Source of the DNA: Ulota crispa
Taxonomy: Eukaryota; Streptophyta; Bryopsida; Orthotrichales; Orthotrichaceae
Direction of reading: 5' to 3'
Assembly (NCBI GenBank): GCA_963920765.1
Contig: OY987242.1
Coordinates: 64,501 to 128,500 of the forward strand
DNA length: 64,000 nucleotides
In this document: in pieces, positions 1-64,000 of the stretch
How the letters are laid out: each line of letters begins with the position of its first letter
Numbering within the stretch: the first letter of the stretch is position 1
Made by a program: the position numbers and the translations under genes
Notes under the pieces: model-generated
Seen by the model: the letters and a program-made list of their open reading frames with translations, nothing else
Told to the model about the DNA's origin: nothing
Database searches by the model: none

Positions 1-287
1 GAAAAAAAATGTGAAGGCAATTACCAGCTGACAGCCAACATGTTCAACAGGCGTCGTAAGCACTGGAACCACAGCCAATGAATCGACCAGGTGAGGAAAT
101 CGCCCGGCTACATCCTCCCACTTGATCGTTTGTATCATCCCCACAGGCTTTACCAGGGTATGACTGTACTAACGTGTTGTGTTGCACACACGCATATTAA
201 GTTACAGTATCTAATCGTTGAAAATTACATGGGGTAAGGAAAAGAAAAGAAAAGGTTAGAATCTAACTTTCATGAGCACAACATGAC
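1..287. other. 3' flank of the SEC16 gene
   Basis: This stretch lies directly downstream of the SEC16 stop codon on the minus strand and probably holds its 3' untranslated region. No clear AATAAA polyadenylation hexamer was seen on the minus strand, and no other gene was recognised. Confidence 0.4.
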
Positions 288-3200
288 CTACAGCTCTACT
301 TCCTGCATCTCCTCTCCAGTCAGGGAGTCCACAGACTGACTTCCTCGAAAGGGTTGTCCCATGGTTTGTCTGGTTGGATCCCGAATATCACCAGCTGCGC
401 TGGGGACACCGGAAGGCAGTGGTGGCATGGAAGTATGGACCCCACTGCCGTTGGGTAAGTAAAAGTTAGTATATGAAGATTGTGCCACCGACATAGCTGG
501 CGCGTGAGGCAAATCTCCAGAGCCAGTTCGGCTATCATGACCACTAAAGGATGCTCCAAAGCCGTCAACCTCCCCTGGAATAAGCGGATTCTGAAATGAA
601 CTTGGATATCCACTCCAGGAAGAAGACCTTGCGTGTGCAACTCCAAAGATGGGAGGCTCTCCATGCGAGCTCAGAACTGCATTTTCTACACTGAAAGATG
701 CAAGGGCATTATCCGCAGCTGACAGCTGGGCCATCATGGGATGACCAGAGAAAGGATAGCATAGGCCAACATCCATGTTAGGGTTTGACTTGGCAGTATC
801 TGACAATGGTCCCAGACTAGTGCTTGCATCACCATTTCTTGAACCTCCTCCTAGAAAGCTGTCACCACCATCACTGTTGCTCTCGTTATAGGAAGTCGCA
901 GGGACAGGGCCCGGAATAAACATGGCAGGCGATGACATCATACCCCCACTTGGTATTGGAGGTGGAATCAGAGACCCTATTACAGATTTTACTGGAGCAG
1001 TTGAACCGCCCTTATTAAAGGTATCCACATACCTGTAGAAAAGAAATATTATATGTCAGAAACTGCAAGACAAAGAGCATTGATTTGAGCACTAGCAGGT
1101 CCTTGAAAAAAACGTAAGCAACATCAAGTGCCTAAAAACCAGACAGTAATGGTGAGCGTGAAGTGCACATAGCATCGGTCCTGCAATGTACCTAGACCGA
1201 ACACCTGATTGCCGACGATTGGAGTAATGATTAGTGCTGTTAGGTGCTAGGGGTGGCGTCCCTGGTTTCAAAGTTACAGCCTGTGGTGGTGCATGGGTTT
1301 CTTCCTGAGGAGAAGCAGATCCCATAAAGCTGGAAGTTATGGGTGGAGGTGGGGGTGGTGCAACATCAGGAGTCGGATCCACTCCTTCTTCAACCCACTT
1401 CTTGAGGTTCTCGTCATAGTAGAACTTATTTGTGTCTCCCAACTTAACCTGAAAAGTAAAACCAGACCTTGGCTCGTCAAAGACAAACACTTGGTTGTTC
1501 CACAACGAGATCCATACTAGAATGATTATCAATGCCACGGTGGCCCCCACATGTTCAATAGTTGGTGTTCAATCACAAGGCAGTCCTTGCGGAGTCAATG
1601 AAATGTGCGCAATTTATCCTGTAGCAATCACTGAAGCTGTGACACTACACCGAAGGTTAGTCTACACCTAGCTAATGAATAAAGCAACAAAAAAATAAAA
1701 ACAAACAACAGCACACAAGCAGAAGGGTTGCTTAGTACCTCATTCTTACTGGAGCCCCACAATCCAGTTGCCTTCTGTAGAAATGTGCTGCCCAAGCGAC
1801 CAACCATTCCCAGGCGTATTCCAGCTGCCCTCGGGGACACTCCTGCATTCACCTCCGACTCGCCCTGGATAACGTTTCAACGTATGTTAGTCAGCATGAC
1901 ACATGTCGAAACACATGACATCTACTAGTTAGCGCTAACGATACGTAAAGGTACCAAGGCTCTTCAAGCTATTCTAATTGAACACTATATGAGGCTCCAA
2001 ACATTCCAATCTCAACCCAAGAGCTACCTGCAGCAAACATTCTTACTCCTTTCACCATATATCTTACATATTTCAATTACATCTTCCTCCATCTTACATG
2101 CATCTTGCATCTGACCTCCAACCCTTGCGTTCACTAATTCAATATGACAGTCAGGACCAAAAAATTCTATGCAACAATCTTTATGCAGAGATACTTGGAT
2201 GGATCGTTTTGATCCACCTTGAATCCCAACGTGATAGAGACACAGATGAAACAGCCGCTAAAATAGAGTAGCCACAACAAGTACACTGGACATTTCTTTC
2301 AAAAGGTTTATTACAATATCTATGTACGATGCTTAGATACCTCATACATATGAAAACGGCAGAAATTGAACATTGCAGATTGAGGGTTTCTTCTGGTTGG
2401 GAGATTGAGACGAGTGCAGCAATATTCCATAAGGCGGAAATTAAAAGAGAACGGGTGCAGCTTCGAAGCCAGCTATTCCAGCACAGATCCAGTAAAACTT
2501 GTCATATTCCTGATTTTATCTCATGTGCTAAATAACAAAATACGATCACCTCAAGATGGTCCAAAAAAAATGTGATGCAAGTTAAACCCACAAACTGCAG
2601 TTCGATGTGGATAACGCAGGACCATCATTAAAATAATCTTATATGTTCCACTTCTATGTCGTTTAAATTTGAAGGACCGCAAAGACCTTCACGGGCTTAA
2701 TTTCAAATCTTGAACAGTAAAAATCCATCCAGGGGCTGTGCCTTCAACTGAGTCAGGTACGCAGTGATAGGCCCAGAAGATAAGTTGGAAGCTAAACTTT
2801 GTGGGCGGACCCTTTGTCTACCAAACAAATTCACAGGTGGATGTTGCTCCCCATAATATATCTATGTCTTAGATTCCTCCGCATATCTTATTCACTTTAA
2901 TGTGTTCTCAAAAAGGTCACAAGATCGTCAGAGCGAATTCACATCAAAGAGGGAACACTGATATCCACAACCACGAATATTATAGATCATAGACTCATAA
3001 TCGACCAAACCTCAGACTGGATTAGAAAAACAATACCTGCTTAGCATTCCAGCCGAAGTCTGGCACAGACTGGCTGCGAGCTGGACCACGATTTGGCTCT
3101 GGAGGCAAGCGCTCCAATGATGTGGCAATCGAAGCTGAGGGTGCCAAAGAAGCACCCGACCGCTGCCCAGAACTAGTACCAGGACGTGAATTCTGGCTGC

Positions 3201-6200
3201 CAAAATGATCTGCAGTATCTATAGGTCTGTACGCAAACGGATCTGCTGGTGGAGCAGGTGGAGGACCCCCTATAATCCTATGAATGCCCCAGTCAAGAGT
3301 GCCAAATAAACCTTTCACCAACTTTCCAGGTGCCAACTTCGAACCGTGCCCATCCTGCAAACAGCAACACTCTAGCATTAACCCGTGTTGGACACCAACC
3401 TGCAACTCATGCATTACATATAAAGACAAGCAGAAGTGAGATTGTAGGAACTAAAAAAAAGGTTCAAAAAATGGAAGAGAAGTAAAGGATTAAATTGGAA
3501 ATGAGAAGTAGAAATAGAAGTGGAAGTAATATAAAAAGTGGTTCACTAAAATTCATGCTGGAACGGTCCACAACGTTAGTCGATAAGAACAAAACACACG
3601 ACGCTACGGCTTCTGATGGTAGATTTATCTAGTTAAAAGCACAGCTTTGCCAAAATCCTAACCAAAAGTACCATCTAGACAATGACAAGATGAAAATTGA
3701 GCATCCAAACAAGCCCAAATACGAAGTAAAATGTCGTGCTTCGGCAGAGAGCGTCTTTGTTGCCTGGACAACTAGTCAAACTCCTGAAAGGAGAAGCTGT
3801 AGGCCTTCGATATTTCCACTAAGACACCACACATACCGTAGGAGCACCCACGTGCAAAATCGAGCTAACTTACTAAGACCAAGGGCAAATAGCTAAGTTA
3901 GTTCTAGGTCCCAAATAGAATTGAACTTATCCTAGTAAACCAGTTAGCCTGAGCAGGCTTTTAACCTTCCAAGCGTTGTAATCATAGTTAAGGGTGATAG
4001 GCCTACTTGACGTCGTGTTAGACGTCTGATGTCTTATTAACCAGGTATTTAACATGTTAGCTAACCTTGTTCAAATATCATAGAACAATCCCAAATATTC
4101 TTGGATGGTATAGAATTGTTTCTAATTTTTCTGAAAACATGTTATGTGACAGAAGAAGGGGTATGTTAGAGATCATGTCCAATATAGTAGGTATAATGTA
4201 AATCTTTCAGGTATGACAATCCCGCCCCCAATTCATGTGTAACACTACCTTCCCTCTAAGCCGGATAATTAAAAGCTTGGCCAACCCAATTTACCCGTTG
4301 CAGATACATGAAATCGGTGCTAGTATTGAAAACATCAAGATAATTCAGACCAGGCCTCCCAAATCGTTTATCCTTAAATGTGAATATGCAAACATAGTAC
4401 GTGACATCAGAAAGTAACTTAAATTGTCATCCACCGCACCTGCATATGCACCCGAAGCCTCTCTTCCATATTTGTTGCAAGTGTTTTACATGCTTCCACC
4501 TCAGGACCCCGCATTCCTGCTGCCTTCAAGGTCTTCAAGACTGTTTGACAGTACCTGTCAAACCAACCACATGATAATGTACAAATGATCAAATATCTTC
4601 TAATGTGATCTTATCACCACTGCAAGTACCTTCAATGCTTGGCAAAGATGAAGCTACGTTTTGTGATTGTATTAAACAAAATTAACGATGACTGCAATCC
4701 CAAAAGAAAACAGCCTAGTATACTATAACCATAGCATGCCATAAACCTTTGTCCATATAATACAAATGCTCTCACGTTGATAGACTAAACGATAAATTGA
4801 TTGTAGGATACAAAAACAAGATGGGACACTGATCAAACCGCCACGCACCTGAGTGACTCAGAAGTTTTCCCACACTCAACGAGCATTTCCGCATAAGCAA
4901 GTTTGTAGGGTTGAAATGATATCAGAATACTCTGAGGATTGCCTAATACTTTAGCGTATTCAAAAATCTCCGTCCTCTGTTCAACAGAAAGGAACAAGCC
5001 GAAGGACACTCAGAAAACTCAAAACTTCTCCACTACAAGTAGCCTAGTATAAACAAAAGAAAATCTTACAGAGCCTTACCTATATTCACAAAAATAAAAA
5101 AATTCTCCACGTCTGAAATTAACAGACGAGTAAATAGCAAAACCGTCTATCACGTGGACGAGATCACAAGTCGACCAATACAGATCATCAATAGACAACG
5201 TAAACATACAGACTACACTAACCAATTTTCAAAAATGAGGATGCTCGCCTGAATAGCCTCTGGTGTAACAAATGTCCGTGGAAATTTGCAATGGTCAGCA
5301 CCAATCAGACACAGCCTCGCATTTTCAGAGTAGGACTCTACATTTGCATCTGCAACTAGATAACATAAATGCGCAGCGGCTACCTGCAGTGGCAAGCCAA
5401 GAAGCATGTCAGATTCAACCTCCCTTTCATCAATCTGACAATGAAATGCATGACCTAGAGAAAACACCTACCTCTCCCCGAGCACTCCAGATTCGATCGC
5501 CTAGATATAACATGACTCGCTCATCCCCTTGTGTGCGGTTGGCTGCCATGATGGCAAGATTCTCTTGCCAGTCGTCTAGCATGGCTTCATGTCCTTCCTG
5601 AGATGCCATGAACCACGAATCATCATCCAGTTCCAGCAGGTTCACAACGCATCACAGAGTACGACTTACTATCTGCAAGAGAAATGCTCTTACATAATCA
5701 TGCTCTCGACCAATCCATATCTAAAATACAAAGAACCCTTATCTCTACCGTTGAGGACATGCTACGTAAAGAAATGAGACACAGATCCTCTTAATAAAAA
5801 GAGCTTCGAGTCAGAGAGCTGGTTCCTAAGGAGCGCAAATTAAATCAATAAATACACTTGTGTCAAAACATGAGAAAGAGCTAGCACCTGGCTCTGATCG
5901 CTAGCAGCTAGTATACCAGTCGGATTTCCAGATTGCAAGCTAGGCGTCGCAAACACCTCTGCAGGCTGTCCGGCAAGGAGTAGACTAAGTGTGCGAAGAG
6001 GGGACCCAGATACAAACTGTCGACGAGCCATCTCTGTCACAGTGTCACAAAAATACTGCATAGCAAAATGAAATACATCAGCATAAATACATTCATCACG
6101 TCAACAACGCCACAAGACATTATAACAAGTCAACATTCTAATCAAAATCAACGACAAGGACAACAAATTGCATTACAAGTAAACTGGAAGCTTTTCCAAA

Positions 6201-9200
6201 AAAAATTTATCAGATCAGTGTGTGCTAACTTCGACATCTACCTTTTCACCGAGTTGTCGGGCGACGACAAGCGCAATGCTCCACAGTTCCCCTTCCTGGG
6301 CACACTTGAGAGCATCTTTTCGCTTTCCATATACCAGGAGCTTTTTCACCTCCAGTGCAGTGGCCTTTCCATAAACAAGGTCAAAACACCCTAGATCTTA
6401 GAAAAAATCAGAGCAAGCCCCACAAGTATGAAGATACTGAGTCGTCAATATAAAAAGCTGCAGGTCTGAAAACACAAATGCGTTGTTCCTATAACATGTG
6501 GACAGAGTACCAACGTGCAGAAATGATATAAATCAGCTGAGGAGATGACACCTGCAATAGCTGCTCCGAGGGCACTCCACGCAATGCGATATTCTTAATA
6601 GTCAATCCTGCATATGGGTTTTGCTCACCCACAGCACCTGCCAATAGCTTTGCCAATGCTGCTTCTGGCCCATCCTCTTCCTGCATACCCAAAGAGCATA
6701 CAAGGTCAAGCTTCTTGAACCCTACATAGACCATCACTTTAAGACAATTGTAGAAGGTAGCATAATACTAGCGTTCAGGTCAAAATTTGAATATACAAAA
6801 GCTGATGACATACTGCACAGAGCAATCAACGAAAAATCCTGATCAGCATCCCAGAAATAACCAGGTTACTGCAGACCGTATGTCCAACTAAAAAACCAAG
6901 GTGCGATCAAATATCTTAGGCAAAATGCGTATAGCATTGTAACCCACCACTGCAGAATTGCCAGAGTTCACATTAGCCGAGCGTAATTTCCCATAATGTT
7001 GACACGCCACCTTCAGCACTCCCAACAGAAGTCGCAAAGAGGTCGGCTGAGAGGATGACCGTTCATCAATCCACTTGATCAATTCTTTAGCGCTGACCCC
7101 ACCGCCATTAAGTGGACCTGCAAAGGTTGATTCCTGCGGGAGATGACTCTTCAGGTTTGATACTTGTATGGGACCAGGCATCCATGCCTCACCACTCGCA
7201 AAAGCCTGTTCCAGCAAAAAAATCTCAGCATTAGGATGGCGGAGTAAAATGACACTTTCGAATTTCAGTGATTTAATATCACGTATATTAGCCACTAGTA
7301 TTAACATACTAAATTCATCTCAGAAAATTTTGGTTCGTTACTATCTAAGTGTGGCAATTTACAATGCAACATGGTCCCCCATCTCCAACGACACCCTCAC
7401 TCATAACAAACCCCTAAAATCATGACAAGTTATTCAAGGATACTGCCGTCAGAAATATGTCATTTTCTCCGCGCATGCGTACCGTGCTAAACAGAACACA
7501 CTAGAAGGCTATGCAGGTGATTTCTGATTTGTTAATCACTATCTGACGGTAACCACAATGCTAGCTCTGAGCAGGTAGAAGATGCTAGCAGAAAGGCAGT
7601 TCTTCTACACACCTGATCACCATTACTTGTGTGCAGGGTCACAGGATCCCTATGCTTCATGAAAATGAACTTCCCCCCAAATCCAAAGGCCGCGAGAGAG
7701 TGAGGTGGTCGTCCTGAACAAGTCCTTAATGCTTCTTGAACGCTCTTTGGAGGAGGAGCATTGGGATTGGTCAACTGCGCGTACTGGTTAAAATGAGGAG
7801 CGTTACCCCACGCCTGTTGCGTGTAGTTTTGCGGTACGCCGTTTGCCGCATAATTATAGTATGCATCGGGCGACGGGTATGAAACGGATGGCGTGTTCAG
7901 ACTACCAAACGCTTCCTGATTATTGAATGCTGGGGCTGGCCAACTACGCTCTCCATTCATCTGTGGAGAATAGAAATTCGATGCCTCACCTGCGGCTGCA
8001 TTATTAGACAGAAGGTCGCCCTGCCACTGCTTACTGGATTGCTGCATGTACAATGACCCTGTGTTCGCTGGTTGTGATGAGTAACCATTAACCATCAAAT
8101 TTCCACTTTCAGATCCATGCCCTGGCAAAAAACTTTGGGATTCCGCACTAGAAGCAACTGGTTGATCCACGAAAGACGGAATAGGGTTGTAAGTTTGAGT
8201 CTGCTGCTCTTGTGGTGCATACCAAGATTGTTCTGTACCGTACGCCTGAGACTGAGTCTCGGTAGTATTGTTCTGCCAAGGGTCAGAGTAACTGGGTGCG
8301 GCAACCCATGTTTGTGTGGAGTAATCCCATTTCCAACCCGGGTACTCGTCGGCTACAGTTTGCGTTGCAGCAGACTGAGAATCCCAATATTGGGGCTGGT
8401 GCTCCAACCCCGCCGCAGGTGCCGAAACTCCAGCAGGAATTGAACTTTCCTCATGTTGAAAAGCGTCTGTCTTTCCAATAGTTTGCAAATGATGCATGTG
8501 ATAAGAGTCCGCGTGATCCCCACTGTACCCTGCATTGTCTGAGCCAGCAGATGCAGTTGGGTTGTAACCATCAACCGGTCGCCATTCACTCATGTCGTAG
8601 TCGTAATACCAGCCAGGATAAGGATCGGCACTTTGGGCTGCTGCAGCTGCTGCCTCATCCGACACAGGGGTTTGCTCAGATGGCACAGTTGCCGTCGCCT
8701 CCTGCCCAATTCCGAAAAACGTACTGGCTGAGCTCGGTACGGGCTCGTCCTGAGCCGCTATTATCGATGTTGTCTGAAAAGGTCGTTCATCACTTTCAAC
8801 CAATGCCCCCGCCACAGCGGGTGGAGTGGTTCTGACGCCCATCTCGCCTGTTTCCACAGGCTCTGTCGCATCAACCCCCCACTCAAAAAAATCAACATCC
8901 GATCCGAGCTCCAACGCCCCCGGCGCCTGGGATGGCGCATCCAGCGGCAAATACGGCTGATTGGCAAGAAAGTCCGAGAACGACCCAAAGGACCGGTCTC
9001 CGAACGTATGCGCAGACACGGCATTGAAATCGCTCCAATTCTTTATTTGACCTTGTGAGCGGGAGCCCTCGGGCACCTCATCCGGCTTGGATACTTCAGG
9101 CACGGGTTCAATTGGCGTCGGAGCAACAGCATCATCATCATCATCTAAGCCACTTCTTCCAGCAGCCTCCTCTTCTTCCATCACATGGCCATTGCTGTCC

Positions 9201-9343
9201 GCCACAACGGTTTCCTTCTCCTCCTCCGCTGCCTTGTCGCCCAAACCAAGCGCCCCGCAGGACTCAATGAGTGCTTCTACGGGATTGTCTGATCTGGCTT
9301 CCGCCATAGGCTTCACAGATCCGTCTCCTACTTCTAACCCCAT
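288..9343 (-). CDS. SEC16: Protein transport protein Sec16 (MAIGO5/SEC16A-like), 13 coding exons, complete
   Basis: Plant Sec16 is a scaffold at ER exit sites that organises COPII coat assembly. Exons by eye, in transcript order: 9343-7613, 7205-6948, 6680-6552, 6364-6242, 6055-5888, 5597-5472, 5383-5249, 4976-4849, 4554-4440, 3354-3037, 1864-1739, 1448-1192, 1032-288. They sum to 4359 bp, in frame, 1452 aa plus stop, slightly longer than the roughly 1350 aa of Arabidopsis MAG5. Exon 1 (residues 1-577) is acidic and low in complexity, with two YPGW repeats near residues 242 and 334. The conserved central region opens with GRPPHSLAAFGFGGKFIFMK near 544 and continues through KWIDER, VACQHYGKLRS, LDDWQENLAI and RTEIFEYAKVLGNPQS to about 970. 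The C-terminal part has SQSVPDFGW, NKFYYDENLKKWVEEG and VRSRYVDTFN and ends in EVEL, as in the family. All introns are GT-AG except intron 7 (5248-4977), which appears to be GC-AG. I chose the ATG because the family N-terminus begins there. Confidence 0.95.
4977..5248 (-). other. Candidate GC-AG intron of SEC16 (intron 7)
   Basis: On the minus strand the exon ends ...GCTATTCAG and the intron begins GCGAGC. The next exon begins after AACAG with codons for RTEIFEYAK. Joining at the GC gives EAIQ followed by RTEIFEYAK, which matches the plant Sec16 sequence without a gap. The nearest GT donor, about 30 bases downstream, would break the frame. Start and end are given in transcript order. Confidence 0.7.
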
Positions 9344-9720
9344 CCCACCACCGCCCTCAAATTCTGTGCGTTGACGACCACGACGCTCACGGGCTTCCGC
9401 TCCCCAACCCCACCCCAGCTGCCACCCTCATCCACAAACAACCAACTCGGCCTCGTCCGAAGCCCTACTCCTCCTACTCCATCCTCATCACGCACCCAAT
9501 CACAGCCGGTCCCCACCTCACAACGCCACGGGCATAGATCCACACCCCCAAGCTCCAGATCACCAACCCTCACCAAACCCTAGGCCTCAGCGCTGATCGC
9601 ATCCAGGCCAGATCCAAATCCGCCACACCACCCCGGGCAAGCCCAAACTCCGGGACCCGAATCCAGAACCCTCGTGCTTGCGCAAGGCGCCGGGAGGGAC
9701 AGGAAGGAAAAACGTTAGCC
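9344..9720 (-). promoter_or_regulatory. 5' leader and proximal promoter of SEC16, with an overlapping upstream ORF
   Basis: A GC-rich stretch runs upstream of the SEC16 start. It holds an 80-codon upstream ORF (9576-9334, minus strand) whose stop lies just inside the SEC16 coding start, in another frame. It also holds a telo-box-like AAACCCTA at 9575-9582 (plus strand), a motif common near plant housekeeping promoters. Whether transcription starts above or below the upstream ORF cannot be seen. Confidence 0.45.
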
Positions 9721-10459
9721 AGAGATCAGGTGGCACAAGAAAACCGTAGTGACAGAGGCAGTAGCCATAGTCTCAAAGCAAAGCAAAGCAGAGCAAGAAC
9801 GTCAAAAGGTAAAAAGGCAAAAAATAAGAAAATTGAAAACGCCGAGGGGGAGGGGGAGGGGGAGAAACAGAAAAGCCAACTGCCAAGAGAAGTAAACTAC
9901 AAGGACAACTCGGAAGGAATCAACACAATCAAGGACATGGAATCCGCATGTGGCAGCAGCAGCATCGCCGATGATTGGAAAGGAAGACGATGATGCTCCT
10001 AATAGGGATTTGTGACCTAATAAGGAAGACGGGGCCAAGCAATCAGGAATGACAGGAATGATGTGGCGTAGGGGAGAGAGGGGGGGGGAAGAAGTGAGGT
10101 GAAGACTTGACTAAGACTAAGATAAGTTAGGTTACATTCCGAACAAGGCGCCGGAGTCCGAAAGAGGCGAGGAATGATAATAATAATGAAAAAGAGGGGA
10201 TGCGCAGGAGAGCAGAGCAGGCAATGGAGCCTGCCAGACCTCGGATGCAGCAAGCAGCAGCAACAACACTGTAGCAGGGGAGCTGAGAGCCTGAGACCGA
10301 CCAGCACGCGGGGCGGGGGCGGGCCAGCCAGCGAGCGAGCGCGAGTCAACTCCGTCGCGCTCTCTGCTTCCCGTCCGTCTCTCTTTCTCTTTCCTGGAGC
10401 CTGCGATGCCCCTGGCCTGGCCCCCCCCGTGATGGTTTTACGCACTGCCCTTGCCTTGT
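9721..10459 (-). promoter_or_regulatory. GC-rich distal promoter region of SEC16
   Basis: This region has purine-rich and pyrimidine-rich tracts (a GGGGGA repeat at 9846-9864, a G-run at 10081-10090, a CT-rich run at 10361-10398) and GCGAGCGAGCG. It is clearly richer in G and C than the intergenic DNA that follows, and the change is abrupt at the CACTA-like element starting at 10460. No separate gene was recognised. The open frames here look like by-products of the composition. Confidence 0.35.
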
Positions 10460-12347
10460 CACTACACTAATAATGATAAATAGTGTTGGCAACACTAATT
10501 ACGAAGCCTAACACTAAATGTCAACAATCTCATAATGTTACCAACACTAAATGTCAACATATACACTAATTGTCAATTATTGTAACTTTTGAGAGTATGA
10601 AATTTTTACAAATTTACATTTAGTGTTAGATATTACTTCGTTTGATCATTATAAAAAAAACAAACCCAAATCTATAAAAAAATGCAAAAGGTTGCAAGCC
10701 TTGGAGGAATGCTAGAAGTGGTACTAAAGGAGGAAAATTGACACTTTCTTATTCCTTCATTTTGCTGCACCGGCAATTAGCCATTCCACACAAATGGGTA
10801 CTTTAGAAAACTTGGAGACACATACATAATGGCACATCCAACACAACGGTCTCATAATGGACTTGTGCCAAAGTACCTTCAGCAATCCAGCATTATTTGT
10901 AGAATGCTAGACATTGGATACACCGTAAAGCTCAAAAGTTTGTTTGTCAGTGTAAAGGCTCCACGGTTGAAGTACATAAAAAATTCTACTTCTAAACATT
11001 TACGCCAAGAAAGTCTTGACTTGTTGAGGATGATGGGAATCAAGTTAGCAATAACAGTCTTAAAGAAGAGCACACCCATCATCAGTCATCACTAGAGCAT
11101 GACAAACCCAGGGTCTTGAATCATCAATGATATTACTGGTCTTTGTCATAGTGTACACTCAAAAAATTTGCCAGAATCAATGTACATCTACACTTTTCCT
11201 TACAGATACAATTCAGCACAAAATAAGCCTGTTGCTCCTACCCTCCGCAACTTTGCACACACTTGCAGCAATTGTTGTTTCCAGCAAGCAGGCTTTAACC
11301 CATACTTCTCAAATGTTGACACCGCATTCACATGTATCGTGACTTTGAAAGACAAGCAAGCAGCTACTTCCAGAAAGGGTGGTCTCTCCCCCTTTTAGTG
11401 TTGTCCAATCGGATTCGCTGGGCCAGTAAGTACACATGTGTCTTATCTTAGAGCTCCTCGCGATTATTGACATTGGCTCTCAAATTCCTTGTGTTCATGG
11501 CAGCCCACCACTCCACCTCATTCTTTTGAGCTTAGATTTTGAGGTTGAATCAATCTTGAGAGGTGCAACACTTTGACCACATCGGTTTTTTTGCACCAAA
11601 AGAATCTTCGCAGTTTATGCAATTGACTTGTCAATCAAGCCCAACCTCCTGTCCTAAACCCTAAAATCGCATGATCCACCACCGCTTGAATGCTGAATGG
11701 CAAAACCCTAACTACATCATTCTGAAGAAAATCAATGTCAATTTGTTATTTCAAGTGTCAGTTCCTTCAAAACAAACCAAGACTAAGAATTGGCAATCTA
11801 GTTTGGGTTTTGATTTACTTACCTCCACGGATTTCAGCGATGCCCAGCTCAAAATGCCACCAAAATTGTCAAAATAAAACCGAGATGGGACAAAAAAAGA
11901 TTGCTATCTCGCAAGCGTGCACTCTCTTCTGTAGATTGAACTACCTTTGGTGAGGCCTCATGTTTCCACCATGGATTGTGCAAACAGTTATTGAATCAAA
12001 AACAAGGAGGATTTTTCTAGGTTTTGCTAATTGCCGGATGGTGCAGCTACGTATGCACAAGTTTTGCAGGTCTTGCTGGTCTCGCAAGAGCACACAAGGA
12101 AGTGGAGGGCAAGAGTGCAAGACAACAAAACACAAAATCGTTCATGAAGGACACAAGAATAGTGCGGCTCATAGGTGGGCACAATAGTTATCGGAAGCAA
12201 AGTTGTTGCCACATAAGGTGCCAGGGAATGGTGTGGTGTGCAAGAGGCAACTCTAAATGTAAACTATTTGATATTTAGAGTTAGTGGGGTAAAAGTGCAA
12301 GTAACACTATTAGTAACATAACACTATTTATCATTATTGATGTAGCT
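10460..12347. mobile_element. CACTA-like (En/Spm) non-autonomous element
   Basis: The left end reads CACTACACTAATAATGATAA. The inverted right end matches it for about 20 bases through AATAATGATAAATAGTGTT. The left subterminal part repeats AACACTAAATGTCAAC-like motifs several times, as CACTA elements do. The right terminus reads ...TGTAGCT rather than TGTAGTG, so the last bases have decayed. No clear 3-bp target duplication is visible. The interior has no recognisable transposase and no good coding frame. It could instead be another TIR class. Confidence 0.5.
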
Positions 12348-12867
12348 TATTGTAATCCTCAAAAGCCCCGTCAAATGAAAACACAAAGCAAACTTGGTCT
12401 CCCCCAAAATCAAATTGTTCAGAAGACCCTAGGCGTATAGGGCATTCTTCTATTTTAGGGCACAAGGCCCAAGGGCAAGGCCCCCAGACAACTGTCCTTA
12501 CACCTAACAACATCTAGTCACAACAAGAATTCTATAATTCTATTACATCACAAATATGCTAATAAAATTTATAAATGAAAAAGAAAAATCCCTCACCCAA
12601 ATTTTGCAATCTTGCATGTTCATAGAAGCAATAGTGCTTGTCCAAAGTCTCAGGTATTTCACTTAGTGAAATCTACTTGGATTTTAGAACAACACATTCA
12701 TAGGAATAGAATGTATTGTTCCTACAATATTAAATTATAATTTAAGAACTAAAATTTAAATAAGTACGCCTTGCACTCGCTCTGCGCCACGTCTCTCATT
12801 AATTTTTGGTAACTTTTCAAGAGAATGTTCACTTTCCCTTTCCTTACCTTGTCTCATAACTTACCCC
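12348..12867. other. AT-rich spacer, nothing recognised
   Basis: Both strands were read. No coding pattern, terminal repeat or RNA gene was recognised in this unique-looking spacer. Confidence 0.4.
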
Positions 12868-12871
12868 CTAT

Positions 12872-12917
12872 CCCCCCCCTCCCCTCCCCCCCTCCCCTCC
12901 CCCCCTCCCCTCCCCCC
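12872..12917. repeat. C-tract minisatellite, period about 13 bp
   Basis: The tract reads C8 T C4 T C7 T C4 T C7 T C4 T C6, which is about three and a half units of (C7 T C4 T). The minus strand is a run of G4 to G8 blocks separated by single A bases and so has strong G-quadruplex potential. Confidence 0.9.
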
Positions 12918-12967
12918 TTTAATTTCAATTCTTGAGTGATGGACACACACCCAATGCTTTATGATAA

Positions 12968-13904
12968 CCGCTAAAGGACCAAGCCCTTTTTCTGTGAAAA
13001 TTATTGATAATTGCCACTTCTAAGAGGTTTACTAAAGAGGGATTCTATGTTTTGTTTTTGGAAAACTCAACCGTAGGATCTTGCCCCATACTAGAAGAGG
13101 TACATGTGGGAAAAAAATCAGCTCATTCCACATGGAAAGGAGTAAGAAATTTATATTTAAAGTGAAAAAAAATAAAAAAAATAAAAAAATCATGCTGCCC
13201 AAAAATTTAAGAAGCCTTTTACCACTCTTATAACAAAAAAATTGCTCCACCCAAAGATGCACTTTATTTTTTCCATGTATGAGATCAAGTTAGATATGTG
13301 CTGGAGAAATTTCAAATCAATTGGAACTATACAACGTATGGAAAAAAACAGTAAGCAAAATGAAGTAGAGAATGAGTCAAAACACTGAATTGTTAAGAAT
13401 TTAATTATCAAAATGAAAAATGCAAATCCCAACAGTCATAAAGTTCTAATAAACAACCTACTTCCTTTGGTTTAATTTTTTTCCAAAATATTGAAAATCA
13501 AGTAAAATAAAGAACTCCAAAGTTTGTTTTAGAGGAGAGAATCCATAATTGCCCGCAAACAAAAACTCCTCATAACTTTCATCTCATTGATTGAAACGGA
13601 ATGATTCAAAAGCCTCCCACATACAAAAAAATCTAAAGGACCAATTTCAAAGATTTATTTCAAAAATATATAACTTTAAAGGATGTTTTTGGGCTGCCCG
13701 AACAAGTAATCTTCCCCAAATTTTCATAAATTCATGCATAACTTTTCATCAAATGTCGGAATGAAGAATAAATTAGATGCCCACATAGATCGTTGAATTC
13801 CCCACCTCCAATAAAAGTTTCAAAAAATCACACAAAATAGTTTAACCATAGGTACATGCCCAAAGTCCAGCATGTCCCTCAAAGGGACAATGGTCCTTTA
13901 GGGG
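12968..13904 (+). mobile_element. TTAA-family DNA element, subfamily A, flanked by ATAA on both sides
   Basis: The left end is CCGCTAAAGGACCAAG and the right end is TGGTCCTTTAGGGG, an inverted pair. ATAA lies directly outside both ends (12964-12967 and 13905-13908), which looks like a 4-bp target duplication that differs from the usual TTAA. The interior (937 bp) matches the copies at 32527 (inverted), 42267 and 49654. No transposase was recognised. The end layout resembles piggyBac. Confidence 0.75.
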
Positions 13905-15211
13905 ATAAAGAATATTGAAATTCCAATGATAATAGAGAATTATATCATGTGGCAAACGTACACTTGAGGTTTTATAATACAAATATGTAAACACAAAGCA
14001 TATGCCATGAAAAATATCTTGTTGTAAAACTACATAAATTGTTCAAGTATTATGGAGCACTAATTGACACTATTTTCAAAATAAGTGAATTATTTTGCAA
14101 AGCACACTAACAAGGCAATTTGAAATTATTTAGGTTACGTCAATATGTTGTGAATGAAAATATATGAATAATGTCTAAGATATTGTAACTCAAGTGACCA
14201 AATTTTTTAAAATGCTTTGTGAGCATATACATGAGCTACAGTATGTGAAGGGTGCTACATTACAAAAGTTGCAACTCCAAGTTGCTTCTTTGGGGGCAAC
14301 AAAAGATTGTGATCAAAAACATCTTTTAGGGGAACAAAGGTGAAACATAAACATATTTTGACAATTGCAAAATGACATGTTCACAATTTAGAAAACTAAA
14401 ATATAATATGGGGTCTTCCCCCTTGTTTCTTGAAGAGGGATGTATTGTCTAATTCAATATGCAATTAAAAAAAATCACATCTTTAAATTGAAAGAAGTTG
14501 CAACTTTTTCTCTTTATATGTACATACATATACATTTATACATGTGTGTATATAGAAATTCAAGCTAGTTGGTTGTCGTTGACATGTGGCAAGAGATGCA
14601 TGCAACTTCACAAAGAAGAAAGATAAATATGTAATTTACTAAATCAAAATCCTTTATCCAGTCAACAGTACTACTTCCTTAGATCTAAAGTGAGACTTAA
14701 AACATGAATCAGTGGACAAAACTCTGTTATAAAATCTTAAAGAAAGCAACGGATTTAGTGAATTTTTAGCACCTATTTAGTTCTACACTTAATGGTGGTT
14801 TATTTTTATTTTTATGGAAGATTCCATTTTTTGTCATCATGTGTTCCATTAGTTAAGAAATTACATTATGATCACATTCATTGTAATTGTGTATCAAACT
14901 AGCTAAATTGCTTCTAGAGTTATGTTGTCTCAACTTGCTTAACATTCACGAGATTATCTTGCATGGATAACCCAATTTCCTAAGCTAAAAACCTATTTTT
15001 AGTATAAAATCAGTAAATTTTGAAGTATTTGGATTTCTTTTAGAAACCATAAAAACTTGAAAATTTTCAATTTTCATTGTTATAACCTCAAAATCTTAAA
15101 TAATAATTGGTTAACATTTTGATACTCACCATGTGTCAATTTGTGTTCAAGATTCATCACTTAAATTATGCAAAATTTGTGTTTTATTTTGATTTTTATG
15201 TAAGTATTTGT
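13905..15211. other. AT-rich spacer, nothing recognised
   Basis: No gene, terminal inverted repeat or RNA gene was recognised. A TA/CA-rich microsatellite-like patch lies near 14510-14560. Confidence 0.4.
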
Positions 15212-15215
15212 TTAA

Positions 15216-15622
15216 CCCTTTAATGGCCTTGGTTGATTCTGGGGTGAGCAATACTTTGTATGGCCATTTGGGGGAAATTTTAAAACTATTGAATATAGAT
15301 GTTTACCACAGATCTGACTGTACAAATGGAAGTATCTTGGAGGGTTTAGTGTTATGCATCGTGAATTATGCTCACTCTTTAGTTGTTATATATAGCCATC
15401 TTTGTGCATTTGTTAGTGTATTTTCAGCCTATAGTCTTTTAGTTTTTTCAACCCTCTGGCCACATGCCACCTCATATTAGCCTGGTTATTGTCCTAAAAT
15501 CTTCACTTCCCAATTCCCCAGACATGTCCCCTTTGGCTAATCACCATATTCATTGCCATTCTCTTCCTACACAGGGAAAAGGGCTAGATCGACCACAAAG
15601 TGGTCAACCGGTCGTTAAAGGG
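15216..15622 (+). mobile_element. Short TTAA-flanked TIR element (407 bp)
   Basis: The ends are CCCTTTAATGGCC and GGTCGTTAAAGGG, which are inverted repeats with two differences. TTAA flanks both sides (15212-15215 and 15623-15626). The interior does not match the 0.95-kb copies. A 90-codon open frame (15208-15480, plus) overlaps most of it, but it shows no recognisable domain and starts outside the element. Confidence 0.7.
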
Positions 15623-15669
15623 TTAAATCACTAGTAGAAATCTGCGTTCAAAGTCAAGTTTTCATATCC

Positions 15670-15983
15670 AGGTATGTACGCCCATAAGCGTCAAACTAAG
15701 GGTTTTGAACATAATGAGTATCAATAAATAGCTAGCAAATTACGGAATCCTATTAGAAACAAAAAATTAATAAGTTTGCACTTTCAAATGCATTATTTGA
15801 ATACTATGAAAATAAGTTGAGAATTTCTAAAGAGCAAACTGCCATTGCACCCATAACCACTTTCAAGATTTCATGTTCACATGTTGTACATCCTTGTCAT
15901 TACATCTATTCACTTCCACAGATTTTCCAAGATTTCAAAGGTGACAATTATGGGCACAATGACGCTTATGGGTGTATATACCT
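15670..15983 (+). mobile_element. AGGTA-ended MITE, copy 1 (314 bp)
   Basis: The ends AGGTATGTACGCCCATAAGC and its near-exact inverse at the right form terminal inverted repeats of about 24 bp. The interior is over 90 percent like the copy at 23009 and clearly related to those at 40109 and 60673. There is no coding frame. Confidence 0.85.
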
Positions 15984-16233
15984 TTGTGTAGTTTCTGTTG
16001 AGTTCCTTTTTTCCAATGGAGAATCTGCGTTGGAAACAAGGAACACAACAAAAACTTCATGATATGAAAACGTGAGTTCCAATGCAGTCATCTACTATTG
16101 AATATGTAACCCTATCAACCTAAAGTGTGGTAATCAAGCAAAGCTTGTATATTGATAGTAGTTATATAATTGCAATTGAATCACTACCTTTTATAAATTA
16201 GACTTTCTATTTTGTCAAATGTTGACAAAATCT

Positions 16234-18672
16234 TCTACAATGACTTCCAACAATTCCTCATACATCTTGTTTTGCCATTCAAAGAACTTTCCTACTACAA
16301 AACATGATTGGTATTTTTTTTATTTTTTAATCATAGAAATTTGATTCTTATGTAATCCCAATCAAGCATACCAAATTTTGATTCCTCAAAATCAAAACCC
16401 TATTTTTGGTGAATTGTTTTGTATTAAATTCATGGTTTTACATAATGATTGATTGAAAAATATTGGTGATGAATTTTTGAGACTTGATTGCATGGATATG
16501 TAGGAAACATCCCTAAGCACATTTTCTATGCAAAAAATCACCCCCTTAAGAAACTAAATTTTGATCTAAAAATATTTCAATGTGACTTATGATATGCCCA
16601 AATTTTGTAAAATAGATGTTTTTATTTTTTAACTAGCTTTTCACCAAGTAAACAAAACATCATGTTCAAAGATATAAACATAGGAAAGTGCTAAATCCAC
16701 CCCACTTGTTGCTAAATTCACCTCACTTTTTACTAAATCCACCACATGCCCCACCTTAGACCCCACCCCACCATGTGTAGGAGTAGGGTGCAAGGAGATT
16801 TTGAGCTTCTTTTGCAAAAGCCTACACTTCTCATTTCATCCGGCTTCTTAATACATGCACCAAAAAATAAAATAAAAAATTGGTTCTTAACTAATTGATT
16901 TCAGTTTCATTCAATTTTTTTCACATTTCATTTGGCTAACTTTCAATTGCTTCTTGGCTCTCCCCGTACATTATTTAGAAGTTCCTTAAGGAAAAAAAAA
17001 CTTGAATTGATATGGGCACATCCGGGGTTTGAAATATGTGCACTGCTTGGGGGTAAATTTTAGAATTTAACTAGCAAAAAGCTGAATTTGAAAATTTTGA
17101 ATCTAGATTTGGACTTAGAAACCTTGATTTAGTCTAGAGCCATGAAGGAGATTCCAATTCAATAACACCCAATTCAAAAGCTTAGCTAGAGGGGGGCAAG
17201 TACTATGTTTACTTTTGTTTGTTTAAGAAAACTAAGCTTTTGAATTGGNNNNNNNNNNNNNNNNNNNNNNNNNNNNNNNNNNNNNNNNNNNNNNNNNNNN
17301 NNNNNNNNNNNNNNNNNNNNNNNNNNNNNNNNNNNNNNNNNNNNNNNNNNNNNNNNNNNNNNNNNNNNNNNNNNNNNNNNNNNNNNNNNNNNNNNNNNNN
17401 NNNNNNNNNNNNNNNNNNNNNNNNNNNNNNNNNNNNNNNNNNNNNNNNCGTACATTATTTAGAAGTTCCTTAAGGAAAAAAAAAACTTGAATTGATATGG
17501 GCACATCCGGGGTTTGAAATATGTGCACTGCTTGGGGGTAAATTTTAGAATTTAACTAGCAAAAAGCTGAATTTGAAAATTTTGAATCTAGATTTGGACT
17601 TAGAAACCTTGATTTAGTCTAGAGCCATGAAGGAGATTCCAATTCAATAACACCCAATTCAAAAGCTTAGCTAGAGGGGGGCAAGTACTATGTTTACTTT
17701 TGTTTGTTTAAGAAAACTAAGCTTTTGAATTGGGTGTTATTGAATTGGAATCTCCTTCATGGCTCTAGACTAAATCAAGGTTTCTAAGTCCAAATCTAGA
17801 TTCAAAATTTTCAAATTCAGCTTTTTGCTAGTTAAATTCTAAAATTTACCCCCAAGCAGTGCACATATTTCAAACCCCGGATGTGCCCATATCAATTCAA
17901 GTTTTTTTTTTCCTTAAGGAACTTCTAAATAATGTACGGGGAGAGCCAAGAAGCAATTGAAAGTTAGCCAAATGAAATGTGAAAAAAAATTGAATGAAAC
18001 TGAAATCAATTAGTTAAGAACCAATTTTTTATTTTATTTTTTGGTGCATGTATTAAGAAGCCGGATGAAATGAGAAGTGTAGGCTTTTGCAAAAGAAGCT
18101 CAAAATCTCCTTGCACCCTACTCCTACACATGGTGGGGTGGGGTCTAAGGTGGGGCATGTGGTGGATTTAGTAAAAAGTGAGGTGAATTTAGCAACAAGT
18201 GGGGTGGATTTAGCACTTTCCTATGTTTATATCTTTGAACATGATGTTTTGTTTACTTGGTGAAAAGCTAGTTAAAAAATAAAAACATCTATTTTACAAA
18301 ATTTGGGCATATCATAAGTCACATTGAAATATTTTTAGATCAAAATTTAGTTTCTTAAGGGGGTGATTTTTTGCATAGAAAATGTGCTTAGGGATGTTTC
18401 CTACATATCCATGCAATCAAGTCTCAAAAATTCATCACCAATATTTTTCAATCAATCATTATGTAAAACCATGAATTTAATACAAAACAATTCACCAAAA
18501 ATAGGGTTTTGATTTTGAGGAATCAAAATTTGGTATGCTTGATTGGGATTACATAAGAATCAAATTTCTATGATTAAAAAATAAAAAAAATACCAATCAT
18601 GTTTTGTAGTAGGAAAGTTCTTTGAATGGCAAAACAAGATGTATGAGGAATTGTTGGAGGTCATTGTAGAAT
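16234..18672. mobile_element. Long foldback (palindromic) element with an internal assembly gap
   Basis: The left arm (16234-17248) and right arm (about 17716-18672) are near-perfect inverted copies of about 1 kb, centred near 17690 around an AAGCTTAGCTAG core. The interior contains 200 N at 17249-17448. The piece after the gap (17449-17733) repeats 16965-17248 almost exactly, differing by one A in a poly-A run. The arms could form a very long RNA or DNA hairpin. No target duplication was seen at the ends, which begin TTCTACAATGAC. A related smaller foldback lies at 24345-24770. Confidence 0.85.
17249..17448. other. Assembly gap of 200 N
   Basis: There are exactly 200 unknown bases inside the foldback. 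The flanking sequence is duplicated in direct orientation, so the gap probably marks an unresolved hairpin or unmerged contig ends rather than missing DNA of that length. Confidence 0.95.
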
Positions 18673-18768
18673 TAAACTATACTTTTAATGGCTTTTTAAA
18701 ACCATGAGATTCAAAGGGCATCCATTTCCATAAGTCATCCAAGTTCCTATATCCACACATAACCTTAA

Positions 18769-19718
18769 CCCCTAAAGGACCAAGTGGCTATTCAACAGCC
18801 ACTTGAAATCTTGGGTAGGATCATATGAAATCAATTTTTAGTGGATTTTCTCAAAATTGTTCAACAAGGTGCAAATATGTATCCCGTAAGTGGAAATGTA
18901 ATTTTTTCCCTAATCAGATGCCCGGTTCAAAAGTTATGTTACCCAAAAGAATTTGGGCAGCTTGGGCAACTTGGGCATCTTTGGAGAATTTTATGCTCAA
19001 ACTCTCTTCAACTTTTGAAATTTGGCACATATGTAACTAAAAAAACATAATGTGCAATTGTCAAAAATATAATAATTGAGCTCTCACATCACATTTAGAA
19101 GGGAGTCAAACTTTGTTAACTATGTTTGGGTAGTTTCAAGAAAAAAAAATCCTCGAACTTCAAGCTTTATTATCTTTCAATTTATAAATCCAAAACTCTT
19201 GAAACTTTTTTTCACGAATTTCAAATGAATGACTCTAACTTTTTAGTGTTCAGATTTCAAATAAAAGACTTCCTCATTGCACAAGAAATCATGAAAGAAT
19301 GACTAATGTATTGCCAATTCACTAAACCTCCTTACACTATAGGGTGATTTAGAATAAACAAGATTCTATCTTTGCATCTGAAAAATTTCATGAGTGAACC
19401 TATCATTATATACTTGTGAATGGTCAAAAAGCTAAAATTTGTGTAGAGCAAAATTTTTAGTCTAGGAAGGGTCAAAGTCTGCTGACTTTGTTTTGTAGGA
19501 ATGACAAAAAACTATTTTTCTCACTTCAAACATTATAATCTTTCAATCCGCTTGGTCAAATGGGCTGAATTTTTTTGCACACATTAAATTATCTATTTGA
19601 CATACTTTTGTGGGATTAGAATTGAGAAAAAAGGTTTTATTTTCAATTTTGGGCAATGCACTAAAAGTTGACAGTTTCTGAGATTTTTTCTTGAAAAACA
19701 CCCTTGGTCCTTTACGGG
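18769..19718 (+). mobile_element. TTAA-family DNA element, subfamily B (950 bp)
   Basis: The ends CCCCTAAAGGACCAAG and CTTGGTCCTTTACGGG are inverted repeats. TTAA flanks both sides (18765-18768 and 19719-19722). The interior matches the copy at 58780-59720 in opposite orientation. It has only short broken frames that are shared between the two copies. Confidence 0.85.
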
Positions 19719-19722
19719 TTAA

Positions 19723-21177
19723 AGGATATCCTTGAAGAAAGGAGCCTATTACTTTGTAGTAAATTTTTGAAACCCTCCAATTTGTATATTCTAGTTTCCA
19801 ATTAAGTTTGGATGAAATGTTTTTGTCTTACTTTCCAAAAATAAAATCACGTGTCTCCTATGCATCATAAAAAAACTCCATTTTTTATTGTAGAAATTTG
19901 AGTCGTTTTTAAATCTTTAATGATTTTTTGTTTTTTGTATCATGTATGACATACGACCAAAAAGCATGGAAATTTCATATGTGTGTAGTATGGTTTGGTG
20001 TTATGGCGTAAACAAATTTTGTGTGCACTTCCCTAATTAGAAAATAATAATCCTTGGTTATAGGTCCAAAGTTCAATTGACAGGTAATTTTTAAGTTTTT
20101 AAATCGTTTTAAATTATAGAATACAACTTTTTCTATATATAGAAAATTACAACCAAGAATATAATACACAATCAAGAATAGAGATTGGTTGAGAGAGAGT
20201 GTCATTGTGCAACTTCCAATGACCTGTATGTCCTTTTACAAGGGAGTAAGGGGTACATGCATAGAGTAGAGAGAGTGATAAAGTGGTTTAAACTGAAGCT
20301 TTACTTTGAATCAAGTTAGTGGCGTTTGTGAGTTAACCAATCACTCATAGTTTAAATTTTTAAACTGATCACAGTTTGTGATAAAATTGCTAACATAGAG
20401 TTTTTTTTATTATAAGGATATTCCTATTGCCTCCGTTGATACAATGGATACCTATACTTGTTGGAATTATAGTAAGATTTTGAAAGCTTCAACTTATTAA
20501 TTGGACTCAAACTTTAAAATAAAAATAAAATACAAAAACATTCAAGTTTAGAACAAGAAGATAAAAATTGTCAAGTACGCTAACTAGATAGATACCTTTT
20601 GCCATTTAACTTAACATTTATTGTGTAGAAAAGTTTGTGTAAAAAATTTGTAGTTTCTCAACAAGGGACTTTCTATCACCAAGAACTTCATACACTCCCA
20701 AATTTCATTCCAAAAATACATTGGATGGAAAACATCCCTTTTGACTCAGGATAAGCCATTTTAGCCACTGATTGGATTGGCAGGCAGCTAGCCAGGGCAG
20801 GAGTCAAGAGGGGATGGTGGGGGGCTCTAAACTTATAACCCAGATCAAAATTGAGCTTCTATGGCATGTTTTAAGAGTTACTCAAGGTACGGCACTCTAG
20901 AGGGAACATTCCTCTTTTGGATACACAATTGCATTCAAGATTTTAGTGAAATTCGTGGTGCCTGTTCTTTATATTTAGCTGCCATTTTATTTCTGGCAGT
21001 ACAACTGTTTGGAAGCAGAAAATCAAATATTCCCAAATAATCTACCATCTTTCACCAAATGAACTAGGCAAAAATCATCAAAATTTTCAAAGCAAGTGGA
21101 TATGCCTACATTTAAATGGATAATATACGTTTTGTGTAACAAGATCACATATTACGGGGTTTCAGATATGCTCTTCA
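19723..21177. other. AT-rich spacer, nothing recognised
   Basis: No coding sequence or terminal repeats were recognised. The part near 20750-20850 is somewhat richer in G and C but has no convincing frame. Confidence 0.4.
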
Positions 21178-21211
21178 CCACCAATTTCATTCACGTGAAT
21201 GAAATTGGTGG
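21178..21211. repeat. Perfect 34-bp palindrome centred on CACGTG
   Basis: The left half reads CCACCAATTTCATTCAC and the right half is its exact reverse complement, with no loop. The centre is a G-box/E-box core, CACGTG. Confidence 0.95.
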
Positions 21212-21813
21212 ACAAGTTAGTCAAGCCACCGTTCATGTCCTTGCATTCACCTATTCAAACATCCAAATTGTAATGGACTACTCACCACCCTTTCAACTTT
21301 GCTCACAATCACCAATCCCGTAAGCTAATCTAAATCCCTTGAACTCCACCATTGTCGCTTCTAATTTGGAACCTTTTGGCTTCACAATTGTCTGCTTCCA
21401 CCATCGTTGTTTCTTGCACATTGCAATTCCTTGGATGACCTTGACCTGGGAATCAACTCTACATCCAAACTGTATAAAGGCCCAGAGCAAGAGCCAAAGG
21501 TGCAAATTGAGAGCCGAGAGGCGGGCAGTAACACAAACAAGCGCGGCTGCGCTAGGAACACGAGTGGAGCTAGCAGGAGAGGCAAGAAGGGAGAGGCTTC
21601 ACGTCAGCTATGAGAACCTCCTGGAAGTCCTCATGGGTGGTTCACTTTTGTGACTTCATGTTCACTAGTGAACAAAAACTCGTTCAAGTCCATTCGTTCA
21701 TCATCTTTTCAAGATATTTGAAACCCCCTATTTGTGTACGAATGGTTCCATCCAAGGAAAGAAAATCCAAGCCGCTAGAGGCAATTCGTTGAAAAGTCAG
21801 AACAGAGCTGAGC
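21212..21813. other. Unassigned stretch with slightly higher GC
   Basis: Several overlapping short open frames exist on both strands between 21293 and 21792. None has a domain, splice pattern or family likeness that I recognise. Confidence 0.3.
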
Positions 21814-22362
21814 GGCCCTTGCATGGGCAGGGGTGAGCTACAGGCATCCTCAGTCCACTCGGCAAACAAGCTTGGTTTATTAATAGCAAGTAGATCATCA
21901 CATAAAAAATCATATGATTTGAAGGGCATGAAATTTTTTATTCTAAAAACACAATAAAATTTTGGTTTGAATCTTGCATGATTTAGATACATCATATCAA
22001 ATGTTAGTTAATTTTCAAAAAACTTAGATCCTTCTTCAAATCAAGCCTAAATAAGGAAATTTAGTAAAAGGGACAGCAATAGTATGGATCCTTTTACTAA
22101 AATTTCCTTATTTAGGTTTCATTTGGAGAGACCTCTAAGTTTTTTGGAAATTAGCTAACTTTTGATGTGATGTATCTCAATCATGCAACGTCCAAACCAA
22201 AATTTTATTGAGTTTAATTTCATTCCCTTCAAATCAAATAATTTTCATGTGATGATCTATTTGCTATTGATAGATCAAGCTTGTTATATCGAGCTTGTTT
22301 GCCTGGTGGATTGAGGATGACCTAACCCCCTCATTGCCCCCGCCTAGATGAATGAGGCATGG
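21814..22362. mobile_element. Foldback element, arms about 250 bp
   Basis: The two halves are diverged inverted copies centred near 22076. The inner part around ATTTAGTAAAAGG / CCTTTTACTAAAAT pairs well, and the outer parts share GGCAAACAAGCTTG-like and ATCCTCAGTCCAC-like words in inverted order. There is no coding capacity. The arms are more diverged than those of the 16-kb foldback, so this copy is older. Confidence 0.7.
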
Positions 22363-22439
22363 GCTTGGTCTATTGCTTTATGAGTTTGTGGGACAAGATG
22401 AATATGTTGTGCTTCTTCACATGTCAAAAATTGTAATAG

Positions 22440-22600
22440 CTTTAAAATTTTACTATTGAGAGATTGAATTTGGGAAACTCAAATTCATGTTTGGATTCAA
22501 AAACCCTAGTTCAATACTAGAGCCTTGAGACAAGGTAAATCGACCATCTCCAAAATAAGTTTAAATTTTTATTTTACTCTTGTTTGTGGAAAAGTAAAGT
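22440..22600. repeat. Degraded single arm resembling the 16-kb foldback
   Basis: The words around TTGAATTTGGGAAACTCAAATTC and ACTAGAGCCTTGA follow the same order as the foldback arms at 17080-17160 but are heavily diverged. This is weak evidence of a decayed copy. Confidence 0.3.
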
Positions 22601-22664
22601 TTACTGCACTGACTCAAAAAATATGAATGTGCAATAGACAAAGCCCTCCGGCCCCTTTGTTTAA

Positions 22665-22888
22665 CCCCTAAACGGCCCATCGGCCATCTCTGGCCATATG
22701 TAAGACCGTATGTACAATGGTATTTGAGTTTCTTTGAGGGCTTTCCAAAAAAAAATATGCACCCACCATCGTACAATCCTTCAATATGTATGGTTGTAAC
22801 ACTTCATTTCCAGCTGGTTCAAACTTCTGAATATTGGTTGCGACCATGTTTGGTACTGTATCTCTAAAGCCCGAGGGGCCTTTAGGGG
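22665..22888 (+). mobile_element. Short TTAA-flanked TIR element (224 bp)
   Basis: The ends CCCCTAAACGGCCC and GGGGCCTTTAGGGG are inverted repeats. TTAA flanks both sides (22661-22664 and 22889-22892). It is too short to code for anything and is a MITE-sized member of the TTAA family. Confidence 0.8.
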
Positions 22889-23008
22889 TTAAGTCAAGGG
22901 CTACAAGGGGGTCAATTCACCCCCGCCCCTTGCGTGTTGATCCATATTCCATCTAATTGTCTTTTGCTAGACTTTTACCAAATTCTGACTTCATTTTGAC
23001 ATTGGGTA

Positions 23009-23322
23009 AGGTATGTACACCCATAGGCGTCAAACTAAGGGTTTTGAACATGATGAGTATCAATAAATAGCTAGCAAATTACGGAATCCTATTAGAAACA
23101 AAAAATTAATAAGTTTGCACTTTCAAATGCATTATTTGGATACTATGAGAATAAGTTGTGAATTTCTAAAGAGCAAACTGCCATTGCACCCATAACCACT
23201 TTCAAGATTTCATGTTCACATGTTGTACATCCTTGTCATTACATCTATTCACTTCCACTGATTTTCCAAAATTTCAAAGGTGACAGTTATGGGGACACTG
23301 ACGCTTATGGGTGTACATACCT
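23009..23322 (+). mobile_element. AGGTA-ended MITE, copy 2 (314 bp)
   Basis: The ends are AGGTATGTACACCCATAGGC and its inverse. TA lies directly left of the element, and CA stands where TA would be expected on the right. The interior is nearly identical to the copy at 15670, so these two inserted or were copied recently. Confidence 0.85.
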
Positions 23323-24344
23323 CACTCTAACACCAAATAAATTGGGTGAGCGAAAATGATGGATGAAACTCCCAAATCCCTCTCAAAAAAACATGGGAAG
23401 TTGTCAACAGCGGAATGTATTTTGCTAGGAATAGAAAATTTGATGGATGAACCTACATGCATCGATGATTGTAAACAATTTTTGTTACCCACATGCATTC
23501 GAGGTTGAGAGGCCTACCAAAGAGAGAAAGAAAATGAAAAAACACTCAAAAACATAGCAAGGCATGTGCTTGTTGGATACATGAAGATAACTGCATTTTG
23601 TTTCATATTCTGACACTAAGCTTAACTACCTACCCATTTGGAAAGAAAATGAGTGAAAGAACCAGATGGTCTTTCATAATGGGATTTTGACAGAAACATC
23701 AGATTCCACAATTAATTGAACGAGAGTGACTAATGAAAGCTGATTTGAGTGGATGGAGATGCACACCCGGATGAATGGTTATTTTCGTTCTTTTGCACTA
23801 CCTGCGTGCCAAACTGCCAACTGTCAAGGTTTGTGTCGCTCCAGCAATGCAACAGAAAAAACCAAAAAAACAAAAAAACAAAAAAAAAAAAAAAAAAAAA
23901 CAGAAAGAAGAATAATCTCTGGATGGATGGAGTGTCTCTACCAATTCTGACCAGTTATGCTTCATGGATTTTCATTATCAAATCCTTGTGCTGAATGGCA
24001 ATGACTTCTCGCCATTGGTATGATCCATTGAAAAGCTTTGCAGCTCTCTCCTCGTTAACCCTTGAATTACAATAACCCTTTCTCCCTTGATAGGAATCTT
24101 TAGTAGAGTTATTATGAAGACTAGGGACCCGTGCACACTTCGGGCCCACTTCAAACACATAAGTTAAGGGTGAAGGTTTTAATCATGATGCATTTGTTGT
24201 TTATTTTAATCATTTATTTTAATCACGTTTATCATTTTGTTTATTTTAATTATTTCTTGTTTGCTTAATCATGTCATGTTGTCACTTATTTTAATTTTTT
24301 TTGCTTATTTTAAAGGTTTTTGTGACAAGTGAGGCTAATTGTTC
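23323..24344. other. Spacer with a long A-tract, no gene recognised
   Basis: A long A-rich tract lies near 23858-23901. It might be the tail of a decayed retroposed copy, but no target duplication or known source sequence was seen. Confidence 0.35.
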
Positions 24345-24770
24345 TTTTAAGGGAATTGATATGTGCACATTGGGGGTTGATATTGCATACCCCTCTAGGA
24401 GGTAAATTATAGATTTCTACCATCAAAAAGCTGAATTTGAAAATTTTGAATTCAGATTTGGAGTTAGAGACCATGGTTTACTCTAGAACCATAAAAAAAA
24501 GTTACAATTAAACAACACTCAATGAAAAAGCTTAGCTAGGGGAAAAAGTGTTACTTTTACTTTTGTTTGTAAAAAAAGATAAGCTTTTTCATTGGGTGTT
24601 GTTCAATTGCAAACTTTTTTATGGTTCTAATGTAAACCTGGTCTCTAAGTCCAAATTTGAATTCAAAATTCTCAAATTCAGATTTTTGATGGTAGAAATC
24701 TACAATTTACCTCCCAAGGGGGTGTGCAAATATCAACCCCCGGTGTATACATATCAATTCCTTTTTTAAT
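24345..24770. mobile_element. Foldback element related to the 16-kb foldback (about 425 bp)
   Basis: The two arms are inverted copies centred near 24560. Their core (AGCTGAATTTGAAAATTTTG, then AAGCTTAGCTAG) matches the centre of the foldback at 16234-18672. It is a shorter member of the same family. Directly repeated GTGACAAGTGAGGCT-like words flank it at about 24321 and 24787. Confidence 0.8.
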
Positions 24771-24879
24771 CGTTTTTTTTTTTTAATGTGTGACAGGTGA
24801 GGCTTGTTTTAATTGTTTTTTTAATGTGTACCAGGTGAGATATCAATCCAAGAACTTTTTATGATTATTTATATCACCC

Positions 24880-25117
24880 CCCGTGGCATGTGCAATGTTA
24901 ATATGGGAGCTCATGGCCCCATGCTTGCCCCCCATGCCTATGCAACCCCCTCTTTTAATATGAAATCCGCTTTTTATCTTGGATATGGACCCTCTTTTTA
25001 TCTTGCAATCCATACATACATATGGACATTCTTAATTTTTATCAACCCCCATGGCCCCATGCATGCCCCCCATGGCCCATGTGCAATTTTATCATGCAAC
25101 CCCCTCTTAACTAATAC
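24880..25117. repeat. Tandem duplication, unit about 155 bp
   Basis: Two diverged units share ATGGCCCCATGCTTGCCCCC-like and CAACCCCCTCTT words in the same order, at 24890-24955 and 25045-25113. No gene was seen here. Confidence 0.55.
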
Positions 25118-25342
25118 ATACATACAGACACCCTATTCTATTATAGAAAGAAGATAGAAGTAGTCAACTTTTTATTTCAAAGATCAACTTGTCATTTTAA
25201 AGTAACCAAGTAGGTTCAATGTACAAAATAAGGAGAGATCACCACGTTTTACGTTTAATTTTCCACAAATTTCACTCAAAATGAATTTCACCTCTTACAA
25301 TAATATATGTGAAATATTGTTGGTAAATCCAATAGTTTGGAT

Positions 25343-26682
25343 CAGCGTTCCCAAAACTGGCTAAATTTAGCTAGATTTCTACAAAATTAAAATGTGTGCT
25401 ACAAGTACATAGGAACTTTTTTGAAAAAAATGGAGACTTGAGCCAACACCATATTAGGTTATCTGGGCAAAAGGGTAAATTATGGGACTTTTAGGTTCTA
25501 GGTAATCACCTAGAACCAAGCTCAAGATTTTTTTTTTGGGTACACGTGCCCTCACCTGAGAGTAGGAATTTGTGAGGGAAAAGATCTTAGTGGCTCACAC
25601 TAAATGTGATACCTTTGAATTTGGTTTAAGGTAACTTTTTGGGTTTAAGGTGGAGTACAAAATGGTACCTCCCTTTTTCCCAAATTACCTAATATGGTGT
25701 TAGCAAGAAATTGTACCTGGAAAATGTCAAATGGCGGCTTGCTATTTCCTCCCGCTCCTCAATTAGCATCTTTTTCCTCCACCAGCTTCAAGGATGTTGC
25801 TCCTTAGCTATCACAAGCATACACCTATTGCTGTAGCGGCAATATCTCCACTGTCTAAATCACAACCTTTGATTTTCTCTTGCACATGAATAGCAAAGTG
25901 AGGTTAGAAGAGGGGTTAGTTGAACTAGTGGAGTTTGAATTTAGTGGTTTACCCGTTGAGCATTGATCTCAATTGCAAACTTGCAGCGGTGCAGCGCCAC
26001 TTGCGTTATTGTTGTTGTACATTGAATTGTGCGACCCAGTGCTCAATTGCTTATTACTATGCGGTTTAGATTTGATTGCATAGAATACGCGTTTGTGTTA
26101 TTGAATTGTAGCAGATAGTAAGCATGCTATGTAGTTCTAAAGTTAAACCTTAACTTCAACAACCTCTAGTACTAGATTTTACTTGAACTTGCTAGGAAAA
26201 GCTGAAGCAAGGAGTTTGAGGCAAGTGCAACTACAACTTTTCATAACTTAGTATGTCAATTCTAACCTATATTATTGTGGCTAGTTTTTATTATTGTGCA
26301 AATCACTAATACTGCAAAATGGGCAATCTTGCTAACACAAAATAGGTGTAATTTTCAAATTAGTTATATTGTTTATTTTACAGCATTTGAAAATTTGTAC
26401 CACAATTGCCAATATTTTACATTCTCCAAGATTGGTTAGCAACTGCAACAAATTGATTAACAAAAAGTAGCCATTGATAAACTCCACAATTTTCTTTAGG
26501 TTTGCAAGTTATACTCTACTTCAAAAAAAAATCCAAAATCCAAAATCCAAAATTGTACATTTTTTTCCCTAAGTTATCTGCCTTGCTTTTACCATTTTTG
26601 TTCCATATTGCAATAATAGCTCCTTTCTTCCCATGGTTATAGCCATTTTGCTATAAACCCAAAACTAATTTTGGAAACGCTG
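25343..26682. mobile_element. hAT-like non-autonomous transposon (1340 bp)
   Basis: The ends CAGCGTTCCCAAAA and the inverse of CAGCGTTTCCAAAA form a terminal inverted repeat typical of hAT elements. An 8-bp flank pair, GTTTGGAT at 25335-25342 and ATTTGGAT at 26683-26690, matches at seven of eight positions, which is the hAT target-duplication length. No transposase frame was found. A smaller MITE sits inside it at 25444-25706. Confidence 0.75.
25444..25706. mobile_element. MITE nested in the hAT-like element (about 263 bp)
   Basis: The ends share AACACCATATTAGGTTA and its inverse, extending inward through GGGCAAAAGGG / CCCTTTTTCCC. There is no coding capacity. The superfamily is uncertain. 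Confidence 0.65.
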
Positions 26683-26690
26683 ATTTGGAT

Positions 26691-28274
26691 ATAATCTAAA
26701 CTCCAAAATTTATAGCCCTTATTCACATACCAACTCCAAAACAATCTTTCATGCTACCCTCTACAATAAATCTTTAGTAATCTTAAAACCAATTAGGCTC
26801 TCTATCTTTTGGGAGTTGAGGACCAAGTGCACTCCAGATTTTCAAGGGTGTGAAAATGTATTTCAAATACAACCTAAATTATTATTCAATTGATGCATTC
26901 CAATAAATGCACAAAACCCATGAACCATAAGTCATATCCATACATTTGAATCATGAACCATAAGTCATATCCATACATTTGAATCTAGTATTGCGATTAT
27001 TTTTATTTATCAATAATATTATAAATAACATAATAAAATTCATTTCAAAATAAATATTAGGCTGAAAGTTAGTGATTCTCCCAAAGCTCTTTTATTAGTG
27101 CATTTTAAAATATAATGTTATAAATGTTATGGAGTTGTACAATTTTCAATTACATGTGTTTACTAAAGTTATATCTAAATGGTCATTGTTTGAACTAGAT
27201 GGGTTTGTTCATGTGAAATGTACTTGAATTTTTTTCAATTATAGCCTAATACCCAAATCTAACAACATGTAGATGTGTGGAAAAAATAAAGTTTGTGTAC
27301 CAATTATACCTATGATTTGAACGTTTGATGTCCAAGGGGATTAAAAGATTTTGCAAACTCTAAAATTATGTCAAATTCAAACATAATGTTCTCATTTATT
27401 ACTCAAATTTAAATGCACTTGAGCTCAACATAGTCCTAATAATTTAACTTTTATCCCACATTGAGTTTCTCAAGAAATCCTAAAGGTGAAATGTTCATGG
27501 TCTTGTGAAAGCACCACTTTTGAATATACAATACATTAGAGCATTTTAGTCAAGTTTCTCTTGCATTGAGCACAAGAAATATACCAATTATAGCATGATG
27601 TTTGTCTTTAGTATATTCAAATTTTTAAAATTTTGCACTTGCTTATTTATTTTTAAAATTAGTGTGATTTATACAATGGTTCTTTTAGTTTTTTTAAGCA
27701 TGAAAAAATGTAGATAAATGTAAGGTACACCATAGATTGATAGGCTACATGGGAGAGAACATCACTTTTTTTTAAGCATGTTACAGCCTATGAGACTGAT
27801 TTATTTTTACAATTACTTTTTATGACCTAAATGATATATAAGTCATCAGTTGTTGAGCATTGGACCACTGTTCTTGGGACTGAGAGGCAAACCTCACAAA
27901 TTTCTATATGGGAGACTCACTCTAGCAATGTAAAATTAGTAAGAAAATTAGCAAGAAAGTAGAACTTAAACATGTTGCTTATTTTTATGTAGGTTCAAAC
28001 TAAAGTTGGAATTTAGTTCTAGTGGTTTTTTAGTATTTTAGTTGTTCTTATAAATTAGAACATAACTTTGTTGTTAACCTTATTTGCATTTGTAACCATA
28101 TTTACTCATGCAAATGGATTGTCTTTTTTGAATGGTGTTGTTGGTATATGTGTAACTTGATATTCCTCAATTGCTTATGGTCGACTGTCTAAAATTTGTA
28201 AAATATTAAGTTTCTAGCATTATATTGTGAACAAGTGCTTTGTATTTTTGAGAACATTTCAAAGCTCAATGAAT
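26691..28274. other. AT-rich spacer with a 33-bp tandem pair
   Basis: Nothing gene-like was seen. A perfect 33-bp unit beginning TGAACCATAAGTCATATCC occurs twice in tandem at 26921-26986. Confidence 0.5.
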
Positions 28275-28276
28275 TA

Positions 28277-28859
28277 CCTCCTCTGTCCCAATATAAAGCT
28301 CCAAATTAGGCATAGTTCTTGTCTCACTAAAAAGTTCCTTTTTGTTAATTTCAATTGTTGAGAAAGCATTTGTCATGTCCAATGATCTCATGAGGGCAAG
28401 TTAAGCAATTAAGGAGCATTCCTCTCTTAACAAGCTTGGCCTTGCCCGTATGAGGTACCAGTGTTGCTACTAATCTTTAAATCATCAATAATGAGGAGCT
28501 AGCAACATGTACAAATATGGTACTTTTTGCATGGAGTTTGAGTGCTCAAATGGCAACATCAGAGGTGAAGATTTTACACACATTTGGTAGATGGTATATT
28601 GATTCTAGAACGCATGTGTCCTTAGTACAAAGATTAAAATAATGAGGAGCCAAGTAGCCTACACAAAATATGCACAAATATGGTACTTTTTGCATGAAAT
28701 TTGGGTGTCTAAACAACAACATAAAAACTTGAGGTTTTGCAAATATTTGATAAGTGGTATATTGATTCTAGAATGCATTTGTCACTAGCACAATGACTGA
28801 AAATACAGTTAATCCCTCACAAAGAAGTTTTTTGGAGCTTTATAATAGGACAAAGGGAG
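28277..28859. mobile_element. Stowaway-type MITE (Tc1/mariner), 583 bp
   Basis: The left end CCTCCTCTGTCCCAATATAA and the inverse of the right end (CTCCCTTTGTCCTATTATAA) are classic Stowaway termini. TA lies at both sides (28275-28276 and 28860-28861). It is longer than most Stowaways because of an internal duplication of about 160 bp (28483-28800). Confidence 0.85.
28483..28800. repeat. Internal tandem duplication in the Stowaway MITE
   Basis: Two units share AAATATGGTACTTTTTGCATG and GGTATATTGATTCTAGAA in the same order, spaced about 160 bp, with roughly 80 percent likeness by eye. Confidence 0.75.
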
Positions 28860-28861
28860 TA

Positions 28862-30643
28862 TATTTATAGTAATGTTAGGTTTTGCAATAAATGTGACTT
28901 TCAATGATGCAATTTTCTCTTAATATAGGTTAGAAATAATGTGAAGACAATGGAATCTCAATTTTATTCCCTTGAAAAATTGTGTATCATGTATGTCCTT
29001 GATAAAGTTAGTTTTTATATAATATTTCAACTCTAATTAAGATTTCACAATTAATTTTCCAACACTAAAAAAAGTTTATAACTAAATCTTTGTACTAAAC
29101 GAAGACGGAATCTACAAACAAATGATTGTGCGGCAAAAAAATAAACAAACAACTCCAAGTGAAATAGCAGTGCACTCACCAAAGTAGGACCACCATATTT
29201 TACAATATTATACACAACACATAATTTGCATTGGTAGAAGCAAATATGAAATCGTGTTTTATACATAAGAGTTTGAATTGCAAGAGTAGAATCTTATTCA
29301 AACACATAGGATTTTATAATATGAAGTTATATTTCTTCATTGTTAAATATTACTAAATATTATTGGAAGCGCATGATTAATTGACAAACCTTCTTCTACG
29401 TTGCCATTTTAAAATGATATTTTAATCATCATACAAGAGCAGCATAATGGTTTGGGGAATTTAGAGCACAATCTTTAAAGGAATTTGGTGCATTAATTAT
29501 ACTTTACAACATAAATTTACTAGCTCACAAATAGAAATTTACAATCACTTAAAAAAAATTCTAAAGAAGACCGAATAGATTTTTTTTAACAATTAACTAA
29601 TGAATGCATTTTCCAACTAGCATTATTTTGCTTAGAGGGATTTATTTACATGTATTTGTACTTAGTTTTGATATTTATGGTAGAGATGACATATTTAACC
29701 ACTTATGGATTCTTCATGTAAACTTAAGTGTGGATTTTTTAAGTCCTTGAACTTTAGAGATTTCTCACTGTTTTGCATGCCTTTATAAAAAAGTTTTGCA
29801 ACTCTTCTAATTTGGACGTATCTCTCAATGTCTCAATATTTTACAAGCATTTCCCAAAAGTTTTGCAATTAATTTAGTTCTTGAACTCTGACTTATAGGC
29901 TTTGGATAGTCAATCTTATGCTTGTAATTTCATGTACAATGCAATTTGCACATATGCAGTTACACATCCATGATTCATGCTTTGCAACAATGGCACACAA
30001 CCTTTGTGTGCACAACCATGTTTTGAACACGTACATTTTGAATTCACAACATCATTACAAGTTAGATAGCATGAAAATTAATTCAAAGATTTTTGGTTTT
30101 TGGATATTGTAAAATTCACCTTGATGAGTTGTAGTCTTGTATATTTTTTCTAATATTTTGAGAGAATCACAATATAAATTATTGCACTAGAACCAAGGGG
30201 CAATTAAGTCAATCTACTCATGTGGTGGTCAATTTCATAATCTTTGTATCAAAAGATTCAAAAGCATCATCAAGGAATTTATTTGTAGAAGTCATTGACA
30301 ACATCATATTCGTTAAAAGGGGAAAAACATGGGTCCCATTTGTTTTTCACCTGAATCTAGAAAGTCCCCCTTAATTCAATTATGGAGGTCACTTGAGACT
30401 TGCTTAATGGAAATTCTGTCCAAAATTTCAGACTTTTTGTTCAAAAAGAGTGTACTTTTGGATGATATATATCTCATTTCATTGGATAAAAGTCAATGGA
30501 TTCCAAATTCAATGAATAAGGCACTCTCAGAAAAAGAAAAAGGCCAAAAGTGCCAATTTGTAAGAGTTGTACCCTTTTAATGAATATGATGTTGAACATG
30601 CCTACAAAATCTTGTGGTTGGTCATTATACAACTTCTATATCC
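28862..30643. other. AT-rich spacer, nothing recognised
   Basis: No gene, RNA gene or terminal repeat was recognised. The short open frames here show no family likeness. Confidence 0.4.
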
Positions 30644-30647
30644 TTAA

Positions 30648-31751
30648 CCCTTAAAGGACAAATGGATCACCATGGCTTGCCGTGCTTGTAGCATTCTAGA
30701 GTGTTTTGCACTTGGGCACTAGTAGTATTGCTTCAAAAAGTTGGAAAAGTCAACAGTGCATGGTGCCCTCATGAAAATTGCAAGAAGGGCAGCTTGGGAG
30801 CTAGGGCAGTTGCAAGAAAAACCAAGCAGTTTTGTTGCAAATAGCCATAGTACAGGTAGTACTAGGTGGTACTATGAGCTTTTGAAATAAGAATTTTTTA
30901 AATGAAATAAAATATGGGCAATTTGTAAAGTACTTAAAGTAGCACATTTGTGAAAATTTGGACCTCAAAAAATTTTATTCTAAAAGTTGTGCACAAAAAT
31001 AGAGGGACATAAATTACCAATAAAACAACAATTTCCTTTTTCCTTTTTAGAAAATAGTAAAAAAGTTCAAAAAAATAAAATATAAATAAGCCATTTTTGC
31101 TCTATTTGAGACACTTGAACTCATGAAATTGCTTTTTTGGGAAAGTTTGTTCTCTTTCTCCAATGCTTGACCAAAGGATGGCCACTTTGAGAGCATGTGG
31201 AAGGCGTAGAATTCACAATTTCCTAAAACCCTTCTACCAATCCATGTAATGCTCTATGATGAACAACTTCCCTGATTTGGGGCATGAGATTTGCTTTTTT
31301 GGACCCAAAATAATACTAAGAACCCCCAAAATGGCCAAGGTAGACACCTATTTGGGGGCTATTTAAAAATAGTAAAACAATTTTAAAAAAACCGCAAAAT
31401 TACAGAAGGTCAATAACTATGGCATGTACCTCCTTCTGAAATTTCAACTCAAAAGAACTTGTTGAGCAAGAGTTACAAGTCAAAAAGCACCCACAATAGA
31501 GCAAGGGGACATCAAATAGTACTAGTGTTTCTTGCAATCACCCGCTAACACCATGTTTCTGAATCTTATCACAATTTGGGTTACAAGAAAAAATGAATGC
31601 ATCTCAAGAGGTAATTTTTTGTCTTCCATGATGGACCAGGTGTTTATGGTCACTTCTAAAAAAAAATCAGATGAAAATCAACTTTTTTTTTAATCACATA
31701 ATCTTTTTTCAGAGCCGGAAGATGTTTTTCGTCCTCCTTGACGTTTAGGGG
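30648..31751 (+). mobile_element. TTAA-family DNA element, subfamily C (1104 bp)
   Basis: The ends CCCTTAAAGGACAAAT and GACGTTTAGGGG are inverted repeats at the tips. TTAA flanks both sides (30644-30647 and 31752-31755). The interior differs from subfamilies A and B. A partial inverted copy without its ends lies at about 43977-44700. Confidence 0.75.
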
Positions 31752-31990
31752 TTAAGAAAAGACAACTCTAAAATTTACACTTTTTGGCTATTTTCTATGA
31801 CACATCTCTTTAATGTTGCAATGGGATAATGATTGATTAGTAGTATTTAGTTAGTTTGACCATACAAAATCACAATATTATTTTCTTTTGCTTTGTTTGA
31901 TTAAAAAATTGCTCATGCTGAAGTCAATGTGAATTATCTATCAAATGAAGAAAATTCTATTTCCTAGGGTTTACAATCTAAGCTAGCAGA

Positions 31991-32372
31991 TCTATACTAA
32001 TAATAGACTTGGTTCCATTAGTTGGGTAGTTGGGTAGTTGAGTGTCTATAATAGAATAAAATCTCTATTAGTTGGGTAGTTGGGTGTTGCTCCAAGAAGA
32101 TTAAGTGGCTGTTATGTGGCGGTTATTCTTTTCTCTATGGTTATGTGGCGGTTATGGTTGTCCTTGGAGATGGGGTATACACGAGAATAGGGGGTGGTTG
32201 CGTGGAGAAGGAGGTGAAGCATGTAGGTAGGCATAGTATAGGTAAGCTCATTGGAACAAAAAGGATAAGAAGTTTGAAGAAGGTGATTATGAGGAAGGTC
32301 ATGTTAATTTTTTTGCAAGGACCCCTCCCGTGATGGCCCTTCGCCGGAACAGCGGGTACAATGGTCCACTAG
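31991..32372 (+). mobile_element. Non-autonomous Helitron (382 bp)
   Basis: The left end TCTATACTAATAATAG is a typical plant Helitron 5' terminus. The right end is CTAG, preceded by a GC-rich stretch (CCCGTG...CAGCGGG) that can form a weak hairpin about 10 bases upstream. The element sits between A (31990) and T (32373), the Helitron target. No Rep/helicase is encoded. A GGGTAGTT-type short repeat lies near its start. Confidence 0.65.
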
Positions 32373-32526
32373 TATTATAATAACAGATGAGAAGCTTTGA
32401 ACACAAGCAAAGCATTCAAAACATATTTTGAGAGCCTAAAACAAAGTAAATTAATAAAAACACAATCATATAATCTTGTCATCCTATACTACCATGTGCA
32501 TATGTCTATAGAGTTATGGTCCTTAA

Positions 32527-33458
32527 CCCCTAAAGGACCTTTGTCCCTTTTGGGGACAAGTTGGACTTTGGGCATGTACCTATGGCTAAACCACTTTGTG
32601 TGATTTTCTAAAACTTTTATTAAAGGTGGAAAATTCAAAGATCTACGTGGGCGTCTAATTTCTTCTTCATTTCGACGTTTGACAAAGAAGTTATGCATGA
32701 ATTTCAAAAAACTTGGGGAGGACTGCCCGTCTTGGCAACCCAAAAACTTCTTTAAAAATTACTTTTTTTTTAAACTCAAATTTGAAATTGGTTCTTTAGA
32801 TATTTTTATTCATGAGAAGCTTTGAATCATTCAATTTCAATCATTGACATGAAAGTTATGAGGAGTTTTTGTTTGCGGGCAGTTATGGAATCTCTACTCT
32901 AAAATAAACTTTGAAGTCCTTTATTTTACTCAATTTTCAATATTTTGGAAAAAAAATCAAACTCATGGAAGTAGATTTTTTATCACAACATCATCACCTT
33001 TGGGAATAGCATTTTTCATTTCCATAATTAAACTCTTAACAATTTAGTGTTTTGACTCATTCTCTACTTCTTTTTACTTACTATTTTTTCCCATGTCTTG
33101 CAAAGTTCCAGTTGATTTGAAAATTCTCCCACACATACCTAACTTGATCTCCTACATGGAAAAAATTAAGCGCAACTTTGTGTAGATCAATTTTTTTTGT
33201 TATAAAAGTGGTCAAAGGCTTCTTAAATTTTTGGGTAGCATGGAAAAAAACTTTTTTTTCCACTTTAGATGTAAATATCTCACTTCTCTCCATTTGGAAT
33301 GAGCTTATTTTTTTCCCACAAGTACCTCTTCCAATCTAGGACAAGATCCTACGGCTGGATTTCCCAAAAACAAATCATAAAATCCCTTTTTTCTAAACCT
33401 CCTAAAAGTGGCAATTTTTAGTGATTTTGGTAGAAAAAAGGGCTTGGTCCTTTAGGGG
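32527..33458 (-). mobile_element. TTAA-family DNA element, subfamily A, inverted (932 bp)
   Basis: The ends CCCCTAAAGGACC and GGTCCTTTAGGGG are a perfect 13-bp inverted repeat. TTAA flanks both sides (32523-32526 and 33459-33462). The interior is the reverse complement of the copy at 12968-13904. No intact coding frame was seen. Confidence 0.9.
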
Positions 33459-33462
33459 TTAA

Positions 33463-34528
33463 GTCCATATTCAAAGTTACCCTAGAATTATTGTTTAGAG
33501 TTGTTTCTTTTTTAGAACCTCACTTATAGTCCCAATACTCAAACTACATATTTTTTGAATTTTCGAGCTTGGATCATTATATATTCTTCTGCACATGGCG
33601 TAACTTAGTGATGAGACTTATCACCTACTTACCTTTGAAGGGAAAAAATGACGAAAGAATTACCGAAAATTAAAAATTAAAATTTCAGCATTGATTTTTT
33701 AATCAATAAATCTGCCACAGCTTTCGTTTGACTTAGCGAGTCGTTACGAGGTTTAAGATTTGATTTGCCTTGAAGATATTTGCAATCCCCGCCTTTGGGA
33801 AAAGTTTCAGAAAACCATAGAAAAACATCGACGTGCAGGAATGTAGCTAAAAAGCTAAAATAGAACCCTCCCACACGCCTAAACTGGCATTTAACCCTAA
33901 AATAGAGCCCTCAAAGTTTTACGGGCTGAGATCACAGAAGGATAATACAATGAGGAAGTCGCATGCGATTTTCAGCTTTGGAAAGGTGCAACTAATTCAT
34001 ATGGTCTAAAGAAAATATAATCGACGGTGCAATAATGATCACAAAGTCAATATTGACGAGACATAAAAATTCTAATACAACATTTCTTGAGTCTTTTCAA
34101 ATTTCATTTGTTTATCTACACTGGTCCATCCTCAGGTCGAGCCAGGGTGGCTGAACGCAGGAAAAATGCTGACTTTGCAGAAGAAGTTGGACCATATATC
34201 ATTGCATCGAGCCGCGCTAAAAAGACTCTCCTCTTATTTCTACAGAGCGTTCTTACAACATTTGGACAATCTCAACCTGATCATCAGATACGAACAGAAT
34301 CCTACCTTTAGCGGCAGTGTACTACAGCCTGAGAAACGTTGCGTAATTACAATGGACAGGAGTTTGTAATGAACAGCTATTGAACAGGCGAGGGAAAAAA
34401 AACTAAAAGAAAGCCTAATCCTACGATTGTCGGTTCTGTGCACCATGACGACTTCAGCTCGACTCTCATAATTATTGGAGAATAATGCATGAATAAAGTG
34501 GCTGTGATGCCCAGGGGCCAACCGCTGA
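33463..34528. other. 3' flank of the FAM114-like gene
   Basis: The part nearest 34528 probably holds the 3' untranslated region of the gene on the minus strand. The rest shows no gene or terminal repeat that I recognise. Confidence 0.4.
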
Positions 34529-37500
34529 TTACTTTTTCAGGGATGTGGAAAGCACTACATATGTAAGGAACTGAAGACCATCATGAACTTTCTCAACTGC
34601 AATGCTTGCAACTTCTTGTATGTCGCTGTTCAATGCTTGAGCTCTATCTTCAATAGAACCTCCTTTTTGCAGCCCTTGTCTTACATCTTCATCTCCTTCT
34701 TTAGCAATGCGGATCTCACTCTTAATAGCAGCTTGAAATGCAGCCGTTACATCTCCAACAGCTGTTATGACAGTATTCGTAAGTAATTGTAGAGCAATTC
34801 AATTACCAGCGTCATGGATGTTCAAGTTGAGAAATCCAGATGAGGACAAATTCACCGTCTTTCCTTACTCAAAATTGAATCTTCAATTTCAATTAATAGA
34901 CGATGTCTAATTATGTAATAGGAGGTTAACAGCTGGAAAGAGGTATTAAGCTAGAAAACGTGCCTGTTACAAAGCTATCAGACACAGCTTCAACGTCAGC
35001 TGTCATGGCACATGCTCGTGCCTTGATCACGTGTCCCCGAGCCACACAATCCTCAGGCCAATCCATCCCCTCAGCCTCTTTTTCGCATGTAAGAACCAGT
35101 TTCCCAAGCAGTAGCAAATGCCCGATGCATAGCGTGCAAAGCTCTGAGAGCCTCTGTGATAGAATCAGATAAATGACATTGTCAGCAAATTTTCCGTATC
35201 AAATGACCAAAGACTGCGTCCCATGCAACACCACGCTTTTCCGACCCATTCGGCAGATGTGCAGGCAATGTGAAGAACAACACGCAAAGAATTCACTGAC
35301 AGACTAAGAAATCTTCAACCATGGGCAAGCCATGCGAGCCTTGAGAAAACTTCCACCCCCTGTACGGGAACTGGAGGTGACATTTGTAGAAGGCTAGGTG
35401 AAATGCTTACATGAATGCTATCTGCCTTAATAGCCTCTAGCCGATCATTTGATTTTTGCACTACCTCCGACATTGCCAACCCGTTCAGTGTTGCTGCAAA
35501 TCTGCAACAGTGCAGCCAGGCTTAGAATACTTTATGGTGGCAGCCAATCTAAATAGTTGTACAACTAAAACTATGATGAGGAGAAGTAGATTTTCCAAAT
35601 ATAGACAAGATCTGAAAGCGATTATACGAGCGCTATTACCCAGTAGCCATTTCTGCAGCTTGGCTCACACTTGATTCACGAAGCGCACGAATCTCATTTC
35701 CGTTGTGCGCAGCACCAGCCACTTTCTTGCCTTTGCCAGAATCTGGTGAACCAACCTCACTATCCCCGTTGAATGACAAAACTTGTTGCAGCTGCTTCAA
35801 TTGCGATTCAAAAGCAATTCGTTCCTCGCCTGATAACTTTGCCTTCGCACGGTTACACAGTAATGCGTAGTGATTGGATAACTCCTCTAATTCCTGAAAG
35901 TGTCCCAACAATGAAGATCAAAGTAATGCAGCATACAGGCTGATACACACTATGAAATAATAAGGTTCTAATCAAGACGATGGTCTAAGAAATCCTCTCG
36001 TTCCAAGTGCGTTCATGTCCCCTTAACCAGTTTTCTATGAGCCCTAATAACCCACACATGCAAAACAAAAAAACTGTGTAGGTAATCAAAAAGAGTAAAG
36101 AGTATGAAACCTCCATATGTTCTGGTCCACCGTATATATAAAAGCAGCGGTCAAAAGTAACATCCTCGGTGTAGCTCTCCACTTCCCCAGTGGTCTCCTC
36201 TTCAGGCCCTTTCTCGTCCGTCTCAAGATCAAACCCAGTCTCAGATGCCAAAATGTCCAATGTCTCCCTACCAACATACTCTAGAGCACGTATGCCCTTA
36301 ACGGTAAGCTCTCTGCCACTCTGAGATCAGAAATGATAAAGAGTGGGTTAGGGCTAGTGATTTGGAACCAAAGGGCATCAAGTATTCGTTGACTCACTTG
36401 AAAACCATGCGATAATTTGATATTTGAACATTTGCATAATTGTTGATTTAGAACTGCTGTAACGTAATTTTAAACAAACTGCCGCAGTATAAGTGAAACT
36501 AGAAATGCAGCCCATGCCCACCTGGAGAATATTTGGTGGAAGAACCGCTCCTTGGTTTAAGGTCGTATTCTCCAACCTGCATCCAATAGCAATTTCAGTC
36601 TGTTACTAATGACCTTGCCAACTAAGCCCAAGAGTGCATAAATACGTTCAGACTCCACTTATAGTACAACTTCAAAACCCTACGCTTGTGAACTTACTTC
36701 TGCACCAAGTTGACACTCCCTTTCCACGCGTTTTCCAACGCTTGCCATGCACCCGTAGAAATGTTATCAACAGAATCGTCCAGTACCTTTAGACCCTGCA
36801 TTAAGCACATTCAAACAGAAAAAAGATGAGAAGCGCATACCGACTTGTGTTCCATTGATATAAGACCTTTCTGAAACATAAACAGCTGAAAACAGAAAAT
36901 CTCCTAAGCGCAATGCTGGCATACCTGTCCTAGAAAAGAGTCTTCACTTGCACTCTCCAGTTTCTGTAAGGCAGCCTTGCGCCGAGCATTTTCTTCACTG
37001 GCTTCTTCCGGGTCAGCACTCTCTATCTCCTTGTTCTCCTCTTTGGGTGAGTCTACTTCCTTACTATCCGTCAGTGCATCATCCATTCCCGTCTGCTGCA
37101 GATCTGCAAATCCCTTCGCTGCTGCTGCCGCCTGCAATGACCAGCACAGAAATTTAGATCATCTTAAGAAAATACAGGACCTAAAATGTCGAATAACCAT
37201 GTGCTAAAAGCGGGAAGCAGAAAGACAACCCCCAATTAGAAAGAAATTATGATTCAAGAAATATTAAGTGATTCTGAAGCGATTGAGAAGAAATATGAGC
37301 TAAAGCAGAAGAACGTTAACAAAGAATACATCAGTATCTTCTTCTTCTTCAAAGGGAGTATCAGTATATACTGTATTCGTGAGTATTCCACAGCATACCA
37401 AGGCGAACGTTGGGATGGAAAGCAACGATATGATATAAGAAACAGACTCCCAACTGTTCCAACATATTCCGTACCAATAAAAAAGGTTTTTCAACTATAA

Positions 37501-38601
37501 TTGAGACAAAAGGTCGGCAAACCCCTACTGTGGACGTGAATCGAGAGCGTACATTAGTCCATAAGAAGCAAACTTGTCTACATCTCATCGTATAGGCATG
37601 CTTGCATCATGCCATCACGATGCTTCTGCTGTTCATGGCAAAGGCAACAAAGAGATTTTATAGTACCACTTGCAATAGCATCAATAAGGAAATGGTTTAG
37701 GCCATGCTGGCAAAACCTTTCCCATCGGTCATAGACTAAATTTCGTTGAAGCTCTTTGCAACACTAGAGGCTCTTTCTTGATTCCAAAAGTTTGCACAAA
37801 ACTGATATATTTACGGTTATTATACCTGACTGATGACATTAAAAAAAATCCCATGACAAACAGGCTGCAAAACGGATAATCGTATTAAGCAGCACGAAAG
37901 TCTCTCAACGAAGCTTCCTGCCGGACACCCTAACAACTGGGGAGCATGCAACTAGCGCGTGCATTTTCAAATCAAAGCTAATATGTTCCCAAAATACCTC
38001 ACGTTAAAAGTAATTTCCATGTCCTCCAATATTTGGCGTAAAAGATCGTTGAGAGCTACTCATAATACTATTTCCAATTCGTAAGCTAAGAGAGTGAATG
38101 CTCGCTTAACAACATCGCTATAAACAAGATCGTCGCAGGGAGCAATTGCGTCAAAAGAAAATCACCTCAATCCAAGCAAAGCTCCTAAAAATAACTACGC
38201 AATCTTTCATCACGCTCCAGCGTAGCCACGGTTGCACAATAATCAATTACTCCTGAACGTCGAAAAAATATCGCTCTCGCCTAGGCACCATTCTCTCCCA
38301 CTTGCATCATCGATACGAACCCCACCCTAAAAACAGTATTCGTCACAGAAAGAATACGTCAATAACAGACAGACAGACAGACACGGATCAGACTCACATT
38401 TTTCTGAATCTCCTCTGCAGCTTCAGCAGCCACCTGTTGGATCTCGTTCAAAACGGAGAAGGCGGAAGACTTCCAAGAACCCCAGCCCCATCCGCCTCCG
38501 CCTCCGTCACTCGACGTTGAAGCTGCGACGGCCGAAGGAAGCGCAACAACCGGCTCCTTCGGCACCAGGACGGCATCGTCGCCTTCTTGCATTTCCATCA
38601 T
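34529..38601 (-). CDS. FAM114/DUF719-like protein, 9 coding exons, complete
   Basis: Animal FAM114A (Noxp20) proteins bind Rab2 and act at the Golgi. The plant homologues are little studied, so the same role here is inferred. Exons in transcript order: 38601-38398, 37131-36925, 36795-36698, 36576-36522, 36320-36111, 35893-35640, 35501-35411, 35153-34964, 34761-34529. They sum to 1542 bp, in frame, 513 aa plus stop. Exon 1 holds a Trp/Gly segment (GGWGWGSWKSSAFSVL, near 36-51) as in FAM114. The middle has VKGIRALEYVGRETLDILA and FDRCFYIYGGPEHMEELEEL, matching the FAM114 core where a YxGLSHLEALE-type motif follows a GKKTMxVLAE-type motif. The C-terminal part (RLSELC..., EAVSDSFVTAVGDVTAAF, HDGLQFLTYVVLSTSL) matches plant members. 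No signal peptide or membrane span was seen. Intron 8 appears to be GC-AG. Two Met codons open the frame, and the second could be the start. Confidence 0.9.
34762..34963 (-). other. Candidate GC-AG intron of the FAM114-like gene (intron 8)
   Basis: On the minus strand the exon ends TTTGTAACAG and the intron begins GCACGT. The next exon starts after AACAG. This join gives SDSFVTAVGDVTAAFQ, which aligns with plant homologues without a gap. No GT donor in reach keeps the frame with the only nearby acceptor. Start and end are given in transcript order. Confidence 0.6.
37132..38397 (-). other. Intron 1 of the FAM114-like gene (1266 bp)
   Basis: This is the longest intron of the gene, GT-AG, with donor AAT|GTGAGT. 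It contains no gene or repeat that I recognise apart from a short CTT run near 37341. Long first introns are common in plant genes and may carry enhancing signals. Confidence 0.7.
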
Positions 38602-38780
38602 GGCTGCCGCTCACTAGGGTTGTCACGGTTGAACAATCGCCTCCGATAATTCCTGTTGCTGGCAAGTGCTCCGACAATTGAAGACGAGGCACACAAAAAC
38701 AAACGCCAAGACACAACAACACTCCCCCAGAGAGAGACAGAGACAGAGAGAGGCCAAGGAGGGCTTGCCCCGTCCATCAG
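38602..38780 (-). promoter_or_regulatory. 5' leader and core promoter of the FAM114-like gene
   Basis: On the minus strand a telo-box AACCCTAG (38614-38621) lies 12 bases before the start codon. A CT-rich Y-patch-like run lies at about 38728-38755. Both are usual in TATA-less plant core promoters. No TATA box was seen at a suitable distance. Confidence 0.45.
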
Positions 38781-39588
38781 TCCATTAAGTTACTATACCC
38801 GTACCCACATAAGACCTGGACCCCCGCCGCGTCAGGCCCTATACCCTGTCCCGAGGTTCCCGAGATATTGGGGACTTGGGGCCTTGGGGGGCCCGGTTTC
38901 CATTAGATTGTTACTCTGATTGGACGCTTCGATGGGTGACTGGCGGGCCACTTCATCGACGTATTGATGACCTGCCGATGCACGGGCTTGCGCCAGAGTC
39001 CAGCCCACAGATATCAATAGCGTAACGCCGTAACCAGGCAGGACACACAATTGCTTTGCAGCCAAAGAAGGCAGCAAGCAGTGCTTGGCCCCCCTGTAGA
39101 CGAAGCATAACATTGTTAACCTTCCCTTGGTACACGCATATGCAGGCGGAAACCCAGCTTTTGGTGCTTAATGCAATTTATTCGGGTCACTTTTTAGGAG
39201 CTAGGGCCCGTACGTGAGAGAGTTGAGACTCACGTACGGGCCCCCTACCAAACGGAAATTTGAGTTGCAGAAGCAAGTAGGGTAGGAAAAAGTGGCTTCG
39301 TGCTAAAAAGGGCCTAGTCACCTTCGCACTGCCAGATTAGTTTCTGGTCCCATGTGCGTGGGCCAACTAGGAGGGTCCCTTTTGCTCCTCGGATATGAGG
39401 AACCCCCAATGAATGCCCATTCGCTAACTTTGACCGAGGACCAATCAAATTTGAGGATTTATAACCAAAGGCTCCCCAGGTATATAGTGAAGAATATCCC
39501 TCCACGGCCAGGGGGAAGAATATTAGCTGGTGAACAATGTTATGGTGGAGGTGAACTTAATCTTGTGGGCAATCAAATGGGGGTGCAC
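38781..39588. other. Upstream flank with a strong hairpin
   Basis: This is GC-rich unique sequence with no gene recognised. A perfect 15-bp stem, GGGCCCGTACGTGAG at 39204-39218 and its inverse at 39229-39243, encloses a 10-base loop. Two overlapping open frames at 39314-39591 show no family likeness. Confidence 0.4.
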
Positions 39589-39590
39589 TA

Positions 39591-40007
39591 AGGTAGCGGC
39601 ACCTAAAAGTAATAATAGTTGTTTTTCAACCTCTAAAATGAAATCAAAATGTACGCACTATTGTCCCCAAACTAGACAAGCATGCACCCAAACCAAACAC
39701 GCAAGTTAACGTAAGGGAACACAAATTATATAAGTGGCGGTTTAGGGTCACATGTGACATGGTCTTTTTGTTGTCACTTTTTCATTTCAATACAAGCATT
39801 TCAATGGAGGTCTAGTGTCAAAAATAGGTTGGTCTAGGGAGTTACCTTCAACGATTCATAATTTATTCATACCATCTCAAAAAAAATCAAAAACAATTTT
39901 CTTTGCATCTATGCACATTTCCTAACAAACACATGCCATTATATTCTCAAAAGACCCTCAAAATCACCACATCTAAAGTAAGTATCAGTTTTAGGTGCTG
40001 GCTACCT
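39591..40007. mobile_element. AGGTA-ended MITE, subfamily with GCACCTAAAA (417 bp)
   Basis: The left end AGGTAGCGGCACCTAAAA and the inverse of the right end (AGGTAGCCAGCACCTAAAA) form terminal inverted repeats. TA lies at both sides (39589-39590 and 40008-40009). The interior is unrelated to the 314-bp AGGTA copies. Confidence 0.8.
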
Positions 40008-40108
40008 TAGGATGTTTCAGACCTTGAGAAATGAATAAACTTTTTTGGGGATTTTGCAGGAGAAAATAGAGTATTTTATTCCTCACAATTGAATTTCCTT
40101 ACGAGATA

Positions 40109-40420
40109 AGGTAGGAGCACCCATAAGCGTCAATCTAAGGGTTTTGAACATGATGAGTATTAATAAACAACTTGCAAATTATAAGATCCTATTAGGAATA
40201 GAAAAATAATGAGTTTGCAATTTTGAATGTATTATTTGGATGCTGTGAGAATAAGTTGTGAATTTTTAAAGAGCAAATTGCCATTGTACCCATAACCACT
40301 ATTGAGATTTCATGTTCACATGTTGTACATCCTTGCCATTACATCTATTTACTTCCAAAGATTTTCCAAGATTTCAGAACTGACGGTTATGAGGACAGTT
40401 GCTTATGGGTGCTCCTACCT
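40109..40420 (+). mobile_element. AGGTA-ended MITE, copy 3 (312 bp)
   Basis: The ends AGGTAGGAGCACCCATAAGC and its inverse are flanked by TA on both sides (40107-40108 and 40421-40422). The interior is a diverged relative of the copies at 15670 and 23009. Confidence 0.85.
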
Positions 40421-40422
40421 TA

Positions 40423-42234
40423 AACAAAAAGACTTTTGCACCTAACAAGGTGGAAAAACGTGCAAGCATGGGTTACTTCTCTCGCTACTTCTTTACTGTG
40501 AGAAATGAGGGAGATGGCAAGCAATCAATTGAAGTCACAATATATAAGCCTAATTAAGATTTCACCTCCTGAAAATTGTTAGAGAAAAAAATAGATTTAG
40601 TGAAGACATTTGTTAACGTAGCCGCATCCATGGGCGTGACGTCCCCATGGACGTCATTGACAAAGGCAAGGTGGTTATGGGTACTTAAGTGATATTTATG
40701 GGTGATAAAGTGATGGTTGTGAGTGACTCCATGACGGTTTTGAGTACCTATCTCACTATTTAAGAACCAACAAGCCTTGTTTTTAGCATCTCTTACACAC
40801 AATTCTTACAATTTCAATGATTTTTGAACTTTGAAAAATCTTTGTGAACAAATGCTTGTAATTGGAACCTTAAAATTGATGCCAATATTTTTAGTTTCCA
40901 TTTCCTAACTTACAATATTATTTTTTTCAAAGTTAGCCAATTGTTTTACCTACCCCAAAATCTTTTTTCCATGCTTGTGGGTGCGCCTACCTTAAGTTGT
41001 AAAACCTTGAATATGCTGGTGAAAAGCGTTGATGCCTCATGAATATGATAGTGGCTAAAATCCACAAAGGAAAGCAACAGGGTATACATCATATGTAGTC
41101 GTTGTGCAAGAATGATTTGCTGGTGCATTTTGCAACAGCTATGCTTCAAAGAATGAATGAGTTTGATCATGCAAAGGAGTAGAAGGCCTGTTTCTTTTAA
41201 CCTTAGAAGGACACTTTGTGGTTTTGCTTGATGTCTACCTCATCAAATTTTATCTAGCCTTTTGAATTGAATATTTTTGTATGATTATTACATAATCCTT
41301 CATTTAGACTTATATTCGCATTTTCTCTTTTCAAAGGATCAAGCATCCACATAGTGCACCCAATTTAGTCCAACCCAATTTTGATATTGAGTGTCAAAAT
41401 CTTGTATTTACACAAAAAATGGGGGTGAAATCTATGTACTATAATAACAGAATACAATTCACCTTTTGGTGATCCTTTTATCATGAGGGCAAAAAACTCA
41501 TGGGTAAAAACAAAAAATATTTTGCTTGCATGTTTGAACTAGATTGTGCGAGTAATTTTTTTACTACATGGGTAAACTAGACTATGTTGGTAAAAAAAAT
41601 GGATCCTTTTACTATGTGAATAAAAATCAAAAATATTGCGTAGCCAAAAAACAAAAAGTGTTTGGTAAAACAAAAAAACGGATCCTTTCATTGTGTGAGT
41701 AAAAACAAAAAATGGATCCTTGTACTACATGAATAAAAATCAAAATTGTTTTATTGCAAACAACAAATGTTTTACTATGTGAGAAACATTTTGTGAAATT
41801 GGGTTTGAAATTATTTTGCCTCTTGTTGGACTAACGGGTACCTACACTAGTTAAGCTCATATTAAAATTGTGTTAGTATTGGATAGCATTATAGAATTTT
41901 GTTGTTTCAGTGTTAGTATGTTTTGGGAGGCATTTACAAGTTAGTTATATTTTAAAAAGTAAAACTGGTTGATCACTTTGAAGAATAGAGGTTTTTAATA
42001 TTAAGAAAAAGAGGTAAATTATCTCACATTTAAAATTGAGTTTTATAATTTGAGTTGTAACTTTTAAACAAAGGAGAAATATATTAACGTGATTTGTCAC
42101 CCCTTTGATGACATTAATTGGTATCCTCTACAATCGTATTAGACAAAGTATTTCTTTAATTACTCAAATGAATCAAGTTAGGTAGGGGCACTGCCTGACA
42201 AGTATTTTTTGTGTGTTTCACTCATGAATGCCCT
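40423..42234. other. Spacer with a solitary MITE end and degenerate short repeats
   Basis: A lone AGGTA-type right end (GGGTGCGCCTACCT) lies at 40980-40993 with no matching left end found. Degenerate tandem units containing GGATCCTTTTACTATG and TGAATAAAAATCAAAA occupy about 41450-41790. No gene was recognised. Confidence 0.45.
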
Positions 42235-42236
42235 TA

Positions 42237-43572
42237 AGGTAGGAGGCTCAAAAAGCAATCCGTTAATCCCTAAAGGCTTACGCAATTTTTTCCAGTGAAA
42301 GTCACTGTTAAATGTCACTTTAGGGGGAATGAGTAGAAAAGTAGGAAATGAAGTTTGTTTTGCAAATTCAACCATAGGATCTTGCCTTATACTAGAAGAG
42401 GTACTTTTGGGAAAAAATCAGGTCATTCTAGACAGAGAGGAGGGAGATATTTACATCTAAAGTGAAAAAAAAGGTTTCTTTTTGTGCTATCCAAAAAAAT
42501 TCAGAAGCATTTGTCCACACTTACATGAAAAAAATTACTCTACACAAAGTTGAGGTTTATTTTTTCCATGTAGCAGACCAAGTTCGGTATGTGTGGGAGA
42601 ATTTTCAAATCAATTGGAACTATACAACACATGGGAGAAAATAGTAAGTAAAATGAAGTAGAGAATGAGTCAAATCACTAAATTGTTAAGAATTTAATTA
42701 TTAAAATGATAAGATGAAAATCCCAACGGTTATAATATTGTGATAAACAATCTACTTCCTTAGGTTTAGTTTTTTTCCCAAGATATTAAAAATTGTGGAA
42801 AATAAAGGGCTTCAAAGTTTATTTTAGAGTAGAGAATCCATAACTGCCCACAAACTAAAACATCTCATAACTTTCATCTCATCAATTGAAGTTGAATGAT
42901 TCAAAGCTTCCCACATATAAAAAAATCTAAAGAACCAATTTCAGATTTCTATTTTTAGAATATACAAATTTTTAAGAAGTTTTTAGGCTGCCCAAATTGC
43001 CCTCCCTCCCCCGGGCAGCAAAAATTCTTGTATAACTTCTTTGTCAAATGTCAGAATGACAAAAAAATTAGATTCCCGGGTAGGTCTTGGAATTTCCCAC
43101 CTTCAATAAAAGTTTAAAAAAATCATAAAAACTAGATTAGCTATAGGTACATGCCCAAAATCTCAAGTGTCCCCCCAGGGGATAGCTGGGCATTTAGGAG
43201 TTAAGGGCTGATCTGCTTTTTCATGGTCTTCCCTAGACCAGAAGATTTAAGAGTAATTTTCAGACAAAGAGAAATGGATGCTAAATGTAACCCAATAATT
43301 TTTATATTTTTTTAGGCATTATGGAATTGTTGATGAATTTTCAAAGTTTTTTGTAGTAGGTACCTATTTAGGATTCTAGATTTCTCATAAACAATCCCCC
43401 TGTAATGTATAAAGAGATTAGGTGAATCCAATACTTGTGATTGGCTCTTGCAGTAAAAGACAACTTTTCTTTTAAAATTAGGGAGGGTCCATTCAAATAC
43501 CACCTCATATTCATTCTTGGGTTACCTATGTGACTAGTTAACTGACAAAGTTGCTTTTCGAGTCTCCTACCT
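42237..43572. mobile_element. AGGTAGGAGGCTC-ended MITE split by a TTAA element
   Basis: The left end AGGTAGGAGGCTCAAAAAGC and the inverse of the right end (AGGTAGGAGACTCGAAAAGC) agree at about 18 of 20 positions. TA lies at both sides (42235-42236 and 43573-43574). The TTAA-family element at 42267-43200 lies wholly inside, so the MITE alone is about 400 bp and is the older insertion. Confidence 0.75.
42267..43200 (+). mobile_element. TTAA-family DNA element, subfamily A (934 bp)
   Basis: The ends TCCCTAAAGGC and GCATTTAGGA are decayed inverted tips. TTAA flanks both sides (42263-42266 and 43201-43204). The interior matches the copies at 12968 and (inverted) 32527. It is nested in an AGGTA MITE. 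Confidence 0.8.
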
Positions 43573-43976
43573 TAGTAGAATTATTGGTACTTCTTAGCAA
43601 TTATAAGCATTTGTCATAATTTTGTTATGTGTTTCTTGATACCCGCCAATTACTATGCCAAGTGTCCATTGGCATTGGGTGTCAATTGGTAGCAACCATT
43701 AGGTAATTGCTTAGTAAACATCTCAATATAAATACTGATTGATCTTGAGAATGCTCTATATTTAAATTTGAATATGGATGTCAATTAGTATTAGATATAG
43801 AATTTGTTACTAACAACATTTATTGTATCAACATGGTACAAGTAAATGCATGTTCATATGAAGAACAAAGGTGCTTTGAGTATGCATCTCTTATCCTTAG
43901 TTAGTATTGACACCTTTTTGTCATATCTACTCAAGTAGTAAGTAGAATATTTGTCATTATGAATTCATCCTCTTTT

Positions 43977-44700
43977 AAGAGGATTGCAAGAAACACTTGT
44001 ACTATTTTTTGTCCCCTTCACCTCTTGCAGGTGGTTTTTGGCTCCTATCTTTTGCATACCAAGTCATTTTGACTTGGAATTTTAGAATAATGTTCACTTC
44101 AAAGTTATAGACGTTCAGTAATTTTTTGTTTTTTAAAATTATTTTACTATTTTAAACATCCCCTAAATAGGTGTCTACCTTGGCCATTTTGGGGGTTTTT
44201 AGTACTATTTTGGGTCCAAAAAACAAATCTTGTGCCACAAATCAGGGAAGTTGTTTATTGTAGAGCATTACATGGATACATAGAAGGGTTTCACAAAATT
44301 CTAAATTCCATGCCATGCACATTGTCTCAAAGTGGGCATCCATTCTCCTTGCATTGGCGGAATAAATAAAAAATTCCTCCAAAAACCACTTACATCAAGT
44401 GAAGCTACTCAAAGAGATAAAAAATGACTTTTTTTTTTGAATTTTTCTACTATTTTCTAAGAAGCAAAAAGGAAATTGTCTTTTTGTTGGTAATTATGTC
44501 CCTCTATTTTGTGCATAACTTTTAGAATAAAATTTTTCTAGGCTTGAATTTTCACAAGTATGTTATATTAAGTGCTTTACAAATTGTCCATGCTTTATTT
44601 CATTTAAAACAAGTTATTTCAAAAGCTCATAGTACTACCTAGTACTACCAATTTTTAGGATGTTTGAGACAAAATCATGAAGTGTTTCTTACAACTACCC
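43977..44700 (-). mobile_element. Partial inverted copy of TTAA subfamily C
   Basis: The sequence is the reverse complement of about 30820-31545, for example AGGTGTCTACCTTGGCCATT here against its inverse near 31340. The terminal CCCTTAAAGG ends and TTAA flanks are missing, so the copy is truncated at both sides. Confidence 0.75.
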
Positions 44701-44928
44701 TTAATAACTTACTCGAATTAAAATTGTTAAATAATAAGTGAGCTACTTGAGGATATACTTATTTGATCTATTATAAACAAATTTATAAGCAATATTATTA
44801 CTTATCTATCATATCATAAAGCTTTTGATTGATGCAAGATTTACGATTATCTTTGCTACGAATTGTTATGTAAAAAAATTGTTATACATACGACATCATA
44901 AAACTAGGTGCTTCTTCTTGTGGCAGAT

Positions 44929-44968
44929 AAAGCTTTAATTTAAAATGTAAAGCTTTAATTTAAAATGT
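44929..44968. repeat. 20-bp unit in tandem, two copies
   Basis: The unit AAAGCTTTAATTTAAAATGT occurs twice in a row without change. Confidence 0.9.
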
Positions 44969-45119
44969 AAAGATGCATACTCAAGTAAGGTGAGACCTTA
45001 TTTTTCACCATATGTTTCAAAATACATCCAACAAAATAGGACTCATTATTAAGGCTTTACTTATAACAATATTTTTTTTTATGTAGGGAAAAATATTATT
45101 TTAGTAATTGAATAATAAA

Positions 45120-45463
45120 CCCCTCCATTGTAACTGGGGATAAAACGGATTTTGGGTAAGCTTACTCTATTGGAATTTCTAACAATTTTTTTTGGAATTT
45201 TAGTTTAAATTAGACCTTTGCAGGGATCCATGTGAGAACAATTTTTATTGAAATTAGGGTTACAATTCCAAATTTATTGGTGTTTTAAGGATTTTTTTAT
45301 TCAAGGGGCTGTTTGGGCATACTATTTTTCATTAAATACTCCAAAACAACCAATGAAGGTCTGACCCTTCATTGAAGTACATCCAAAGCAATAGTGTAGT
45401 AAATACATTATTATTTATGATAAATACAATAGCATTTGAAATGCAAATAGCTACTGGAGATTT

Positions 45464-45502
<39 letters not shown>

Positions 45503-45900
45503 TGGTTTTCAATAAAGGTAAACCATTTGAACTTTTTAAACTCAAAATTAGCCCTCAAAAATTTGGTTTGCAAAAAATCCTAATGAAGTGTGAATTTCAT
45601 GCTCATAGGGTGTGTTCCATGTCTTTGTTGGTCATCAAAATATGTGGAAATATGCCTAACATGATTCAAAGCATGCTGGACAATTCTTTACCACATTCAT
45701 GTTGCAAGTAATGTTCATAACATGTGGTCAAAGGGATTTAAGAGTTTTGGACATAAGTAAAAATAACTATGTATTCTAACTTCAAATGATCATATTTTTC
45801 AATCCATACAATCAAACCTTGTGAAATTTTCACCATGGCTTCTTGTATATATACAAGGGAACATTGTCAATTTGGTCATTATGTGTCAATTAGGGACACG
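45120..45900 (+). repeat. Direct repeat, copy 1
   Basis: This shares long colinear stretches with 46075-47200 (for example AAAATTAGCCCTCAAAAATT and CAACCAATGAAGG), at perhaps 75 percent likeness by eye. A pure T-tract of about 34 bases lies at 45468-45501. The identity of the repeated unit is unknown. Confidence 0.7.
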
Positions 45901-45990
45901 TCAATTAGGAAACTTTTTTGTTAATTAGGACACTTTTCTATAAATTTAGAAACATTTAGTCAATTAGGACATGTCAATTTGGACACTGTT
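45868..45990. repeat. Degenerate short tandem repeat (TCAATTAGGACA)
   Basis: Five or so spaced variants of GTCAATTAGGACA occur across 120 bp. No function is apparent. Confidence 0.5.
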
Positions 45991-46074
45991 TCCTTGTAGT
46001 GACATAAGTCTTGCATAAGATTTTGCACTTAGATTTGTAAAAATAGAAAAATATTTTTCTTAGGATCTATTATT

Positions 46075-47297
46075 CCTATAAGGAAAAATGGATTTTGGGC
46101 GAGCTTGGTTTATTGAGATTTTTGATCAATTGTTTTGGTTTTTTTTAAATAGATTATTGCAAGGGCTATGTGGAGATTTAATTTTGTTGAAATTACATTT
46201 ACAATTTTTAAGTTATTAATGGTTTATGTGATATTTTTGTCCAGAGAGCACGTTGGATAGACAATTTTTTATTGACTTTTGCCAAGGGCAACCAATGAAG
46301 GCATGACCCTCTATTGGAATATATTCAAATGGTGTATTAAATAAAGAGAATCAATACATTCTTGACTATTCTACCACACTCTACTATATATGGTCAACAT
46401 TTACAATATTAAAATAGGTGTGGACCACAAGAAAACATCACAAATACAATTTGACATAGAAGATGTAGTTTTATTTTATTTCTTAGCTCTTAATCCCAGG
46501 CATAGCGTTAGTTTAAAAAAATGTGAATCTAACTAAACATGATTTGATCTTTTTAATTGATATTATGAGCAGGATTAAGAGTTGAAAAATAAAATAAAAA
46601 CTACATCTTCTATGTTGAGTTATATTTCAAATTAGTGATGTTTTCTTGTGGTCCACACCTATTTTAATATTTTAAATATTAACCATATATAGTTGGGTGT
46701 GGTAGAATAGTCAAGAAAGGGTGATACATGTATCAATTCCCTTAAATAAAATATGGGCTGTTTTGAAATGCAATAGCTACTAGAGATTTGGTTAAATTTT
46801 CATTTTTTTTTTGTGTGTTTGTCATCAAAGGTAAAGTCATTGAATCCATCATTTGAGTTTCTATGTTTCAAAATTAGCCCTAAAAAATTTGGTTTGCAAA
46901 AAACCTTAGTATAGTGTGAATTTCATGCACATGTTTGCAATACAAGCCCATATAGGGAATGTTCCAAGTTTTTGTTGGACATGAAAACTTGTGGAAATAT
47001 GTTTGACATGATTCAGAGCACGTTGGAAAAATCTCTCCCACATTGATAGTGCAAAAAACATGCACCACATGTGGTCAAAGGGGCTTGAAAATTTTGGGCA
47101 AAGGTCAAAAAACTTTTACATTAACTTTAAATGATCACATCTCTCAATTTGTATGGTGAAACCTCATAAAGCTTTTGCCATGCCTCCTTAAGATATGGTT
47201 ACATTTGTAGAAAAATGAAAAGTGTTTTTGGAATCAAATGTTAACAATGACAATTTTGAGTGTTTTTTGAGAATAAATGAGCTTGGATGTTTAGAGG
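46075..47297 (+). repeat. Direct repeat, copy 2, interrupted by a MITE and ending at a TTAA-type terminus
   Basis: This is the second copy of the unit at 45120-45900, extended to the right. It ends in GATGTTTAGAGG followed by TTAA (47298-47301), like the right tips of the TTAA family, but no matching left tip was found. It carries the Mutator-like MITE at 46346-46741. Confidence 0.6.
46346..46741. mobile_element. Mutator-like MITE (396 bp) with a 9-bp target duplication
   Basis: The element is largely an inverted repeat: its ends carry CTTGACTATTCTACCACAC and GGTGTGGACCACAAGAAAAC with their inverses, giving arms of over 80 bp. TTAAATAAA occurs directly outside both ends (46337-46345 and 46742-46750), a perfect 9-bp duplication as Mutator-like elements make. 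The related repeat at 45380-45450 lacks the insertion and shows the older state. Confidence 0.85.
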
Positions 47298-47301
47298 TTA
47301 A

Positions 47302-48386
47302 GGGAGAGCTGAAATGATTCCTCTCATGGTTATCTACTATACCTATGTGGATCATATGTGGATCATTTTTTACATTAGGTGAACGTTATTCACTCTATCT
47401 TAAGAAACATGATCATAGAAACCAATGTAGTTAGAAAGGATGTATTACACAAGAATGTTCTTTGATTGATAGGAGCAGTTACATGGAATTTTGCTTACAA
47501 CTTCTTATTTTTTTCATATATAATTTTAAAGTAGAAGGTTAGCTTTGCAAAAGTGATAGATTTATAGTTTTGGGCATTTTCTTCTCAGTATGGATTTTTT
47601 TTAGTTCTCATTTTAATGTTACATGATTGTAAGTATGTTGTTAACTAAAAATTTAAAAACAAATAGGATAAAATCAAAATTTCTATGGTTTAACAATAAA
47701 ATCATTAAAAACAACTTTGATGACCGAATCATGTAAGTGAAAGTAGTTTGACTTTAATTATAAATGATTGGAATCTTGAAAGATTGATAAACGCTCTTGA
47801 TAGTGGTTTTGACTTTAATTTGAATTCTCTAATTGTTGTATGATAAATCATTATTGAATTGAGATGAAATGTTGAAGTGCAATTATAGGAATTGATAATA
47901 TTTTGGGCATGGATGTTTTTTTGTATACATCATAAAGAACTTGGTTGAAATTTTTGATTAAAACTTTGTACATAAAAAAAATTGAGTTTTTTTGAAACAT
48001 TATTTACTTTATACAATCATGAAAAGGGGAATGTGTTGAATTTTAATACCATAGATAGCCAAACCTAAAGGTTTAGTAAAGGTACAAGGTATCCAAACAT
48101 AAAGGTTCAGTAAAGGTACAAGGTACCCAATCAAGAGTTTGAGCAATAAAAATTCTCTCAAGAGTTATCAAATGGATAAAAATCTGAATCATAAAAATAT
48201 GTAAAATACATAACTCAATAAGTATTCAAATTTATGAACATCACAAATAAACATTATACATACCAAAGGCAATGACAAGTAATCAATAATTGATATTTCT
48301 ATAAAGGATGAAAATTTTTAAAAAAAATAATGTGTGCGACATTATAAGGTGTTGTTGGTGCTTCTGGATTGAGGGTTATGAGGCTA
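47302..48386. other. AT-rich spacer with a 34-bp tandem pair
   Basis: No gene was recognised. A 34-bp unit (CCAAACCTAAAGGTTTAGTA and on) occurs twice at 48059-48126. Confidence 0.45.
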
Positions 48387-48389
48387 TTA

Positions 48390-48808
48390 GAGCATCCCCA
48401 ATGCAGCCACAAGAGAGGTAGGCAAAAGCTTGTGCAGTGCTTTAAACCGGACTTGAGCAAAAACATGGGCTCCAATGCAGTAGTGAAACCATATTGCATT
48501 TTTCAAGGCCCCCCACATAAGAGTCCCTCCCCTCCAAATTTCCACTATTTGGAGAGTCATGCATACCACTCCAGCTCTGACACTGACGCAATTTCAAGGA
48601 ATTTCAGATACTTCTAACATGAATCAGCTACACATAAGCACTTAAAAAAAACATAAACTAATAAAAAACTATGGTTAGTGAGCGTTAGAACTTGTTTTCA
48701 TTGGGGCTATTGCATTGGGGAAATGCCCCTGCTTTGCAATTGAGGCAAAATCAGACACAGTCTAACAGAATTTGCAGAGCTGAAATCTCGAGTGGATTGG
48801 GGATGCCC
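48390..48808. mobile_element. Tourist-like MITE (PIF/Harbinger type), 419 bp
   Basis: The left end GAGCATCCCCAATGCAG and the inverse of the right end (GGGCATCCCCAATCCAC) are terminal inverted repeats. TTA lies on both sides (48387-48389 and 48809-48811), the target duplication of PIF/Harbinger. It is richer in G and C than its surroundings and has no convincing gene. Confidence 0.75.
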
Positions 48809-48811
48809 TTA

Positions 48812-49649
48812 GGATCACAAAAAAGAGTAGTCAAAAGATGAAATCAAATAGTTGCATTTCATACTAAGAGTATAATTGTAATCCACTTATAACAATTTTT
48901 GCCTTGTTTAAGGAATAAAGAAAATCTAGTTTGCTATTGCAATTATGCTTTTTGGTAATAAGGTCTTAGGACACATATACTATGTTTTCTATTATACAAT
49001 TCCTTTGATGAAAAACAAAAGAGTAATCTTACAAATCCATAAATAAATATAGCTTTAAATACATGTATAAAACAAGAACAAGATAAATACCAATGCTTTG
49101 CCTAATGTCCAAGACAACAAAGACGCATGTTTGAACAAATGTTTTTAAGTTTGTAAACAAAACTACATGACGTTGTTTAATAAAGCTATTAAAGACTTCA
49201 TCTTTTAAATTTCATAAATAGAAGCCCATTCTTAATATTTGATGTATTGTTTGTGCAATAAAATTATGTGTTTTTTGTGTGATTGATTTACATACATACA
49301 TGAGACTCATCCTTATAAATTGGCTAATAAAATCACGAATAACAAAAAAAAATCTAGTCCTAAATGTATTTTGAAACCTTGATTATGAGTGATACTTCTT
49401 TTGTACATTTTTGTGCATAAAGCACAAATGCCCCACCTAGCTAAACAACATGTGGATCATACAAGAAGTTGCATCAATATTCAAACGCAAGATGCTTGAT
49501 AATTATAAACTGATCATTCACATTTTATGAATTTATGTATTGTTTTATTTGAGGTCTATTACAATGCCATGTATATTACTAAAAATGCACATGTGTAGAA
49601 AAGTAAAAAAGTGATAAAACAAATGTCTTTATTCTAAAATGTTTAGGCC
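48812..49649. other. AT-rich spacer, nothing recognised
   Basis: No gene, RNA gene or terminal repeat was recognised here. Confidence 0.4.
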
Positions 49650-49997
49650 TTAACGTCTAAAAGCCCACGCTCATTTTTTTGTGAAAGTCACTAAAATTGC
49701 CACTTTTGGGGGAATGAGTAGAAAGGTAAAGAAATTTTCTTCTTTTGAAAATTCAACCATAGGATCTTGTCCTAGACTATGGGAGGTATTTGTTGGAAAA
49801 TTTTTAGCTCATTTTAGATGATAAAGAGTGAAATATTGACATCTAAAGTGAAGAAAGAGAAAATAATTTCTATCATGCGCAAAAACTTCAAAAGCCATTG
49901 ACCACTCTTATAGCAAAAAAATTACTCTACATAAAATTGAGGTTTAATTACCCCATGTAGAAGACCAAGTTAGGTATGTGTGGTAAATGAATTGGAG

Positions 49998-50781
49998 GCG
50001 TGCCTCTAGGAGTGCACTATACCAAATTTTCAGGGGTATCCTGCGTTCAAGGCCCTATTCGAGGGGGGCTATGTAGGTAAATTTTGTGTATTTTCATAGG
50101 GCTATGTTTAGGTAAATTTCTAAATTCTTAAGATTAAATGAACCCTATGCTTCATTATAAAAAATAAATTGTGATATTTTAGAATACCCTACTTTCATTA
50201 TAAAAACATATACTAGATAAACAACAAAACTTTCAGAGCTTTAGAGTAACATGATAAGGAAACCCTACCGAGCCTCTTGCAAAGACAAGTAATACCCTAA
50301 ACCACCTTGAAACTATATTTCATCCATTATTTTGAACCACAAACTTTTCTTTTCATCCTCCAACACTAAATCCTAAATCCTAAACCCTAAACCCTAAATC
50401 TCCTTGTATCGCCACGTGTAGTATAGAGAGAGCGCCACCCATTTTAAACCCTAGGACAGTTGGCATATAGGGCGCATTGGAAACTTGCTTTGGATTCTAC
50501 ATATACATTTTATACTAAAACCTGTACTGGACCCTACCCTATTATATTCCTGGATTTTTGTTTCTAATAAAATAGCCCTATTGTAGAATTTAAAAATATA
50601 TAAAACTCATCAATACAAAATATCCTTTGTTATTTATAGAGACCATATACACATTACAATGACCCTTATTCATTTTAAAGGCATGTCAAAAATTTAGGAC
50701 CAAAGCAATTAAAATAACCCTTCATTTGATTGCACGTGTTCTTAAATAAAATGGGGAGTGCACTCCCCAAGAGGTGTGCAA
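49998..50781. mobile_element. TIR insertion inside the TTAA element, with telomere-like repeats
   Basis: The left end GCGTGCCTCTAGGAGTGCACT resembles the inverse of the right end (GCACACCTCTTGGGGAGTGCACT). No target duplication was seen. It includes a short run of (CCCTAAA)-type repeats at about 50366-50400. Confidence 0.4.
50366..50400. repeat. Interstitial telomere-like repeat
   Basis: About five units of CCTAAAC/CCTAAAT occur in a row, the plant (TTTAGGG)n repeat on the minus strand. It is short and imperfect. Confidence 0.75.
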
Positions 50782-51347
50782 CATACTTCAAAAAATCTTT
50801 GAATGGTGGAAGGTCATGAAATTTGCAAATACACTAGGCAAAATTGGAAGATTTATGTAAAATTCAGAAACTTGGATTACTCTAATCCATATGGTAAAAA
50901 TCTAGGAATCTTAGCCTACTACAACTTGGAACAAAAAATCAAAAAACAAATATACAAATTGCTCAAAAAACCAAATTACCAAATTTTACAAGGGACAAAA
51001 GGATCGAAGGGTTGGGAGTCCCCCAAGACGAGCTTCTTCCACTCTACTCCCCTTTGCTCAAGTGTCCACATCTTGTGCTACTAAGGGTTGACCCTCTTTG
51101 GAATCAACACCTACTTACAAAAGAGAGGCCTTGTCTAAACTACCTCTTCTCGCCTAGTTTCATAAAGTTCTTGATGACTTATTTGTTCAAATATTGGAAT
51201 GAAAAAAAAAAATAGATGCCAAGGTAGGTCTTTGGATTCCTCACCTTCCATAAAAATTTCAAAAAATCACCTAATCTAATTTAGTTGTAGATACATGCTC
51301 AAAATCCATTTGTCCCTTGAGGGGACACATGATCCTTTAGGAATTAA

Positions 51348-51732
51348 TATATATTAAAACAATGGTTCTTTCAATAAAATAATTTATAGAGGATCATTTT
51401 AAGCTATTATTTTATCAAAACATAAAAAAATTACTGTTTGTTAAAAGAAATCTTAAATCAAAAGGCCATGAAATTCTTGCCAAAAAGAACTAATGTAGAA
51501 GATCTTACAAAGGAATTCATTAATATAAAGAAAATCACGTTGTGGTGAACTTTTGATAATCTTCTAGATTTTGACATGACTAAAGTAATATTCATGGTTT
51601 AACATTGTCATAACAAATTTCCCAAAAGACCAAAATTTGGGTTCAAGCCTGCAGACAAAATCCTCTAAAAAGACAATGTGAGTGCAAGGCCTGCTCAAAC
51701 TTAAATTGAAGGTTCAGTGACTTATAATATCA
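51348..51732. other. Spacer, nothing recognised
   Basis: No gene or repeat was recognised between the TTAA element and the large Mutator-like element. Confidence 0.4.
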
Positions 51733-52169
51733 CCTCCTATATCAACGATGCTAAGGTCTGAGCAAGGAGCAATGAGCGTTGAACATTGAGCAATGAGCAG
51801 TTGGATTTGAGCAGTGAAAATTCCCAATTTACCAAAAAATGTACATTTTAAAGTAAGAAAAAGTGAAGTTAAGCCAAAAATAGTAATGAAAAAACTAATA
51901 AAATTGACAAATTACTAAGTAAACTTGGAGGAAAAGAGCTTTTATAAATTCATTTAATGTCCAACTAATGTTTACAAAGGCAAAAATGGTAGAAATTCTA
52001 TTTTATGCACATGAAGAGAACTTTGAATTGGATGAAATTGAATTTTAGTCATCCATGGTCAAAAAACATTCATTCAATCATCCATCCAAAGATCATCCAA
52101 AAAATGAGATTATGACATGGATTTTGGGTACGTAATGAATAGGCGTGCATAAATATGAAATTAAGACAA

Positions 52170-52690
52170 TTTCTTGGATTTTGAGGGTGCTACAAGTTAC
52201 AATATATTAACATTTACAACTTCACTTGTACACTAGAGACCCCCTCTTCGGAACCAAATAGGTATTACATAACTTGCCATGTGAATTGTCAAAAGTTATA
52301 CAACTAAACATACATGCATAATTTTGACTTTTAGACCGCCTCCTTGGATTTTGAGGAGGGTGCAAACTATATTGAGCTCATATTGACAAATTTATTGGCA
52401 CATACTAAACCCCCGCTAGGAACCAAAGAGGTATCAAAGGAGTTGCCACAAAATCTGTCAAAGACTAAAAATCTAGATTAACGGCCATAAACATGATATA
52501 ATAACAACCTCCTCAAACTCCAAGGAGGCTCCAACTATAGGAAACTCATGCTTACAAATTCATTGGTACAAAAAGGTACTCTCCTTCTAAATTATACCAA
52601 GTCACAAAATGACAAAGTTACAATTTGTAAATGACAAATAAGCTAAACTAACAACCTTAGGAACAATAAATATTAAGCCTCCTTAGAATC
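52170..52690 (+). repeat. Older tandem units, about 170 bp, three copies
   Basis: Three diverged units each carry a CTCCTTGGATTTTGAGGAGG-like palindromic word and a GGAACCAAAGAGGTATCA-like word, spaced about 170 bp. They resemble the younger units at 53850-55210. Confidence 0.6.
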
Positions 52691-53478
52691 CAAAGAGCCT
52701 TGAGTTTACAAGACTAGTTTGTTTGACTTAAAATATGGTCAATTGATTATGCAAAATGTGCTCTTGGTATACCTTGACAAAAACAATAAGATAAAGCAGT
52801 AAATGTCACTACTTATGCCACATCAAAAAAATAGAACAATTCACACAACATATTTGATTTGCTGCAAATGGCATTCTTTTTTGTACTTTTTTAATGTTCT
52901 TGATTTTATGGTCGTGATTGTGTAGTCGATACTCATTTGAAACCTAAAATGAGAAATGTAACATAGTGAAATCTGTATTTGTCTCTAATTGCAATCCAAA
53001 ACAATTTAATACCATCCATAAAGCTAAATCAACCATATATACAAATATGACCAATGAACCCATTGAACAATAGCCTTTAGTGATCATTTTGTTAAGTTTT
53101 TGAAATTGTGCATGTACAAGGACAATTTCAAGTCATAGAAAATGTGATTCATTTAAAAAGCTCTCTATAATATATTTGGCAATTCTATATAAGTGGTTTG
53201 AAATACTCAACTGGAATTTGAGCTTGCTACTTTATGCGGCTATTACAACTCTTTTCTATCCAACAAAATGGTATACTAGAACACTACTACATGTTAGATT
53301 AAATCCTAGACTTACCAGCCAAATTTTTCATGAGATAAAAATTTCACATATTAAAGGTAACTTGGAACTTAGACATAGTTCTAACTATTGATTGCTTATG
53401 TTGTTACTTTCTACAAAACTCTAAGTTAACAATGTCCATCTAAATCTCTCCATATTCAGTAAATGCCAAAAAAACCAT

Positions 53479-53890
53479 CATTGACTTCTATAGTACTTAT
53501 TTCAAGAGAATTTTATTTTGACAATTATGATTTTGAAAATTTTATGTTGAGGTAGTTTGCGTAGAATCTTAAATATTGTTGGTTTCATATGCTTTTGCAA
53601 CACAAATCTTTTTTACATTGGGCATGTTAAGAGCAATAATTTTTGTTGTACAAAATAGAGTAGTGGCCTTTTGGGACGTACTTGGAACCTGGGTGGGATA
53701 TATGAGGGTTCAACTAATTTGTGTTTTGAACAAAGTTTCATTTTCATTGGCTGTAGAAGCACAATTTATTTCTTGTTTTTTGTTTTTTTTGTATCCAAAT
53801 TCTTTTTTTTGCTTTTTACAAAGTTTGGTCTTAGTGTCATAAGACCCCTCTTGAAACCCAAAAGATCTACTTTTGCTCATTACAGGTTTT
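53479..53890 (+). repeat. Left arm of a young inner inverted repeat
   Basis: This arm of about 390 bp is an inverted copy of 55190-55589 with only a handful of differences (about 99 percent by eye). An 88-codon frame (53576-53842) is mirrored in the right arm with one residue changed, but it shows no recognisable domain. Confidence 0.9.
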
Positions 53891-54660
53891 GTAAAGAGCC
53901 CTCTCGAAATCTAAGAGGGCTTTTTAAATTATAATTATTATTACTATTATTTATTTATTTTTGGTTTTTTCCCCTTTTTTGTTTTTTTTTTATTATGGAT
54001 TTTGTTTTTGTGTTTTAGGACCATTGTCAAAACCCGAGAGGCCTACTCATGGTGGTTTTGGATTCCATACAGGGCTCCTCGGATTCCAAGGAGCATTCCA
54101 ATTTTCTGCCTCAAGACCCTTCTTGGAACCCAAGAGGCCTACTTGTGGTGGTTATGGATTTTGTAAAGAGCTCCTCAGAATTGGAGGAGCACTTCTGAAA
54201 ATAGCAATTTTTTTTTTAATAATTTTTTTCCTCAAAAAGAGGTTTTTTTGTTTTTTTTTTTTTACAGATTTCGATTTTCTGCCTCAAGACCCTTCTCAGA
54301 ATCTAAGAGGCCTACTTGTGGTGGTCATGGATTATGTACAGGACTCCCGAAATCCGAGGAGCAATTCTAACAATAGCATTTTTTTTTTTCTCAAAAAAAT
54401 TGTTTTAATTTTTATTTTATTTTTACAAATGTCAACTTCGTGCCTCAGGACCCTTCTCAAAACCCAGGAGGCCTACTTGTGGTGGTTATGGGTTCTGTAA
54501 AGGACTCCTTGGAATCCGAGGAGCACTTCTAAAAATAGCAATTTTTGTTTTTCTCAAAAAAAAGGTTTTTTTTTTTTTTTTCTTTGCAGATTTCAACTTC
54601 AAGCCCTAGGGCCCTTCTTGGAACCCAGGAGGCGTACTTGTGCACGTTATGGATATTGTA
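53850..54660 (+). repeat. Tandem array, forward units of about 160-175 bp
   Basis: About six units carry CAAGACCCTTCTCGGAACCC, GAGGCCTACTTGTGGTGGTT and CTCCTCGGAATCCGAGGAGC-like words, followed by a T-rich tract. They give repeated low-complexity peptides such as KPKRPTCGGYGFCKE in open frames, which I take as a by-product. Confidence 0.85.
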
Positions 54661-54834
54661 AAGAAGTCACAAAATTTGTTGAGTGCACAATTCATGAAAG
54701 CTCAACATAATTTTGGATATTGAATAAGTAATTTAGTTGTGGTTGCTAGAAATTAGCTATAATGACCTTTTTAGAGAGACAATTGTCAAATTTATCTACT
54801 CTTTGCCTAGTAAATGCAATCATTACAATGGATT

Positions 54835-55210
54835 ATGTAGTCAACAAATTTTGTGATTTCTTTACAAAACCCATAACCACCACAAGTAGGCCTCTTGGGT
54901 TTCGAGAAGGGTCTTAAGGCAGGAAGTTGAAATTTGTAAAAAAAATTAAAAAACCTCTGTTTTGAGAAAAAATAAAAATAAAAAATGCAATTGTTAGAAT
55001 TGCTCCTCTGATTCCGGGAGCCCTTTACATAGTCCATGACCACCACAAGTAGGCCTCTTGGGTTCTAAGAAGGGTCTTGAGGCAGAAAATCAAAATCTGT
55101 AAAAAAAAATAAAAAAATAAAAAATAAAATTGCTATCTTTAGAAGTGCTCCTCGGATTCCGAGAGCCCTTTACAAAATCCATGACCACCACAAGTAGGCC
55201 TCTTGGGTTC
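54835..55210 (-). repeat. Tandem array, inverted units
   Basis: Three units of the same repeat in reverse orientation face the forward array across about 180 bp of other sequence (54660-54835), making a head-to-head arrangement. Confidence 0.85.
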
Positions 55211-55589
55211 CGAGAGGGGTCTTATGACACTAAGACCAAACTTTGTAAAAAGCAAAAAAAAGAATTTGGATACAAAAAAAACAAAAAACAAGAAATAAAT
55301 TGTGCTTCTACAGCCAATGAAAATGAAACTTTGTTCAAAACACAAATTAGTTGAACCCTCATATATCCCACCCAGGTTCCAAGTACGTCCCAAAAGGCCA
55401 CTACTCTATTTTGTACAACAAAAATTATTGCTCTTAACGTGCCCAATGTAAAAAAGATTTGTGTTGCAAAAGCATATGAAACCAACAATATTTAAGATTC
55501 TACACAAACTACCTCAACATAAAATTTTCAAAATCATAATTGTCAAAATAAAATTCTCTTGAAATAAGTACTATAAAAGTCAATGATAT
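55190..55589 (-). repeat. Right arm of a young inner inverted repeat
   Basis: This is the mirror of 53479-53890. See the left arm for the degree of match. The arms enclose the head-to-head array. Confidence 0.9.
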
Positions 55590-57093
55590 AATTTGTAGAG
55601 GCTTTGGTACCAATTGTTTTCACTTTTTTTGTTCTTAATTTTTTAGATTGTCTTTGTATAAAACTTGGTTTCATTTTAAAAAAATCATAACGTTTTGTTT
55701 TGAGAAACACATACTAAAAACTTAGAAAGAGAAGTTAGCTTCAAGAAAGCTCTCATATAAAGTCGTTATTTCATTAATTTTTAGCTTCCACTTACAAACA
55801 CATTTTTAAAATGTGAATAGTGGAGCTTTAGATTTTAGCTAGCTTTAGAGGAGGGGGATAGAAAGGGGAAAATTGGCCAAATAATGTGGTTTTGAAAATC
55901 TTGATTAATATAGGGTCACTTTTAACAAATATGAAGTAAAGGGCTGTACGCAGTAGTGCATTAGCATTATATGGCATAACACCATGAAGTCCTTAAGATA
56001 TTTGGTTCACAACTTTAGCCCACTTTTCATGTAATCATATTGTGACCATGCCAAATGCCCCCTTAGGTTTTAAAAATACCTCTAAGTGCTTGCAAGGTTT
56101 TTGTAAACTTTTATTTATTTTTGCTTTTAATGATATTTTTCAATTCCTATATTCATTCACAATAAAATGACAATTTAATGTTTTTTTTCATTTTTCTTAT
56201 TTAATAAAGCGTGAGAAAATGCTTTAGTACTTTTAATGTGATAAATTACCAAATGAATAAAATCATAGTCAATCTTATGTTTTTAATAATTTTACAAGGT
56301 TATTAGGATTTGAAGATTTTCACCACAAATAGTTCTTTGATCAAATATTTGTTCAAAAGTTATTTGAAAATGTTTTCAACATGTTAAAAGAAACATTATA
56401 TTAATACTCAAAAGTGCTAAAGCGGCAATTCAAAGTGTACTTTAATTTTAGAATTTGAGATATAAACTTAAGTCTCCTTTTATAGGGCTTATAACATTAT
56501 TTCATTGCTATCATTGTAGACTTGTATCTTTAAAATTTGAAAGTGCTCAATATTGCAAATTAAAAATTAAAGACTTTGAGTTTATTTGAATTGAGAGTAT
56601 AACAAAAGTATAGCAATGATACATGAAAGGTTTAATGTAAATTTGTATTTGATCTTTTTTTTAAAGTTGTGGCCAATACAAGAAATCTTGTACTTAATAT
56701 TTTTTATTGAAAAAGTAAATATCTATGAAATTTTATATTCTCTATTTTTAAGTATGCTATATTGATATATGTTTGTGATTTCTAAACAGGTTTGCATCAT
56801 ATTTGTTGTCCTCTTTTCATTTACATTCATCCATTTTAGTTTCATTCATCCAATCTGGTTTTCATTTATTCGTTTCAATGGATGAATTTCAAACATCATC
56901 CATTTTTTAAATTCATATAGTGATCACTTTTGTCTACTTACACTCATATGAAACTCCCTAAAATTTTATTTCCAATTTTCAAATTTTCATGAAAAGTTTG
57001 CTCACCGCTCAACGTTCACTGCTCACCGCTGAACGTTTAGTACTCAACGCTCATTGCTCCCTGCTCAGACTTTAGCGACCTTGCCTCCTATAT

Positions 57094-57759
57094 ATATAAA
57101 TGGTTTGAGATAATCTTTTTAGGATGGAAGATGAATTTGTTTTTATTTAGATAATTTGTTCCTTGCGCACAATAAGTTTTCCATGAGACAAATACGTTTG
57201 TCCTTATCTCCTTTCATTAAAATTGAGTTTCTATGTCAATAAAATTTGTAAAACTTTATAACTTTTCATTCAATGAGATGAGATACAAAATCTAATAAAT
57301 GTTTTCTTGTCATTTTCAATTTGCCCAAGCTTCACAAAAATTCATATCTCACAAATCAATTGGTCTAAAACCTAATCTTGATGTACTATAACACTGAACA
57401 AAAAATCAATATCTCCCAACTAGTCTAGAAACTAATCCACATGCACTATAATTGTGGTTTTTTTATAGATCAACAATACCAATTGCTTTCATCACAATGT
57501 AACTCTTTTATATTTGCTAGGAGGTGCTTGGCGTTTTATTGATTTCTAGCACATGGTTGAAGGGTGTTTGGTGGTTTATATTTGGAGCATCCTTTATTGT
57601 TTCAACTTCCACCAAAAAGTTCTACAAAATGTTGGAAATGAACATGGTTGGAAAGCACTTGGTGCTCTATATCTTGGGCGTCCTTTGTTGCTTCAACTTA
57701 CAACAAAAAATTCTAGAAGGTTCTAAAAAAGGGCGCATTTAGGGAAATACTCCCACTTA

Positions 57760-57808
<49 letters not shown>

Positions 57809-58775
57809 ATATAAAAGAGTGAAATATGCAATTTTGTAGTAGAGATTGAAAATTTCTATAAAGAACAACAATGACTAGAAGATTGAATAATTTATTGAGG
57901 ATAACATGACTAAAAAGCTGGGGTGCAGCACATGCCACATTTCTTTCCACATATCATGAGTTATTATAAGGGAATGTCAAATTTTTAGAAAAGAAAAGGT
58001 ACACACGGCAATACAAACTTTACCAAAACTAGTGTTTGAATTAACAAAGGAAATTGCACAAGCTATTGGAACTTGACATGTTGAAGTTGCTCCATTGCAT
58101 ATGATAAGATGCCCTAAACTACCTTGTTCCATGAGCAATTTTTAAATGTGTTTTGACATTTTAATGATGACTTATTGAAAGTTGAGATGCTTTTAGAGCA
58201 CCCTTCATTTCAAGTTGAACTATTTTTAACTAACTTTATAAGAGTAAGGAAATACAAATCAATTTGGTTTTAAAGATACTTTTCCTAATTTTTTAAAGAA
58301 AATCATCAACACATGCTTTAAAGAGTACAACCCCTTTGAAAATCCACCCTAGCACTGTAGAATTTTTTTACAAACGTCAACCAAAATTTGCATACATGAC
58401 ATGATTGAGAAATGTTGAAGATTTGTATTGAGAATGTTATATTAATTAAAAGACATGGCAATGATGGCTTTAGAACAAATTGAGTGTACCAGTTGGTATA
58501 ACATGGTGATGGGAAAGGATGTCATAATTAAAATGTTCAATTCTACACGGATGCTAATCTATATCCAAGAAAATTTAATTGACATTCATGTTTTATTTCA
58601 ATGATTTCTAGCCTATTAGTTGCATTCAAAACAAAAGTGCGTTTAAACTTCAAAATCGTCCAACATGACATTTGCATATTCTGCACAAGATCAGAAAATT
58701 CAAAGCTGATGAGTAGATTTAAAAAATCTAAACCCTAATTTCCAAATCCTGAAACTGAACATTTTTCAATCCATA
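57094..58775. other. AT-rich spacer with a tandem pair and a TA microsatellite
   Basis: A unit of about 90 bp (with CATGGTTGAAGGGTGTTTGG and CCTTTATTGTTTCAACTT words) is repeated in tandem at about 57547-57726. A nearly pure (TA)n tract lies at 57760-57813. No gene was recognised. Confidence 0.6.
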
Positions 58776-58779
58776 ATAA

Positions 58780-59720
58780 CCCCTAAAGGACCAAGGGTGT
58801 CTTTTGAGGAAAAATCTCAGAAACTGCCAACTTTTAGTGCAGGGCTCAAATTGAAATCAAAAACCTTTTTTCTTAATTTCAACCGTACAAAAGTGTGGAA
58901 AAAAGAAATTGTGAAAAAAAAATCAACCCATTTGACCACGCAAATTGGAAGATTATAACGTTTGAAGTGAGGAAAACAACTTTTTTTCCATTCTTGCAAA
59001 AAAAAGCCAGTAGAATTTGAGCCTTCCTAGAGTAAATTTTTTGCTCTATACAAATTTGAGCTTTTTGACCATTCACAAGCATACAATGTTAGGTTCACTC
59101 ATGAAAATTTTTAGGTGCAAATATAGAATCTAGCGTATTCTAAATCACCCTGCAATTTAGTGAATGGCAATACATTAGTAATTCTTTCTTGATTTCTTGT
59201 GCAATGAGGAATTCTTTTATTTGAATTGGAAGAATTTAAGGTTGAAGACAAACATTTGAAACATGTGAATATTTTTTTAAGAACTTTAGATTTATATATT
59301 GAAAGATAATAGGGCGTGAAGTTAGAGGATTTGTTTTTTCTTGAAACTACTTGAACATAGTTAACAAAATTTGACTCCCTTCTAAATATGAAGTGAGAGC
59401 TTCATTTTTTTTTTTTTTTTTTTTTTTTTCACAATTGTACACCATATTCTTTTGGTTACATATTTGTCAAATTTCAAAAGTTGATGCAATTTTTAGCATA
59501 AGATTCTTCAAAGATGTCCAAACTCCCCGAGGTGCCCAAATTCTTTTGGGCAACATAACTTTGAACCAAGCATCCAATTGGGAAAAAATTACATTTCCAT
59601 TTGAGAATACATATTTGCACCTTTTGTAACAATTTTGAGAACATCTAATAAAAATTGCCTCCATATGACCCTACATGAGTTCTAAAGTGGATGTTGAATA
59701 GCCACTTGGTCCTTTAGGGG
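58780..59720 (-). mobile_element. TTAA-family DNA element, subfamily B, inverted (941 bp)
   Basis: The ends CCCCTAAAGGACCAAG and CTTGGTCCTTTAGGGG are a perfect inverted repeat. The left flank reads ATAA (58776-58779) and the right flank TTAA (59721-59724). The interior is the reverse complement of 18769-19718. A long T-tract lies near 59405-59430. Confidence 0.85.
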
Positions 59721-59988
59721 TTAATTGAAAATTTTAAACGTTCTCCAATAAACATCATTCTACTTTTTCACAGCTTATTAGGACTCACTTTTGGGTACAT
59801 GCTGGGTTTGGGTCATCCCATCTAAACCAGGGCATGAATTCAAAGTGACTGCATGATTGATGAGTTGAGTCTACTTGTCAAGCATGTGATGAACTCACTA
59901 TAAATTATAATCCCTGTTCAATGATCACAAATCAATCATTGTGAGAATGTCAATGACACATAATTAATACCTTGCTCCACATGGAGTA

Positions 59989-60315
59989 AGGTAGGAGGCT
60001 CAAATTTGGAGCAGACTCAAATTTGGAGCACCTCCTCAAATGTATTCTTTCTATACATTTTGTTTTTCATAGCCCTTCAACAATGTACAGCTCTTGTACA
60101 TTTGAGGAGGTGTTCTATTGTAGAACCCTATGACCTTTCCACTTCAAATATTTATATCTAATTTCACAAAGTTCCAAAAAATATGAAACAACTTGGGTTA
60201 GATGCGGATTCTTCTTGTCTTTCAAGGAAAGTTTACTGAAATTCATTTCAAGGAATTTCACCTACCCAAAATTCAGTTTTAGCCCTGAGATGCTCCATGT
60301 ATGAGCCTCCTACCT
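59989..60315. mobile_element. AGGTAGGAGGCTC-ended MITE (327 bp)
   Basis: AGGTAGGAGGCTCA and its exact inverse form the ends. TA lies on both sides (59987-59988 and 60316-60317). The interior has further short inverted words (CTCCTCAAATGTA / TACATTTGAGGAGG) but no coding frame. Confidence 0.85.
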
Positions 60316-60672
60316 TACAAATCCAAATATTGTTGGTTTTGGGTATACATTCCGTAGAGGAAATGGGAGCTGTACAATTTTTAGCTTCACCTGCTAAAAT
60401 CAAGCATTTTTCATTTTCAACCCGTTTTTCACAGGCATGCATCAGTTTTTTTATGAATCGCTCATATATAAATTGTAATATGTTATAATAATAATATATA
60501 TATTTTTTGAGAAATCTGGCCAATTTTTTTATTGTATAGTTTCAAGTTTCAATCAATTTTTTTGTGATATCAAGCGGCTCACAATACACTAAATGCTGGT
60601 TCTCCCTAGACCCTAGGTTGCAAGCTCAATGCCTAGTTCCACCTGTCTTGGCATGTGAGGAAAGTAGCAATA

Positions 60673-60985
60673 TAGTAGGAACACTCATAAGCGTTAGTGT
60701 CCCCATAACCGTCACCTGTGAAATCTTGAAAAATTTGTGAAAGTGAATAAATGTAATGACAAGGATGTACAACATGTGAACATGAAATCTTAAAAGTGGT
60801 TATGGGTGCAATGGCAATTTGCTCTTTAAAAATTCACAACTTATTCTCACAGTATCCAAATAATACATTCAAAAATGTAAACTCATTTTTTTCTGTTCTT
60901 AATAGGATCTTATAATTGGTTAGTTGTTTATTAATAGTCATCATGTTCAAATCCCTTAGTTTGACGTTTATGGGTGCTCTTACCT
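60673..60985 (-). mobile_element. AGGTA-ended MITE, copy 4, inverted (about 313 bp)
   Basis: This is the reverse complement of the 314-bp family (15670, 23009, 40109), with AGCACCCATAAACGTC-type ends. One base near the left tip is missing (GTAGGAAC). TA follows the right end. Confidence 0.8.
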
Positions 60986-60987
60986 TA

Positions 60988-62211
60988 GGGGTGGTGTTGT
61001 TTTCTTCGTCGAGTCTTAGCCAGGGGTAACAAATTTGATTTTCTGAATTAGCTCCAAGACCACTCTAATTTAGTACTGTGGCCGTCACAGTATTTGCAGC
61101 TTTGTAAGTTTCTATTGTAGAAGTTTCGATGAATTAAGCTTAGCTACATTTGGCGAGAAGGGTCTCAGCACATATGGAACCTCAATTGCACCATTTTCTA
61201 CATACTATAGCACTTTGTGGATGCACAGGCACGTCATGGGGTCAAATCCAGGAGTCTTCAATGAGCCCCAGCAGTTCTGTGACATCATCTCATATTTAAT
61301 TTAGTAAGCTTATAACTGACTGCAGGGAGTGCTGAATTTGAATAAGATCTGGGGAAGATAAGTTAGCAGTGTTGGATCCAGGGCCTAAGCGGGGGCACTC
61401 ACCAGGCAGATGGTTATCATAACATAGTAGAAAATGAGTGAGTTTTGGCATGACTCATGGCTAAGTTACTGCTGTTGGAGAGAGAAGACAGCTGGATCCA
61501 GTGTCCTTCAGCACCATCGTGTGCGATGGGAGCCATAGACATGCCACACACGTGGTCATTAAGTGATGAAGAGACTAGGGTACTAGACCACTGCCCATCA
61601 GAATAGGAAGTGTGGTCTTTGGATGCCTGCCCCTTTACCATACCATACTGCTGGTTTCATGGTCATGGCCTGCTCTTGGAAGGTACCCCATGTCAAGTGG
61701 GCCTTTTGGTATGTATGAGAAATCATGAACCCACACCTATATGGACTAATGTTTGCAGATGCTGCTCGTTACACCAAATGTTACCAATATTATATACTAC
61801 TACAAAGAATTGTGAACTCAGTAGTGTTAAATTGAATTTTAGCACATGTAGCAGTCCTTTTAAGTCGATCAATCTCCATACATGAATCACATTTAAGATC
61901 ATTGATGTGGATTCCTTGTTTGCACTGGCCCTTTCAAGAGCAAGTATATGACCCTCCTATACATGAATGTGAACAATTGGGGATTTTGAATCGTCACAAT
62001 AGTAGGCATCAAGATAGGATGATAAAGCACAATTTCGAAAATTTGATTTTGAAAAAAAATTCTATCATTTTCAAAAAGAACGAATCCATAAGCTAAATAT
62101 TAATTTTTGCATCAACCAAGAGGTAATGTTTTGAGCATTTATTTTTGGTTTTGGCATTTTCTTTTTTGAAAACCTCTCTCATTTACCCCTCCTTTTCTTT
62201 TTCTTGTTCCT
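60988..62211. other. Unassigned unique stretch, slightly higher GC
   Basis: The composition is closer to genic DNA between about 61000 and 61900, and several short frames exist (for example 61610-61885, plus). I recognise no domain, splice pattern or repeat ends. It could be a decayed gene or an unannotated transcript. Confidence 0.3.
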
Positions 62212-62430
62212 TTAACCTTAAAGCCCTAAACATCATTTTTTGACAACATAGCAATTTTGGGTAGGTTAACACTTGTAAAATAATAGATAAAATTTCACAA
62301 AGTTTTTAGAGGATAAGTGTCTAAGGAGTAGCCTTTTGATGCTCTCTAATGCAATATTTTTCAAGTCATTTCAATTTGTAAAAAAAAAGGAATGATGGAA
62401 TATATAATTTTGCTTGCTCAAGGGGTAGCA

Positions 62431-62566
62431 ACAACTACAAGGAAATCATGGCCAAATTTACAAATAGTTGACAAAGATTGTGACCTAATTTGCAGTATAC
62501 TATAAATTAGATCATAATTTTTGTCAACTTTTTGTAGATTTGACCATGGTTTCCTTGTAGTGGCGG
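62431..62566. repeat. Hairpin (foldback) of about 136 bp
   Basis: ACTACAAGGAAATCATGG at the left pairs with CCATGGTTTCCTTGTAGT at the right. The arms continue inward through AATTTACAAATAGTTGACAA and its inverse, around a short loop near 62500. Confidence 0.75.
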
Positions 62567-63078
62567 CCATAACTTTTTACACATCAATTGAAATTTTGGG
62601 TTCTTGCCCTTGCCCAAAGGATGAAGGGCAATGATATCTCATTGTCAAATTTTACCCAACCTTGCTCCATGAAGGCAATAGTTTTTGCTTACTACCCTTT
62701 ACTTCACCTTTGTTAAAAGTGGCCATATGTTGATCAAGCTAGTCAATACTACAAATTTTGGCCAATTTCATTTTTTTTCTTCTTCTTAAATTAGCTAAAA
62801 TCTAAACTTCCACTAATCCCATTTTAAAAAACTATTGTATGTGGGAGTTAAGAATTGTTGAAAAACTGGCTTTGTAGAAAAAATCTTGAAGCTAGTTTTG
62901 TACTCTATTTTTTAGTAAGTGTTTCCAATTCAAAATGTTATGAAATTTTTTAGGCATATGACCAGCTCTATTATGAGAATTAATCTTAAATGTTACAATA
63001 AAAACATTCAACTCTAATGGTGCAAAAGCCTCCCCAAATCAAAGCTGCCCAATAATTGAATGCCCCTAAAAAAAACTA

Positions 63079-63656
63079 CTCCCTCTATTTTTGAAAGAAA
63101 CCCGTATTTGAGAATTTTTGAGGAATTAAGGAATATTAACAACAAAATATAATTGGAGGTTATTGGATATTAGACTTAAACCATTCAAAACCCAATTTTA
63201 ATTTTTTCTAAAATTAAGGTTTTTAAAAAAGAAGAGAAAACCAGTATCAAAGTTTTGAAATTTCAAGTGTTTTGTTATTGTCACAAATGGTTAGAAAAAT
63301 GATAGATATGAAGTGTGTCAAGGCAATTGTAAGTAAAGAACAAGTTAGCCTAGTTGCCCAAGTAGTCCCATCTATAAAAAAACCAAATCTTTTTGTTAAT
63401 ATTATTAATGATTCTAGCTTAATGATAGGCAAAATTTGCAAACAAAAATCACTAAATCAAGTTTGTAATGCTAACATTAGCAATCAATGAGCATAAAAAG
63501 CCCAAAAAATATCACCAAACATACTAAGTAGTTAATTTCATTTTAGAGATAAGAGTAGGATTTATAAAAAAAATCAACTCAAAAGACAAGCACGGGTTTA
63601 TTTCTGAAACAAAAAATATATATGAATCCGGGGGTTTTTTTTTGAAACAAAAGGAG
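63079..63656. mobile_element. Stowaway-like MITE, diverged (about 578 bp)
   Basis: The left end CTCCCTCTATTTTTGAAAGA resembles Stowaway termini, and the inverse of the right end reads CTCCTTTTGTTTCAAAAAAA. TA precedes the left end, and the right flank is CA where TA is expected. No coding frame was recognised. Confidence 0.5.
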
Positions 63657-64000
63657 CATTTCTTAGCTCAAACCTTATAATCTCACAATTTGTGTAGTAA
63701 ATATTTTTCATCTTTTTACTATTGCATAATAAAGTATTCTACCACTAGGTCCTATAAAAAATTGCACTAGGATTTCATTTTCAATTTTTTTTGGTTTTGC
63801 TATCAAAACAACCCATTTTGAGTGTTTTTTAGTGAAACATAGTCATAGTACTTTAGGGGTTAATAATTAAGTTTTGTAGGACATCAAGGCTCTAGCTTTG
63901 TTTCTTCACTCTAAACCATTACAAATCTAAAGCAAAATTTGAAAATCAAACCAAATTTTAGTCTTGAAAACAAGGTGTGTTCACATACAAGTAAACAAGT

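Follow-up and report, generated by a model that had tools for sequence, protein, structure and literature searches.

The question raised by this locus is to which transposon superfamily a group of short elements bordered by TTAA or ATAA belongs, and how elements with a common tip but several different interiors could have spread side by side. Within the window, i.e., the whole 64,000-nucleotide stretch of DNA analysed, ten TTAA-flanked elements were identified (E1 to E10), each with its right end found; they span positions 12964-63863 and combined amount to 9,843 bp, or 15.4% of the window. The elements fall into six lineages, namely family A (E1, E6, E7 and E8), family B (E3 and E9) and the single elements E2, E4, E5 and E10. 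Their coordinates, which take in both flanking tetramers, are as follows, together with those of an element of another kind that lies inside E5:

12964..13908, plus strand: E1, family A, 945 bp, ATAA on both sides
15212..15626, no strand assigned: E2, 415 bp, TTAA on both sides, tips CCCTTTAAYGRCC
18765..19722, minus strand: E3, family B, 958 bp, TTAA on both sides
22661..22892, no strand assigned: E4, 232 bp, TTAA on both sides
30644..31755, no strand assigned: E5, 1112 bp, TTAA on both sides, contains a nested other element
30808..31539, no strand assigned: nested TIR element of another kind, making up most of E5, tips like GTTGCAAGAAA
32523..33462, minus strand: E6, family A, 940 bp, TTAA on both sides, 13-bp tips identical
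42263..43204, plus strand: E7, family A, 942 bp, TTAA on both sides
49650..51347, plus strand: E8, 1698 bp, family A at its ends, middle enlarged and not alignable, TTAA on both sides
58776..59724, plus strand: E9, family B, 949 bp, left tetramer ATAA, right tetramer TTAA
62212..63863, no strand assigned: E10, 1652 bp, TTAA on both sides, poor left tip

The ends of these elements stand out clearly from the rest of the window. A scan of both strands for NTAA followed by CCCCTAAAGG, allowing at most two mismatches, returned 15 sites, all of them at ends of the ten elements (15 of the 20 ends), compared to a mean of 0.8 and a maximum of 3 sites in the control (20 shuffles within 500-base blocks). 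The scan missed five ends, namely the right one of E1 (its tetramer is TTAT), both of E2, and the left ones of E8 and E10. When the two 13-bp tips of the same element were compared without gaps, 7-13 of the 13 positions agreed in nine elements and 4 of 13 in E10, which is the least certain of the ten. Across the 20 ends, information content was 1.5-2.0 bits in the tetramer (a high conservation that is biased by detection, TTAA having helped to bring the elements to notice) and 0.5-2.0 bits at tip positions 1-14; it was 0.01-0.54 bits in the ten bases outside the tetramer, so that conservation ends there.

The flanks themselves are informative about the target site. The earlier note had placed the ten elements at 12968, 15216, 18769, 22665, 30648, 32527, 42267, 49654, 58780 and 62216, all ten of which turned out to be left tips, and had reported TTAA or ATAA at both sides of each, which agrees with our data: the two tetramers are identical in nine of the ten elements (eight TTAA/TTAA pairs, plus ATAA/ATAA in E1), and E9 pairs a left ATAA with a right TTAA. 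Since TTAA reads the same on both strands, only E1 displays a non-palindromic pair, which is best read as a direct repeat. No direct repeats of 1-10 bp were found in the flanks outside the tetramer, where mean identity was 0.16-0.30, and searching the window with the joined flanks of the elements revealed no empty sites; the matches obtained were the right flank of E8 to itself and 28 bases for E9 (E=0.89). Judged from the flanking tetramers, the elements thus probably have a 4-bp duplication of TTAA, rarely ATAA. These two tetramers are described as the typical piggyBac duplications (PMC8634313), with a few piggyBac elements reported to have others (PMC10813416), and the same pair of duplications is described for tagalong (TFP3), a piggyBac-type insect element that our elements resemble as far as its description goes (PMC8634313).

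The tips narrow the choice further. Most piggyBac tips are reported to start with 5'-CCC (PMC10813416), as do 14 of the 20 ends here, with 16 of 20 starting with CC; the exceptions are E1 left, E7, E8 and E10 left, and all 20 start with C or T. Another known superfamily that duplicates TTAA, e.g., Kolobok or Sola, might also be considered as the source of such flanks. Part of Sola targets TTAA. Moreover, Sola hits are tabulated for the C-fern genome (PMC6890710), and Kolobok is described as duplicating TTAA but with 5'-RR...YY-3' termini (PMC9587614), that is, the opposite of what all 20 ends show; the view that these tips are unlike those of Kolobok, taken already in the earlier note, was therefore borne out, and we consider an origin in one of these other superfamilies to be quite unlikely. 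The exact 20-letter tip pattern had no match in viral contigs and none in prokaryotic genome contigs, and when three tip strings were searched as letters in open-licence papers, there was no title on transposons among the matches listed. The likeness of the tip to the telomere repeat (CCCTAAA) is probably a coincidence.

A third feature, unnoticed in the earlier note, is a palindrome centred at bp 24-25 from one end of the element in four of the six lineages (A, B, E2 and E4), which was located in individual elements as follows:

13873..13889, minus strand: palindrome of E1, bp 16-32 from the right end
15591..15605, minus strand: palindrome of E2, bp 18-32 from the right end
18781..18805, plus strand: palindrome of E3, bp 13-37 of the left end as oriented in the window
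22682..22695, plus strand: palindrome of E4 (weak alone), bp 18-31 from the left end
32541..32559, plus strand: palindrome of E6, bp 15-33 of the left end as oriented in the window
51307..51331, minus strand: palindrome of E8, bp 13-37 from the right end
59685..59707, minus strand: palindrome of E9, bp 14-36 from the right end

The sequence of the palindrome varies from lineage to lineage; it is its position that recurs. Tested one element at a time (best of the two ends), P was 0.0009 for E3, 0.006 for E8, 0.02 for each of E1, E6 and E9, and weak for E2 (0.058), E4 (0.16) and E7 (0.16), while a palindrome at bp 24-25 was absent from E5 (P=0.41) and E10 (P=1.0). When both ends of all six lineages were used, centre 25 came first among 81 centres, with P=0.001 against random window positions, the position to be tested having been taken from piggyBac and the first palindrome scan having been done alongside the reading of the piggyBac literature. 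The same comparison with 344 TTAA sites outside the elements gave P=0.0004, and in two further controls, one with starts shifted inward and one with a shuffle of bp 14-40, the observed value was reached in 0 of 3000 trials each. This six-lineage, both-ends test supersedes an earlier profile of four representatives that had been chosen for having a palindrome. Counting A and B as one lineage gave P=0.0052, restricting the test to these two families gave 0 of 5000, and leaving both out gave P=0.094; hence, the signal comes mainly from these two families.

The position of the palindrome is the one known from two characterized systems. In piggyBac (Trichoplusia ni), the C-terminal domains of the transposase are described as binding bp 17-33 of the left end, a palindrome centred at bp 25, in an element that also shares the TTAA duplication and the 5'-CCC tip with ours (PMC7351741); in piggyBat (Myotis lucifugus), the transposase is reported to bind a palindrome at bp 19-30 of the left end, the right end being described as without one (PMC11707139). 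In four of the six lineages here, one end carries such a palindrome close to bp 17-33, a hallmark that is described for piggyBac and piggyBat rather than established across the superfamily. Differences exist as well. The piggyBac palindrome has another sequence and also occurs, at other spacing and further in, on the right end, for which no matching repeat was found in these elements, and the left end of piggyBat is described as having three motif-plus-palindrome repeats (PMC11707139), whereas here one palindrome was sought, and found, near the tip. E1-E10 further differ from piggyBac in being without a coding region.

Sequence divergence among copies indicates that the elements are old: E1, E6 and E7 of family A differ by 17-22% (K2P 0.19-0.27) and E3 and E9 of family B by 17% (K2P 0.20). 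Based on the TTAA/ATAA flanks, the piggyBac-fitting tips and the subterminal palindrome at piggyBac spacing, E1-E10 are most likely old, non-autonomous piggyBac-superfamily elements without coding capacity that were moved in trans. The earlier note had likewise proposed a piggyBac family; the flanks and tips on which it drew, and now the palindrome, speak for that proposal, but no transposase was found by Pfam in the 38 distinct stretches of the window that were scanned, including 11 of the 53 frames of at least 50 aa that lie within elements. The scan took in a minority of the 108 stretches of at least 80 aa that the window holds. The families reaching the cut-off were only Sec16, in one exon (PF12932, E=2.4e-08), and DUF7798, in several exons (PF25074, best E=3.8e-31); nine others stayed below it, none of them a transposase.

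Alternatively, TTAA insertion and ends like those of piggyBac might have arisen by convergence in a new group of transposases. The lack of a transposase among the scanned stretches is in line with such a group, and so is a tip that is not letter-for-letter that of piggyBac, but convergence would have to account for three separate agreements with piggyBac (the target, the first tip bases and the palindrome position), and we regard it as very unlikely. A true duplication of only TA, as in Tc1/mariner-like elements, with the outer T and inner A representing target preference and tip, is compatible with the TTAA/TTAA pairs taken alone, since TTAA is self-complementary, but it requires an extra mutation for the ATAA/ATAA pair of E1 that a 4-bp duplication does not, does not predict the palindrome position, and is highly improbable.

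The earlier note had described the interiors as unrelated, which does not hold for families A and B. Leaving E8 out, the two families have nearly equal lengths (940-958 bp), and their members align in the same orientation over approximately bp 142-295, with scores of 63 for E6-E3 and 51 for E7-E3 (null maxima of 31 and 30, respectively); the remaining same-orientation pairs were at or near the null (E6-E9, 36 vs. 34) or below it (E1-E3, E1-E9 and E7-E9). The ends of the two families are also alike beyond the tip (E7 right with E3 left, z=6.0; E9 left with E6 right, z=5.5), these uncorrected scores being among the best of 152 cross-family pairs, of which some other high-scoring ones are A-rich. 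Given the interior alignment and the resemblance of the ends outside the tip, A and B look like old, distant relatives as opposed to unrelated sequences sharing ends. An inverted match between A and B interiors (E1-E9, score 50) was discarded as a poly-A tract.

The TIR element nested in E5 has a second copy, with the same GTTGCAAGAAA-type tips, at 43982-44695. E8 combines A-type ends with an enlarged middle that does not align; by eye, this middle (49984-51163) seems to hold a further nested element, with ends bearing AGTGCACT, and a short array of CCCTAAA/CTAAATC telomere-like units lies at 50362-50400.

The elements themselves, their identical flanking tetramers, their common tip and, in four of the six lineages, the position of the palindrome are features of the DNA from which a mechanism may be sketched. 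Under this mechanism, a piggyBac-type DDD transposase, presumably encoded elsewhere in the genome, would recognise the CCCCTAAAGGACC tip together with the palindrome centred about 25 bp in at one end. The element would then be excised via TTAA hairpins, probably seamlessly, and joined to a new TTAA, or rarely ATAA, with duplication of the four bases, the transposase presumably acting in trans. Mobilisation of all elements by one transposase in trans, as suggested in the earlier note, is plausible; the lineages share a tip, but they differ in their palindromes. A more speculative scenario, which we consider possible but unlikely, is that a land-plant genome has kept a long-lived piggyBac system of its own. 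A single 13-bp tip would there go together with several palindromes at fixed spacing, and separate non-autonomous lines within the one genome would have been moved by related transposases whose C-terminal DNA-binding domains had been exchanged, as is seen between piggyBac and piggyBat.

The host is probably a plant. The Sec16 and DUF7798 exons and the short CCCTAAA-type array at 50362-50400 are plant-like in appearance. In a plant, the elements would place piggyBac, a group known mostly from animals, among hosts from which reports of it are rare; in an animal, they would be nothing unusual. The remark in the earlier note that piggyBac activity is not something land plants are known for is fair as far as activity is concerned; however, 1,230 PiggyBac repeat-annotation hits are tabulated for the C-fern genome (PMC6890710), and a beetle paper mentions piggyBac as occasional in plant genomes, naming red algae (PMC12732532). 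A review on plants lists PiggyBac among their superfamilies (PMC10794571), and a survey of 207 plant genomes reports five main superfamilies of miniature elements, piggyBac not among them (PMC12550479). None of the open-licence literature consulted described the ends of a piggyBac element from a land plant. Therefore, should the elements be piggyBac and the host a plant, current schemes for plant miniature elements would miss a group that fills 15% of the window. If the assignment to piggyBac is right, the host lineage should also have, or once have had, a piggyBac transposase, and the palindrome at bp 24-25 would offer a cheap sequence test for piggyBac ends without a surviving transposase.

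Finally, the window contains several other repeats. An inverted duplication at 16233-18671 (955 aligned bp, 99.7% identity) surrounds a 200-N gap (17249-17448), and the sequence at 16965-17248 is repeated at 17449-17733 on the other flank of this gap; the inverted duplication is possibly an assembly artefact. An element of 313-316 bp occurs in four copies that are 84-96% identical (15670-15983, 23007-23322, 40107-40420 and 60675-60987), with tips like AGGTA...CACCCATAAGCGTCA; of the four, the copy at 40107 is the only one bordered by TA at left and right. Positions 53477-55587 form a 2.1-kb inverted repeat, with arms of 427 nt at 96% identity and tandem units of 161 and 145 bp inside. Lastly, part of the interior of E10 (62686-62952) matches, in inverted orientation and at 74% identity, positions 55677-55952, which lie outside the ten elements.
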